Assembly (NCBI GenBank): GCA_039583875.1
Contig: CM077162.1
Span: forward strand, 171,511,220 to 171,575,219
Source: Platanthera guangdongensis
Lineage: Eukaryota > Streptophyta > Magnoliopsida > Asparagales > Orchidaceae
Direction: 5' to 3'
Length of the DNA: 64,000 bases
The notes below the pieces were generated by a model. The model ran no database searches. It saw only the letters and a program-made list of their open reading frames with translations, and had not been told where the DNA came from. Positions 1-64,000 of the stretch are shown here, one piece after another. The translations under genes were made by a program, and so were the position numbers. The first letter of the stretch is position 1; each line of letters opens with the position of its first letter.

Positions 1-15
1 GTTGCACTTGATCGC

Positions 16-33
16 TGTTTATCTTTCTTGCAG
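16..33 (+). promoter_or_regulatory. Putative 3' splice acceptor before the extra ORF (A)
   Basis: A pyrimidine-rich stretch ends in TTGCAG and is followed 8 bases later by the position of the original start codon, now ATA. The same arrangement precedes the extra ORFs of B and G. Splicing is inferred, not shown. Confidence 0.4.
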
Positions 34-70
34 GTAATCAATAGCGGTTCTAGCGAGCACCCTGGCTGCA

Positions 71-2774
71 ATGAAATTCGATACAGGATTTGATATGGAC
101 TTTGATTCATTTCAACATTCTGGTCCTATATTGCTTTACATTTTGGAACTTCTAGAAGAACTCGGTCTCAAGGATTTTATGACCAGGAGAATCAAACTGC
201 ATGCAACAGAGATTAAGGAATGGGTATATACTTCTTCTACTTTTGAGGACAATATCTTGACATGGAATATCGGGAGCAATGTTGTTTCTTTATCCCTCGC
301 CGTTATTTCTGAAATTTTTGAGTTGGTGAATGGAGAAGAAGATTTGGATATAGATTATGATGAGTATAGTTCGATGCTGAAACTGATGGGGTTTACTGGG
401 AGTAACCCTAACAAGCTGTTAAAGAAACAGCTATCTGCCGCCTACTAGTTCTTGGCAGATATTATGGGAAAAGTGTTGATGGGCAAGCACACCGCACACG
501 ATTACATAACAAGATATCAATTCCTTATCATGTGCGCGGTGGTCAACAAAAGTCACGTTGATTGAGGAAAGATTTTCTTTGGTTTGATAAAGAAGAAGAA
601 CAGTAAGAAAGAGGTATGCTTTGAAAGAATCCTGGGGATTTTCCTTCAAGCAAAAGCTGGTGAATTCTTGGTCTCCCCGACCATATTCATCAATGTCAGC
701 AAGCGCCTCACATGCGCTTTGTTTGACAGATGGGAGAGGACGATCTCCAAGCCATCAAAGGCTTCCTCCTCTTCCATCCCAGCTTTTGAGAGCACAAGGG
801 CCGTGAAGGCCACTCCCCACCCTACAGGAGAGGTAATCCCATCTCAACAACCTCTTCCAGCAATCCATCTTCCATCTTCCACCAGTCTTCAAATTCCTTC
901 AGCTTCCCCCACTCATGTTTCTCCCTCAACTCATGCATCCCATCCTATGTCTCCTCCACCATCACCTCCTCCACCACATCTATCTAACATTCCTCATTTT
1001 GATATATCATCCTTTTCTCCACCTCCACTAGACACCATAATGATAGATGTCATTCCACCTATCTCTCCTCCATCTGTTCCCCTCACTGCATCTACTTCTC
1101 TACCATCATCAACTACCTCTTGATATTTGGACACCCCCACTGTATTTACCATCATAACCTTGCTCACTCCCCTCATCAAATCCCTAATTACAGAGGCCAT
1201 TACACCTCATGTAAATTCTATCAATTCTTTATCTGCCCAAGTGTCTCTTCTTTCTGCTGCCCCCTCTTCATTCAGGGGCCTGGCTCCAGGTTCTCCTGAA
1301 ACCAGGCAGGGGGAGATGCTCTGTGATGAAGCAGCAGCAGATACAGCAGCAGATATAGCAGCAGTTTCAGATGCAGCAGCAGTTCCTCCTACAGCAGTTC
1401 CTCCTACAGCAGGTTCAGTTGCAGAAGCAACAATTTTGACAGAATTTGATTCAGATTTGACTGAATTGATCCATTTCATGGATATTGTCATTGAATTAGA
1501 TGAGTCAGTTCCAGAGCAGATACATACTGTTGGTGATTTCCATTTGAATCCCACAGTTGATTTGTCTGTTTTGCTGAGACATTTTGATTCAATTTATGTA
1601 CAGTTCCGTTCTATTAAGCCATCCCTGGCTATTATTGCTGTCACCCCTCCAATAAGTCCTATAGTTGCTAAGCTACTTAGTGACAGTTTTGCTGTTCCCG
1701 AGCAAGCCATCTCTCCCCCCAGCAGAGATTTCTGCCTCAATTTTTGTTATGGATGATTCCCCAATGACTGATCTGGATGCATTGATTCTGTCAGACATTG
1801 AGGAAGAGAATAAAGCTCTAGAAGAGAGCTCAGTTTTAATCAGCTCTCCAGTTCTAGTTCAACCTGCCAAGCCCCAGATATCTGCAGTTACCCTAAGAGA
1901 AATTGATGCTCTGTATGCCAATCCTCAAGGGTCTAGCTCAGATGACGAAGAGGAAGATGAAGATTCAGATGAAGAAGCCCAGAAGAGAGTCAAGTCAAAG
2001 AAGAGAAAGGCTCCTCCTCCTCCTGCTCCTAAGCCCAATCCAACAGTTGACACTCCCTACTACATCTTGCATAACATCACTCCCTATGAGGGAATGCCTG
2101 CTTGGATGTGGCTGTCAAAGAATCAACAAAAGGAAAGAAAGAAAAGTAGGAGATACTCCTCTTCACCAGTTGCTAGATATAGAAGAGATCCTCCTCCTCC
2201 TCCAGCTGCTGGTACTTCCAGTTCCTCAATTCCAAAGCCTGCTCCTGTACAAACCTACCAAAGGCATCAGAGCAAGTCTTTAGGATGTTACCAGTAGAGG
2301 AAACAATCTTCAGGCAGACAACAACCTCAACACCAACAACCCAAGCAGCATCAGCAAAATATATCTGTAGAACAGAAGACAAAGAGTCCTGAAAGACCTT
2401 ATTCCCCTCATGTTTCTTTTAAGGATCCTGAAACAGCTAATACTGCTAAAATGGCTAGATCCCAGGAGCTGATTGGCCTCTCATTGATTAATAAAGCAAA
2501 AGCTGAGGGAAAGGACATTTTAGGATACTCAACCATGTCAAAATACAGAAAAGAAGAACTTAAAAGGTTTGACAAAGCAAACAAACTCTTCAATGTTGAT
2601 GACTATATGAAGCTCCATCCAGAGGCTGTTGTTCCCAGAGCCTATAGTGAGAAGATGCTTGGTATAGCTGATATGAAAATGACTGTAGCTCAGGCAGCTA
2701 ATCCAAACAGAGAGATCAAATTCTCAAAGCATGGAGCTAGCAGCAGCAGTAGCAAAGAGAAGGACAAAAACTAA
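71..2774 (+). pseudogene. Post-RNase H extra ORF of element A (unknown function, broken)
   Basis: This is the extra ORF at the position of the 'env-like' gene of Sireviruses. Its product is not a recognised enzyme. Visible parts are: an N-terminal globular domain of about 230 residues (MKFDTGFDMDF..., then HDYIT, IKKKNSKKEVCFERILGIFLQ and a WER motif); a long Pro/Ser-rich region; an acidic and Lys-rich segment (about 1930-2010); and a conserved C-terminal domain (ELIGLSLINKAKAEGKD... YMKLHPEAVVPRA). I see no signal peptide or membrane segment, so an envelope role is unsupported. Copy A is dead: the start seen as ATG in B and G is ATA here at about 48-50, stops lie near 446, 563, 1121 and 2295, and a frameshift lies near 1665-1756. 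The next in-frame ATG is at 71. Confidence 0.8.
1306..1317 (+). other. Internal PPT-like purine tract (A)
   Basis: GCAGGGGGAGAT inside the extra ORF copies the core of the true polypurine tract (GGGGGAGAT). It is conserved at the same place in B and G. Multiple PPT-like tracts are a known Sirevirus trait. Confidence 0.4.
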
Positions 2775-2965
2775 TCCAAGAAGAGCAAGATATGATCTAA
2801 GTTTTTCTTTCTTTTCCTATTTTTTTTTGTTTTTACAACTCTCTGGTTATGTTTCTGAACAAAGCTTATATATATCTGCTACATGTGTTATAAATTCTCT
2901 GTCAGATATATGCTTTTTCTGCTTTGTTTTGTTTCAGTCTGTGTCTTCACTTAGTGACCTCACCC

Positions 2966-2979
2966 AAATAGGGGGAGAT
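2966..2979 (+). other. Polypurine tract of element A
   Basis: AAATAGGGGGAGAT lies directly before the LTR start TGTTGGATCC. It would prime plus-strand DNA synthesis. Near-identical tracts abut the 3' LTRs of B, C, G and H. Confidence 0.9.
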
Positions 2980-3146
2980 TGTTGGATCCTTTATTTGGAT
3001 TTGGGCTAGGTTCACTGAGTTAGGATGTCTTTGACCCACCTTGTATAGTCAAGGTCATTGGTTGTGTCCTAGAGTCTAGGGTTTGTCCTTAGGACATCAT
3101 CTTGTAGACCAGCCATCCTCCAGACTGCCAGAGAAACTCAAGACAT

Positions 3147-3346
3147 AGAGATATTTTCAGCTCAAGGAAAAGTGTTCGACGTTCGTCGATCTCAGCTCAA
3201 CGAATCATATTCCTTGCTCGACGAACTCTGATCTACTATTTGACTTAGAGATATTTTCAGCTCAAGGAAAAGTGTTCGACGTTCGTCGATCTCAGCTCAA
3301 CAAACCTCATGCCTTGGTCGACGATTTCTGGTCTATGATTTGAATC
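3147..3346 (+). repeat. 100-bp tandem duplication in U3 of A
   Basis: The segment from AGAGATATTTTCAGCTCAAG recurs exactly 100 bp later (3147 and 3247), each copy carrying TTCGACGTTCGTCGATCTCAG. The second copy has diverged slightly. Confidence 0.85.
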
Positions 3347-3600
3347 CTTCTCAGCCAGAGACTTCTCAGATTCTAAGACCGCAATCATTCTTCATTCGAC
3401 GAATTTGGATCTCTGATCGACGAATGATAATTGTCAGTTCGACGAAGTTTGAAGCAGAATTGATAAGTTTCCCTCGAAGACTAATTGCTATTGTCTGGTC
3501 GACGAACTCACCAGCTCAGCTCAACGAACTCATCAGCTCAGCTTGACGAACTGTGAACTCAGCTCGACGATTTGTGTTCTTCGTTCGACGATTCCAGACT
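3175..3600 (+). repeat. TCGTCGA/TCGACGA word array in U3 of A
   Basis: Many copies of the core TCGTCGA or its complement TCGACGA sit at irregular 15-40 bp spacing with variable linkers such as GCTCAG. Decayed copies mostly show CpG changed to TpG or CpA. Its position 5' in the LTR suggests a promoter or enhancer array. Confidence 0.8.
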
Positions 3601-4374
3601 AGGTCTTCTCCAGTTTTTCGTCCCTTTTCTTGGCGATGATTCCTGCGTAATTAATGCTCAATATTCGCGGAATGTTACCGTTAGAACGAGCATTAATCAA
3701 GGATTATTGCATGATGTTTTCCATGGGACAGTTAGGGAATTCATTCATTATCGCTTCCTTCCCAGGCCGACTGCATTTACTGCTAAAGATTAAAATTTCG
3801 AGTGTGTTGTTCTTCAGTCAGAGTTTTTCAGAAAAGAACAGATCAAGAAATCGTGCTGATATAGAGATCACATTCAAGAAATCTTACAGAAATCAAAAAG
3901 TGACACACTACAATCAGCCTCAGCCAGAGAACATCATCATCATCAAGAAGAAGAAGAACAATCAATCTCTATCAAGAGTCTTCTTCCTTCAACCCTACAG
4001 GACAACTTCAGAAGGAAAACAATATCTCTATCTGTCAAAGAAGTTTCTGAAGCAATCTCTGGTCAAGGCAATCAAGTCTTTGAAGACCTGTCACCCTAAA
4101 GCAGATCTCCAGATTTCCTGATCCATTCAAGATCTCAGGGGGAGCAATCTGCTGAAATCGATCTACTAGTCTTCTCAATTGTTATTGAGAAAGATAAGAC
4201 ACCATCACCTTTTTCATCTTCTGTACAGGGTTTTAAGTCCCTTCAAAATTATTCCTGGTTGCAAGTCTCCTACCAAAAGACTTGAGGTTTTTGTTTTTGA
4301 GCACCTGAACAAAATCACATTGGTGTCAGGCACCTGATCAAAAACCTGAGTGGATTCCTACCAGGGTGGTAGAA

Positions 4375-4426
4375 GTGTGGATGTACCCAGGTTGGGGAAC
4401 CACTATAATTTCTTGTGTCGTCTGGT
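4375..4426 (+). promoter_or_regulatory. Conserved R/U5 block of A
   Basis: GTGGATGTACCCAGG then GGGGAACCACTATAA recurs in the LTRs of every Copia family here, including E at 51400-51446 and, on the other strand, B, C, G, D and H. The ends GTGG and CCAC can pair around an inner GGTT/AACC stem. Its role is unknown; conservation between families suggests an RNA function. Confidence 0.55.
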
Positions 4427-4900
4427 TGCCCTTTTTCTTTTGTTTTTGGCTGTGTTCTGTGATTTGCTAGGTTGCTGTTTTTATTACTTTGTGTGTTAAC
4501 CTGTTCACCTAGGATTACAACAAAAGCTGTAAAGTTTTTTTTAAGAGACCACAATACTCTATTCAACCCCCCTCTAGAGTATCTCAGATCTAACCTTCAC
4601 TTTCATTCTGTGCTGGTCCCTCTCCACGCTCCCGCACCAAAAGTGTTGAAGCCAAAATTGACCTCTGTGGAGTTCGGGGTCCCAAAAGAGGGGTGACCTC
4701 ACACCTACTACACTCGGGGGAACGTCACAGACCAAAGAGTTGGGAAACTAGGAACAGAACCTCGGCTCTAACGTGGAGGTCCCACCTTGCACCTGGAACA
4801 TCTTGGAGATCTCCCTCTTCCTAGCCAATGCAGAGCTAGGGTGCCTTGAAGGATGAAGAGATAGTGCAGAAGTGATCCTCTCCAAGGCACCCCTAAGAGT

Positions 4901-4910
4901 CTATTTATAG
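4901..4910 (-). promoter_or_regulatory. TATA-like box next to the minisatellite
   Basis: CTATAAATAG on the minus strand lies about 130 bp downstream, in that direction, of the minisatellite. It resembles the U3 repeat plus TATA layout of the LTRs elsewhere in the window. Confidence 0.4.
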
Positions 4911-5039
4911 TTTTCTGGGAATGGCCTACAAATAACCAACCTCCACTACTATGAAAATTACCAAAATGCCACCGAAATGTCCTGCCAATAGTCAAATCCC
5001 ACTATTCTAAGCGGCTAATTGCAGTCCACTAGGGGTAGT

Positions 5040-5620
5040 CCCTCAAACCGGGTGGCCTGGCGGTTAGACGGGAAGCGGGGGGCGGCCTGGGCGGACAGGC
5101 GGCCTATGAGTGACGACTTGGCGGCCTTCTCGGCCACTAGGCGTGCTGAAGCTGGGCAAGCTGCGGCCTGGCGAGACAGTGGCCTGAGCGAGGCGGGATG
5201 CGGCCTGGCGAGACGGCGGCCTGGGCGAGGCGGCGGTCTGGGCGACGCAGCTGCCTGGCGAGACGGGGCAAGACAAGCTGCAGCCTGGAGATACGTCGGC
5301 CTGGGCGAGGCAGCGGCCTGGGGGAGATGGGGCAAGGCAAGCTGCGGCCTGGCGAGATGGCGGCCTGGGCGAGGCGACGTCCTAGGCGTGGCGGCAGCCT
5401 GGGTGAGGCGGGCTGCGACCTGGCAAGACGGCGGCTCGGGCGAGGCGGCAGTCTGGGTGAGGCTGCGGCCTGGGCGAGGTGGCGGCCTAGCAAGATGGGG
5501 CAAGGTGAGCTGCGGCCTGCTTGCGAGCTAGGCGGCCTGCTTGCGAGCTGGGCGGCCTACTTGCAAGCTGGGCGGCCTGCTTGCGGGCTGGAGCCTGGGC
5601 GACTCTCAGAGGGGCCGGGG
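5040..5620. repeat. GC-rich minisatellite (GGCCTGGGCGAGGCGGC-type)
   Basis: Imperfect tandem units are built from GCGGCCTGG and CGAGGCGGC or CGAGACGGC blocks. A tail at about 5515-5590 is made of a regular unit of about 20 bp, GGGCGGCCTGCTTGCGAGCT. Long open frames on both strands here are a by-product of the repeat, not genes. Confidence 0.85.
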
Positions 5621-6943
5621 GGGGGGAGTTAGCAAATATTTCCTCCTACTAGTATGTTATGCAGGTCCACCTAAAATTTGCCTCGAGGAGTGCAAAACTT
5701 CCAAAAAGCTTAAAAACGTGCGTCAAGTCCTACGCCTTGTTTGGGGCCCACTCTTCGCGAATATAGGCATTGTACACTGACCAAATTATAACGACCCCAC
5801 CCCTCACCCGGGGTGGCGGTGCTCTTTCCCTGCTGACATTAGTATAATCATATATTGGTAATCAAAACATGTAACTTAAGCACCATTCACCACAGATGTT
5901 GGCGCAAACGCCCAACGCCCCATGCTCTCATGGCACATTCTCGGTGCATAAGACCACAAGGGTCGCACCACTGTTCTCTGTGACGGTCAACAATATTTGA
6001 GCTTTGAGCCTCACAAGGGCCAAGGCCAGAGACAACGGCCCAGTGCTACAACAAGTCATGTGCTTTACACATTGACCACTCCAAGTCGACCGGCATAGGG
6101 GAGGGTACATTTCATCCATATCTCGTGCTCAAATCATCCGGCTCGCAGGCCGGACGTGGGTCAGCATCCCCTTTCCTTTTTCCATATGATCCATAACTCT
6201 GTAAGGATCCTAGGCTAACACTCATGGCTACCAAAGCTGAGCAACTTAAGCTCACGCTCTACACATCTGGAACCCAGGTCTTCTATGGACAGGCCATCAT
6301 GACCCCCAGGTCTCATAAGACATGCCTCACAAAATAACACAACGCTCACTAGGAGCTACCGCCAGTAGTAGCACTACCACCGCGCGGTAGGGGGATAAAC
6401 TATCGATTCTTCTCCCCAAATCGGGTGTTTTCCTAGAGTCTGCATCCAGTACTCTCAACGCAGCTATCTGCACACCCCGCGACTCCGAAATCTACATGAT
6501 AACCACAGAGTCTTCTCCAACATACAAAACATACAAACATCACCAATCCAAACCAACCTGTCTGGATGGGCTTCACACAGCATGCCTACTCCGTACTTCG
6601 ATTCCAGATGTAAATGCAAAACTAATGGGGATACACGAATCCACTAGCCGGGAGAACCACTTCCACGTGTTCGTGGAGTGTCCGCCCTCTAATTCTAAAA
6701 ATAAGGACTTCACATGTCCAAGGAAGAGGATCGTTACCCTAGAAGTCCGCTTCATCCCCATAGGAGAAATTCTAGACGGATGAACACGTTCGTTGTTGCT
6801 TTGCCTCCGTAGATTCGAACTTGCTTCACGAATCTGAGTTCTGAATCTCAAATGACGGCGAGATCTCCTTTCCTGCACTGCTCCTCCTCCTCCAAAAGAT
6901 CCGACCAAGTTCTCAACTCCAAAGGAAAATGAAGTGAAACGAC

Positions 6944-6948
6944 CGAAC
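6944..6948. other. Left target-site duplication of element C (CGAAC)
   Basis: CGAAC immediately precedes the TGAAAG end of the C 3' LTR. Its partner should follow the end of the C 5' LTR, which is not in the window. Confidence 0.5.
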
Positions 6949-7924
6949 TGAAAGAATTGGTTTCAAGATAACCTAAACACCTAGAGGGGGGGGGGGTGAA
7001 TAGGTACAATTCTTTTTACTCTAAGGCAGAATATTAATTCAGTTAATCAATTAGAATCAAATAGTTCTACAGCTACCACATCACAGAAATCAAAGAATCA
7101 CACACAATCACAGATGGCACACAGATTTATAGTGGTTCCCCAAATGATGGGTACATCCAATTTCCCGCTTTGCCTATCTAGCAGTGTGCTAGATTCGGCC
7201 TAACTTCTTCCTTCCTTCTCAGATCTACAGATCTTACAGCTCAGAACCCAGTCAAGGTTCCTACAACTCAGAGTGAGTCCACACTCCTACAACTCAGGCA
7301 ATTAAGCCCTACCTCAGCCTTCACCCAGGCCTATAACTCAGAGAATCAAATCTCCTACCTCAGGCACACAACCCTACCTCAGCCTTCCCAAGGCCTACAA
7401 CTCAGAGATGTAAATCTCCTACCTCAGGCACTCAGTACTACCTCAGCCTTTATAAATTAGGCTTACAACTCAGATCAATAATGATCTTACAGAAAAATGA
7501 TAAAAATAAGTTTTATTTTCCACCCAAGTTGAGAGAGAATGGGTAGAAAGATTTCTTGATCAGTTCTTGAAGAATCTGATTACACAGAAATCAACCTGTC
7601 TTTGGCTTTCTTCAAAGCTTCTTGAATCTGAACACAATAAGGTTTAATTTCTTGAAGATGATCTGCAATCAGCTTCCTTCTTAAAATCCAGAAATTAATC
7701 TGAATTCTTCTTTGCATATTAGTTCAGGATCTGCTCTTAAGAGACTAGTTGATGATAGTCTTTTTCTTCACTTTAATTATTGGAGCTCTCTCTCTATAAA
7801 TTCTTCACTTAGATCCACTTGAAATCTCTGACTGGATTTCCTTGTGTATGTTGGATCTTTTGTTATAATTGTGTTTCGTATATTTCTTCTTTTTTCTCTA
7901 CTTGTTCAGCTGATAGAATCTGTC

Positions 7925-7932
7925 TTTATATA
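7925..7932 (-). promoter_or_regulatory. TATA box of the C LTR
   Basis: TATATAAA on the minus strand lies about 150 bp downstream of the word array; the same box is at 29840-29847 in the 5' LTR. Confidence 0.7.
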
Positions 7933-8084
7933 GACTTCATCCAAGGTTACCGGCTGATCCGGTTGCTAACCAACTTCTAACAGATCTGACAGTTACAGTA
8001 GACTTGTTGGTTATGGCAGCTGTCAAGTTTTCCAGTCACTTCTTGAAACTGTCTCTGTCAGTAAAATGTTGAGTCTGAACTTCA

Positions 8085-8510
8085 CATGTGTCGATACAAG
8101 TAGACTAAGTGTCGACACAATCCTTGGTGGTGTCGACACAGCTCTCATGGTGTCGACACTGCTTCTTGACATAGCTTCTGTAAGAATGTGTCGACACAAG
8201 TCCTATTTGTCGACACAGTCACTTCTTGTCTTGACACAATTAACTTAGAAGAAATTCTGGTGTGTGTGTCGACACAAGTCCTGTGTGTCAACACAGTTGA
8301 TGTCGACTGAACTTTCTATGTGTCAACACAAGTCCTGTGTGTCGACACAGTTGATGTCAACTGAGCTTTCTGTGTGTCGACACAAGTCCTGTATGTCGAC
8401 ACAATTGATGTTGACTGAGCTTTTTGTGTGTCGACACAGCTTTTCTAAGTGTCGATACAAGTCTTCACAAGTGTCGACACAGCTTCTTCTGGTGTCGACT
8501 CATGGACTTA
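8085..8510. repeat. GTGTCGACAC palindrome array in U3 of C
   Basis: The 10-bp perfect palindrome GTGTCGACAC and near copies recur at 20-40 bp intervals, upstream of the TATA box. Decayed forms (GTGTCAACAC, GTGTCGATAC) are mainly transitions. Confidence 0.88.
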
Positions 8511-8639
8511 GAAACTATTCTTGCATATTCTTAACCTGCACATATAAACTCAAAACAACATCAAATACACCTTGATGAATATCATTGAGCTATGTTAGGC
8601 TTCTCCAAATCTGGTACACATTTTCCAATGTACCCAACA

Positions 8640-8656
8640 ATCTCCCCCTATTGGGA
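8640..8656 (-). other. Polypurine tract of element C
   Basis: Minus strand: CCAATAGGGGGAGAT directly before the LTR start TGTTGGGTA. Confidence 0.88.
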
Positions 8657-8901
8657 GAAGTCATAACCCTTAGTCAATGATATACACCATTTATAATAAA
8701 CACATTATGATGTATATAAACATTACATGACAGGGTAATATATAAACAAAATATGTATAATATGTCATTACAGAATGATGCAAACACAGTGAGCATGAAT
8801 CATTGTTTTGTTTAAACTATCAAAAGTTTTTCAACAATCAGTTTACATAGATTTTTATAACAACTAAAGATTACATTGTTGTAAAATCTAGTTAATCTAT
8901 A

Positions 8902-11513
8902 CTAAGGCTGATCTGGCTCCTTGATGACTATGCCTTTTCCTGGTTTGACCTGAGCCTGCATAGTAGGTTCAGCATCATCAACAGGATTCTTCCCTTTCAG
9001 ATCTTTCCTTTTTTGTTCTTCAGCCCTTATCTTTTGCCTTTCAAAATAATGAAAAAGCTTTGAGAAGTACTTGATAGGCTCCAGAGCATTAGCAGGTAAT
9101 TTCCCAGCTTTTGCTTTCCTTCTATATTGAAGAGTGGCTTCCTTCCTGGCTTCATACTTGTTCCATTCTTGCTCAGTGTACCATTTACCCCTTTCAGGGG
9201 TCTTGTCCTTCACAGCTTTCCAGGCAGTCAATATAATGTTCCTGGAAGTTGGACTCCATTGCTCAAAATCAGGCTTCAACTCTACATGTTCTCTAAACCT
9301 TTTCTTTGAGAGCTAAGCTTCTTGCTCTTTATGCAAAGCTGCCTCTGACATTTCTACTTTCTCAATGATAACATTCTTAGTAGACTCTGGAGGGCTATAC
9401 ATCTGATCAACCAGGTGTTGAATTTCTTCAAAGTTAGAAGGGGGATATATGATTTGAGCTACTTCCTACTGACCCCCTTCAATGTCTGCAGCTTGAATTC
9501 CTGACTCAGATGTGTTGTCATCATCACATAGGGGTGGATATCCCAGAGTTGCTCTAACAACATTTGTTATCCATTTGGTATGCTCTGAGCTAGCATTGAC
9601 TATCAACCTCTCCCACTTTATGACTTCTCTTTCAATATGATCCCTGAGATCATTCTTTTGGAACCTAATTTGAGTACCCAGATAATTTGTTCCCTCTGTA
9701 TAATAGCCTTTAAACCTTTGAAGCTGAGCAGAGATAATCTTCTGAGAGGCTTGACGTGCAGATTGAAAATTGGCTAAATCCTCTTGAAGTTTCTTATCAA
9801 ACTCTGATTTGTCTTTAGCCCTTGCCTTAGTCAGTGCAGTTGCAGTATTCTTTAATTCTGTAACAATCACATTATGTGATTCAGTAAGATTATCATTCAT
9901 CCTCAGTTGATTTTCTAGGACATAGCCTTGCTTAACTACTAGATCAGCAACTTGAGTCTTTATTCCTTCTTATTGTTTTGCTAGAAAAACCACAACATTA
10001 CCTCCTTTGTGGAAGCAATCTGTCATCTCCTTTTTATTCTGATTTACCTCAAATATAATTGATTTTATATCTTGAGCCAAGAAAAATTGCAAATCTTTAT
10101 GACTCTTATCCATATACTTCTCCATGGCTATTCTTTGTTCATCTAATTTTACCTGTAAAGATACCAGTAAGGAGATATAATCATGTGCAGGAACTGGTTG
10201 TGGAGCAGTTTGCAATGCCCTTTTATAGCTTTGGCTTCTTCTTCTGAAAACCATCAGCTTTCTCTTCTTTGCTTAAGTTTCTGCTTCATCTTCAGAAGTT
10301 GAGGTACTTTCTATATTAACTCTTTCCTGAGGACTTGGAGGTAATTCCTTTTTAGTCATAGTTGGCTCTCCCTCAAGTCCAACTTGCTCCCCCTCAGTCC
10401 TGACTTGCTCCCCCTCAGTTCTGACTTGCTCCGCCTCAGTTCTTGCTTGATCTATATCAGGGAACAACTCTTCAAGGGTAAAATCTTGTTGAGTTTGGAC
10501 TGGAGGCACTCTTAACTCTGGAGCATCAGCAGCTGTAGATGTATCCTCCATGATAACATCATGTGCAAGATTGTTGAGTTGAGTGGTCTGGTCAACATCA
10601 ATCAAGGGCACAGTTAGTGTTTCATCCTTATTATTGAAAATTGTTTGATTAACTTCTTGGATTACCTCAAGAATAGTTTGAGTAGCCATTTCACTTTCTA
10701 AGTGTGTTGGCTCTTCCTCAAGATGAGGCTCCCCCTGCATCTGATCATCATGTCTAATATCTTGAGCAGGTGATTTCTCAGTATTATCTGGCCTCTCTTC
10801 ATCAACCATGTCTTTTATCAGCACTCTATCCCATCTAGAGATTATCCTTAGATCCATTCTCCTCATGTGATTGACCTTGGATCCAGCAGCCTGTTGCATC
10901 ACTTCTGGAATTGCTTCAACCAAGTATAAACTTAATATCCTTCCCAGATTAGGTTTCTTGATGCTTTCTCCAATCTTTTCATATATGACTGCAGACTAAT
11001 TGGTGTTGATTTTGTAGATGATCCTACTCATGAGGCAGAACATGTAGGCTGAGACCCTATCATGTCCACCTGGTTTGCATAAGATGACTTTGCCAACTAC
11101 TTCAGAAAGGAATTTTCCTTGAACATTCATTCCTTTTCTATTCATGGATGATCCAATTTTCATGGTGGAATCTAATCCACACCACTGCAGTGCTTCCCTG
11201 GTCTTGGAAGATATAACTTCTTCGTCTTCTTGAGTTTTTGGCGGATGAAGAGTTTTTCATATGCTTTTCATGGTGAGTTTGACTTTATTACCTTGGACTG
11301 AAGACCTAATTTTTAGTCCAGTTGAATCCTGAGTGGCAGCTTCATAGAACACAAGGATTTCCTTCTTTCATATCTAGGTTCTGATGTTAAATACTCCAAG
11401 CCATTTTCTGCAATTAGGGCTATCACAACTTTAATCGCTGGTTCAGCATCGTCAAAGGCATTCCGTACCAGTTCATATCCCTCGTTCACGTTTTCATCAA
11501 GTTTTGGCGCCAT
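8902..11513 (-). pseudogene. Post-RNase H extra ORF of element C (unknown function, broken)
   Basis: It starts at MAPKLDENVNEGYELVR and ends at ...VIKEPDQP. The N-terminal domain holds KFLSEVVGKVI, GGHDR, NLGRILSLYL and SRWDRV blocks matching the same blocks in the extra ORF of A/B/G. After it come an acidic, Glu/Gln-rich segment, a KKRK-type basic patch, a long helical and probably coiled-coil segment (KLDEQRIAMEKYMDK... FEVNQNKKEMTDCFHKGG), and a domain with WSPTSRNIILTAW and QYRRKAK. No hydrophobic signal or anchor is seen. Breaks: a frameshift near 11313, stops near 10998 and 10273, and further frame changes near 9970, 9466 and 9310. Homologue H is longer and less eroded. Function is unknown. 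Confidence 0.8.
10381..10443 (-). repeat. 21-bp x3 coding repeat in the C extra ORF
   Basis: Three 21-bp units encode repeats of the type EQVRTEG. Each unit contains GAGGGGGAGC or GAGGCGGAGC, close to the polypurine-tract core, so the repeat multiplies a PPT-like motif. Confidence 0.75.
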
Positions 11514-11551
11514 TGGGATGGTGAGAAATCTTGAATGGAGAAGAGAGAGTT

Positions 11552-11936
11552 TGTCGACACAGGAATCTAGTCTCAAAAATCTGGAGAGCGTTTCGACAGG
11601 GTTTGTTCTTGACCTATTTATATGTGTCTAAACATTGAAGGTCAAAAGGCGTGTCAAAATTTACTTAGTGTGTCGACACAGTTTACTAATGTCTCGACAA
11701 AAGTGTTGACTCCTATGTGTCGACACCAATTGATGATGTGTTGACACAGACATACTTATTAATTCAACAGAAATTCTGTGTCGACTCTATTTCTAAGTGT
11801 TGACACAACTTCTCTGAAGTGTCGACACAACTTCTCTGAAGTGTCGACACAACTCCTCTGAAGTGTCGACACCAATTTTCTAGATGTGTCGACACAACTT
11901 CTCTGTGTCGACATATACCTCTTTTTGTGTCGACAC
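11552..11936. repeat. GTGTCGACAC array upstream of the C extra ORF
   Basis: The LTR word of this family is repeated again in the spacer between RNase H and the extra ORF. Intact GTGTCGACAC copies lie for example at about 11819, 11840 and 11861, and the last, at 11927-11936, abuts the B insertion. The array brackets the TATA box at 11613-11622. Confidence 0.85.
11613..11622 (-). promoter_or_regulatory. Putative internal TATA box of the C extra ORF
   Basis: TATAAATAGG on the minus strand, 100 bp before the ATG at 11513. Element H has the same ten bases 99 bp before its ATG. With the word array just upstream it looks like an internal promoter. Confidence 0.55.
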
Positions 11937-11939
11937 AAA

Positions 11940-11944
11940 AGTAC
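11940..11944. other. Target-site duplication AGTAC (left) of element B
   Basis: AGTAC here and at 24282-24286 flank B exactly at its TGAAAG and ATCCAACA ends. Confidence 0.92.
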
Positions 11945-12021
11945 TGAAAGTGCAGGTTAGATCAGAAATACTCTAGAGGGGGGGGGGGTGAATAGAGTAT
12001 TGTGCTCTCTACAAAAACTTT

Positions 12022-12039
12022 TTACAACTATTGTTGTAA
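12022..12039 (-). other. U5 hairpin of B
   Basis: Stem TTACAAC/GTTGTAA with a 4-base loop; the same hairpin is at 22629-22646 in the other LTR, with variants in G and D. Possible RNA 3'-end or reverse-transcription structure. Confidence 0.5.
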
Positions 12040-12954
12040 TCCTAAGTGAATGAGTTAGTAAATAAAATAATAAGCACAGCAACCTAGAAAATCACAGAGC
12101 ATGACAAAAACAAAAGAAAAAGGCCAACCAGACGACACAAGAAATTTATATTGGTTCCCCAACCTGGGTACATCCACTCTTCTACCACCCTGGTAGGAAT
12201 CCACTCAGGTTTTTGATCAGATGCCTGACACCAATGAGCTTTTGTTCAGGTGCTCAAAAACCAAAAACTCAAATCTTTTGGTAGGAGACTTGCAACCAGG
12301 AATAATTTTGAAGGGAATTAAAACCCTGTACAGAGGATGGAAAAAGGGTGATGAAGTCTTCTCTTTCTCAATAACAACTGAGAAGACTTGTGGAATTGAT
12401 GTTTAGCAGATTTGCTCCCCCTGAGATCTTGAATGGATCAGGAATACTGGAGCATTGCTTCAGGGTGATAGGTCTTCAAAGACTTGAGTGCTTGGACCAG
12501 AGATTGCTTCAGGAACTTCTTTGACAAATAGATTAATTGTTGTCCTTCTGAAGTTATCCTGTAGGATTGAAGGAAGAAGACTCTTGATAGTGATTGTATG
12601 TTCTTCTTCTTCGTGATGATGTTCTCTGGCCAAGGCTGATTGCAGAAAAGAACCTTTTTTTGTAAGATTGTTCGTGTATACAATGTCTGTCAGTGTCTGT
12701 ATTACTGCTTGATCATTTCTTTTCTGACTCTTGACTGAATGAAGAGCATTCAAAATTTGAAACCTTGAGCAGTAAATGCAATCGGCCTGGGAAGGAAGCG
12801 GCAATCAATGATTTCCCTAACCGTCCCATGAAAAAGTGGCATGTAATAATCCATAGTCAATGCGCGTTCTAACGGTAACATTCTGAGAAGATTGAGCATT
12901 GATTACTCCGGAATCATCGCCAAGAAAAGGGACGGGAAACTGGAGAAGACCTAG

Positions 12955-13500
12955 TCTGGAATCGTCGAACGAAGAACACCAATCGTCGAGCTGAGTTCAC
13001 AGTTCGTCGAGCTGAGCTTGAGTTTGTCGAGCTGAGCATGATAAGTTCGTCGACCAGACAATAGCAATTAGTCTTCCAGGGAAACTTGTCAATTCTTCTT
13101 TAACCTTCGTCGAACTGACAATATTCATTCATTGAACTGAGATCCAAATTCGTCGAGCTGAGAATGATTGTGGACTTAGAATCTGAGAAGTCTCTGACTG
13201 AGAAGGATTCAGATCGTAGACCTGAAATTGTCGAGTAGAGTACTGAATTCGTCGACCTGAGAAGTTGTGAACTTGAGGTCCAAGTTCGTCGAGCTCAGAT
13301 TCTTGTTCGTCGACCAAAGCCTAAAGTTGGACTTAGAAAAATCTGGAGTTATCCTGACTTTAGCTTGTTGAAGTAACTCAGTATTTGTTGAACAGAGAAC
13401 AAAGATTGTCAAGCTCAGTACAGAGAAGTGTCTCAAGATCGTCGAGCTCAGAACACCTTTCGTCGACCTGAGTTCGACAAACGTCAAACTCATTTTACTT
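12955..13500. repeat. TTCGTCGA array in U3 of B (3' LTR)
   Basis: Repeated TTCGTCGAGCTGAG-type words and their complements at irregular 15-40 bp spacing. TTTTTCTAAGTCC (minus strand) lies inside the array and is shared with other families. Confidence 0.85.
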
Positions 13501-13675
13501 AGTCTGGAAAACCTCTAATTCTTGAGTCTCTGATGGTCTTGTTGATAGCTGGTCTATCTGAAGTTGACTCTAAGGACTTACCCTAGACTCTAAGACACAG
13601 ACTTGACCCTGGCTATACATGTTGGGTCACATCCTAAGCTAGTGAACCTAGCCCAAATCAACTAGGGATCCAACA

Positions 13676-13690
13676 ATCTCCCCCTATTTG
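13676..13690 (-). other. Polypurine tract of element B
   Basis: Minus strand CAAATAGGGGGAGAT, immediately before the 3' LTR. Confidence 0.92.
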
Positions 13691-13866
13691 GGTGAGGTCA
13701 CTAAGAGACTCAGAACATAAACAAACAAATAAACAAAGTAAGAAAAGAAATATATCTAGCAGAGAATTACTAACATATGCAACAGATATATATATACATA
13801 AGATTTGTTTAAACAGATAACATAGTTTGAAAACAAATGCAGAAAGAAATTGAAACAAAAAAAAGA

Positions 13867-16678
13867 TTACTTCTTCTTCTTTTTCTGCATAGACTTGTCT
13901 TCTGTTGTCTTCTCTCCTGGATTTTTGAAGATAATTTCTCTATTTGGATCTAGAGCCTGTGCTGCGGTCATTATCATGTCAGCTGCCCCAATGATTTTCA
14001 GTGATGTAGCTCTGGGGACAACTACTTCAGGATGGAGCTTCATATAATCATCATCATTGAAAAGTTTGTTGCCTTTGTCAAATCTCTTTAATTCTTCCTT
14101 CCCGTACTTTGACATAGTTGTAAAACCTGAAATGTCTTTACCTTCAGCTTTGGCTTTATTAATCAATGACAGACCAATAAGCTCCTGGAATCTGGCCATT
14201 CTTGCAGTATTGTCTGTTTCAGGATCTTCAAAAGGAATAGGAGGAGAGTAAGGTCTTTCATGATTCTTATCTTTCTGTTCTTCAGATATATGTTGCTATT
14301 GCTGCTGATGTTGTTGATGCTGATTTCCTAAGGAATGATGGCCTTGCTATCTGCTTCTAGAGGATCTCCCTTGATGTCTCTGATAAGTTTGCATGGGGGT
14401 AGATCTCTGAGAGCTAGAGCCAATGGCACCAGCTGCTAGAGGAGGAGGAGGATCTTTTCTGTATCTGTGTACTGGTGGAGGAGGATATCTCATACTTCTT
14501 TTCCTTTAATTTTGCTGGTTCTTGGATAACCACATCCAAGCAGGCATTCCCTTATAAGGAGCAACATTGTGCAAAATATAGTAGAGAGTGTCAGCAGTTG
14601 GATTAGGCTTAGGAGCAGGAGGAGGAGCCTTCCTTTTCTTTGACAACATTTTCTTCTTTTTCTTTGAAGCTTCTTCATCTGAATCATCATCAGCATCATC
14701 ATCTTCACTGTGCTTTCAGTGTTTTAGCATCAATGACAGCCTTTTTAGAAGCAGGGGCAGAAGTTGAAGTTTCAACAATTGGAGTTTCAGCAATAATTTC
14801 AGAAGAAACTACACAAGAATCAGAGGTAATTGTGACAGAGCTTTCAGCTGCTGCCTTATTTTTCTCTTCAATATCTGCCAGGATTATCTCATCCAGATCA
14901 GGCATTGGGGAATCATCCATGACAAAAATTGGTGCTGAGACATCTTCTGGAGGTGATGGAATAACTGTAGAGGTTGGAGCAAAATCTGGAGGTGCAAAAC
15001 TGTCACAGAGTTGCTTAGCAACTGCTGGACTTATTGGAGATGTATAAGGAACAATAGCCAACTATGGCTTAATAAAGTCTTCTGGAAGAGACTGCATATA
15101 TACAGTATCAAAATTTCTCAACAAAACAGTCAAATAAACTATGGGATTTAAATGGAAATCACCAACAACTTTTATTTACTCTGGAACTGACTCATCTAAG
15201 TCAATGTTAGTATCCATGAATTGAAGCAATTCAATCAGCTCTGAATCAAATTCTGGCAAAATTTCTGCATCTGTATCTGCTGCTGCATCTGCTGTTGGAG
15301 GAACTGCTGCATCTGCATCTGCTGCTGCTTCATCACAGAGCATCTCCCCCTGCCTAGGTTCAGGAGACCCTGGAGCCAGGCCCCTGAATGAAGAGGGGGC
15401 AGCAGAGAGGAGAGAAACTTGGGCAGATAAGGAATTAATAGAATTCACAAGAGGTGTAATGGCCTCTGTGATTAGGGATTTGATGAGGGGAGTGAGCAGG
15501 GATATGATTGTAGATACAGTGGAGGGTTCAAAAGATGGAGAGGTAGATGGTGAAGGTAGAGAAGTAGATGAAGTAGGAATGGGAACAGATGGAGGGGAAA
15601 GAGGAGGAATGACATCTGTTATGGTGGTTTCTGGTGGAGGTGGAGAAGGGGATGGTATATGAAAATGTGGGATGCTGGACAGATGAGGTGGAATAGGTGA
15701 TGCTGGAGGAGTTGAGTTTGGATTCTCTGGGAGGGGGGTAGAGGGACTGTCAGGAATGTCAAGTGGTGGAGAGGGAGGAGGAGTAGGGACATGAGAGTGT
15801 TGTTGGGATTGGGGTGCTGGAGGAGATGGAAGATTGGTTGAAGGTGGAAGATGGGTTGCTGGAAGAGGTTGTGGAGATGGAATAACCTCTTCTGCAGGGT
15901 GGGGAGTGGTTTTTACAGCCCTGGTGCTCTCAGAAGCAGGAATGGAAGAGGAGGAAGCCTTGGATGGCTTGGTGATCGTCCTCTCCCATTTGCCAAACAA
16001 AGTGCATGTGAGGCGCTTGCTGGCATTGATGAAGATGGTCGGGGAGACCATAAATTCACCAGTCTTTTCTTGAAGGAAGATCCCCAATATTCTTCCAAAG
16101 CAGACTTCTTTCTTGCTGTTCTTCTTCTTTATTAACTCAAAGAAAATCTGGCCCCAAGCAACTTGTATCTTGTTGACCACGATGCACATGACAAGGAATT
16201 GGTGTCTAGTGATGTAGTCATGCGCAGAGTGCTTGCCCATCAGCACTTTTCCCACTATGTCCGCCAAGAACTGGTAGGCAGCAGAGAGTTGTTTCTTTAA
16301 CAACTTGTTAGGGTTACTTCCAGTAAACCCCATCAATTTCAGCATCGAGCTATACTCGTCAGAATCAACATCCACATCGTCTTCTCCATTTACCAATCTA
16401 AAGATTTCAGAAAGAACGGCAGGAGATAAAGAAACAGCATTGCTCCCGATATTTCCTGTCAAGACATTTTCCTCAGAAACAGACGAAGTGTATACCCATT
16501 CTCTAATTTCAGTTGCATGTAGTTTAATCCTTCTGGTCATAAAATATTTGAGACCAAGTTCTTCTAAAAGTTCTAGAATGTAGAGAAATATTGGGTCAGA
16601 GTGCTGGAAAGAATCAAAATCCATGTCGAAACCGATGTCGAATTTCATGGCAGCCAAGGTGCTCGCTGGAATTGCCAT
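13867..16678 (-). pseudogene. Post-RNase H extra ORF of element B (unknown function, broken)
   Basis: About 935 codons from MAIPASTLAAMKFDIGFD. The first 500 codons are intact (16678-15176), the longest clean stretch of this protein in the window. Residues 1-240 form a globular domain with KVLMGKHSAHDYITRHQF, a VCFGRILGIFLQ block and LFGKWER. Residues 250-400 are very rich in Pro and Ser. After a stop near 15176 and another near 15061 come an acidic part, a frameshift near 14706, a Lys-rich and DPPPP-rich linker, and the conserved C-terminal domain (14199-13867; ELIGLSLINKAKAEGKD, YMKLHPEVVVPRA) with a Lys tail. No signal peptide or membrane helix is visible. It is 'env-like' by position only. 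Confidence 0.85.
15342..15353 (-). other. Internal PPT-like purine tract (B)
   Basis: Minus strand GGGGGAGAT inside the extra ORF at the same codons as in A and G (35685-35697). Confidence 0.4.
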
Positions 16679-16685
16679 TGATGAC

Positions 16686-16706
16686 CTGCAAGAGAGACAG
16701 AGAAAA
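16686..16706 (-). promoter_or_regulatory. Putative 3' splice acceptor before the B extra ORF
   Basis: Minus strand CTGTCTCTCTTGCAG, then 7 bases to the ATG at 16678. The same pyrimidine tract plus TTGCAG is kept in A (16-33) and G (36983-37000). It would fit a spliced subgenomic mRNA, as reported for some plant env-class elements. No donor has been identified. Confidence 0.45.
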
Positions 16707-16757
16707 CGTCAATCAAGAGAAAGGGAACAGAAAGCGCGGGATGGAGGTTGAAGAAAA

Positions 16758-16768
16758 CCTAGATATAA
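16758..16768 (-). promoter_or_regulatory. TATA-like box upstream of the B extra ORF
   Basis: TTATATCTAGG on the minus strand, 80 bp before the ATG. It aligns with TATAAATAGG in C and H, and GTTTTC follows it in B, G and H. It is weaker than the C/H box. Confidence 0.35.
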
Positions 16769-16814
16769 GGTTTTCAGAATATGAATCGATAATCTCTGTT
16801 CCACGAAAAAGAAA

Positions 16815-17060
16815 AATTCTTCGGACAGAGGTCGACGAAATATATTATACAGCGATAAATAATTAGTCGATCTCATCCAGAAGAAACGAAAATAGTTCGT
16901 CGAACTCCGCTCGACGAAGTATCTTCTGAAGCAAAGTTCGTTGATCTCCGGTCGACGAAAATTATTTCCACATAGAGAATTCGTCGATCTCCGTTCGACG
17001 AGCATCTCTCAAACTTTCCCTAATTCGTCGAACTCCGTTCGACGAACTCTGGAAAATTCA
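16815..17060. repeat. TTCGTCGA/TTCGACGAA array upstream of the B extra ORF
   Basis: Copies such as GTTCGTCGAACTCCG...TCGACGAAG and ATTCGTCGATCTCCGTTCGACGAG lie between the RNase H stop (17078) and the extra ORF. Paired TTCGTCGA...TCGACGAA halves form inverted repeats. This is the same word as in the B LTR. Confidence 0.85.
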
Positions 17061-17077
17061 TCGAATGCAGACAGAAA

Positions 17078-20000
17078 TTAATTTAACTCTTCTCCATTGA
17101 TCATTCCCAGTTGATTTATAAAGAACAGATGATTTTTCTCATCCAAGGGCTTGGTGAAAATGCCTGCTCTCTGTAAATCAGTAGGAATATGGATTAAGTT
17201 AATTTTCTTTTTGTCTACACTATCTCTGATGAAATGATGTCTTATATCAATATGCTTAGTCCTAGAATGATGAACTGGATTCTGTGCTATAGCAATAGCA
17301 CTAGTATTATCACAAAATAATGTTGAATTATTTAAGTTGACACCATAGTCTAGGAGTTGGTTTTGTATGCATAACATTTGTGAACAGCAGCTGCTAGCAG
17401 CCATGTATTCTTCTTCTGCAGTTGATGTAGACACAGATGTTTGCTTTTTACAAAACTAGGAGACAAGTCTCATACCCAAGAACTGGCAAGTTCCAGAGGT
17501 ACTCTTCCTGTCCACTCTACATCCAGCATAATCAGCATCTGAGTATCCAGTTAACTTAAACTCTGACTCTAAAGGATACCAGAGTCCTAGATTTGGGCAA
17601 CTCTTTATATATCTCAAAATTATTTTTAAGAAAATAAGGTGAGATTCTTTAGGGTTCACTTGGAACCTAACACAAAGGCATGTGACAAACATGATATCAG
17701 GCCTACTAGCTGTTAGGTATAATAGGAATCCAACAATTGCCCTATAATGTTTCTGATCTACAGGTTTCCCTGCTGCATCAGAATCCACAACAACATTAGT
17801 AACCATAGGTGTTTTCATTCCTAAAGCATCACCCATCCCAAACTTCTTAATAAGCTCTTTAGCATACTTAGCTTGGGAGAGAAAGATACCATCAGGGAGC
17901 TACTTCACTTGGATACCAAGGAAGTAGGAAAGCTCACCCATGATACTCATCTCAAATTTGGAATGCATGAGGTTAGCAAACCTCTTGCATAATTTGGGAT
18001 CAGTAGACCCAAAGATGATGTCATCCACATATATTTGTAATAACAAGATTTGATCCTTATGATGTCTAGTGAAAAGAGTTTTATCTATGGTTCCTCTTGT
18101 AAATTTATGCTCTAAAAGAAAGCTTGCTCAGGTCTAATACCAAGCTCTTGGAGCTTGCTTTAAACCATAGAGAGCTTTATGCAATTTAAATACAAAAGAG
18201 GGTTGAGTTAGAGAGATAAAACCTGGAGGTTGTTCCACATAAACCTCTTCTTGAAGCACTCCATTCAAGAATGCACTCTTGACATCCATTTGGTAAACTT
18301 TGAATCTCCTGTGAGCTGCATAGGCAAGGAATATTCTTATGGCCTCTAACCTTGCAACAGGGGCAAAGGTTTGGCCATAGTCAATTCCTTCCTCTTGTCT
18401 GTAGCCCTGAGCAACAAGCCTCACCTTGTTTCTCACTATGTTTCCTTGAGCATCCAACTTGTTTCTGTAGACCCATTTGGTTCCAATAACTGGGTAGTTA
18501 TGAGGTCTTGGAACCAAATCCCAAACTCTACTTCTCTCAAACTGATTTAGTTCCTCTTGCATTGCAATGATCCAGTGGGGATCTTGCTCAGCTTCATATA
18601 TAGAGATAGGTTCAATCTGAGAGAGAAAACATGCATGCATCAAGTCTTGGTTGAGTTGATTCCTTGTCTATACACCTACTGAAATGTCTCCAATCACTTG
18701 AGATCTGGGGTGATCTCTAAGTGTGACAAGATCAGTGGGTGGAGTTTGTTCAGCAACAGCTTCTGTAATTAATTCCTCTTGAGGAATGTTATTAGCTATT
18801 GAGGGAAGTTCAGCCACTTCCACTTGAATATCTTCTTCACTGTCTTCAACAACCTATAGAGAAGAATGAGTTGATACCTCTTGGGTAAGGTTTAGTCCAT
18901 CCATAGACTCACACAGTTGTGGAACCTGCAAATAGCTATTGGTAGAAATCTCTTTCTCCTTATAATACATGTTAGCTTCATCAAAAGATATATGAACTGA
19001 CTCTTCAATTTTAAGAGTGGATTTATTAAATACCCTATAGGCCTTGCTTACTTGGGAGTATCTTAGAAAAATCCCTTCTTCAGCCTTAGCCTCAAACTTT
19101 CTAATGTATCTTTTATTGTTTGTGTGAATATAACATATACAACCAAAAACTTTAAAATATGTGATTTTAGGTTTCTTCCCTTTAAGTAATTCATAGGGGG
19201 TCTTATTTTTCAGCTTATGTATAAGGCTTCTATTCAGGACATAGTTAGCAGTGTTTACAGCTTCTGCCCAAAAGGATAGAGGCATGTAAGCATCTGCCAA
19301 CAATGTGCTTGCAGATTCAATGAGTGTCCTATTTTTCCTTTCAGCTACCCCATTTTGTTAGGGAGTTCTAGGAGCTGAGAAGCACTGCCTGATACCTTCC
19401 TTCTCACAGAACTCATGCATAAGAAGAGACTCAAACTCTGTGCCATGATCACTTCTGATCAATGCAACATGAGTAGAGAACTCAATCTGTATGGTCCTGA
19501 GAAAATCTGTAAGAACCTTGAATGTATCTGACTTAGTTCTCAGAAAGGCCACCCAACTGAATCTGGAGAAGTAATCAACAATTACTAAAGTATAAGACTT
19601 CCCTCCTAGGCTTTATACTGCAATGGGTCCAAATAGGTCCACATGAAGCAAATACAAAATCCTAGGTGGATCACTCTTATTAATGGATTTGAAACTAGTT
19701 TAGTTTGCTTGCCTAATTGACAAGCCCTGCATAGGTTTTCCTTCTTGTAGGGACCAGAAGGTAAGCCTCTAACAAGGTTGTCTTTAGATAACCTATCTAT
19801 ATTTTAAAGGTTTATATGTCTTAGTTTTTTATGCCACAACTCATTTTGATTACTAGTGATATTGAGTAAACAAACATCAGTTTTGGCAGAAATAAAATCT
19901 ACTAGATATATGTTACCATGTCTAATTCCAATTAAAATAGTTTTGTTTTCATTATCAATAATAGAACAGGAGGTAGAGTTAAAGTATACCTGATAACCTT

Positions 20001-20277
20001 CATCACATAATTGACTTATGGATATTAGGTTATGTTTAAGTCCTCTTACATATGTTACTTTCTTGAAAGTAACTGTCCCAATCTTTACTGCTCCATATCC
20101 TTCAGACTGGCCACTATTTGAATCACCAAAGATCACCTTTGGTCCTAGCTTGGACTTGTAATTGGATAGATTGTCGTTGCTGCCTGTCATATGTTTGGAG
20201 CAACCACTTTGCAAGTACCAGGTCTGACTTACCCTTGGACAACTCTTCACCTGTACCTGTAATGAAAAAAAACTCAA
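17078..20277 (-). pseudogene. pol: pol polyprotein of element B (AP-IN-RT-RNase H, broken)
   Basis: Domains in order: aspartic protease (near 20215-20175, motif YLQSGCSKHMTG, where the catalytic Asp of DSG is Gln), GAG-pre-integrase (HNLISISQLCDEG, LWHKKLRHINL), integrase core (DHGTEF near 19440; the conserved QNGVAERKNRTL near 19320 follows a stop), reverse transcriptase (near 18520-17990, [44 protein letters not shown]), and RNase H (YSDADYAGC, STAEEEYMAASSC, HHFIRD). Stops near 19804, 19607, 19355, 18854, 18134, 17910 and 17457 and several frame changes break it. Sirevirus-type by motif spelling and context. Confidence 0.92.
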
Positions 20278-20297
20278 TTGTTCTTGACCCAGGTTAC
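20257..20297 (-). other. gag-protease junction of B with intron-like GTAACC...ACAG
   Basis: gag ends at a TGA inside this 41-nt segment, and the protease is in another frame. The segment begins AAG|GTAACC and ends TTACAG|GTA, and leaving it out would put gag and protease in one frame. Element G shows the same layout with 40 nt. It is short for a plant intron, so a frameshift or mutation is an alternative. Confidence 0.35.
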
Positions 20298-22387
20298 CTT
20301 GGGTCCTTTATTTTGTTGAAATGAAAAACTAGATATAACTGATAAAGCAGGTTGAGATTTATAACCTAAGGGGTGATATTTCCTAGGTGGAATAACCCAA
20401 TCAGCTACTGGATTGAATGGTTTATTAGTTGGCTTAGAATTTCTGTAAGAGAAATGATTTAAGTTTGGTCTTTCTAGGTTCGATGAATTCTTGTAAGTTC
20501 GTCGACCAGAGTTCGACAAATAGGGCTGAGATCGTCGATCTCTGCTCAGAGAATGACAGTAGTCATTTTCTGCGCCCCAAGTTCGTCGACCTCTGCTCAA
20601 CGAACCATACAAAGTTCATCGATCGCAGTTAGATGAATTGTTATAACTGAAGTTTGCGCTCAGAGTTCATCGATCTGGGTTCGACGAACTGACCACATTT
20701 TGTCGATCTGGTTCGACGAATGCTGCTGAACCTTGTTTTTATTAGCTGTTTTCTGATTTTTATTGCTCTTGTCTATGGGTTTTGGATTGTTTTCAGATAT
20801 TGGTTTGTTTATTATCTTTTCTTTACCTTTGGCAGAAAAAAATTTAATCGGTGTTGTAAGTATATTTTTCTTTATTATGGGAGGCAAACCTGATGATGCA
20901 CCCAAGCCCAGCTTGCCATTTAATCTGGCATTCACTGTGCTTGTTATGTCCATCAGCTTGAGACTTCTCCCATTGAGAGATTGCTCAAGTTGTTTGGCCG
21001 CACATAAGTCAGATTTTAATTTAATTATCTATTCATTTGCTAAGGTTAGTTGATCTTTTAGTTTCAGATTTTCTGAATTAACAGATTCCAGGTTTCCTAG
21101 TTTTTCTCTAAGGGTTTTTATTTCTTTTTCTGAATTAATCAAATCTAAACACATAGTTTTGAATTCAATTTTAAATAAATCAGAATTAAAATCAAAGCTT
21201 GAAAGAACCTGATCAGCCTTTGAGTCTGAGGCTGCCTCATCTTCAGATTCTCCTTCTGATCCAGAACAGCTCCTGGAGACATCAATTGCCATAAGGCAAA
21301 CCTCCTTGGATCTTGCTTCTTCCTCTTCTTCACTTGAGCTGGAAGAGGATGATTCTTCTTCAGTATCACTCCAAGTTTCAGCAACAAAGCCCTTGTCTTT
21401 CTTTTTGTACTTGCTGGAGGAGGGTCTGCTGATGTGTTTTCTCCTGGAGTCTTTTTCTCCTTCTTCTGATTTTCTGGACATTCTGAGATGTAATGTCCAG
21501 GCTTTCTGCATCCAAAGCACACAACCTCCTTAGTTGGTGTCTTGTCATACTTAGGCTTATCATCCTGCCTGGATGATTTTCTTCTAAAATCCTTTCTAGT
21601 CATCTTATAAAATCTTTTTGCAAAGAGGCTCATGAGTTCTTCATTGGATGTTGAGGTCTCACTTTCCTCTGTTGCTTTGAAGGCTATACTGTGATCCTTT
21701 CTTACTGGAGTTGATGACTTCTGTTCAGCTGCTTCTCTTTACTTAATCAACTGCACATAAGACTTTAATTTTCCTAGCAGAGATTCAGTTGATATCTCAT
21801 TTAGGCTTCTGGCTTCTTTGATAGGCCAGATTCTTGAATCCCAAGAGCTAGGGAAGCACATCAAAATCTTATCATTCACCTCTGTCAGGGTGATATCTTT
21901 ATCCAAGGTTTTAAGCTCATTGATGATTTAGCTCAACCTGTTGTACATTTCAGCCACTGATTTAGTCTCATCCTTCTTAAAATTCTCATACAGGGATATG
22001 AGATTTGATCTTCTGTCTTTCCTTTCATCTACTGAACCAACTACCATTTGGTTGAGGGAATCCCAAATGGCCTTGGCTGAGGTGCACTCAGCCACCTTCT
22101 GAAATATGTCATCTGACATATTTTGAGCCAAGATGTTCATTGCCTTTGCATCTGTAATTTTTTGCTTTCTTGTAGGCATCATTATTCTCTAGAGGAGGCA
22201 CTGCAGTCATGTTGGTAGAGGTGCTTGTAGAAGTTGCAGGTGCTGGAGGTACTCCTATCAAGATAAAAGCAAAAATATCCTCATCAATAGAATTTATATA
22301 TAATTTGATTCTTGCCTTCCAGATGGAAAATATGTTAAGATTGCATACTGGAGGTCTGATGCTTGCATAATCCTTATTTTGAGTCAT
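20274..22387 (-). pseudogene. gag: gag of element B (broken)
   Basis: Starts MTQNKDYASIRPPVCNLNIF. The UBN2-type gag domain is split by a frameshift near 22180 (AKAIWDSLNQMV..., YENFKKDETKSVAEMYNRL) and stops near 21928 and 21737. A CCHC zinc knuckle with all metal ligands (CFGCRKPGHYISEC) lies near 21500. A Ser/Glu-rich acidic stretch, a helical KTLREKLGNLESVNSENLKL segment and a C-terminal part (LGLGASSGLPP...) follow after frame changes. The last 300 bp contain the TTCGTCGA word (see 20460-20735), so part of the tail is a repeat in coding sequence. Stops near 21028 and 20660 also interrupt it. Confidence 0.88.
20460..20735. repeat. TTCGTCGA/TCGACGAA words inside the B gag tail
   Basis: AAGTTCGTCGACCAGAG, GATCGTCGATCTCTG, GTTCGTCGACCTCTG and similar lie within the gag reading frame, just before protease. 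G has its own version at 40770-40955. Confidence 0.8.
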
Positions 22388-22476
22388 TTCTGTGAAGAAA
22401 TAAATCTAATAAGAGAAACAACACAATCAGATCTAATAAGAGGGATCTTTATGGTTCAGGTGTTAGCCTGTACAAC

Positions 22477-22541
22477 CAATTAACCTCTTAAGGTGTGGTA
22501 GATTAATCAACCTGGTAAGGTGTGGAGTTTAACCAACCTGG
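22477..22541 (-). repeat. Leader repeat next to the B PBS
   Basis: About two and a half copies of a 26-27 bp unit, CAGGTTGRTTAAWCTMCACACC, start inside the PBS region and run into the leader. Possibly an RNA structure next to the primer site. Confidence 0.55.
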
Positions 22542-22552
22542 CTCTGATACCA
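22537..22552 (-). other. Primer-binding site of B (tRNA-iMet)
   Basis: Minus strand TGGTATCAGAGCCAGG, two bases after the LTR end; TGGTATCAGAGC is complementary to the 3' end of initiator tRNA-Met. Confidence 0.92.
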
Positions 22553-22554
22553 AT

Positions 22555-24281
22555 TGAAAGTGCAAGCTAGATCTGAAATACTCTAGATGGGGGGGTGAAT
22601 AGAGTATTGTGCTCTCTACAAACACTTTTTACAACTATTGTTGTAATCCTAAGTGAACAAGTTAGTAAATAAAATAATAAGCACAGCAACCTAGAAAATC
22701 ATAGAGCATGGCCAAAACAAAATAAAAAGGGCAACCGAACGAAACAAGAAATTTATAGTGGTTCCCCAACCTGGGTACATCCACTCTTCTACCACCCTGG
22801 TAGGAATCCACTCAGGTTTTTGATCAGGTGCCTGACACCAATGAGCTTTTGTTCAGGTGCTCAAAAATCAAAACCTCAAGTCTTTTGGTAGGAGACTTGT
22901 AACCAGGAATAATTTTGAAGGGAATTAAAACCCTGTACAAAGGATAGAAAAAGGGTGATGGAGTCTTCTCTTTCTCAATAACAACTAAGAATACTTGTGG
23001 ATTGATGTTAGCATATTTTCTCCCCCTGAGATCTTGAATGGATCAGGAATACTGGAGCACTGCTTCAGGGTGATAGGTCTTCAAAGACTTGAGTTCCTGG
23101 ACTAGAGATTGCTTCAGGAACTTCTTTGACAGATAGATTAATTTTTGTCCTTCTGAAGTTGTCCTGTAGGATTGAAGGAAGAAGACTCTTGATAGTGATT
23201 GTATGTTCTTCTTCTTCGTGATGATGTTCTCTGGCCAAGGCTGATTGCAGAAAAGAACCTTTTTTTTGTAAGATTGTTCTTGTATACAATGTCTGTCAGT
23301 GTCTGTATTACTGCTTGATCATTTCTTTTCTGACTCTTGACTGACTAAAGAACATTCGAAATTTGAAACCTTGAGCAGTAAATGCAATCGGCCTGGGAAG
23401 GAAGTGGCAATCAATGATTTCCCCAACTGTCCCATGGAAAAATGGCATGTAATAATCCATAGTCAATGCGCGTTCTAACGGTAACATTCCGAGAAGATTG
23501 AGCATTGATTACTCCGGAATCATCGCCAAGAAAAGGGATGGGAAACTGGAGAAGACCTAGTCTGGAATCGTCGAACGAAGAACACCAATCGTCGAGCTGA
23601 GTTCACAGTTCGTCGAGCTGAGCTTGAGTTCATCGAGCTGAGCTTGATGAGTTCGTCGACCAGACGATAACAATTAGTCTTCCAAGGAAACTTGTCAATT
23701 CTGCTTTAACCTTCATCGAACTGACAATCTTCATTCGTTGAGTTGAGATCCAAATTTATCGCGCTGAGAATGATTGTGGACTTAGAATCTGAGAAGTATC
23801 TGACTGAGAAGGATTCAAATCATAGACATGAAATCGTCGAGTAGAGTATTGAATTCGTCGACCTGAGAAGTTGTGAACTTGAGGTCCAAGTTCGTCGAGC
23901 TCAGATTCTTGTTCGTCGACCAAAGCCTGAAGTTGGACTTAGAAAAATCTGGAGTTATCCTGACTTTAGCTTGTTGAAGTAACTCAGTCTTCGTTGAATA
24001 GAGAACAAATATCGTCAAGCTCAGTACAGAGAAGTGTCTCAAGATCGTCGAGCTCAGAACACCTTTCATCGACCTGAGTTCGACGAACGTCGAACTCATT
24101 TTACTTAGTCTGGAAAATCTCTAATTCTTGAGTCTCTGATGGTCTTGCTGATAGCTGGTCTATCTGAAGTTGACTCTAAGGACTTACCCTAGACTCTAAG
24201 ACACAGACTTGACCTTGGCTATACATGTTGGGTCACATCCTAAGCTAGTGAACCTAGCATAAATCAACTAGGGATCCAACA
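22555..24281 (-). repeat. 5' LTR of element B (1727 bp)
   Basis: Same ends as the 3' LTR. The TCGTCGA array is at 23565-24110. The G-tract near 22592 is shorter than in the 3' copy. It is followed on the plus strand by the AGTAC duplication. Confidence 0.95.
23565..24110. repeat. TTCGTCGA array in U3 of B (5' LTR)
   Basis: Same array as 12955-13500 with independent point changes, several of them at CpG within the words (for example TTCATCGAG for TTCGTCGAG). Confidence 0.85.
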
Positions 24282-24286
24282 AGTAC
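24282..24286. other. Target-site duplication AGTAC (right) of element B
   Basis: Matches 11940-11944. Confidence 0.92.
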
Positions 24287-24304
24287 TTAGACAAATTTGT
24301 CAAT

Positions 24305-27300
24305 CTATTCTATTTTCAGCATACCTAATTCAATTTTAAAATTATTGAATTTAGTTTCATCCAATGACTTAGTGAACATATCAACAATTTGAAAACTTGT
24401 ATTGACAAATTCTAAACATATATCCTCTTTTTCTACATGATCCCTAAAAAATGATATCTTATTTCTATATGCTATGTTCTACTATAAGAAATAGGATTAT
24501 AAGCAATAGAAATAAAATTTGTAGAATCACAAAATAAAAGGGTTCTACTTACCTGGATACCATAATCTTTAAGCTGATGCTGTATCCACAAAAGCTGTGC
24601 ACAGCAGCTCCCTGTAGCTACATACTCAGATTCAGCAGTGGAGATTGCCACACTAGTCTGTTTCTTACAACTCCATGACACCAATCTTCCTCCTAGAAAT
24701 TGACAGGCTCCAGTTGTGCTTTTCCTATCTTCTTTGCATCCTGCAAAGTCTGCATCTGAATATCTAGTCAGTAGAAAATCTCTATTCTTAGGGTACCAAA
24801 GGCCAAGATTAGGTGTGCCCTTAAGATATCTCAAAATCCTCTTAACAACAGTATAATGAGATTCTTTTGGGCAAGATTGGTACCTAGCACAGACACATGT
24901 AACATACATGATGTCAGGTATACTAGCAGTCAGATAAAGGAGGGAGCCAACTATCCCTCTATACAAAGACTCATCTACAGGTTTTCCTGCATCATCTTTG
25001 CTTAAAGGCATACTTATCCCCATTGGAGTTCTCATGGTAGTGGATGACTCCATACCATACTTCTTAATTAACTCCTGAGTGAACTTAGACTGGGATATGG
25101 ATAGGCCATCATCAGTCTGTCTTACTTGGAGTCCCAAGAAGAACTTAAGTTCTCCCATGCTGCTCATCTTAAACTTCCCTTGCATAAGTTTAGCAAACTT
25201 CCTACAAAGGTTGTTTTCTGTAGAACCAAGTATTATGTCATCAACATATATCTGGACTAGGATTATCTTCCCTTTGGATTCCCTAAGGAATAGAGTTTTG
25301 TCTATTTTCTCCCTTGAGAATTTGTTCTCAATGAGGAAAGTAGACAAGATTTCATACCAAGCCCTTGGGGCTTGTTTCAAACCATATAGGGCTTTCCTAA
25401 GCCTGTACACATAATTAGGATAGAGTGGATCAATAAAACCTGATGGCTGTTCTACATAGACTTCCTCCTTTAAGTCTCTATTCAGGAATGATGACTTAAC
25501 ATCCATTTGGAACACTTTGAAACCCTGATAGGCTGCATAGGCTAGGAATAGCCTTATTGCTTCCAACCTTGCCACAGGGGCAAATGTTTGATCAAAGTCT
25601 ATGCCCTCTTCCTACTTGTATCCTTTGGCAACAAGCCTTACCTTGTTCTTAATTATGATCCCCTCTCATCTAGCTTGTTCCTGTAGATCCACTTAGTCCC
25701 TATGACATTATGGTCTTTTGGTTTAGGAACTAACTTCCATACCTTGCATCTCCTGAATTGATTCAACTCCTCCTACATAGCATCTATCCAATGTGGGTCT
25801 TGTATAGTTTCTTCAAATCTTTTAGGTTCCTATTGAGACAAGAAGCTTGAGCATAGTACAGTGTTCAAGCTCCTGCTTCTAGTTTGAACCCCTTGTCTAG
25901 GATCACCAATAATCTGGTGTACAGGATGATCCTTTAAATGTCTAACTACTGGAGGAAGTCTGTCTACAGTTTGACTTTCTCCATTTCCTTCATTCTGCTT
26001 TACTTCATTGTCTTCTTCATCTAGAGAGACTTGTTCTCCCCCTGGATAGCAAGCATCTTTATCTTCATCCAGCCTAGCAGTTTGATCTTCTTTGATAGTC
26101 AGCATGTCCATCTTCTCTTTTATACCTGTAGAGCTATAAGAACTACTAGGCAAATCATTGTTAATAAGTCTTGATTCATCAAATATAACATGAATAGACT
26201 CTTCTACAACTTGTGTAGTCAAGTTATAAACTCTATAAGCCTTACTATTGTTGCTGTACCCAACAAATATCCCATCTTGGGATTTGGCAGCAAACTTTGT
26301 TAGATAAGACTTGCCATTGTTAAGCACATAACACTTGCAACCAAAGATTCTAAAATAGGATAAGTTTGGTTTTCTGCCTTTCATAACCTCATATGGTGTC
26401 TTTTTGTGGCTCTTAGTGATGGAAGCACTATTGAGCACATGACATGCAGTGTTTACTGCCTCAGCCCAGAACAATTCTAGGAGAGAAGTGTCACTCAATA
26501 GAGTTCTATCTGCCGCAATGAGAGTCCTATTCTTTATTTCAGCAATTCCATTTTGCTGAGGAGTTCTAGATGAGGATAATTCCTGATGAATCCCAAATTC
26601 TTCACACAACTTTGTCATATTTTGAAATTGAAATTCAGTTCCATGGTCACTTCTGATTTTGACCACTGAATTGTTCAGTTCATTCTGAATTTGCTTAATA
26701 AAGTTGTAGAAAATAGTTGGGGTTTCAGATTTCTGCCTCAGAAAGAAAACCCATGAAAATCTAGAATAGACATCTACAACCACAATAGTGTAGACTTTCC
26801 TACCTAGTCTCTGAACTGACATTGGACCAAATAAATCCATATGCAAGAGGTATAAACACCTCACTGAGTCTTTGGTTTCAAGGCTATGAAAGGAGGATCT
26901 GGTCTGCTTGCCTTTTTGACAAGCTGAGCATATTCCATCCTTAATGCACTTAACTTGAGGACCATTCCTCACTAACTCTTTATTAAAGAGTTGACCAATA
27001 GTCTTGTAGTTTAGATGAGCTAGCCTCTTGTGCCTTTTGACACAATGAGAGGCTTTCTCATCCACTACCAGACAAATAGGAGAATCTTTATTCTCACTCA
27101 CAAAGTTTAGGCAATACATATTTCCTTTCCTATAACCAGTCAACATGATCTTCTGATCACTTGACCTTTTAATATGACAACCATTCTTAATGAATGAAAT
27201 GTCATATCCAAGATCACTCAGTTAACTTATGCTTATCAAGTTATGTTTCAAACCCTTCACATAAGCCACTTGAGTGATAGTAATTGAGCTGTTAGAAATG

Positions 27301-27480
27301 TTACCAAACCCTTCGATGACTCCTTTTTCAGAACCACCAAAGATTTCTTTAGGTCCATTCAATATGGGTGAGTAGTCCTTCAGCAATCCTCTTGTTCCAG
27401 TCATATGTCTGGAACATCCACTGTCCAAGTACCATAAAGGGGCATGACCACTTGGACTTATCTTACTTGGACCAGGCTGA
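24305..27480 (-). pseudogene. pol: pol polyprotein of element C (AP-IN-RT-RNase H, broken)
   Basis: Protease near 27436-27400 with an intact catalytic site (YLDSGCSRHMTG). GAG-pre-integrase with H...H and CSAC near 26930. Integrase core with all three acidic residues (LHMDLFGP, RSDHGTEF, QNGIAEIKNRT). RT with [20 protein letters not shown] and YVDDIILGS near 25230. RNase H with YSDADFAGC and [14 protein letters not shown]. The frame from 27146 to 25830 is open. Stops lie near 27222, 25830, 25774 and 25614, with a frame change near 25650, and one Lys codon near 24470 is now a stop. The final 56 or so codons run on to a TAG at 24305. gag and protease are in one frame here, unlike B and G. Confidence 0.92.
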
Positions 27481-28781
27481 TCCTGGCAGTGATCTTCATC
27501 AATCAGGGCCATCAGCCCTTTGCACTGATGATCTTCAGTTCCATTTATTGAGTCCAGCAATTGCAAGAACTCAGTCTCTTCTTCTGTTACAAACAGACCA
27601 ATATAAGCTTCAGCAACAGATTCAGAATCTGAAGATGATGGATCTGTCCAGCTTTTCTCGTTCTTTGCTACAAGGGATTTCTCCTTCTTGTTCTTATACT
27701 GAAACTTCTTCTTATCGGGAGATTCCTTTCTTCTGTCTAGACAATCAGCTACTACTTGTCCAGTTCTGTTGCAGCAATAGCACACAATCTTTGTAGTTGT
27801 TGATTTGCTAGGTTTTGACCTACTCTTGTCCTTTCTAGATGACTTTCTTTTCTGATAATATTCATCCTTGGACTGAGAGGAGGATGGCTTAGTTCTCCAC
27901 TGCCACTTCTTCAAAAAACTCTAAAACTGCCTTGTGAAGACAGCAAAGTCCTCATCAGAATGATTGCTGTCTGAGGTATGACTATCAGAACTTTCAGAGA
28001 TCACTTCTGCAGCTTTCTTAGGAGGAGATGGAGACATCCTCCTGTCCTTTCTTGTGGATTCTGCCTTGAAGGCAACTGACTTTTATCTATGGTCAACTTT
28101 AGTACTTTTCTCTTCCTTCTTTCTGGCCATGAGTTGCATTTCATAAGAAAGCAATTCGCCAAATAGTGTTAGAGGAGAGATTTCTGCCAGTCTGGCCACT
28201 TCCCTGATGGCATAGATCTTGGTGTCCCAATCCATAGTCAAAGATCTAAGGAATTTATCATTCAACTCATATGTACTAAATACCATTCCATATGACATTA
28301 ATTCATTCACAATTCTGAAGAACTTCTTGTAACATTCAGTGATGCTGTCTGATTTGCTTTGTCTGAAGCTCTCATATTCCTGATTAAGCATTGACTTTCT
28401 ATCTTGTCTAACTTCTTCTGATCCCTCCATGTAGACTATCAATGTGTCCCACATCTCCTTGGAGGTTTTATAATGAATCAGATTTTGGGATGTTGAGTCA
28501 TCTATGACACTCACTATAATATTCTGAGCTCTCTTGTCCATAGTAGCTAAGATAATCTCATCCTTAGTCATTTCTGAAAAGTCTTTTGGTATCCTCTGAT
28601 TAGCATCAAGAACTGAGACTTTCATTATAATATAAGGCCCTTACTTAACAGTTATATATATTCTTGAATCAGATGCTTCCATAAACAATCTGACCCTTTC
28701 TTTCCATATTCCAAAGATTTCCTTCTTGCATATGGGCAACTTCATGGAACCAAGTTCCTTATGATTTTCTCCTGAACCCAT
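27481..28781 (-). pseudogene. gag: gag of element C (broken)
   Basis: Starts MGSGENHKELGSMKLPIC; an in-frame TAA at 28641-28643 interrupts it after about 46 codons. The main gag domain is open (28625-28083; FRQSKSDSITECYKKFFRIV, LNDKFLRSL) and matches E gag closely. Stops follow at 28083 and near 27924. The zinc knuckle CYCCNRTGQVVADC has Gln where CCHC needs His, so metal binding is probably lost. An acidic Ser-rich linker then leads without a stop into protease. Confidence 0.88.
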
Positions 28782-28842
28782 CTTTTCTAATTTCTTCTGC
28801 CTTACAGATCTTACTCAGACTGTTAAGTCTATCTTTGAGCAA

Positions 28843-28858
28843 CCTCCCTCTGATACCA
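28843..28858 (-). other. Primer-binding site of C (tRNA-iMet)
   Basis: Minus strand TGGTATCAGAGGGAGG, two bases after the LTR end TTCTTTCA. Confidence 0.9.
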
Positions 28859-28860
28859 CT

Positions 28861-30118
28861 TGAAAGAATTGGTTTCAAGATAACCTAAACACCTAGGGGG
28901 GGGGGGGGGGTGAATAGGTACAATTCTTTTTTACTCTAAGGCAGAATATTAATTCAGTTAATCAATTAGAATCAAACAGTTCTACAGCTACCACATCACA
29001 AAAATCAAAGAATCACACACAATCACAGATGGCACACAGATTTATAGTGGTTACCCAAATGATGGGTACATCCACTTTCCCCCTTCGCTTATCTAGCAGT
29101 GTGCTAGATTCGGCCTAACTTCTTCCTTCCTTCTCAGATCTACAGATCTTATAGCTCAAAACCCAGTCAAGGTTCCTACAACTCAGAGTGAGTCCACACT
29201 CCTACAACTCAGGCAATTAAGCCCTACCTCAGCCTTCACTCAGGCCTACAACTCAGAGAATCAAATCTCCTACCTTAGGCACACAGCCCTACCTCAGCCT
29301 TCCCAAGGCCTACAACTCAGAGATGTAAATCTCCTACCTCAGGCACTCAGCCCTACCTCAGCCTTTATAAATTAGGCTTACAACTCAGATCAATAATGAT
29401 CTTACAGTAAAATGATAAAAATAAGTTTTATCTTCCACCCAAGTTGAGAAAGAATGGGTAGAAAGATTTCTTGATCAGATCGTGAAGAATCTGATTATAC
29501 AGAAATCAACCTGTTTTTGGCTTTCTTCAAAGCTTCTTGAATCTGGACACAATAAGGTTGAATTTCTTGAAGATGATCTTCAATCAGCTTCCTTATTAAA
29601 ATCCAGAAATTAATCTGAATTCTTCTTTGCAGATTAGTTCAGGATCTGCTCTTAAGAGACTAGTTGATGATAGTCTCTTTCTTTACTTGAATTATTGGAG
29701 CTCTCTCTCTACAAATTCTTCACTTAGATCCACTTGAAATCTTTGACTGGATTTCCTTGTGTATGTTGGATCTTCTGTTGTAATTGTGTTTCGTGTATTT
29801 CTTCTTTTTTCTCTACTTGTTCAGTTGATAGAATCTGTCTTTATATAGACTTCATCCAAGGTTACCGACTAATCCGGTTGCTAACCAACTTCTGACAGAT
29901 CTGACAGTTGCAGTAGACTTATTGGTTATGGCAGCTGTCAAGTCTTCCAGTCACTTCTTGAAACTTTGTCTCTGTCAGTAAAATGTTGAGTCTGAACTTC
30001 ACATGTGTCGACACAAGTAGACTAAGTGTCGACACAATCCTTGGTGGTGTCGACACAACTCTCATGGTGTCGACACTGCTTCTTTACATAGCTTTTGTAA
30101 GAATGTGTCGACACAAGA
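28861..30118 (-). repeat. 5' LTR of element C, truncated by insertion of G
   Basis: Matches the 3' LTR from its U5 end through the TATA box (29840-29847) and the first GTGTCGACAC words (about 30003-30114), then stops where the G LTR begins. About 440 bp of U3 are missing from this side and should lie beyond G. Confidence 0.9.
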
Positions 30119-32078
30119 TGAAAGTGCAGGTTAGATCTGATATACTCTAGGGGGGGGGTGAATAGAGTATGGTGCTTACTAAAAACTTTTTACAACTGTT
30201 GTTGTATACCTAAGTGAACAGGGAAGCAAATAACATAAAGTAAACACAACAACTAACTAAACACATAGCAATCACAGACCACAGCCAGAAAATAAAAGAA
30301 AATTAGCAACCAGAAGACACAAGGAGCTATAGTGGTTCCCCAACCAATCTGGGTACATCCACTCTTCTACCACCCTAGGTAGGAATCCACTGCAGGATGA
30401 GTTGATCAGGTGTCCTGGGCACCAATGGGTTTTGATCAGGTCCCCAAAAACCAAACCCTCAAGTCTTTTGGAAGGAGACTTGCAACCAGAATAATTTTGA
30501 AGGGATTTAAAACCCTGTACAGGAATTAGATAGAGGGTGATAGTGTCTTCTCTGTCAACAGTTAGAGAGAAGACTTATGAATTGATGTAGCAGCTCTTGC
30601 TCCCGCTGAGATCTTGAATTGGTCAGGAATGCTGGAGCACTGCTTCAGGGTGATAGGCCTTCAATGACCTAGTATGCCTGGACCAGAACTGCTTCAGGAA
30701 CTTCTTTTGACTGATAAAGTTCTGTTGTCCTTTGAAGTTGTCCTGAGAATAGAAAGAAGAAGACTCTTGATTGAATTTGGTTGTTCTTCTTCTTCTTCTT
30801 CAAAAGTTCTCTGGTCAAGGCTGATTGCAGTCAAGAACTTTAGATTTGAGAATGTTTTGTTCTTCTGCAGCTTCAGAGTGTCTGTCAGATTGTTTTTTGT
30901 ACTGTGAATCTTGAACTCTGCTTGATTTTGTTCTCTCTTACTGTGTCTCTATTTTTTGTGTATCTGTTGTATATTTTTACTGACTGAGGAATATTCAAAC
31001 TTTTGAATGTCGAGCAGTAATTACAGTCGGCCTTGGAAAGAATCAACAATCAATGACTTCCCTAACTGTCCCATGGAAAAACGACATGTGATCGTCGATA
31101 GTCAATGCTCGTTCTAACGGTAACATTCCGAGAAGATCTGGTATTAAATGTTCAGGAATCAGCGCCAAGAAACGGGACGGGAACCTTGAAGAAAACCTAA
31201 TCTAGATTTGTCGAACAAAGAACACAATTTGTCGAACTGAACTTGTGTTCGTCGAGCTGAGCTTGAGTTCGTCGAGCTGAGCTTGATAGAGTTCGTCTAC
31301 CAGACAATCTTCATTCATCTGACAAATATTCTTCATTCGTCGAGCTGAGAATCAAATTCGTCGAGCTGAGAAAAGTTCTGGACTTAGACAAAATATCCTG
31401 CATCTGCTGAAATGCTGTGTCGACATAAGTTGGTGTCGACAGATTTATCTTGGTGTTGACACAAATCCTCTGGTGTCGATATAAGCTGGTGTCGACTGAA
31501 ATCCTGGTGTCGACACAAGTTGGTGTCGACTGAAATCCCGGTGTCGACATAAGATGACTGGTGTCGATACAAACCCTAAGTGTCGACACAGATTCTCTGA
31601 GTCCAGAAATCATCGAGTAGAGAATAACATTCGTCGACCTGAGAAGCTGACTTCGTCGACCTGAGAAGCTGTGAACTTGAGGTCCAAGTTCGTCGAGCTC
31701 AGAATATAATTCGTCGACCAAAGCATGAAGCTGGACTAAGAAAAATTTGAAGTCCTCCTGACTTTGGCTTGATGTAGAAACTGAATTTTCGTCGAACAGA
31801 GAACATAGATCATCGAGCTCAGCACTAGAATTGTCTCACGATTGTCAAGCGCAAAACTCCTTTCGTCGAGCTAAGTTCGACGAACGTCGAACTCACTTTA
31901 CTTAGTCTTGAAAAACTTGTGAGTCTGGAGTCTCTGAGGTTCTTGTTGAAAGCTAGTCCATCTGGAGTTGAGCCTAAGGACTTAACCTAGACTCTAGGAC
32001 ACAAATTGACCCTGGCTATACAAGATGGGTCACATCCTAAGTCAGTGAACCTAGCCCAAATCAACTAGGGATCCAACA
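30119..32078 (-). repeat. 3' LTR of element G (1960 bp)
   Basis: TGTTGGATCC...TTTCA on the minus strand. It is longer than the B LTR because a GTGTCGACAC cassette (31415-31590) sits between two TCGTCGA blocks. Confidence 0.92.
31205..31880. repeat. Hybrid word array in the G LTR
   Basis: TTCGTCGAGCTGAG words at 31205-31380 and 31610-31880 flank a block of GTGTCGACA words at 31415-31590. The latter is the word of the C/H family. TTTTGTCTAAGTCC (minus strand) marks the edge of the cassette. Confidence 0.85.
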
Positions 32079-32094
32079 ATCTCCCCCTATTTGG
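32079..32094 (-). other. Polypurine tract of element G
   Basis: Minus strand CCAAATAGGGGGAGAT directly before the G 3' LTR; 20 bp further the solo LTR D begins. Confidence 0.9.
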
Positions 32095-32119
32095 GTGAGG
32101 TCACTAACAGAGACTCAAG

Positions 32120-34046
32120 TGAAAGTGCAGTTAGATCTGATATACTCTAGAGGAGGGGGGGGGTGAATAGAATATATGGTGATTTTTTAAAACTTTTACA
32201 ACTACTGTTGTATTTTAGGTGTGTGTGTGTGTGCAACAAATACAATAAATCAGAAAGCAGCAAAAGACTAATCGCAGCACAATCACAGAGCAAGGCTAGA
32301 AAACAAAAAGGGAAAGAAAGCAGCCAGACGATACAAGAATTTTATAGTGGTTCCCCAAATCTGGGTAGTCCACTCTTCTACCACCCTGGTAGGAATCCAC
32401 TGCAGGAAGGGGTTGATCAGGTGTCCTGGCACCAATGGGGTTTTGATCAGGTTCCCAAAAACCAAACCCTCAAGTCTTTTGGTGGGAGACTTGCAACCAG
32501 AATAATGTTGAAGGGAATTAAAACCCTGTACAGAGGTGGAGTGAGAGGGTGATGAGGTCTTCTCTTTCTCAAGTCAAATGAGAAGACTTGTGGATGTTGT
32601 TTAGCAGCCTTGCTCCCCCTGAGATGTAGAATGGTTCAGGAAGAAAACTGGAGCACTGCTTCAGGGTGATAGGTCTTCAAAGACCTAGACTTCCAGGTCC
32701 AGAGAAACTCTTCAGGAACTTCTTGCAACTGATATGAATGTATTGTTTTGAAGTTCTCCTGAGTAAAAGCAGATGAAGAAGAATCTTGATATTGATGTAA
32801 TGTTCTTCTTCTTCTTCTAGATCAGTTTCTCTCTGGGCCAAGAATGAAATCCTTTTCTTGTGTTGTCTGAATTACTGTCTGTCTTCTTCTTGTTATTAAC
32901 TGGTGTTGTGTGGTTGTTCAATTTTGTTCTAGTTTCTGTATATCTCTGTCTGTCATCCAGAGCAGTTCGAATTTTTGAAAGTCGAGCAATAAATTACAGA
33001 CGACCTGGAAAGGAAGCAGCAAATAATTATTTCCCCAACTGTTTCCATGGGAAAACGGTATGAAATAATCCAGAATTAACTGCGCATCCTAACGGTAGTA
33101 TTCTGTGAAGAATTGCCATTAATTGTCCAGGAATCAGCGCCATGAAATAAGACGGGAACAGAAGAAGACCTAGTCTGGAATCGTCGATTGAAGAACAAAA
33201 TTCGTCGAACAGAGTCTTGAATTCGTCGAGCTGCGCTGAGTTCGTCGAGCTGAACTGAGTTCGTCGAGCTGAGCTGAGTTCGTCGAGCTGACAGTCTTCA
33301 TTCGTTGAATAGACAATCTTCAATATTAGACAAACATTATCCGTCGAGCTGAGAACCAAATTCGTCGAGCTGAGAAAAGTTCTGGACTTGGACAAAATAC
33401 TCTGCATCTGCTGAAACACTGTGTCGACACAAAATGGTGTAGACAGATTGATCTTAGTGTTGACACGATTCCTCTGGTGTCGACAGATTGGACTTGGTGT
33501 CGACACAAGCTGGTGTCGACTGAAATCCTGGGTGTCGACACAAATCGCCTGGTGTCGACATAAGCTCTAAGTGTCGACACAGATTCTCTGATCACAAAAA
33601 TCGTCGAGTATAGATTTAGCATTCGTCGACCTGAGAAGCTGTGAACTTGAGGTCCAAGTTCGTCGAGCTCAGAAAATAATTCGTCGACCGAAGCATGAAG
33701 CTGGACTTAGAGAAATTTTGAAGTAGTCCTGAGAATGCTAGAGGTAGAACCTGGAGTTCGTCGAGCAAAGAACAAAGTTCGTCGAGCTCAGTACTGCGAA
33801 TTGTCTCACGGTCGTCGAGCGCACAACTTTCTTCTTCGAGCTGAGTTCGACGAACGTCGAACTCATTTCACTTAGTCTGAAAATCTGATAGATCTGGAGT
33901 CCTGAAGGTCTTGAAGAAGGCTGGTCCATCTGAAGTTGAGATAGAGGACTGTCCGAGACTCTAAGACACAAACTTAACCCAGACTATACATGATGGGTCA
34001 CATCCTAAGTCAGTGAACCTAGCCCAAATCAACTAGGGATCCAACA
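32120..34046 (-). mobile_element. Solo LTR D (1927 bp) inside element G
   Basis: A complete LTR of the same family, with exact ends and 5-bp duplications TCAAG (32115-32119 and 34047-34051). No internal sequence is present. Removing it restores the G 3' UTR, which then aligns with B at 13691-13760. It is the product of LTR-LTR recombination of a full element. Confidence 0.93.
33175..33865. repeat. Hybrid word array in solo LTR D
   Basis: TTCGTCGAGCTGAG words (including three direct copies near 33238-33290) flank GTGTCGACAC words at about 33420-33585, as in G. Two independent insertions therefore carry the hybrid LTR. Confidence 0.85.
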
Positions 34047-34184
34047 TCAAGACAGAAAAACTAAGCAAGAAAAGAGATATATCTGGCGGAGAATTATAAC
34101 ACATGCAACAGATATATATATACACAGCTTTGTTTAACAGATAACACAGTTTAAAGACAAATAACAGACAAATAACAAGAAAAA

Positions 34185-36975
34185 TTACTTCTTTGGCTTC
34201 TTCTGCTGAGGTTTGTCTTCTGCTTTCTTTAATCCTGGCTTCTTGAAAATGATTTCTCTATTAGGATTTTGAGCTTGAGCCACTGTCATGGTCATATCAG
34301 CTGCCCCAATAATTTTTAATGATGTTGCTCTGGGGACAACTGCTTCTGGGTGAAGTTTCATATAGTCATCAACATTAAATAATTTGTTGCCTTTGTCAAA
34401 TCTTTTCAGCTCTTCCTTTCTATACTGTGACATAGTTGAAAGACCAGAAATATCTTTTCCTTCTGCTTTGGCTTTATTTATCAAAGATAGACCAATCAGC
34501 TCTTGGTATCTAGCCATTCTTGCTGTATTTGTAGTCTCTGGATCTTCAAAAGGAATTGGAGGGGAGTCTGGCTTCTTTGGGCTTTCAGTTTTTTATACTT
34601 CAGGACTTTGTTGTTGCTGCTGCTTATGTTGTTGACTACCTGAGGAGTATGGCCTCTGCTGGCTGCTTCCAGAAGATCTCCCTGACTGTCTCTGATAAGT
34701 TTGCATTGGGGTAGATCTCTGGGAGCTAGAGCCACTGGCACCAGCTGCTGGAGGAGGAGGAGGATCCTTCCTGTATCTATGTACTGGAGGAGGGGAGTAT
34801 CTCCTGCTTCTCTTTCTATCTTTCTGCTGGTTTTTGGAGAGCCACATCTATGCTGGCATTCCCTTATATGGAGTCACCTTGTGCAGAATATAGTAGGGAG
34901 TGTCTGCAGTGGGATTTGGCTTGGGAGGAGGCGCAGCCTTTCTCTTCTTTGCCAACAATCTCTTTTTCTTACTAGCTGCATCCTCATCAGAATCAATATC
35001 ATCATCATCAGATTCTGAATCCTGAGGGGTATCATACAATGCATCCAAATCTTTTAAAGCTTTATCAGAAACAACAGCCTTTGCTGGAGGAGGGGCAGAG
35101 GGTTCAGGAATAAGAGTTTCAGCAACAAGAGAAGAATTATCTGTACAAGATTCAGAAACAAAAGAGACAAAGCTATCAGCTACTGCCTTATTCTCTTCTT
35201 CAATGTCTGCCTGAATAAGCTCATCTAGAGTAGGCATTGGAGAGTCATCCATAATAAAATCTGGTACTGAAACTGGCACTGGAGTATCTTCTGGAATGAC
35301 TTTTGAGCTAGAGGCAGAGAGAGAAAAATTGTCACATAGTTGCTTGGCAACTGCTGGACTAGCTGGAGAGGTATATGGTACCATAGCCAAATAAGGCTTA
35401 GAGAAATCTGTTGGAGGGAATTTCAGATGTACAGTGTCAAAACTTCTCAACAAAGCTGGTAAATTCACGGTGCGATTTAAAGAGAAATCACCAACAGGAG
35501 TTATTTGAGCAACTGACTCATCCGAATTAATGTCAGCATCCATAAATTGAATTAACTCAGACATCTCAGCATCAAAGTCTGTCAAAATTGGTGTATCCTT
35601 ATCTGAATCTGAATCTGGTGGAGAGGGAACTTCTGCGACTGCTGCTGCTGTTGTATCTACATCTGCTGCAACGTCATCACAAAATATCTCCCCCTGCCTG
35701 GGTTCAGGAATACCTGGAGCCAGGCCCCTAGATGAAGAGGGGACAACAGATAGAAGAGATATCTGGGCAGATAAGGAATGAATGGAGGTCACAAGAGGTG
35801 TAATGGCCTCTTGGATCAAGGATTTGATGAGAGGTGTGAGCAAAGGAATGGGGGTAGATGGATCAAAGGGGGAAGGGGAAGGGGATGGAATGGGAGGAGG
35901 AATAACAGATGGAGGGGGGCATCTTACATGATTGCATCTGATGGTATATTATAAGATGGGATGGTGGATAAGTGTGGGGAAGAGGAGACTGTGGAGGTGT
36001 AGGAATATGAATATCCTGAGGGGAATCTGGAGGAGTGGGTTGATGATCAACTTGCAAGGGGGAAGATGGAGGTGGAGATGGAATGTTTGTCAGGTCAAGT
36101 GGTGGAGATGAAGGAGGGGTAGGTACATGAGGAGGCTTCTTTGGAGGAAGAGGTGCTGAAATAGATGGTTTAGATGGAGGAACCTCTTCAACAGGGTGGG
36201 GAGCGGCCTTTACAGCCCTTGTGCTCTCAGAAGTTTGGAGGGAGGAGGAGGAAGCATTTGAGGGCTTGGAGATGATCCTCTCCCACCTGCCAAACATAGT
36301 GCAAGTGAGGTGCTTGCTGGCATTTATGAAGATGGTCGGGGAGACCATACATTCAGCAACCTTCTCTTTAAGAAATATGCCCAAAATTCTGCCAAAGCAG
36401 ACTTCCTTCTTGATGTTCTTCTTTTTAATCAATTCAAAGAATGCCTTACTCCAATCAACCTGTCTCTTATTCACTACTTCACACATGATCAGAAATTGGT
36501 GATGGGTAATATAGTCATGAGCAGAGTGCTTGGCCATCAGTATCTTTCCCATAATATCTGCCAAAAATTGATAGGCGGCGGATAATTGCTTTTTCAACAA
36601 CTTATTAGGGTTGTTCCCAGAGAAACCCATTAGTTTCAGCATATCATTGAATTCCTCAGAATCCATTTCCAGATTTTCTTCTCCATTCACTAATCCAAAT
36701 AATTCAGTGAGAACTGCGGGAGAGAGGGAAACAGCAGTGCTCCCTATATTGCCGGTCAAAACATCTTCTTCAGAAACTGTAGATGTATATACCCATTCTC
36801 GTATTTCCGTTCCATGAAGTTTAATGTGTCTGGTCATGAAATCCTTTAAACTTAGTTCTTCTAGTAGTTCGAAGATGTATAGAAAGATGGGGTCAGAATG
36901 TTGAAATGACTCAAAGTCCATGTCGAATCCAGTGTCAAACTTCATTGCAACCAAAGCCCTCGAGGGAATCGCCAT
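34185..36975 (-). pseudogene. Post-RNase H extra ORF of element G (unknown function, broken)
   Basis: About 930 codons from MAIPSRALVAMKFDTGFD. The N-terminal domain (DYITHHQF, VCFGRILGIFLK, MFGRWER) is open, and the frame also extends upstream of the ATG to 37230. A Pro-rich region ends in a frameshift near 35930. The next part (35843-34848) is open and holds LTPLIKSLIQEAITPLV, an acidic segment and KKKRLLAKKRKA. After a stop and frame change near 34850-34600 the conserved C-terminal domain (34517-34185) is intact, with ELIGLSLINKAKAEGKD and a basic tail. No membrane segment is visible. Closest to B and A. Confidence 0.85.
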
Positions 36976-36982
36976 TGATGTC

Positions 36983-37000
36983 CTGCAAGAAAAACACAGA
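36983..37000 (-). promoter_or_regulatory. Putative 3' splice acceptor before the G extra ORF
   Basis: Minus strand CTGTGTTTTTCTTGCAG, 7 bases before the ATG (36975). Confidence 0.45.
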
Positions 37001-37057
37001 GAGAAATGACGATCAAGAGCAAAGGAACTGAAAGCGCGGGACGGAGGTCGAAGAAAA

Positions 37058-37068
37058 CCTAGATATAA
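37058..37068 (-). promoter_or_regulatory. TATA-like box upstream of the G extra ORF
   Basis: TTATATCTAGG on the minus strand, 83 bp before the ATG; the same as in B. Confidence 0.35.
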
Positions 37069-37084
37069 GATTTTTAGAATATGA

Positions 37085-37365
37085 ATCAACAAACTCCGTT
37101 CCACGAAAAAGAAAAATTCTTCGAACTGAGCTCGACGAAATAAATTATAGACAGATAATTCGTCGATCTCATCCAGAAGAATCGAAAACGGTTCGTTGAA
37201 CTCCGTTCGACGAATCGTCTTCTGAAGCAAGGTTCATCGATCTCTGATCGACGAAAATTGTTCCCTCACACAGAGAATTCGTCGATCTCCGTTCGATGAG
37301 AATCTCTCAAACTTTCCCTAATTCGTCGAAATCCGTTCGACAAACTCTGGAAAATTCGTCGAATG
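37085..37365. repeat. TTCGTCGA/TCGACGAA array upstream of the G extra ORF
   Basis: Words such as ATTCGTCGATCTCCGTTCG and GCTCGACGAAA fill the spacer between the pol stop and the extra ORF. Homologous to 16815-17060 in B. Confidence 0.85.
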
Positions 37366-37375
37366 CTGAAAGAAA

Positions 37376-40300
37376 CTAGGTTAACTCTTCTCCATCAATC
37401 ATTCCCAGTTGATTTATAAAGAACAGATGGGTTTTCTCATCCAATGTCTTGGTGAAAATATCTGCTCTCTGTAGATCAGTAGGAATGTGGATCAAGTTAA
37501 TTTTCTTTTTGTCCACATTATCTCTAATGAAATGATGTCTTATTTCAATATGTTTTGTCCTAGAATGATGAACTGGATTCTGTGCTATAGCAATAGCACT
37601 AGTTTTATCACAAAATAATGTTGAATTATTTAAGTTGACACCATAATCTGAGAGTTGGTTTTGTATCCATAGCATTTGTGAACAGCAACAACCAGCAGCC
37701 ATGTATTATGCTTCTGCAGTTGATGTAGACACAGATGTCTGCTTTTTACAAAACCAGGAGACAAGTATCATACCAAGGAACTGGCATGTTCCAGAGGAAC
37801 TTTTCCTGTCCACTCTACATCCAGCATAGTCAGCATCTGAGTATCCAGTTAACTCAAACTCTGACTCTGCAGGATACCAGAGTCCTAGACTAGGGAAACT
37901 CTTTATATATCTCAAAATTCTTTTTAGGAAAATAAGATGAGATTCTTTAGGGTTCACTTGGAACCTAGCACAAAGGCATGTGACAAACATTATGTCAGGT
38001 CTGCTAGCTGTTAGGTATAATAGGGATCCAATAATTGCCCTATAATTTTTCTGATCTACAGGTTTCCCTGCTGCATCAGAATCCACAACAGTATTTGTAG
38101 CCATAGGGGTTTTCATCCCTGAAGCATTACCAATCCCAAACTTTTTGATAAGCTCTTTAGCATACTTAGCTTGGGAGAGGAAGATACCATCTGGGAGCTG
38201 CTTCACTTGGAGACCAAGGAAGTAGGAAAGCTCACCCATGCTACTCATCTCAAATTTTGAATGGATGAGGTCAGCAAATCTCTTGCACAATTTGGGATCA
38301 GTAGACCCAAAATAATGTCATCCACATAAATTTGTACTAACAATATTTGGTCCTTATGATGTCTAGTGAAAAGTGTTTTATCTATGGTTCCTCTTGTAAA
38401 TTTATGCTCTAAAAGAAAGCTTGCTACGGTCTCATACCAAGCTCTTAGAGCTTGCTTTAAACCATAGAGAGCTTTATGCAATTTAAAGACAAAAGAGGGT
38501 TGAGTTGGAGAGATAAAACCTGAAGGTTGTTCTACATAAACCTCTTCTTGAAGTATTCCATTCAGAAATGCACTTTTGACATCCATCTGGTAGACCTTGA
38601 ATCTCTTGTAAGCTGCATAGGCAAGGAATATCCTAATGGCCTCTAACCTTGCAACAGGGGCAAAGGTTTGGTCATAGTCTATTCCTTACTCTTGTCTGTA
38701 GCCTTGAGCAACAAGCCTAGCCTTGTTTCTCACTATGTTGCCTTGAGCATCCAACTTGTTCCTGTAGACCCATTTGGTCCCAATAACTGGGTAGTTATGG
38801 GGTCTTGGAACCAAATCCCAAACTCTACATCTCTCAAACTGATTGAGTTTCTCTTGCATTGCAATGATCCAGTGGGGATCTTGCTCTGCCTCATGAATGG
38901 TGAGAGGTTCAATTTGAGAGAGAAAACAGGCATGCATCAAGTCTTGATTGAGTTGATGCCTTGTCTGTACACCTACTGAGATGTCTCCAATCACTTGAGA
39001 TCTGGGGTGATCTCTAAGTGTGACAAGATCAGTTGGTGGAGTTGGTTGAGCAACAGCTTCGGTATTTAATTCCTCTTGGGGAATGATACTAACTGTTGGG
39101 GGAAGTTCATCCACTTCCTCTTGACTTTTCTCATCACTATCTTCAGCATCCTGTGGAGTGGGATGGTTTGATACCTCTTGGGTAAGGTTCAGTCCATCCA
39201 TAGACTCACACAGTGGTGGAACCTGCAAAGAGCTTATGGTAGAAATTTCTTTCTCCTTGTATAACATGTTAGTCTCATCAAAATATACATGAACAGATTC
39301 TTCAATTTTAATAGTTGATTTATTATACATCCTATAAGCTTTACTGATCATGGAGTATCCCAGAAACACTCCTTCATCAGCTTTAGCTTGAAATTTTGCT
39401 ATGTATTTCTTGTCATTATTGTGAATGTAACAAATACAACCAAAGATTTTGAAGTAATCTACTTTAGGTTTCTTCCCTTTGAGTAATTCATAGGGAGTCT
39501 TGCCCTTCAGCTTATGTATCAAACTTCTATTCAACACATAGTTGGAGGTGTTCACTGCCTCTGCCCAAAAGGATAGAGGAAGGTGAGCATCTGGCAACAA
39601 TGTAGTAGCAGATTCAATAAGGGTTCTATTTTTCCTTTCAGCTACCCCATTTTGTTGAGGAGTTCTAGGAGCTGAGAAAGTGTGTCTGATCCCTTCACTT
39701 TGACAGAACTCTTGCATAAGAAGAGAATCAAACTCTGTCCCATGATCACTTCTGATCAGGGCAATGTGAGTGTTGAACTCAGTCTGTATGCATTTGAGAA
39801 ACTCTGTCAAACACTTAAAGTTATCAGACTTCTTCCTCAGAAAGAACACCCATGTGAATCTAGAGAAGTCATCTACAATCACTAAAATATAAGATTTCCC
39901 TCCTAAGCTTTGTACTCTAATGGGTCCAAAAAGATCCATGTGTAACAGATACAAAATCCTAGGTGAATCACTCTTATTAAGTGACTTGAAACTACTTTTG
40001 GTTTGCTTGCCTAATTGACAAGCCCTGCAGAGTCCTTCCTTCTTGTAGGGGCCAGAAGGTAGTCCTATAACAAGGTTTTACTTGGATAGCCTAGCAATGG
40101 TTCTAAGGTTTAAATGTCCTAATCTCTTATGCCATAATTCATTAGGTCTACAAATAGAGTTGAACAAGCATATGTCTACTTTAGTTGAAAGAAAGTCTAC
40201 TAAATAGATGTTACCTTTCCTTTTACCTGTCAACACAGTTGTGTTGTTCTCTGATTTGATCTTGCATAAGGATTTGCTGAAAGTCACTTGGTAGCCTTCA

Positions 40301-40563
40301 TCACACAGTTGACTGATGCTGATTAAGTTGTGCTTCAGTCCTTCCACATAGGCTACCTTCTTGAATGTGACTGTGCCAATCTGGACTGCACCATATCCTT
40401 TTGTTAGTCCAAAGTTTGAATCACCAAATATTACTTTGGGTCCAAGCTTGGCTTTGAAGGATGTGAAATTGACCTTGTTTCCTGTCATGTGCTTTGAACA
40501 CCCACTATCCAGATACCATTGCTGGTTTGATGTTGGATAGGTCTTCACCTGCACATAAAGCAA
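37376..40563 (-). pseudogene. pol: pol polyprotein of element G (AP-IN-RT-RNase H, lightly broken)
   Basis: Protease with intact YLDSGCSKHMTG near 40510. GAG-pre-integrase (LWHKRLGHLNL, CRAC). Integrase with DLFGP, RSDHGTEF and QNGVAERKNRTL (39954-39620). The frame continues open from 39954 to 38686 through the integrase C-terminal region into RT ([30 protein letters not shown] near 38330) and RNase H (YSDADYAGC, HHFIRD). Damage is modest: stops near 40078, 38684 and 37704 and one frameshift at about 38290 just after YVDD. The protease frame differs from gag. Confidence 0.93.
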
Positions 40564-40588
40564 TTTATTTGTTTTTGACCTAGTTTAC
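40549..40588 (-). other. gag-protease junction of G with intron-like GTAAAC...GCAG
   Basis: AAG|GTAAAC at 40588 and ATGTGCAG|GTG ending at 40549 enclose the gag stop TAG and a second TAA. Leaving out these 40 nt joins gag and protease in frame, although B needs 41 nt. Whether it is spliced is unknown. Confidence 0.35.
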
Positions 40589-41127
40589 CTTGGGCCTAAG
40601 TTGATGACCTTTGAATTCAGAAATAAAAGACATCTCTGGTTGACTCTTATAGCCTTCTGGATGATATCTCCTAGGAGGTATTATCCATTCAGTATAGGGG
40701 TTAAACCATTGAGGTGTAGAACCTCTAGGATTGAACTTTGATTTGCCTTTGAAAGATTTTTCAAAACTTTGAGCTCCGTTCGACGATCTCTGAGCTGAGT
40801 TCGACGATCTTGGGTCAGATCGTCGAGCTCCGTTCGAAGATCGACCATGCCAGAGTTCAGGGTTCAGAGTTCGTCGACCTGAGTTTAACGATTTAGCCTG
40901 AGATCGTTGAGCTCCATTCGGCGATCGTCGAGCTCCGTTCGACGATTTCTGTTGAACTATGGTTTTCTTAGGTAGATCAGAATTCATCCTAGCTACCTCT
41001 ACAACTCCCTTACCTTTATCAGAGATAAACTTGATTGGGGTTGTTAATACTATAGGTTGGCTGGATGAAGCACCCAAGCCCAGTGTACTATTGAATCTTG
41101 AGTTCACTGTGCTTGTGATGTCCATTA
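40580..41127 (-). pseudogene. gag: gag C-terminal part of element G (cut by E)
   Basis: Homologous to the end of B gag (MDITSTVN, LGLGASS, TTPIKF). The frame is open to a TAG at 40580. Its centre is a run of short peptide repeats (SSNGARRS, PNGAQRS, SGRRT) encoded by TTCGACGA/TCGTCGA words. Zinc knuckle and N-terminal gag domain are missing because E is inserted here. Confidence 0.85.
40770..40955. repeat. TCGTCGA/TTCGACGA words inside G gag
   Basis: GAGCTCCGTTCGACGAT and related words repeat in frame and give Ser-Asn-Gly-Ala-Arg-type peptides. The same word fills the LTR and the pol-ORF spacer. Confidence 0.85.
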
Positions 41128-41132
41128 GTTTG
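41128..41132. other. Left target site GTTTG of element E
   Basis: Comparison with B gag near 20955 shows G sequence running up to here. The right copy should lie beyond the assembly gap. Confidence 0.6.
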
Positions 41133-41454
41133 TGTTGGGTATTACATCCACATTAACCCAGATTTGATGAAGTCACCCTGGAACTAAGATGAATTAAGTT
41201 GTATTTGATGCTTGGTTTGAGTTATATGTTTGCAGGAATTTCACTGGGAAGTGTAGACCAATGTCAGTCCACAGTGGGTCACCAAACACAGGAACTATGC
41301 AATGTAATCCCTCATTGCATATTCCAAGGTATTGACTCATGTGTGGTCTCTCTATTGGGATACACTTCATATTCAAGCTATTGGACTTTGGGAAAGGAAT
41401 TGGAAGTTGACTACTCTAGAAGAAATAGTTTTCCAACATCAAAAAATCTCCAAG

Positions 41455-42034
41455 TCTTTTACTCGAGTAGGTCTATAACTACTCGAGTAGTTTGGGCATA
41501 ATTTACTCGAGTAAAGAAACCTTGTACTCGAGTACTTAAGAGAATCTCTCGTGTAGCTAAGTCATATACTCGAGTAGACATAGTCATATACTCGAGTAGC
41601 ATGCTTATATACTCGAGTAGATTACTCATTATACCCGAGTATTAAAAGCTTCACTCATCAAAATTTTTCTAAGTCATGCACTCGAGTAAGTATACTCACA
41701 TACTCGAGTAGACAGAATCATACTCGAGTAGTTCATTATACCTACTCGAGTAGATCATGTTTCACTCGTGTACCTTGAACTTTTCCTCTCCAAAATGTTC
41801 TAAGTCTTTTACTCGAGTAGAACTTTCACCTACTCGAATAGATTACTTCCTCTCGAGTAGTTTAGTTCAACTACTCGAGTAGTTGCTTGCTGACATCTTC
41901 AGAATTTTTCTAAGTATCCCACTCGAGTAGTACTTCATGTACTCGAGTAGTTTTTCATGTACTCGAGTAGTTTTTCATGTACTCGAGTAGATCCTTTATG
42001 AACTCGAGTAAGTCACTCTACATACTCGAGTAGT
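41455..42034. repeat. TACTCGAGTA palindrome array in U3 of E (left part)
   Basis: By hand count about 19 exact ACTCGAGTA cores plus variants (CTCGTGTA, ACCCGAGTA, CTCGAATA) at 20-40 bp spacing. Blocks restart at TTTTTCTAAGTC or similar, giving a loose higher-order unit. Three more exact cores lie right of F (50590-50725). Confidence 0.9.
42030..42034. other. Target-site duplication GTAGT (left) of element F
   Basis: GTAGT here and at 50583-50587. It overlaps the last three bases of a TACTCGAGTA word (42023-42032). Confidence 0.92.
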
Positions 42035-42063
42035 TGGTGGTTAAAACTCCAAAATTATTTACG

Positions 42064-42079
42064 GTCACGCGGCGACCCG
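42064..42079 (-). other. tRNA-Asp-like segment near the end of the F 3' LTR
   Basis: Plus strand GTCACGCGGCGACCCG closely resembles the anticodon-to-T-arm part of plant tRNA-Asp. The same segment in the 5' LTR lies 36 bp from the tRNA-Asp PBS. Confidence 0.5.
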
Positions 42080-43034
42080 ACGGTTTTATTTGAGAAAAAG
42101 GCGGATGTGATTTTTATTTAGAAAACGGGGCGCGCGTATTTATTTATTTGGATATAAAACGGTGTGATCGAGTTTTAACGAAAGGAGGCAAGTGCACCTA
42201 TCGTGAGTAGTACAGAATATTCCGGGTGGAATATCGAGGTCGTATTGTTCTCGGGGCCGGTTCGATTATTTCTACTCTTCCCTGGAGGGGACTATTATTT
42301 TACCGATAATTATCTTGTCGGGATATTTTATATATAATAAAAAATGACAAAATAAAACTGAAAATGAAAGCAATAAAAAGAAAGCATGAAGGTGGTGCCG
42401 ATGAAGAGCTTAGCTCGATGGCACCGAAAAAAACCAAATGAACTAAAATAGACTTTAAATAAAAGAGCTCCTAAATTTCTAATTAATTAAGGCGGAGACT
42501 TGACCGTGGAGGTTCCACTAAAATGAGCTCACCTATCTCTAGGACTATCGCTCACCTGAACGCTAAGACTATTCGACCGAACGTTAGTCCGACGAAGGAT
42601 TCCTCTTAACGCCCGCATTACCCTAAGAACCCCGCTATTGGGTGGGGAACCCAATCCGGTAGAGTTGGCGTGCCTCCTCTCTCGAGGGTTAGTGCGGAAC
42701 TCTCTTTGCCAAGGGGTGATCGGTCCATATGCATGGCCTCTCAGCTAGCTAGCATATGGACTACGGAAATAGGGCCCACACATCGATATGTGGTCCTACG
42801 CATCGTTAACCCCGGGCAAACCTTAAGTACTTTTAATTAATTAGAAAGATGAGACCTTTAATTATTTTAAGCTATTTTATTTGTCCCAATGCTCTTCGAT
42901 GCCGAGGGCTAAGAACGATTAGCCACTCATCGGAATGGGGACGGCTTGCGATGAAAAGCAGAAAAGAAAGCAGAAAATGGAAAGGAGGAAATGAAAGCAG
43001 TAAAATGAAAGCAGTAAAAGAAAGCTGAAAATTG

Positions 43035-43455
43035 CAAGTCCTACCCAAACGAGTAGGACTGAAGAAAGCTGTAAATTGCGAGTCCCGGCGCAAATGCGTG
43101 GGCGGGAGAAATGAAAGCAGTAAAACGCACACACGCAAGTCCTACTCAAATGAGTAGGAGAAAATAAATGCGGGTCCTACTCAACCGAGTAGGACAAAAT
43201 AAATGCAACGCACGCACACACTCGACATAAAGTAAAACTCACGCACACACTCTCTCGACATAAATGAAAACACACACACACAAATCCTACTCAAACGAGT
43301 AGGGAAAATAAAGACCTGCCATTTAACTCGAATGAGTAGGCGGAAATAAAGAAAATTACAAACTCACGCACTCTACAGAAAGTAAAACACACGCACACAC
43401 TCGACAGAATTAAAATAAAGCAAAGCGCCATTTAACTCTTAACGAGTAGGCAAAA
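43035..43455. repeat. CCTACTC...GAGTAGG inverted repeats in the F LTR
   Basis: Several short hairpins of the type TCCTACTC-aaac-GAGTAGGA or with variant stems (TTTAACTC...GAGTAGG). The stem is the same half-site as the E word CTACTCGAGTAG but with a spacer. Repeated at 48603-49020. Confidence 0.75.
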
Positions 43456-43625
43456 ATAGATGCACACAAGTACAGAAAAATGTAAAAAAACGAAGTTGTC
43501 TAAAAATGAAAACAACTGCATTTCTACCGCTAGAATGCGGGAGAAATGCATAAAAAGCTGAAATAAAAATAAAAGGGCAAAAGTTTAAATGAAAAATCAA
43601 AGTGCACGAAAAATTAAAACGAATA

Positions 43626-43655
43626 CATTTCTACCGCTAGAATGCGGTAGAAATG
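43626..43655. repeat. Perfect 12-bp-stem hairpin in the F LTR
   Basis: CATTTCTACCGC and GCGGTAGAAATG around a 6-base loop. A slightly imperfect copy is about 100 bp earlier, and the pair recurs in the right LTR. Confidence 0.8.
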
Positions 43656-44251
43656 CATAAAAAGAGAACGAAAAAATTAAATAAGGAAAAAATTTTTGAA
43701 ATAAAAAAAAATGAAAATGCTTGAAAAATAAAACGATTATGTTTTCATTCTTATAATTTTATAGAAACGTCTAAAAAGTGGAAATAAGACTAAAAGAGAA
43801 CGAAAAGTTTTACAATCCTAAAGAGCCTAAGTTAAAGAATTAAAAATCACCTTTTAAAACATTGTTTTATAAACTTATAGGAATGAAAACAAAGTAAAAA
43901 TAATAAAGTAAACCTAAACAAGTATTTGCATGAAAATAAAATTGCGATTATAACGGCTAGAAATTAGACAAAAGTTAAAAGCTAAAAAGATTTTAGAAGA
44001 CATAAAAGAAAAATAAAATAAGAACAAACATTAAAATCACTTCGAGTAGGGCGCATGAATGGATTCCAAGCTATGCAAAGAGAGAAAAACTAACACATTT
44101 TATTAATGAAAAAGTGATTACAAGAAAGCTAAAAACAAACACTAAGAGAGGGGGAAGAAAATCCCTTACATAGCATGAGAAGGCAATTCGGCAGCACCTA
44201 CCCTAAGCAAAGTGGTTCAAAAGGGAACATGAATCCTAAGCAGAAGCTCTG

Positions 44252-44259
44252 AATTTATA
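44252..44259 (-). promoter_or_regulatory. TATA box of the F 3' LTR
   Basis: TATAAATT on the minus strand, about 15 bp downstream of the GTCACGCCC array. Confidence 0.55.
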
Positions 44260-44269
44260 GAAAAAATTT

Positions 44270-44840
44270 ACATGGGTCACGCCCTTGGTCACGGGCGTGA
44301 CAGGGGGCGTGTCAGTACTATTTGCGAAGGCGGCCGGCGATTTGACGGGAAAGTGGACTTCGGGCTAGACACGTGTCGGTCTCGCAGTGGTCACGCCCCA
44401 GGTCACGGGCGTGACTCTGGGCGTGTCAAGCAGGTGGATCTGGGCGTGGGTTGCGCCGAAAGTCTTCGGGCAGGTCTTGTCGGGCTAGCTGGAAAGGTCA
44501 CGCCCCAGGTCACGGGCGTGACTCTGGGCGTGTCGGCTGGTGTCGACACTCGACGAATGTCGAGCGGAAAGTGTCGAGTTGAAAATCGTCGAGCGGAAAT
44601 TGAGTCATGCCCCAGGTCACGGGCGTGACGCTGGGCGTGAATGTTGGTGTCGACACTCGACGATCGTCGAGAGGAATTCGTCGAGTGGAGTGATCACGGT
44701 CTTGGGTCACGCCCCGTGTCAGGTGACACGGGCGTGACGCCGGGCGTGTCAGGCTTTGCTCTTCAAAATTCACAGATTTCAATGGAGTTTGTCGTGTCAC
44801 GCCATGGTCACGGGCGTGACCAATTTGTCACGGGCGTGAC
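44270..44840. repeat. GTCACGCCC/GGGCGTGAC word array in U3 of F (left LTR)
   Basis: Inverted pairs GGTCACGCCC...GGTCACGGGCGTGAC recur. Between them lie GGTGTCGACACTCGACGA and TCGTCGAG words (about 44540-44690), the words of the C/H and A/B families. Confidence 0.88.
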
Positions 44841-45012
44841 TTGACAATTTTTGGCAGATTTTTCATATTTTCTGAAAAATAAAAATAAGCAAGTTAGTAT
44901 AATATTTACAAAAAAGGAGCAATTTATTAAGCAAAAATATATAAAAAAGATGAAAAGAAATGAAAACGACTAAATTAATGTACAGAAAAATAGGTATATT
45001 TACAATCCATCA

Positions 45013-45027
45013 AATACCCCCATACTT
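45013..45027 (-). other. Polypurine tract of F
   Basis: Minus strand AAGTATGGGGGTATT directly before the 3' LTR start TGATGGATT. Confidence 0.8.
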
Positions 45028-46608
45028 AAGCTTTTGCTATTACAGAGCAAAAGTTGGAGATGAACTTATAAGGAATAAAAGAAATCCTAAGTTTTAGCTA
45101 CCGCTTGAATTAATTAAAAGTAAGATCAAAATAAATATCCGGGGTTAAAGAATTAAATCCTAATTTATGAAATGTTATAAATAGTGGAAGAGTTTCAAAA
45201 AGACTTCTGGATAAAATAAAATAAAAAGCAAAAATTTATTTTTGTTAGTTTAACAAATATGGATTGGATTTATATAAAAAACCTTAGCTTAAAAGAAGTT
45301 AAAAGAAATAATGCAATTTAAAAATTATGCTCTCAAAAAAATTTTAAATTAAGTCTAGAATCATTGAAATAGGCTAAGTAGTTTGGTGGTTTATGAAGAA
45401 GGCTTGAATATTGAGGCGAGACAATTTTTTCTGGAACCTCCAATTTTTTTCTTTTTGGATAGTTAGGAAAATGAAATCTTATTTTCCTAACACATAAATT
45501 TTTTTCTTTCTTCATAATAAATAACTAACCCAATGTATATGTGTAGGAGTAATGAATTTTATCCTCTTACTCCATACATATAATCTTTTTTTTAAATATT
45601 GGGTGTCTATGTTTACGGAATGAAATCTTATTCCCATTGACATAAGATATTTTCAGGGATAGGGGTAAACATATCAAGTAAGACATGAAAAAAAGGAAGT
45701 GGGTTTAGTTTTTTCAAAAAGAAAACTAGATTTTAATAAAAAAGTTTTGAGAGCAACCTTTTTAAAAGGAACGTTCCAATGTTTCTAAAAGCAAAGAGTA
45801 GAAATAATTGAAATCCATGGATATTATTTTCTAACATAAAAAAACGAGCTTCTATTTATAAAATTAGAAGTGGTGGTGAAAAACAAGTTCTCTATTATAA
45901 GGAAAAGACATAAAATTTTTTTTAAATCTTAACCCCAGACACTTAAATCTATCAAACTTTAATTAATAAACGAATAGTAAGCAAAGAATAACTAAAATTC
46001 GCATATAAATTAACTCGAAACTAGATTTTTGGAAGCAAAAAGGGTTAAGATATGGTATATTCGAATTATTTTGTTACATAATTTAACAAAACATTTTTTT
46101 TGGAATTTTTAGAGTTTTTATCATTTTTTTGTGTTTTAATTATTATCTTTTTAGGATTTTTAGATTTTTATCTTTTTAGGATTTTTGGGGTTTTCAAATT
46201 TTTTTTTTTTATTTTTTTAGTTTTTGTAGATAAGTTATTGACAAGAAAGAGGAGAGAAAGAAGTGTTATTTAAGAAGATAGGGGGGAAAGAGAGATTTTT
46301 ACATATAAAAAAGGAGCAAAGTAAAAACTCGATTGCAGCCCCCGCGAACAGACTCTTATTTGAATGGTTGGTTCGATGAGTCGAACGTCGCGGACAGGCA
46401 GAATGCAAGCTTTTACAAATAAGAAAATGGGGGGGGGGAAAGAGAATTTTTTTTTTTGAAGTTACAAAAACTATTTACAAAGTAAAAAAAGTTTTTTTTG
46501 AAGTTTTATGATAATAAAAACAAGGAAATTTTTTTTATAGATTTTAAGTTTTGCAAATTTTTTTTTTAGTTTTGATGAGTACAGAATAAAAAATGCAGTA
46601 GAGGAAAA

Positions 46609-46626
46609 CACCCCCATACTTAAACC
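46609..46626 (-). other. Second PPT-like tract of F
   Basis: Minus strand GGTTTAAGTATGGGGGTG, preceded by CATTAGGGACAATGTT. This pair is typical of the region after the coding part of Tat/Athila elements. Confidence 0.65.
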
Positions 46627-47452
46627 CAACATTGTCCCTAATGTTGCAATCTAAGTATGCAGAACAGATAAGATACAAAATATAAAAAGTACAAAAATAA
46701 AAAGGGAGGCTAGGAGCTTCCCTTAGACGAGTCCGGGAAGGCGCAGGTTGAAACCCTGTATTAGTTAGAAGAAAAAGCAAAAAGATAACAGAAAAAACAA
46801 AAAAAAAGGATAAACTCGGCCTAAAGTGTGCGGGCGGTAGGGAGCATGTGCGTGGGTGACTCGGAAGGTAGCTAAGGCCTTAGCGACCATTGCGGGATAA
46901 AAATGTGATCCCCTAGCGCGCACAATAATGGAAGTGTGCCGAAGTAAAATGAAACGAAATAAAACAAATTAAAATAAAAGAAGTTAAATAAAATATATAT
47001 AGATCTATTAATATCACATTATATATTTTTTGGTGTTTTTAAGTAGGTTTTTTATTTTTTAGTTGATGATTTTTTTAGGTAGGTTTTTTAGTTTTTAGTT
47101 TTTTTTGTTTTTATAAAAATAATGAAAATATAAGGTTTTTATTTATTATTATGATTTTTTGTTAAGTTTTTCATTTTTTCAAAATTTTTAGTTTTGTTTG
47201 TTTTATAGTGTTTTTTTTTGTTTTTTGTTTTTTTCAAAAACAATAATGACAATAAAAATATTTTTGTTAAGTTTTTTTTTTTCATTTTTTGGATTTTTAG
47301 TTTTTTTTTTTGAGTTTAGTTTTTTTTTTAGTTTTATAGTTTTCTTTTCAAATTGTAAGTTTTTAAGGTTTTGCAAAATTTTTTTTTTAGTTTTATAAGT
47401 TTTTCAATTTTTTTTGTTTTTGTTTTATAATTTTATAATATTTTGTTTTATA

Positions 47453-47453
<1 letters not shown>

Positions 47454-47491
<38 letters not shown>
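47454..47491. repeat. (TTA)n microsatellite
   Basis: About twelve TTA/TAT units in the F internal region. Confidence 0.9.
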
Positions 47492-47492
<1 letters not shown>

Positions 47493-47581
47493 TTTTGTTG
47501 GCCATTTTTAATTTTTGTTATATATATAGATTTAGGTAAAATTAATAGATTTCCAGGGTTTAAAATAACGAAAACGACTTT

Positions 47582-47599
47582 TCCCCGGCAACGGCGCCA
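47582..47599 (-). other. Primer-binding site of F (tRNA-Asp)
   Basis: Minus strand TGGCGCCGTTGCCGGGGA is complementary to the 3' end of plant tRNA-Asp(GUC), six bases after the LTR end. Confidence 0.9.
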
Positions 47600-47634
47600 A
47601 AAACTTGGTGGTTAAAACTCCAAAATTATTTACG

Positions 47635-47650
47635 GTCACGCGGCGACCCG
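47635..47650 (-). other. Second site complementary to tRNA-Asp in U5 of F
   Basis: Plus strand GTCACGCGGCGACCCG versus tRNA-Asp GTCACGCGGGTGACCCG: 15 of 17 positions agree, with one gap and one mismatch. F RNA (minus strand) would therefore be complementary to the tRNA from the anticodon to the T arm, 36 nt before the PBS. Confidence 0.55.
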
Positions 47651-49821
47651 GTGGTTTTATTTGAGAAAAAGACGGATGTGATTTTTATTTAGAAAACGGG
47701 GCGCGCGTATTTATTTATTTGGATATAAAACGGTGTGATCGAGTTTTAACGAAAGGAGGCAAGTGCACCTATCGTGAGTAGTACAGGATATTCCGGGTGG
47801 AATATCGAGGTCGTATTGTTCTCGGGGCCGGTTCGATTATTTCTACTCTTCCCTGGAGGGGACTATTATTTTACCGATAATTATCTGTCGGGATATTTTA
47901 TATATAATAAAAAATGACAAAATAAAACTGAAAATGAAAGCAATAAAAAGAAAGCATGAAGGTGGTGCCGATGAAGAGCTTAGCTCGATGGCACCGAAAA
48001 AACAAATGAACTAAAATAGACTTAAATAAAAAGAGCTCCTAAATTTCTAATTAATTAAGGCGGAGACTTGGCCGTGGAGGTTCCACTAAAATGAGCTCAC
48101 CTATCTCTAGGACTATCGCTCACCTGAACGCTAAGACTATTCGACTGAACGTTAGTCCGACGAAGGATTCCTCTTAACGCCCGCATTACGCTAAGAACCC
48201 CGCTATTGGGTGGGGAACCCAATCCGGTAGAGTTGGTGCGCCTCCTCTCTCGAGGGTTAGTGCGGAACTCTCTTTGCCAAGGGGTTATCGGTCCATATGC
48301 ACGGCCTCTCGGCTAGCTAGCATATGGACTACGGAAATAGGGCCCACACATCGATATGTGGTCCTACGCGTCGTTAACCCCGGGCAAACCTTAAGTACTT
48401 TTAATTAATTAGAAAGATGAGACCTTTAATTATTTTAAGCTATTTTATTTGTCCCAATGCTCTTCGATGCCGAGGGCTAAGAACGATTAGCCACTCATCG
48501 GAATGAGGAAGGCTTGTGGTGAAAAGCAGAAAAGAAAGCAGAAAATGGAAAGCAGGAAATGAAAGCAGTAAAATGAAAGCAGTAAAGGAAAGCTGAAAAT
48601 TGCAAGTCCTACCCAAACGAGTAGGACTGAAGAAAGCTGTAAATTGCGAGTCCCGGCACAAATGCGTGGGCGGGAGAAATGAAAGCAGTAAAACGCACAC
48701 ACGCAAGTCCTACTCAAATGAGTAGGAGAAAATAAATGCGGGTCCTACTCAACCGAGTAGGACAAAATAAATGCAACGCACGCACACACTCGACATAAAG
48801 TAAAACTCACGCACACACTCTCTCGACATAAATGAACACACACACACAAATCCTACTCAAACGAGTAGGGAAATAAAGACCTGCCATTTAACTCGAATGA
48901 GTAGGCGGAAATAAAGAAAATTACAAACTCACGCACTCTACAGAAAGTAAAACACACGCACACACTCGACAGAATTAAAATAAAGCAAAACGCCATTTAA
49001 CTCTTAACGAGTAGGCGAAAATAGATGCACACAAGTACAGAAAAATGTAAAAAAACTAAGTTGTCTAAAAATGAAAACAACTGCATTTCTACCGCTAGAA
49101 TGCGGGAGAAATGCATAAAAAGATGAAATAAAATAAAAGGGGCAAAAGTTTAAACGAAAAATCAAAGTGCACGAAAATTAAAACGAATACATTTCTACCG
49201 CTAGAATGCGGTAGAAATGCATAAAAAGAGAACGAAAAAATTAAATAAGGAAAAAGTTTTTTGAAATAAAAACAAAAATGAAAATGCTTGAAAAATTAAA
49301 ACAATTATGTTTTCATTCTTATAATTTTATATCAACGCCTAAAAAGTGGAAATAAGACTAAAAGAGAACGAAAAGTTTTACAATCCTAAAGAGCCTAAGT
49401 TAAAAGAAAATTAAAAATCACCTTTTAAAACATTGTTTTATAAACTTATAGGAATGAAAACAAAGTAAAAATAATAAAGTAAACCTAAACAAGTATTTGC
49501 ATGAAAATAAAATTGCGATTATAACGGCTAGAAATTAGATAAAAGTTAAAAGATAAAAAGATTTTAGAAGACATAAAAAAAACAAAATAAGAACAAACAT
49601 TAAAAATCACTTCGAGTAGGGCGCATGAATGGATTCCAAGCTATGCAAAGAGAGAAAAAACTAACACATTTTATTATGAAAAAGTGATTACAAGAAAGCT
49701 AAAAACAAACACTAAGAGAGGGGAAGAAAATCCCTTACATAGCATGAGAAGGCAATTCGGCAGCACCTACCCTAAGAAAAGTGGTTCAAAAAGGGAACAT
49801 GAATCCTAAGCAGAAGCTCTG

Positions 49822-49829
49822 AATTTATA
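49822..49829 (-). promoter_or_regulatory. TATA box of the F 5' LTR
   Basis: TATAAATT on the minus strand, directly downstream of the word array. Confidence 0.6.
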
Positions 49830-49844
49830 GAAAAAATTTACACG

Positions 49845-50410
49845 GGTCACGCCCTTGGTCACGGGCGTGACATGGGCGTGTCAGTACTATTTGCGAAGGC
49901 GGCCGGCGATTTGACGGGAAAGTGGACTTCGGGCTGGACACGTGTCGGTCTCGCAGTGGTCACGCCCCTGGTCACGGGCGTGACTCTGGGCGTGTCAAGC
50001 AGGTGGATCTGGGCGCGGGTTGCGCCGAAAGTCTTCGGGCAGGTCTTGTCGGGCTAGCTGGAAAGGTCACGCCCCAGGTCACGGGCGTGACTCTGGGCGT
50101 GTCGGCTGGTGTCGACACAAGACGAATGTCGAGCGGAAAGTGTCGAGTTGAAAATCGTCGAGCGGAAATTGAGTCACGCCCCAGGTCACGGGCGTGACGC
50201 TGGGCGTGACTGTTGGTGTCGACACTCGACGATCGTCGAGAGGAATTCGTCGAGTGGAGTGAACACGGTCTTGGGTCACGCCCCGTGTCAGGTGACACGG
50301 GCGTGACGCCGGGCGTGTCAGGCTTTGCTCTTCAAAATTCGCAGATTTCAATGGAGTTTGTCGTGTCACGCCATGGTCACGGGCGTGACCAATTTGTCAC
50401 GGGCGTGACT
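49845..50410. repeat. GTCACGCCC/GGGCGTGAC word array in U3 of F (right LTR)
   Basis: Same as 44270-44840, again with GGTGTCGACAC and TCGTCGAG words in the middle (50105-50255). Confidence 0.88.
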
Positions 50411-50589
50411 TGACAATTTTTGGCAGATTTTTCATATTTTCTGAAAAATAAAAATAAAGCAAGTTAGTATAATATTTACAAAAAAGGAGCAATTTATTAA
50501 GCAAAAATATATAAAAAAGATGAAAAGAAATGAAAACGACTAAATTAATGTACAGAAAAATAGGTATATTTACAATCCATCAGTAGTTC

Positions 50590-50725
50590 TTCATGCTTAC
50601 TCGAGTAATTGATTTCTACCCACTCAAGTAGCCTATCTTTATATACCCGAGTATGTTCTCCTTCATGTACTCGAGTAGTTATTCAACTACTCGAGTAGCT
50701 ATTCACTTACTCGTGTAGTTGGCTG
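50590..50725. repeat. TACTCGAGTA array in U3 of E (right part)
   Basis: Three exact ACTCGAGTA cores and several variants continue the array interrupted by F. Confidence 0.88.
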
Positions 50726-50836
50726 AACCTTTTCTGAAATTTGTCTAAGTCCTTTTTCTGACGGGATTTTAAAATCACGCGACATGATTGGTCCACGTGT
50801 ACACCATTATGACTGATTATGACCGTTAGTCTCTCC

Positions 50837-50844
50837 TATATAAG
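50837..50844 (+). promoter_or_regulatory. TATA box of the E LTR
   Basis: TATATAAG about 115 bp after the last word of the array. Confidence 0.75.
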
Positions 50845-51399
50845 GTCTTATCAGAAAATGACAAACCCTAAGTATTCTCCAAGCTTTCTTGTCATTTTAT
50901 TTCGAGAAAAATTCTTTAGCCGACTCCTCCCTGTTTTCCCGAAACGGAAGCCGCCGCCGCCACCACATTCTTCCGGCCACTGCTTCTAAGGTCAGAGGAT
51001 TCATTCTGAAGAAAGTTACAGATCGAGATCGACATCACCGTTCATCTTCTCTCTCTGATTCTGTAAAAGCTAGAAGATCCAGATCTGGGTCAAGACTCTC
51101 TTCACCGATTTCTGATAGTGCTGCAAAGTCCATAAGAAGAAGTTTTCTGGCCATTTCATCAGATCTGTTTGGATTTACTGTTTGTATAATTTTCCAAAAT
51201 TTTATTAATCTTGTAGGAGAAAGTTTCTCCGAGTGTAGGAGTTTTTCACTCCGAGTTTGTAGGAAGTGTTATCTTCCGAGGTGTAGATCCCCTTGTTTGG
51301 ATCGAGTTTGTAGGAACTTTGTTCCGAGGGTAGGATCGATTTTTGATCCGAGATAGTGGAGTAGCCGAGTCTAGTTGATTGCTAGATCGGTGAGGGAAA

Positions 51400-51446
51400 G
51401 TGGATGTACCCAAGGTTGGGGAACCACTATAAATCTTGTGTCGTCT
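51400..51446 (+). promoter_or_regulatory. Conserved R/U5 block of E
   Basis: GTGGATGTACCCAAGG then GGGGAACCACTATAAATC; see the same block at 4375-4426. Confidence 0.55.
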
Positions 51447-51564
51447 GTGATATTGGTAGATAGTTCTGTACTGTGCTCTAATTATCTTTTATTCCGCAAA
51501 AGACGCACAACTCACCTATTCACCCCCTCTAGGTGATTTATGTTGACAACCGTTTTCTTTCTAT

Positions 51565-51580
51565 TGGTATCAGAGGGAGG
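51565..51580 (+). other. Primer-binding site of E (tRNA-iMet)
   Basis: TGGTATCAGAGGGAGG, the same as in C. Confidence 0.9.
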
Positions 51581-51646
51581 TTGATCGTAAAAAAGTTAAC
51601 ACCTTGATCAGATCCAAATCTGTTGTCTGAAAGACTCTACCATAAA

Positions 51647-53956
51647 ATGGACAAGGGCAAAGATTTCGCCAAGCTTCCACTGTGCAACAAAAATAACTTT
51701 CCCATGTGTAAAGAAAGGATAAAATTTTTTATCGAAGCTGTGGATCCAAGGATCTTCATGATCGTTGAAGAAGGTCCTTACGTTCCCATGACTGTGTACA
51801 CTATCGACCCTACAAAGAAAGTTCCCAAAAAGCTAATGGATCTCGACAAAGACGAGATTGCACTTGTCTTCCTTGACAAGAAAGCTAAGAATATTATAGC
51901 GAGTGCAGTCGATGACTCAATGCTGCAGAATTTGATTCACTGTCAATTAGCTAAGGAGATGTGGCATTCTTTAGTCACTTTGATGGAAGGAACTGAAGAA
52001 GTAAGGGATGATCGGAGATCCCTTCTCAACCAAAAATATGAAGCGTTCCGACAAGGGAACAAGGAAACAATTGCCGACACATTTGAAAACTTCTTCAAAA
52101 TTGTGAATGGCCTAAGGGTGTATGGTCGTGTCTTCACCAACGGAGAACTGAACGACAAGTTCTTGAGATCCCTAACCAAGGAATGGGATAACAAGGTATG
52201 CGCCATCAGGGAGTTCGGGAAGCTAGCTGAAACGGACCCGCAAAATCTCTTTGGAAAGCTTATGTCTTATGAACTCCAAATCAATACAAGAAAAGCTGAA
52301 GAAGAGAAAGACAGGTGTGCACTAAAGGAGAAATCTGTCGATCTAAAGGAAGACACCTCCAGAAAGACTAAGGCTGCCTGCCCCGCTCCAGCTCCAGAAG
52401 TTGATGAAGAAGAAGAAACATCAGAGCCTAGCACCTCAGGCTCTGAACTATCTGAAGGAGAGTTCTCCTTACTCTCAAGGCAATTCAAGAAGTTTCTCAA
52501 TAAAAGGAAACAATGGAAAGGCAAGGATGCCTCATACAGAAGATCGCGCCGCGATGACGGTCGATAAAGAAAAGGCTCAAGCAGCCACGAAAGGTATAAT
52601 ACTAAACAGAACAAATACGTTTCAACTGACATCATTTGCTATTGCTGTAATAAGCCAGGTCACGTCATTGCTGACTGCCCTCACAAGAAGAAGGAGGGTG
52701 GTAGAAGAGAAGACAAGAAATCCTCACACAATAAGAAAAGGAAAGAGAAGAGCCTCATAGCCAAAAGGAGCAAGACTCTTAGCGACTCCGACTCATCTGA
52801 GTCAAGTAAAGAAGAAGAAGCTTACTTTGGGCTAATGGCTCAAACAGATGATGAACAAGAGCCCCAGTTCACTGGGAAGGTAAACTCTCATACCCCTCTT
52901 TCAGAGTCTGAAGTCTCTGAACATGATTGCGAGGGTAGCTCCTCTGACGATGAGTCAGAATTAATGGCCCAGTACAAGGAGTTAATCATGGCTTACGACA
53001 AATGTCGTCGAGTTGTGAAGACCCAGGCTAAAGAGATCAAGTCTCTAAAAGCCGAAGAGAGCATCTTGAGAGAGAAAGTCGCAAAGACTGACTCCCTCGA
53101 AGAAAACTTCAATAATGCTATTGAAGAATACAACAAGGCTCTTGAGCATCTTGACCTTAAGGAGAAGATCATCAAGGGATTGGAAGCCGAACTTGCGGCT
53201 GAAAGGAAACGTGTTGAGAGTTTTTCGAAGCCCAAGACAGTTCTTCCATTCATTGCTGAATTCTCAGCAAAGGCCAAGGGAGCTGGACTAGGCCATGAAG
53301 AAGCTCCTAGTAAATCCTCTAGGAGAAACAAGAATCAACGGAAAAATAAGGCCTCCAAAAAGGGCTCAGCCGAAGAAAAGGGAAAAGCCCCTCAAAATCA
53401 AACTACATTCAAAAAGGTCATCTTTCCATCAAATGAGTTTGATTTTGACTCATCATACGTGCACTTTGCTAGGCCTACTTATGTAGAGCCAAAGTCCCGC
53501 TATCAAGGATGGGCTCGACCCCGAAACTTTGGCGAAAGTGTCTTTAAGGTACCTCATGAAGAAGTTATTCTTCAGAGCTATGGCCCTTTCAATCATGAGC
53601 ATAACTTCAAGAAGGCACCAAAGACAAAGCCGGTTGGAGAGAAGCCCATAAAGGAGAAGAAGCCATGTGATTGCCATAATCATGAGGCATCTCCCTCCAA
53701 GAATGCTACCCCTGCTAGACCAAAGTTCCAAAAGGTCAAGCAGGAGATCTTGAGGCAAAGGTACAACCGATTTGACTGTTGGTGCTGTGGCAAGGTTGGT
53801 CACTTCGCCATAGATTGCTGGTTCAATTCCAGAAACGCTGCAATCCCTCATGTCAGTAATATGAGAAAGACCGCTCATAATGCTAACACTCGTAGGGGGA
53901 GCACTCTAACCCGAGACCAAGGACCCAAGCGTGTTTGGGTTCCTAAGTCAAATTGA
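51647..53956 (+). pseudogene. gag: gag of element E (one internal stop)
   Basis: One reading frame of about 770 codons from MDKGKDFAKLPLCNKNNF to VWVPKSN, broken only by a TAA at 52565-52567. Residues 1-230 are the UBN2-type gag domain (LAKEMWHSLVTLMEGTEEVR, LNDKFLRSL). An acidic patch follows, then a CCHC zinc knuckle (CYCCNKPGHVIADC, 52637-52678), a Ser/Asp-rich region, a coiled coil of about 100 residues (52960-53230), basic linkers, and a second CCHC knuckle (CWCCGKVGHFAIDC, 53777-53818). Both knuckles keep all ligands. Start chosen at the first Met after the PBS leader that begins the conserved region. It is the best-preserved gag here and close to C gag. Confidence 0.9.
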
Positions 53957-53968
53957 TTATGATTGCAG
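53954..53968 (+). other. gag-protease junction of E: two TGA stops and TTGCAG
   Basis: gag ends TGA, two codons later comes another in-frame TGA, then TTGCAG, then protease in the same frame. B and G also have stops followed by a CAG acceptor-like site here. Read-through or splicing is possible. Confidence 0.4.
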
Positions 53969-55644
53969 GGATGTCCAAAGGCCAACAAAACGCCTATCTG
54001 GTACTTGGACAGCGGATGCTCTCGGCATATGACCGAGACTAGAAGCCTCATTCAGAACTTTACTCCAGTCATGAACGGACCAAAGGTCATCTTCGGAGGT
54101 TCAGACCGTGGAATTACTAGAGGCTATGGTATGATTACTAACGGCAATGTATCCTTCTCGGATGTGGCCTATGTCGAAGGATTGGAACACAATCTCATTA
54201 ACATAAGCCAACTCTGCGATAAAGGATATATAGTTGAGCTCCATGCTGATAAGTGCTTGATAAAATCCGTTGACAATATGGAAACGATTCTATCCGGCAC
54301 TCGAAGCAGGAATATTTTCTGTTTAAATTTCATCTGTATAGATTCCTCTACACCAGCGTGTCTTTTAGCAAAAGATAGTGCGTCTCTTGGTGACCAATGG
54401 GACAAGAGACTAGCACATATTAATTTCAAAACCATTAATAAACTATTTTCAATGAACTTAGTACGTGATGCCCCAAATGTCAAATACGTCAAAGGCGGAC
54501 CTTGTCATGCATGCGTAAAGGCAAGCAAACAAGGGCTACCTTTAAAAGCATTATTGGCAAAGACTCTAGCAGATGTCTCCATCTATTGCACATGGACTTG
54601 TTTGGTCCACTGCAGATTAGAAGTTTGGGAGGTAAGGACTATACATTGGTAATTGTTGATGACTACTCGCGCTTTGCGTGGGTGTTCTTTCTGAAACACA
54701 AGTCAGATACCTTCGACATCTTTACTAATTTTGTCAGGCAAGTCCAGAATGAATACAACTGCTCCATAGTCAAAATCAGAAGTGACAACGGAACATAGTT
54801 CAAATCTGGGGCCATGACAGAATTCTATGAAAGCTTTGGTATCTTTCATGAGTTTTCCTCTCCTCGTACTCCACAACAGAATGGAGTGGCTGAGAGAAGG
54901 AACATAACACTCATAGAGGCCTGCAGGACCATGTTGAGTGACGCTTCACTACCAGAGTACTTCTGGGCTGAGGCCGTCAACACTGCGTGCCACGTGCAAA
55001 ATCGAGCACTCATAAACAAAGACCACAGTAAGACACCTTACGAACTTCTGAAAGGCAGGAAACCAACAGTCTCATACTTTAGAAGCTTTGGCTGTAAATG
55101 CTTCGTACTTAACAATGGTAAGTATCATACCACCAAGTTCAGCGAAAAGAGCTTTGAAGGTATTTTGGTAGGATATAGTAGCCATAGTAAGTCATATAGG
55201 ATATTTAATAGAAAAACCCTGATGGTGGAAGAATCGATACATGTTGTATTTGATGAGACGAGCTTGCTGCAAAGCAATCCGTCTAGTGTGCTCATTAAAA
55301 ATACAGGTGAAAAGCTGAAAGAAGCTAGCTTGGATGATCCGTTCGAAGACAAAGGCGAGAAGTTCATTAAGATCACCACTCCAACTCCTATTGGAGAGGC
55401 TGATAATCAAAATGAAGAAATCATCCAGGATGAAGAAATCACTCTAGTGCTTGAAGATAATCCAGATGCAAGAACTCTAGAGCTCAGACATCTGAAGGAT
55501 CCCCCATGGACCAGATCATAGGAGATCCCCGGGATGGTGTCAGAACTCAGAGAGGTAAACTAATGAGAATCTTCATTTGAGTTTTCTCTCACAGGTTGAA
55601 CCAAAGAAATTTGAGGAAGCAAACTCAGACGCATCATGGATAAT
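53963..55644 (+). pseudogene. pol: pol of element E: protease and integrase (broken, cut by gap)
   Basis: Protease with intact YLDSGCSRHMTE near 54000. GAG-pre-integrase (HNLINISQLCDKG, WDKRLAHINF). The zinc-binding CHAC is followed by a frameshift near 54520. Integrase core with DLFGP, VDDYSRF, a stop at 54797 within the SDNGT(E)F motif, and QNGVAERRN. The integrase C-terminal region (FGCKCFVLNNGK, GYSSHSKSYR, VFDE) is open to about 55500, then another frameshift. The RT-proximal VEPKKFEEANSDASWI starts at 55597 and runs into the gap. Confidence 0.9.
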
Positions 55645-56144
55645 NNNNNNNNNNNNNNNNNNNNNNNNNNNNNNNNNNNNNNNNNNNNNNNNNNNNNNNN
55701 NNNNNNNNNNNNNNNNNNNNNNNNNNNNNNNNNNNNNNNNNNNNNNNNNNNNNNNNNNNNNNNNNNNNNNNNNNNNNNNNNNNNNNNNNNNNNNNNNNNN
55801 NNNNNNNNNNNNNNNNNNNNNNNNNNNNNNNNNNNNNNNNNNNNNNNNNNNNNNNNNNNNNNNNNNNNNNNNNNNNNNNNNNNNNNNNNNNNNNNNNNNN
55901 NNNNNNNNNNNNNNNNNNNNNNNNNNNNNNNNNNNNNNNNNNNNNNNNNNNNNNNNNNNNNNNNNNNNNNNNNNNNNNNNNNNNNNNNNNNNNNNNNNNN
56001 NNNNNNNNNNNNNNNNNNNNNNNNNNNNNNNNNNNNNNNNNNNNNNNNNNNNNNNNNNNNNNNNNNNNNNNNNNNNNNNNNNNNNNNNNNNNNNNNNNNN
56101 NNNNNNNNNNNNNNNNNNNNNNNNNNNNNNNNNNNNNNNNNNNN
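55645..56144. other. Assembly gap, exactly 500 N
   Basis: A run of exactly 500 N, the usual placeholder for an unknown size. The left side is E pol and the right side is unrelated DNA. Confidence 0.98.
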
Positions 56145-56440
56145 AAAGTCAAAACCGAAAACCGCCCAAAAAAAAAAAACCGCACCACACCGAAACCCCC
56201 CAAACCGCACTTTCGTCCCCCCCATTTTTCCCACCCCCGCACCCCATGCGGTGCGGATTTCGGTTTGCGGCTCAAACCACACCATCTGCACCGCTCGCAA
56301 GCCTACCGGCGTTTTGCTCTGTTTCTACCCGCCCGCCTGAGAAACGCCCCCAAAAGCTTCGTTTGGAGCAGTCACCCTCCCCCTCCGGTTCGAACTCTCT
56401 GTTTCCACCCGCCGGATCGACCCGCCCCGCTTAAAAAAAA
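56145..56440. repeat. CCGCACC/GGTTTGCGG-rich tract, possibly the end region of a hAT-like element
   Basis: Repeated AAACCGC, CCGCACC and GCGGTGCGG motifs in both orientations resemble subterminal repeats of plant hAT elements. No terminal repeat or target duplication could be fixed because the gap adjoins. Confidence 0.3.
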
Positions 56441-57052
56441 TGAAGCCTAAGAGTGCGAGCAGATATTGAAACAGCATTTATGTATGGTCGCGGGTCCAAT
56501 TCTGATTTATAAGAGGATGAGCAGAAATTGAGGCAGCATTTATGGGTAAAATTTTTTCAGCTGAGCATCTTTGTAAGGAAAATTTTGGTAATTGTTATGA
56601 GCAAATTTATTTTGGATATGTGCAAATCAATTTTATGAGCAAATCAAAAATTTATATGTGCAAACCAAATTATTACGGGCAAAACAAAATAAAAAAAACT
56701 TTCTAAATTCTTTAGCAAAATATAAACTACAGTTTAGCATCAACATTAAACTTTAACGTATTACAAAAATTTCTAATTCATCGTAGAAATCTTCTTTTAG
56801 TGATAATTGTTTGCTCTAATTGTTGTACCTGTCAAAATAATAATACTCAATGATTGAAAACATATATTTATTTGAAAGTATAGTTATCAATGTATATGTT
56901 GTATAGTACCTTTAAGTTCAGCACATTGATTAAAAAACATAGTTAATTATAACATCAATTATTTTGGCATTTGCAATAGTACACATCACTTAGGATTAAC
57001 ATATTATATGAATTAATTAAAAATATAAATAGAGTATATAATTAATTTTGTA
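56441..57052. other. AT-rich stretch without recognised features
   Basis: Only a diverged direct repeat is seen (GAGCAGATATTGAAACAGCA at about 56456 and GAGCAGAAATTGAGGCAGCA at about 56519) and scattered ATGAGCAAAT/ATGTGCAAA motifs. Confidence 0.5.
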
Positions 57053-57807
57053 CTATTTTTCAGCAAGTTTTTCATGATACCTCCCCAAATCGAGAAAGTT
57101 GGAGGTAGTGGGCAGTCGGGAGCAAAAAAGGCTTTCCAACTGATTAGTAACAACATTGACTTTGTTAAAGCTAATGTATCCACCACTAGTAATACATCTG
57201 TATAAAAATTGAATTTGAGTGCCCCCATCCAATTCAACTCTATGCATCTTCGCCCTTCTATTATAAATTGTTCTCAATGTCGTGGTGTTAGAAGGATCTC
57301 TTTTTTCAAAGGCGATAGTTTTTTTCCTCGGTTTTACCCGGCCGAATACATGTTCTCCACGATCTTTTCCTCGGCTTCATCTAGTTTACATGCATAGGCA
57401 TGTGCTTCAAGATGAACCATTTCATGGTTGTGTGATCCGCATATAACTTCAAGAGTCAACTCATTTACATATGCATTTTTTTGACATTTAAGTGAAAATG
57501 AACATCCACACCTCTTTGTGGTAGTTTTTCGCAAATTTTTCTTGACTCATCATTTACCTCGTTGTTTCTCACGATAATAACCTACTTTGTCACATCCCAA
57601 AAAAACTCGAGGCTTAAGTCTACTAGTAAGCTTGTCAGTACCTTGAATTGTCACAACGAATCCTAATTCTCTCGCCTTTTGTTGAACCCAAGATACTAAC
57701 TCCTTATATTCAAAATATTGTGATGTGACAAAATGAATTCCAACGTCATTTTTTGTTTGTTGAGATGATTCTCCATACGTTAATAATTTCATATTTTCCA
57801 TACTCAA
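57053..57807 (-). pseudogene. N-terminal fragment of a MULE/FAR1-type transposase
   Basis: Three blocks in order on the minus strand: 57807-57550 (YKELVSWVQQKARELGF, LKPRVFLGCDK), 57534-57334 (TTKRCGCSFSLKCQKNAYV, CGSHNHEMVHLEAHAYACK) and about 57290-57053 (LRTIYNRRAKMHRVELDGG). These are the N-terminal DNA-binding region and linker of plant Mutator-like (FAR1-related) transposases; the catalytic domain is absent. Two consecutive TGA stops near 57545 and a frameshift near 57330 break it. The cysteines and HNH of the CG..F..C...CG.HNH motif remain. An ancient remnant. Confidence 0.7.
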
Positions 57808-58246
57808 TTAAACTACAGGATCTGAAAAACAATGCCTCTTCTTTGAAAACCAAAATCACGCTACAGAAATCAGTGCCTCTTCTTTGAAATTCAATGATCA
57901 AATGACTATGCAAACTGAAAATCAAAACAACTTACTTAACGGAGTCAAAATGCAGGAACGACCAAACCCTTAAACCTAATGCAGGCGATACCTTACTGAA
58001 AACCTAATGTAGGGCCGATTAACTTCTTCTTTAGTGCTCAAAGGGTGATGTTCACTGAAAATCAAAACCATGTTTTACTTAATGGAGAGAAAATGGAGGA
58101 GCGGCCATATCCAAAACCTAAAGCATGGGCGACCTTACCTCACACCAAATGCCGACGGGGACAACTCGATCGCCGACGGGGAGGGCTCGATCGCCGACGG
58201 GGAGGGCTGGAAAATCGGCGCAAGAAACTGCTCGCCGGTGAATGAG
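57808..58246. repeat. Short repeats upstream of the MULE fragment
   Basis: TGCCTCTTCTTTGAAA occurs at about 57833 and 57872. A diverged duplication of about 80 bp (CTGAAAATCAAAACA..., 57916 and 58054) follows. CTCGATCGCCGACGGGGA is tandemly repeated at 58165-58207. H is inserted at 58246. Confidence 0.55.
58242..58246. other. Candidate left target duplication ATGAG of element H
   Basis: Five bases before the TGAAAG LTR end; the partner is outside the window. Confidence 0.45.
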
Positions 58247-59128
58247 TGAAAGAACTAGTGCCTAAACACCTAGAGAGGGGGTGAATATGTGCACTTAATC
58301 TTTTTAACTTTTAAGACAGAAACACTGAATTATTAGACCTGTTTATGCAAATTTTTACAGCAATTCAGCACACAGCAATCACAGAATAAAACACACACAG
58401 AGTACACACAGCTTTTATAGTGGTTCCCCAAGGTCTGGGTACATCCACTTTCCCCCTTCGCCTATCTAGTAGTGTACTAGATTCGGCCTAACTTCTCCAC
58501 TACTCCTCAGATTCACAGATCTTACAGCTCAGAACCCAAACAGGTTCCTACAACTCAGAGTGATCCCACTCCTACAACTCAGGATCAATAGTCCTACCAC
58601 TCAGTCTTCACCAAGACCTACACTCAGCCTTCAACAAGGCCTACACTCAGCCTACAACAAGGCCTACACTCAGAGAAATGTATCTCCTACACTCAGGCAC
58701 ACAAGCCCTACCACTCAGCCTTTATAGATATAGACTTACAACTCAGATCCCTAAGAATCCTACAGAAAATAAAGAGTTCAAAGATTAATAACCACAACTC
58801 TGATTGAGAAAGATGAGTTGACTGGCTTCTTGATGAGTTCTTGAAAGAACTTTGCTGAGATCAACCTCCCTTGGCTTTCTTCAAAGCTTCTTGAATTAGA
58901 ACACAGTAGGGTTGAATCTCTTGTGTAGATGATCTTCAATCAACTGCTGACTTGAGAATCAGATCTCAATCTGAACTTCCTTATCAGCCTGGTTCAATAG
59001 CTGTCTTCTTAGAAGGAGCTTTCTCTCTCCAACTTCTTAGATCTTCACTTGAAGGTCTTCTTCTGTTGTGTTTTTTTCACTTCATTGATTGATTCATCAA
59101 TCTTTCACCTTCTGTTGAAGGAATAAGC

Positions 59129-59135
59129 CTTTATA
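59129..59135 (-). promoter_or_regulatory. TATA box of the H LTR
   Basis: TATAAAG on the minus strand, about 130 bp downstream of the word array. Confidence 0.65.
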
Positions 59136-59269
59136 CAGGCTTTCTTCATGGTAACCGGCTGATCCGGTTTCTAACAACTTTCTGACAGCTCTGACAGTAG
59201 CAGTTGACCGGTTGAAATGGCAGCTGTCAAGTCATCCAGTTACTTCTTGAAATCTCTGTCACTATCTGA

Positions 59270-59985
59270 AAGTGTCGAGACAGATAGTCTTTATGTGTCG
59301 GCACAAATAGACCAAGTGTCGACACAAGTAGACTATGTGTCGACACTAGCCTTCATGGTGTCGACACAACTCCTTGTGTTGTAGAAATAGCTTCTCGACA
59401 CTGCTTCTTCAGAATGTGTCGACACTGATCCTGTGTGTCGACACAAGTCTTTCTTCTTCAATACTTAGTTGAATTCTGCTAAGTGTCGACACAACTCCTT
59501 TGTGTCGACACATCATCTTGTGTTGAACCTTGCTAAGTGTCGACACATCTTCTTTGTGTCGACACATGCCTTCTGTGTTGAAACTTTTGCTGAGTGTCGA
59601 CACATCTCCTTTGTGTCGACACATTCTTCTTGTGTTGAGACTTTGCTGAGTGTCGACACAGGCTCCTAGTGTTGACATTTGTACTTGAACTTTGTTGAAG
59701 TTTGCTGAGTGTCGACACAGCCGCCTAGTGCCGACACTTTCGATGTCGACAAAGTTCCTCTGGGTGTCGACACTGCTTCTAAGTGTCGATACTGATACTT
59801 TAGATAAATCTTCATTGTGTGTCGACACAACCTGTATGTGTCGACACTTTGCTTCTGGTGTCGACTCTGCCTTCCTGGTGTCGACACAATTACTCAAAGT
59901 GTCGACACAGCTCCTCTAGGTGTCGACACAAGCCTTCTTAAGTGTCGACACTTTTCTTCTAGTTGTCGACACATGGACTTAGAAA
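59270..59985. repeat. GTGTCGACAC palindrome array in U3 of H
   Basis: The densest array in the window: GTGTCGACAC about every 20-30 bp, often in close pairs such as GTGTCGACAC-(8-12 bp)-GTGTCGACAC. Longer than in C, so the array has expanded or contracted between the two elements. Confidence 0.92.
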
Positions 59986-60116
59986 CTTTTTGCTTTCCTT
60001 GCAATTACTTAACCTGCACAAATAAACTCAAAGCACATCAAATACATCTTGATGTATATCATTGAGTAGGGTGAGGCTTCTTCAAATCATGTACATATAT
60101 TCCAATATACCTAACA

Positions 60117-60134
60117 ATCTCCCCCTATTTGGAG
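60117..60134 (-). other. Polypurine tract of element H
   Basis: Minus strand CTCCAAATAGGGGGAGAT before the LTR. Confidence 0.9.
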
Positions 60135-60388
60135 AAGTCATAACCCTTAGTCAATGATACACACCATACATAACAAATTTTCAGTATGATGTAAAACAGT
60201 ATTATATGATAGGAAAAATACTTAAACATGCATGAACAGAACATGTATATACCATTAGCTCAGAACAATTAATGTAATAGATGAACATATAATATTGTTC
60301 TTACAAATTCCAACATTTTCATTAGTCAAAAGTTTACATAGAGTTTTAATGCATATGATTACAATTTGTAAACTTAAGAAATGCTATC

Positions 60389-63229
60389 TTATGACTGCTC
60401 TGGTTCCTTGATTACAATCCCCTTTCCAGATTGAATCTTTGCTTGAACTTGAGCTTCAGTGTCATCAGCAGCAGCAGGCTTCTTCCCTTGAGATATTTCT
60501 TTTTCAACTCTTCAGCCTTTATCTTCTGCCTTTTCAAAATAGTGATAAGGCTTGGGAAAATACTTGCGAGGCTCCTGTGTATTAGGAGGTAGCTTTCCCA
60601 GTTTTGCCTTTCTTCTATATTGTACAATGGCCTCTTGTCTATTCTCATGCTTCCTCCACTCCAGGTCAGAATACCACTTGCCTTTATCTAGGACATTGTC
60701 CTTAGCAGCCGTCCAAGCAGTCAAGATGATATTCCTGGAAGTGGGGCTCCATTTGTCAAAATCAGACCTCAATTCAGCTTGCTCTCTGAACCTTTTCTTA
60801 GATAATTGAGCCTCTTGTTCCTTTAATAAAGCCTCTTGTTCTTTTAGTATTGTCTCTAGCACAGGCTGAACTACTTTCTCAATGATGACATTCTGATTTC
60901 CCTCAGGTGGACTATACATAGACTGTATCTCTTAATGTATCATGTCAAAATCTGGTGGAGGGTATATCACTTGAGCTACTTCAGCTTGCTCTCCTCCCAA
61001 GTATGCAGGATTTATGCCAGACTCTGCAACATTGTCATCATCACATAAAGGTGGATATCCAAGGGTGGATTTGATAGAATTTGAAATCCATTTGGCATGA
61101 TCAGAACCTGTCTTGACTAATACCCTCTCCCCCTTTATGACTTCTCTCTCTATGTGATCCCTCAGATCATCTTTCTGAAACCTGATCTGGGCATTCAGAT
61201 AGTTAACTCCATCTCTATAGAAATGTTTTAACCTTTGGAGCTTGTCAGTAATTGCCTTCTGAGAATCTACAATGACAGTTTTCACAGCAGTGAGACTCTC
61301 CTGTAATTGCTTATCAAATTCTTCTTTGGCAGTGACACTTACTGTAGTCTGAGCAGTAGCCATATTCTTCATTTCAGTTATTATGACATTATGAGAAGCT
61401 GTGAGATTATCATTCATCCTTATCTGGTTTTCCAGGACATAGCCTTGCTTGACTTCTAGGTCATCAAATTTTGTCTTTATTTTCTCTTGATGTGTGGCCA
61501 GATAGACTACAGCATTTCCTCCCTTATGGAAACAATCAGTCATTTTCTTCTTGTTAAGATTTACTTCAAATCTGATTGACTTGATGTCTTGTGCTAGATC
61601 AAATTGCAGAGATTTATGGCCTTTCATCCATATAGGTTTGTAAAGCCTTCCTTTGCTCATCTAGCTTGATCTGCAAAGCCACCATCAGTGAACTGTAATC
61701 AGTAGAGGTGGCAGGCTGTGGAGCAATTGTTTGTAGGGCTTTCTTATAGTTCTGACTTCTTCTCTTGAAGACCTGGAACTTCCTCTTCTTGGCTCTAGCA
61801 GCCTCCTCATCCTCTGAAGCAGAAGTGCTGACGATGTCTACTCTTTTCTTAGGACTAGGATGTGAATCCTTCTCAGTCCTTTGTGATTCCTCAGCATCCT
61901 TTGGCTTCTCTGTCTCTTGTGTAGCAGTTTTATCTACATTCTCCATATGCTCCCCCTCAATATTAACTTTATCCACCTCAACAGCAGCTATTTCTTTCTC
62001 AAGGTCTGTCTGTACAAGATCTGGGAATAGCTCTTCTAAGGTAAATTCCTGTTGAGAATGGGTTGGAGAATCTCTGATCTCATCAACCACTTTATCAGCA
62101 ACAGATGTGTCCTCCATGTCAACATCTTGTGGTTGAGGTTGTAGCTGTGTTTGCTGATGAACATTAGGTAATGAATCAATCAAAACTTCTTGCTCAATAG
62201 TGAAATCTAATTGATTAATTTCAGTGATTACCACTAGGATGGTTTGAGTTTCCCTTTCACTCTCTAGTGGAGTTGGCTCTTCCACATGTAGAGGCTCCCC
62301 CTGAAGTGGATCCAGGTGAATTGGGCTTGCTGAGGGTAGCTCCCCCTGCCTCTGTGCATCTTCTTGTCTTGCTGGAGACTGCCCATCATTTCCTGTCTCT
62401 TCATCATCAGGAGTAAAAAACCACTTGCTGTTCAGAGCTGCTAGAGGATTCTTGAGCCACAATGGCTGTCTTCTTCTTCTTCTTCTTCTTCTGGGGTGTG
62501 TCCTTTACTGGAGATGGCAGTTCTTTTGTCAATACTCTATCCCATCTAGAGAAAATTCTCAAATCCATTCTTCTCATGTGGTTTATCTTGGAACCTGCAA
62601 CCTGATTCATCACCTCAGGAATACTTCCAGCTAGGTATAGACTTAGAATTCTACCCAGATTGGGTTTCTTCATACTTTCTTTTTATCTTATCAAACATAA
62701 CTGCAGACCAATCAGTATCAAGTTTGAAGATAATCCTTGTCATCAAATTGAACATATAAGCTGAAATCCTGTCATGTCCTCCAGGCTTGCTCAGGATGAC
62801 CTTGCCAACTATTTCAGACAGAAACTTTCCTTGGATGTTCATTCCTTTTCTATTGAAAACAGATCCAATTTTCATGTTTGAATCCAGTCCACACCATCTC
62901 AATGCCTCTCTAGTCTTAGAAGCAGATACATCTTCTTCCTCTGTTGTTCTTGGTAGTTGAAGTACCTTCCTTAGACTTTTCTATGTGATCTTAACTTTGG
63001 TTCCATGAACTCTGGACTTAATCTTGAGTCCAGAGTCATCAAGTGAAGCTGCACTCAAAAATTCTAGGACCTCCTTCTTCCAGATCTTGATTGGTTCTGA
63101 GACAAGGTATTCCAATCCAGTCTCGACAATTAGGGTTATCACACCTTTGATTTCGGGTTCCGCGTCATCAAAGGCATATCGCACGAGTTCATAACCTTCA
63201 TTAATGTTCTCTTCTAGCTTGGGTGCCAT
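60389..63229 (-). pseudogene. Post-RNase H extra ORF of element H (unknown function, broken)
   Basis: About 945 codons from MAPKLEENINEGYELVR. N-terminal domain: EVLEFLSAAS, GKFLSEIVGKVILSKPGGHD, MFDKIKRKY, NLGRILSLYLAG, RIFSRWDRV. A Lys run, a long acidic region with VEEPTPLESE and FTLEELFPD, a basic KKRK patch, a helical region (KLDEQRKALQTYMDE), then FQKDDLRDHIEREVIK, LGYPPLCDDDN, WSPTSRNIILTAW and a basic tail follow. Breaks: a stop near 62981 and frameshifts near 62930, 62680, 62440, 61640 and 60520; a stop near 60932. Glu-rich and Lys-rich composition and coiled-coil potential suggest a protein- or nucleic-acid-binding role, but nothing identifies it. No membrane segment is seen. Confidence 0.82.
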
Positions 63230-63264
63230 TAGGATTTGAATAAAGTTTGAATTTAGAGAAGAGA

Positions 63265-63715
63265 GATGTCGACACACAAGTTTGGTCTCGAAACTTTGGT
63301 GAGCGTGTCGACAAACAATGACGAAAACCTATTTATAACCTTTCTAGAATCGAAGATGAAAAGACGCGTCAAAATACTTAAATTGTGTCGACACTGTTGA
63401 AAAGTGTCGACACTTACTGCTAATGTCTCGACAACTATGTGTCGACACAAGTATAGTCGACAGAATATATGTGTTGACACTTATATATGTGTCGACACCA
63501 CTCAACTCGACACTTAGTCGAGACTCTACTAGACTAATTCTGTGTAAATCCTAAGTGTCGACACCACCCTGGATGTGTCGACACCTACCCTGCATGTGTC
63601 GACACTAATTCTCTGAAGTGCCGACACAGACTTCCTAGATGTGTCGACACCATTTCTCTGAAATGTCGACACCACTACTCTGTGTCGACACAGACAACTC
63701 TGTGTGTCGACACCA
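63265..63715. repeat. GTGTCGACAC array upstream of the H extra ORF
   Basis: Repeats of GTGTCGACAC, GTGTCGACACC and GTCTCGACA fill the spacer between the RNase H stop and the extra ORF, on both sides of the TATA box. Same word as the H LTR. Confidence 0.9.
63328..63337 (-). promoter_or_regulatory. Putative internal TATA box of the H extra ORF
   Basis: TATAAATAGG on the minus strand, 99 bp before the ATG; identical to the C box in sequence and position. Confidence 0.6.
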
Positions 63716-63741
63716 TCTTACTTAGCCAATTTTTTTGTAAA

Positions 63742-64000
63742 CTATTCCAAGTTTATCATCCCTAATTCAATTTTAAATTTATTGAATTTGGTTTCATCTA
63801 AGGGCTTAGTATACATATCAGCTAGCTGATTATCTGTATTAATATACTCTAGTGAAATATCTCCTTTTTCCACATGTTCTCTTAGAAAATGGTATTTTAT
63901 TTCTATGTGCTTAGTCCTACTATGAGAGACAGGATTATTTGCAATAGAAATGACACTAGTAGAATCACAAAATAAAGGTGTTCTACTTACTTGAATACCA
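63742..64000 (-). pseudogene. pol: RNase H C-terminal end of pol, element H (partial)
   Basis: The visible frame runs from the window edge (GIQVSRTPLFCDSTSVISI) through HSRTKHIEIKYHFLREHV, a DNQLADMYTKPLDE motif and a TAG at 63742. This is the end of the Copia RNase H domain and has no stop in the visible part. The rest of pol is outside the window, so whether the gene is intact cannot be judged; it is labelled pseudogene only because the extra ORF of the same element is broken. Confidence 0.8.

Follow-up and report, generated by a model that had tools for sequence, protein, structure and literature searches.

The arrays of short CpG words that recur in the LTRs of the nested retrotransposons in this 64-kb window (the whole stretch of DNA that was analysed) are, as judged from their sequence, a new version of the Sirevirus motif array described in 2010. 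They probably serve as enhancers bound by dimeric host proteins, which would drive both the LTR promoter and an internal ENV promoter. An earlier note on this DNA had considered the LTR families to be unrelated and the word system to be undescribed. The first is wrong for every element except the one denoted F, and the second is also wrong: the layout in 13 Sireviruses, together with a table of words, is given in Bousios et al. 2010 (PMC2829016).

Sirevirus elements in the window

By their diagnostic motifs, elements A, B, C, D and H are Sireviruses (Ty1/copia, SIRE lineage), as are E and G by fewer features. The PPT AGGGGGAG, followed by AT and the TG of the LTR, was exact at each of the five 3' LTR junctions in view (A 2970, C 8638, B 13674, D 32077 and H 60115); the 3' junction of E is out of view and G is a solo LTR. 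The 5' LTR/PBS junction, CA-ATTGG-TATCAGAGC, was found at all three visible sites, exactly in B (22541) and with 14 of the 16 bases matching in C (28847) and E (51561-51576). The pattern of the poly-C integrase signal was matched near the LTR 3' end in A, B3, C3, C5, D, G, H and E; it missed B5, even though seven C are present there at 22589-22595. The copia domain order gag-INT-RT is displayed by C on the minus strand, with gag at 28083-28640, INT at 25830-27221 and RT at 24472-25611. Extra PPT octamers number three in the linker of C and four in that of H, with a single one in A, in B and in D; all lie beyond 0.5 kb from the LTR, unlike the clustering near the 3' LTR in the Sireviruses of PMC2829016. 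No tRNA genes, and no Rfam families at the gathering score, were found in the window. The features are listed below; copy numbers allow up to two mismatches.

2980..4605, plus strand: A, Sirevirus 3' LTR; half-site array 3182-3592; PPT AGGGGGAG 2970-2977, with exact PPT-AT/TG; poly-C signal 4561
6949..8639, minus strand: C3, Sirevirus 3' LTR; GTGTCGACAC array 8088-8501 (17 copies, 9 exact); TATA 7922-7933
11551..11936, minus strand: C-type linker array; GTGTCGACAC (16 copies, 7 exact); ENV-like ATG 11513
11945..13675, minus strand: B3, Sirevirus 3' LTR; half-site array 12961-13481; flank GTACT
16800..17064, minus strand: linker array of B, made up of N7-spaced dyads and lying upstream of the ENV-like ORF 15176-16708 (ATG 16678); TTATATCTAGG at 16768
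20480..20720, minus strand: B gag-region array; N7 dyads as in the B linker; local reading frames contain stops
22555..24281, minus strand: B5, the 5' LTR of element B; PBS junction CAATTGGTATCAGAGC 22541-22556 (exact); half-site array 23567-24087
28861..30117, minus strand: C5, 5' LTR of the C element, interrupted at 30118 inside the array; PBS junction 28847-28862 (14 of 16 bases)
30119..32078, minus strand: D, Sirevirus 3' LTR; half-site array 31091-31884; GTGTCGACAC block 31417-31589
32120..34046, minus strand: G, solo LTR nested in the linker of D and flanked on each side by CTTGA; mixed array 33180-33854
37048..37363, minus strand: linker array of D, containing N7 dyads and placed at the beginning of the ENV-like ORF 35863-37233 (given from stop to stop); TTATATCTAGG 37068
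40779..40946, minus strand: gag-region array of D, within the open frame 40580-41152; codes for repeats of SSNGARRS type
41133..42030, plus strand: E 5' LTR, left part; TACTCGAGTA array from 41412 (24 copies, 16 exact)
50588..51561, plus strand: E 5' LTR, right part; 6 further word copies (3 exact); TATA 50836; poly-C 51518
58247..60116, minus strand: H, Sirevirus 3' LTR (low end placed by eye); GTGTCGACAC array 59272-59972 (31 copies, 20 exact); TATA 59136
63300..63720, minus strand: H linker array; GTGTCGACAC (15 copies, 10 exact); ENV-like ATG 63229

C5 and C3 are 95.9% identical. The D frame 40580-41152 had no Pfam match and was called gag by position.

Enrichment and arrangement of the words

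Repeated CpG words in the U3 of the LTRs, as the earlier note had reported, do occur; they are strongly enriched, and most of them fall within arrays. The window holds 61 exact copies of GTGTCGACAC, 48 of TTCGTCGA, 19 of TACTCGAGTA, 18 of TCGACGAA, 15 of GGGCGTGAC and 9 of GTCACGCCC. With both strands pooled over the window, TGTCGACA was observed 75 times, compared to 0.52 expected from a dinucleotide model; the corresponding values were 22 and 0.60 for ACTCGAGT, 66 and 0.62 for TCGACGAA, and 26 and 0.33 for GGCGTGAC. Clusters of at least three took in 106 of the 121 GTGTCGACAC copies and 30 of the 48 TACTCGAGTA copies (up to two mismatches). Comparison with dinucleotide-matched shuffles was carried out on 15 regions of the window, comprising 11 LTRs or LTR pieces and four linker pieces. 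The commonest 8-mer exceeded the maximum of 300 shuffles in all 15, most strongly in the H LTR (42 vs. 6) and most weakly in B5 (6 vs. 4) and A (7 vs. 5).

The CpG observed/expected ratio was 0.72-1.24 in the Sirevirus arrays. Outside the arrays, the tested portions of the LTRs C3, H, D and B3 gave 0.00-0.30, and the RT-INT region of C gave 0.01. The words hold 53-92% of the CpGs in eight of nine Sirevirus LTR rows, the exception being the right part of the E LTR (5 of 35 CpGs in words, and a ratio of 0.84 outside the array). In B, change affected 6 of 25 CpGs in words and 13 of 26 outside (p 0.08); with B and C pooled, the numbers were 6 of 30 and 16 of 33 (p 0.03), while F, left out of the pooled test, had 2 of 26 and 18 of 140. 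The signal for a protection of word CpGs after insertion is suggestive at most.

Gaps of 19-22 bp accounted for 61 of 96 for GTGTCGACAC and 19 of 28 for TACTCGAGTA. For gaps above 25 bp, a 10.5-bp period was not supported (p 0.11 and 0.20), and with it helical phasing of the long gaps; the fit to 21 bp was weak (p 0.012 and 0.040, with eight periods tried).

The words had been described as self-complementary, which does not apply to the LTR word of A, B, D and G, where 79 of 92 half-sites share one orientation. No palindromic 8-mer occurs more than once in the A, B5 and B3 LTRs. The unit is a directional half-site at ≈21 bp, with 44 separations of 19-22 bp among LTR half-sites against a null maximum of 20, in LTRs that are homologous, so that the counts here and in the word-versus-spacer comparison below are not independent. 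Upstream of ENV, half-sites of the same type form 21-bp dyads with an N7 spacer. Among linker and gag half-sites there are 14 such dyads (null maximum 6 in 3000 placements), with no excess of 19-22 bp separations (3; null mean 3.3). The LTRs have five N7 dyads, one per LTR, which does not exceed the null maximum of 5. The half-sites TCGTCGA and TCGACGA are one base apart.

Other parts of the described layout hold for some families. A single word per family does not apply to D and G, where GTGTCGACAC lies inside the TCGACGAA array (10 copies, 2 exact, in D and 9 copies, 4 exact, in G, at up to two mismatches), nor to F, in which three words are mixed. F also departs from the common layout, its word lying inside tandem repeats of about 107-114 bp. 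A TATA-like box comes 154 bp after the array in C3, 135 bp in H, 118 bp in E and 15 bp in F3; in A, B3, D and G the same pattern was not found in the roughly 510 bp that follow the array.

Arrays upstream of the ENV-like genes

LTR arrays occur in A-E, G and H, and there are arrays beyond those described in the earlier note. Four adjoin ENV-like ORFs (about 11551-11936, 16800-17064, 37048-37363 and 63300-63713), so that all four linkers with the region upstream of ENV in view (B, C, D and H) contain one, and two lie in the gag region (20480-20720 and 40779-40946). LTR and linker arrays share a word, GTGTCGACAC in C and H and TCGACGAA in B and in D; in D, GTGTCGACAC is present in the LTR array only. 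In C, TATAAATAG at 11622 separates the main part of the linker array from its last copy and is 109 nt from the ENV-like ATG. In H, it lies at 63337 beside the array, with a few weak word copies beyond it, and is 108 nt from the ATG. This matched array with its TATA is a candidate second promoter, internal and serving ENV, although C and H are related and amount to about one case. The ENV-like frames of C and H are both broken by early stops. The ORFs between RT and the 3' LTR in B and D, ENV-like by position, are 66% identical to each other; relatives were found in Platanthera only, among four matches, and no ENV-like ORF had a Pfam match above the cutoff. A single ENV-like protein common to all elements was rejected: B and D agree, but the H piece at 61614-62504 has no similarity to that of B. 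In a literature search mostly outside subscription journals, we found no report of an array in gag, of Sirevirus words in a non-Sirevirus element, or of a TATA positioned, as in C and H, between the linker array and the start of the ENV-like gene.

Known motif arrays and the role of the words

The repeated motif (RM) of Sireviruses, as described in PMC2829016, is a CpG-rich palindrome that occurs in high copy number in the upstream LTR half, with a TATA downstream and an extra array before ENV, and it differs by element. The present arrays share the high-copy CpG-rich word in the upstream LTR half, the extra array upstream of ENV and the difference in word between elements. While 12 of the 13 published words have a CGG-CCG core, the exception being Tnd-1, the words here lack it; each of nine LTR pieces contains at most one CGG-N0-9-CCG, none in the repeated word. 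GTCGAC forms the centre of the Vitis word CGGTCGACCG and ATCGAT that of the Tnd-1 word (PMC2829016), akin to the TCGA-centred words here. Unlike the published RMs, the A/B/D/G LTRs use directional half-sites, D and G mix two words, B and D have an array in the gag region, and the linker arrays of C and H have a TATA next to them. A whole-word literature match with six words, mostly outside subscription journals, gave no retrotransposon paper by title among the matches listed, and a plasmid collection had no match for the C integrase stretch or the C array. Scans of IMG/VR for paired words and the PPT junction gave 2, 4 and 14 stretches, taken as chance matches because tblastn of three window proteins found nothing in these 20 loci.

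Tnt1 is a classic copia element. Its subfamilies also differ in repeated U3 boxes; RMs were found to be absent from classic elements (PMC2829016).

The enhancer function for dimeric host factors, already proposed in the earlier note, fits the anatomy best because of the U3 position, the TATA in C, E and H, the second array before the ENV-like gene, the ≈21-bp units and the lower divergence of words than of spacers. That the B3 array is kept without hairpin potential also favours it, while the missing TATA pattern after the arrays of four LTRs and the folding of palindromic arrays, better than in shuffles as the small-RNA alternative predicts, count against it. From these features we infer protein binding, enhancer activity and internal promoter use.

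Alternatively, the transcribed palindromes might fold and template small RNAs, so that the arrays matter mainly to silencing, which we consider unlikely. RNA folding (60 shuffles each) gave z-scores of -4.6 for C3, -4.8 for H, -8.6 for E, -3.1 for the G block, -4.6 for F and -4.3 for the B linker, with four U5 controls at -0.6 to -2.2. However, self-complementary words fold trivially, and the B3 LTR array, the one A/B/D/G-type array folded whole, had no excess folding (z -0.2), because its half-sites point one way, though the words of this type diverge less than their spacers. The LTR palindromes of the maize Sireviruses Opie, Ji and Giepum form a similar palindrome-rich cis-region and come with small-RNA data, and a small-RNA role of this kind is reported for them (Bousios et al. 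2016, as stated in PMC5311732 and PMC10760457). The maize word, CACCGGAC-N3-GTCCGGTG, is unlike those here, and PMC10760457 treats structure as a cost of the cis-regulatory role.

Another possibility is raised by element F, which looks Ty3/gypsy-like rather than Sirevirus:

42035..45012, minus strand: F3, LTR of the non-Sirevirus element; repeats with GTCACGCC, CTCGACGA and GTGTCGACAC at 44276-44840
47605..50582, minus strand: F5, the second LTR of this element; primer site TGGCGCCGTTGCCGGGGA 47582-47599; ACTAC at the flanks

The primer site at 47582-47599 exactly matches the PBS TGGCGCCGTTGCCGG, which we take to be of tRNA-Asp type and to indicate a Tat/Athila-like lineage of Ty3/gypsy. A similar stretch belongs to the non-autonomous Arachis element Athena, whose superfamily is left blank in the source table. 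No ORF of at least 180 aa was listed in the internal region 45013-47604. The F3 LTR contains GTGTCGACAC twice and CTCGACGA five times; at least one GTGTCGACAC appeared in a fraction 0.0015 of 4000 shuffles of the whole LTR and 0.007 for the array alone, and five CTCGACGA in none of 4000. The CpG contrast is absent in F (1.22 vs. 1.21). A host DNA-binding factor might force a common set of promoter words on LTR elements that are unrelated, with the Sirevirus arrays matched at LTR, internal ENV promoter and gag, and F having acquired the same words independently; we regard this as doubtful.

It is still less probable that the arrays are functionless, degenerate minisatellites expanded by slippage and unequal exchange, as might be suggested by the nearly constant unit size (19-22 bp) and the plain tandem repeats of F. 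Words diverged less than spacers in all 18 ordered comparisons among the A, B3, B5, D and G LTRs (p below 0.05 in 17), with words taken from one LTR and scored in the others and the B3-B5 pair left out, although aligning may favour words. From B5 to G, 0 of 70 word positions differed, compared to 136 of 426 in spacers. This lower divergence counts against passive expansion and in favour of the enhancer function. LTR and linker arrays of one element also have the word in common, with no clear sharing of spacers: common spacer 7-mers numbered 9 in C, 6 in H and 5 in B, with shuffled means of 2.3, 2.5 and 3.4 and maxima of 11, 12 and 10. The consensus of the copies also shows words standing out against loose spacers, which is circular, since copies were chosen by word. 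Chance or base composition, with no point in its favour, is ruled out by the 300 shuffles above.

If the arrays are enhancers, each ≈20-21-bp unit would bind a sequence-specific host protein, probably as a dimer, with GTGTCGACAC and TACTCGAGTA read as gapless palindromes and TCGTCGA-N7-TCGACGA as a spaced dyad or as half-sites about two helical turns apart. GTCGAC is presumably a CBF/DREB-type site, which would make this a candidate binding family for the words, though we do not claim it. Genomic RNA would be made from the LTR promoter under activation by the U3 array, and the matching linker array would activate the internal promoter of the ENV-like gene. The layout is retained from one family to the next and the words are replaced, as though the elements were following different host factors.

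PMC2829016 left array function open and asked for reporter tests, and the ENV promoter was not conclusively identified there. The contrasts in the window, palindromic and non-palindromic arrays in sister families and different words in one layout, would separate the hypotheses, and the unit of array, TATA and start is compact enough for a reporter.

Word arrays and the published Sirevirus motif

The plant LTR retrotransposons nested in the window (A–H, of which G is a solo LTR) carry arrays of short CpG-containing words that occur far beyond chance, with units spaced mostly 19–22 bp apart, as in 61 of 96 gaps between GTGTCGACAC copies and 19 of 28 between TACTCGAGTA copies. An earlier note described one palindromic or near-palindromic word per family in a layout shared by all. 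This picture has to be amended: D and G have two words each, the A, B, D and G LTRs carry a half-site (TCGTCGA/TCGACGA) with the same orientation in 79 of 92 LTR copies rather than a palindrome, and F differs in layout, with tandem units of ~107–114 bp.

Nor is such a system undescribed, as had been thought. PMC2829016 reports, for 13 Sireviruses, a high-copy palindromic repeated motif in the upstream half of the LTR, where it makes up CpG islands upstream of the TATA box; the motif appears again upstream of ENV in the nine Sireviruses that have ENV, and the word varies by element. This layout mostly recurs here, except that the TATA pattern was not seen after the arrays of A, B3 (the 3' LTR of B), D and G. 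A CGG-CCG core is present in 12 of the 13 published words and absent from the repeated words of the window; the Tnd-1 word, ACAATCGATTGT, is the published exception, and GTCGAC is common to the Vitis word, CGGTCGACCG, and the words here. The arrays are genuine and depart strongly from randomness. Their kind is already in the literature, and the word set is new; for some of the array anatomy we found no published report in the literature searched.

The words hold 53–92% of CpGs in eight of nine LTR rows, the exception being the right E row (5 of 35); in the 3' LTR of C, 14 of 20 CpGs lie within words, on 11% of the bases. A CpG contrast is absent in F. The gag-pol region of C (24284–28846) has just 5 CpGs in 4563 bp, a depletion that is probably older than the insertion, since the C LTRs are ~96% identical.

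Element identity and the position of F

The families had been taken as unrelated. Apart from F, which has a different primer site, they are related: Sirevirus hallmarks are common to them. Pfam matches in the window include Copia-type gag, integrase and RT domains. Of the best 120 of 6592 matches for the C integrase, the one highest in identity, in the orchid Platanthera zijinensis, was 70% identical across 54% of the query; the host is probably close to Platanthera. The 3' LTR junction AGGGGGAG-AT-TG was found at all five visible junctions, the CAATTGGTATCAGAGC primer-binding site (PBS) junction was exact in B and matched at 14 of 16 bases in C and E, and the poly-C signal pattern was found at eight LTR ends; the polypurine tract (PPT) and PBS junctions and the poly-C signal are described as Sirevirus hallmarks in Bousios et al. 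2010 (PMC2829016). One hallmark is weak in the window: additional PPT octamers number three in C, four in H and one each in A, B and D, none within 0.5 kb of the LTR.

Variants of GTGGATGTACCCA...GGGAACCACTATAAAT were noted by eye near the 3' part of the C, B, D, G, A and E LTRs (~7115–7165, 12140–12185, 30320–30360, 32335–32375, 4375–4410 and 51400–51435). The C 3' LTR also contains a minisatellite downstream of the TATA box (7260–7474), with overlapping copies ~70 bp apart that are 79% alike. A run of 500 N in the coding region of E (55645–56144) is probably an assembly gap, and the ORFs listed across it are probably artefacts.

F primer site: TGGCGCCGTTGCCGGGGA, element on the minus strand, flanks ACTAC

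We take this for a primer site of tRNA-Asp type, as is usual in the Tat/Athila-like elements of Ty3/gypsy. No ORF of at least 180 aa was among those listed for the F interior. The F3 LTR has two copies of GTGTCGACAC and five of CTCGACGA. Of 4000 shuffles of this LTR, 0.15% held at least one GTGTCGACAC, as did 0.7% when its array was shuffled, and no F3 shuffle gave five CTCGACGA; this enrichment was picked after looking. Because the repeat units are tandem copies, the Sirevirus words in F amount to one or two events. Both words are present in the U3 repeats (44276–44840 and 49846–50409) of this non-Sirevirus element, as tested on F3.

Word conservation, geometry and the linker arrays

A second array, between RT and the 3' LTR (the linker array), repeats the word of its LTR, which is GTGTCGACAC for C and H and TCGACGAA for B and D; the D LTR has GTGTCGACAC as well. 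LTR and linker spacers share 9 (C), 6 (H) and 5 (B) 7-mers against shuffle means of 2.3, 2.5 and 3.4, within the shuffle range (maxima 11, 12 and 10). For A, B3, B5, D and G, words picked in one LTR and scored in another were less diverged than spacers in every ordered comparison, 18 in all (p < 0.05 in 17; B3–B5 pair excluded). These comparisons overlap and the alignment may favour words, but for CpG words one would expect a higher mutation rate than for spacers, and not a lower one. From B5 to G, 0 of 70 word positions changed versus 136 of 426 in spacers; the weakest comparison, D to B5, gave 10 of 77 versus 112 of 517 (p = 0.096).

Linker and gag-region arrays contain 14 TCGTCGA-N7-TCGACGA dyads of 21 bp (null maximum 6), while the LTRs contain five, one per LTR, not above the null maximum of 5. 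Spacings of 19–22 bp between direct half-sites number 44 in the LTRs (null maximum 20) and show no excess in the linker and gag arrays (3; null mean 3.3).

40580–41152, minus strand: open frame containing the third, gag-region array of D
11622: TATA TATAAATAG, adjoining the linker array of C
63337: TATA TATAAATAG, adjoining the linker array of H

The D frame, called gag from its position and without a Pfam match, translates to SSNGARRS-type repeats, so that the DNA words of the dyads double as codons; its B counterpart has stops in all three frames.

The TATA beside the C and H linker arrays is a candidate ENV promoter. An ENV-like start, labelled from position, follows after 109 nt (C) or 108 nt (H), with similar protein (MAPKLDENVNEGYELVR, MAPKLEENINEGYELVR) and early stops in both frames. 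Some few word copies lie past this TATA. TATAAA(T/A)AG has seven matches in the window, both strands counted. Since C and H are related, they count as roughly one independent case. The corresponding position in B and D holds TTATATCTAGG. Their ENV-like ORFs match at 66%; all four matches of the ORF at 15176–16708 were in Platanthera zijinensis, and the H piece tested had no match to the B ORF. In PMC2829016 an internal ENV promoter is favoured, with none conclusively identified. A splice-acceptor-like CTTGCAGG precedes the B ENV-like start (~16664–16700, minus strand) and recurs at the matching place in D (~36980–37000, minus strand), and may offer another way of expressing ENV.

Nested insertions and array function

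Five nested insertion boundaries are visible, with both flanks seen for B, F and G only. Three of the five fall within word arrays or on their margins, with G and E elsewhere:

11945: B insertion, at the C linker array
30118: D insertion, in the array of C5 (the 5' LTR of C)
42033: F insertion, in the E array

Arrays make up an estimated ~11% of C. PMC6911290 reports that palindromes are slightly preferred, with significance reached for Sire and Athila out of four families, and that LTRs are not commonly targeted. Five cases noticed afterwards prove nothing about array targeting. The solo LTR G (flanks CTTGA) lies just upstream of the D PPT, and the D and G LTRs stand head to tail at 30119–34046, which looks like a tandem LTR.

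We favour putative enhancer arrays, which dimeric host proteins would bind. Arrays might instead act as hairpins giving rise to small RNAs. The C, H and E arrays fold better than shuffles (z = −4.6, −4.8 and −8.6), but the B LTR array does not (z = −0.2), and yet B-type words diverge slowest; the B array is the best discriminator between the two views. The enhancer and small-RNA views are compatible: PMC10760457 makes the case that Copia palindromes have a regulatory role, with exposure to small-RNA targeting as its cost.
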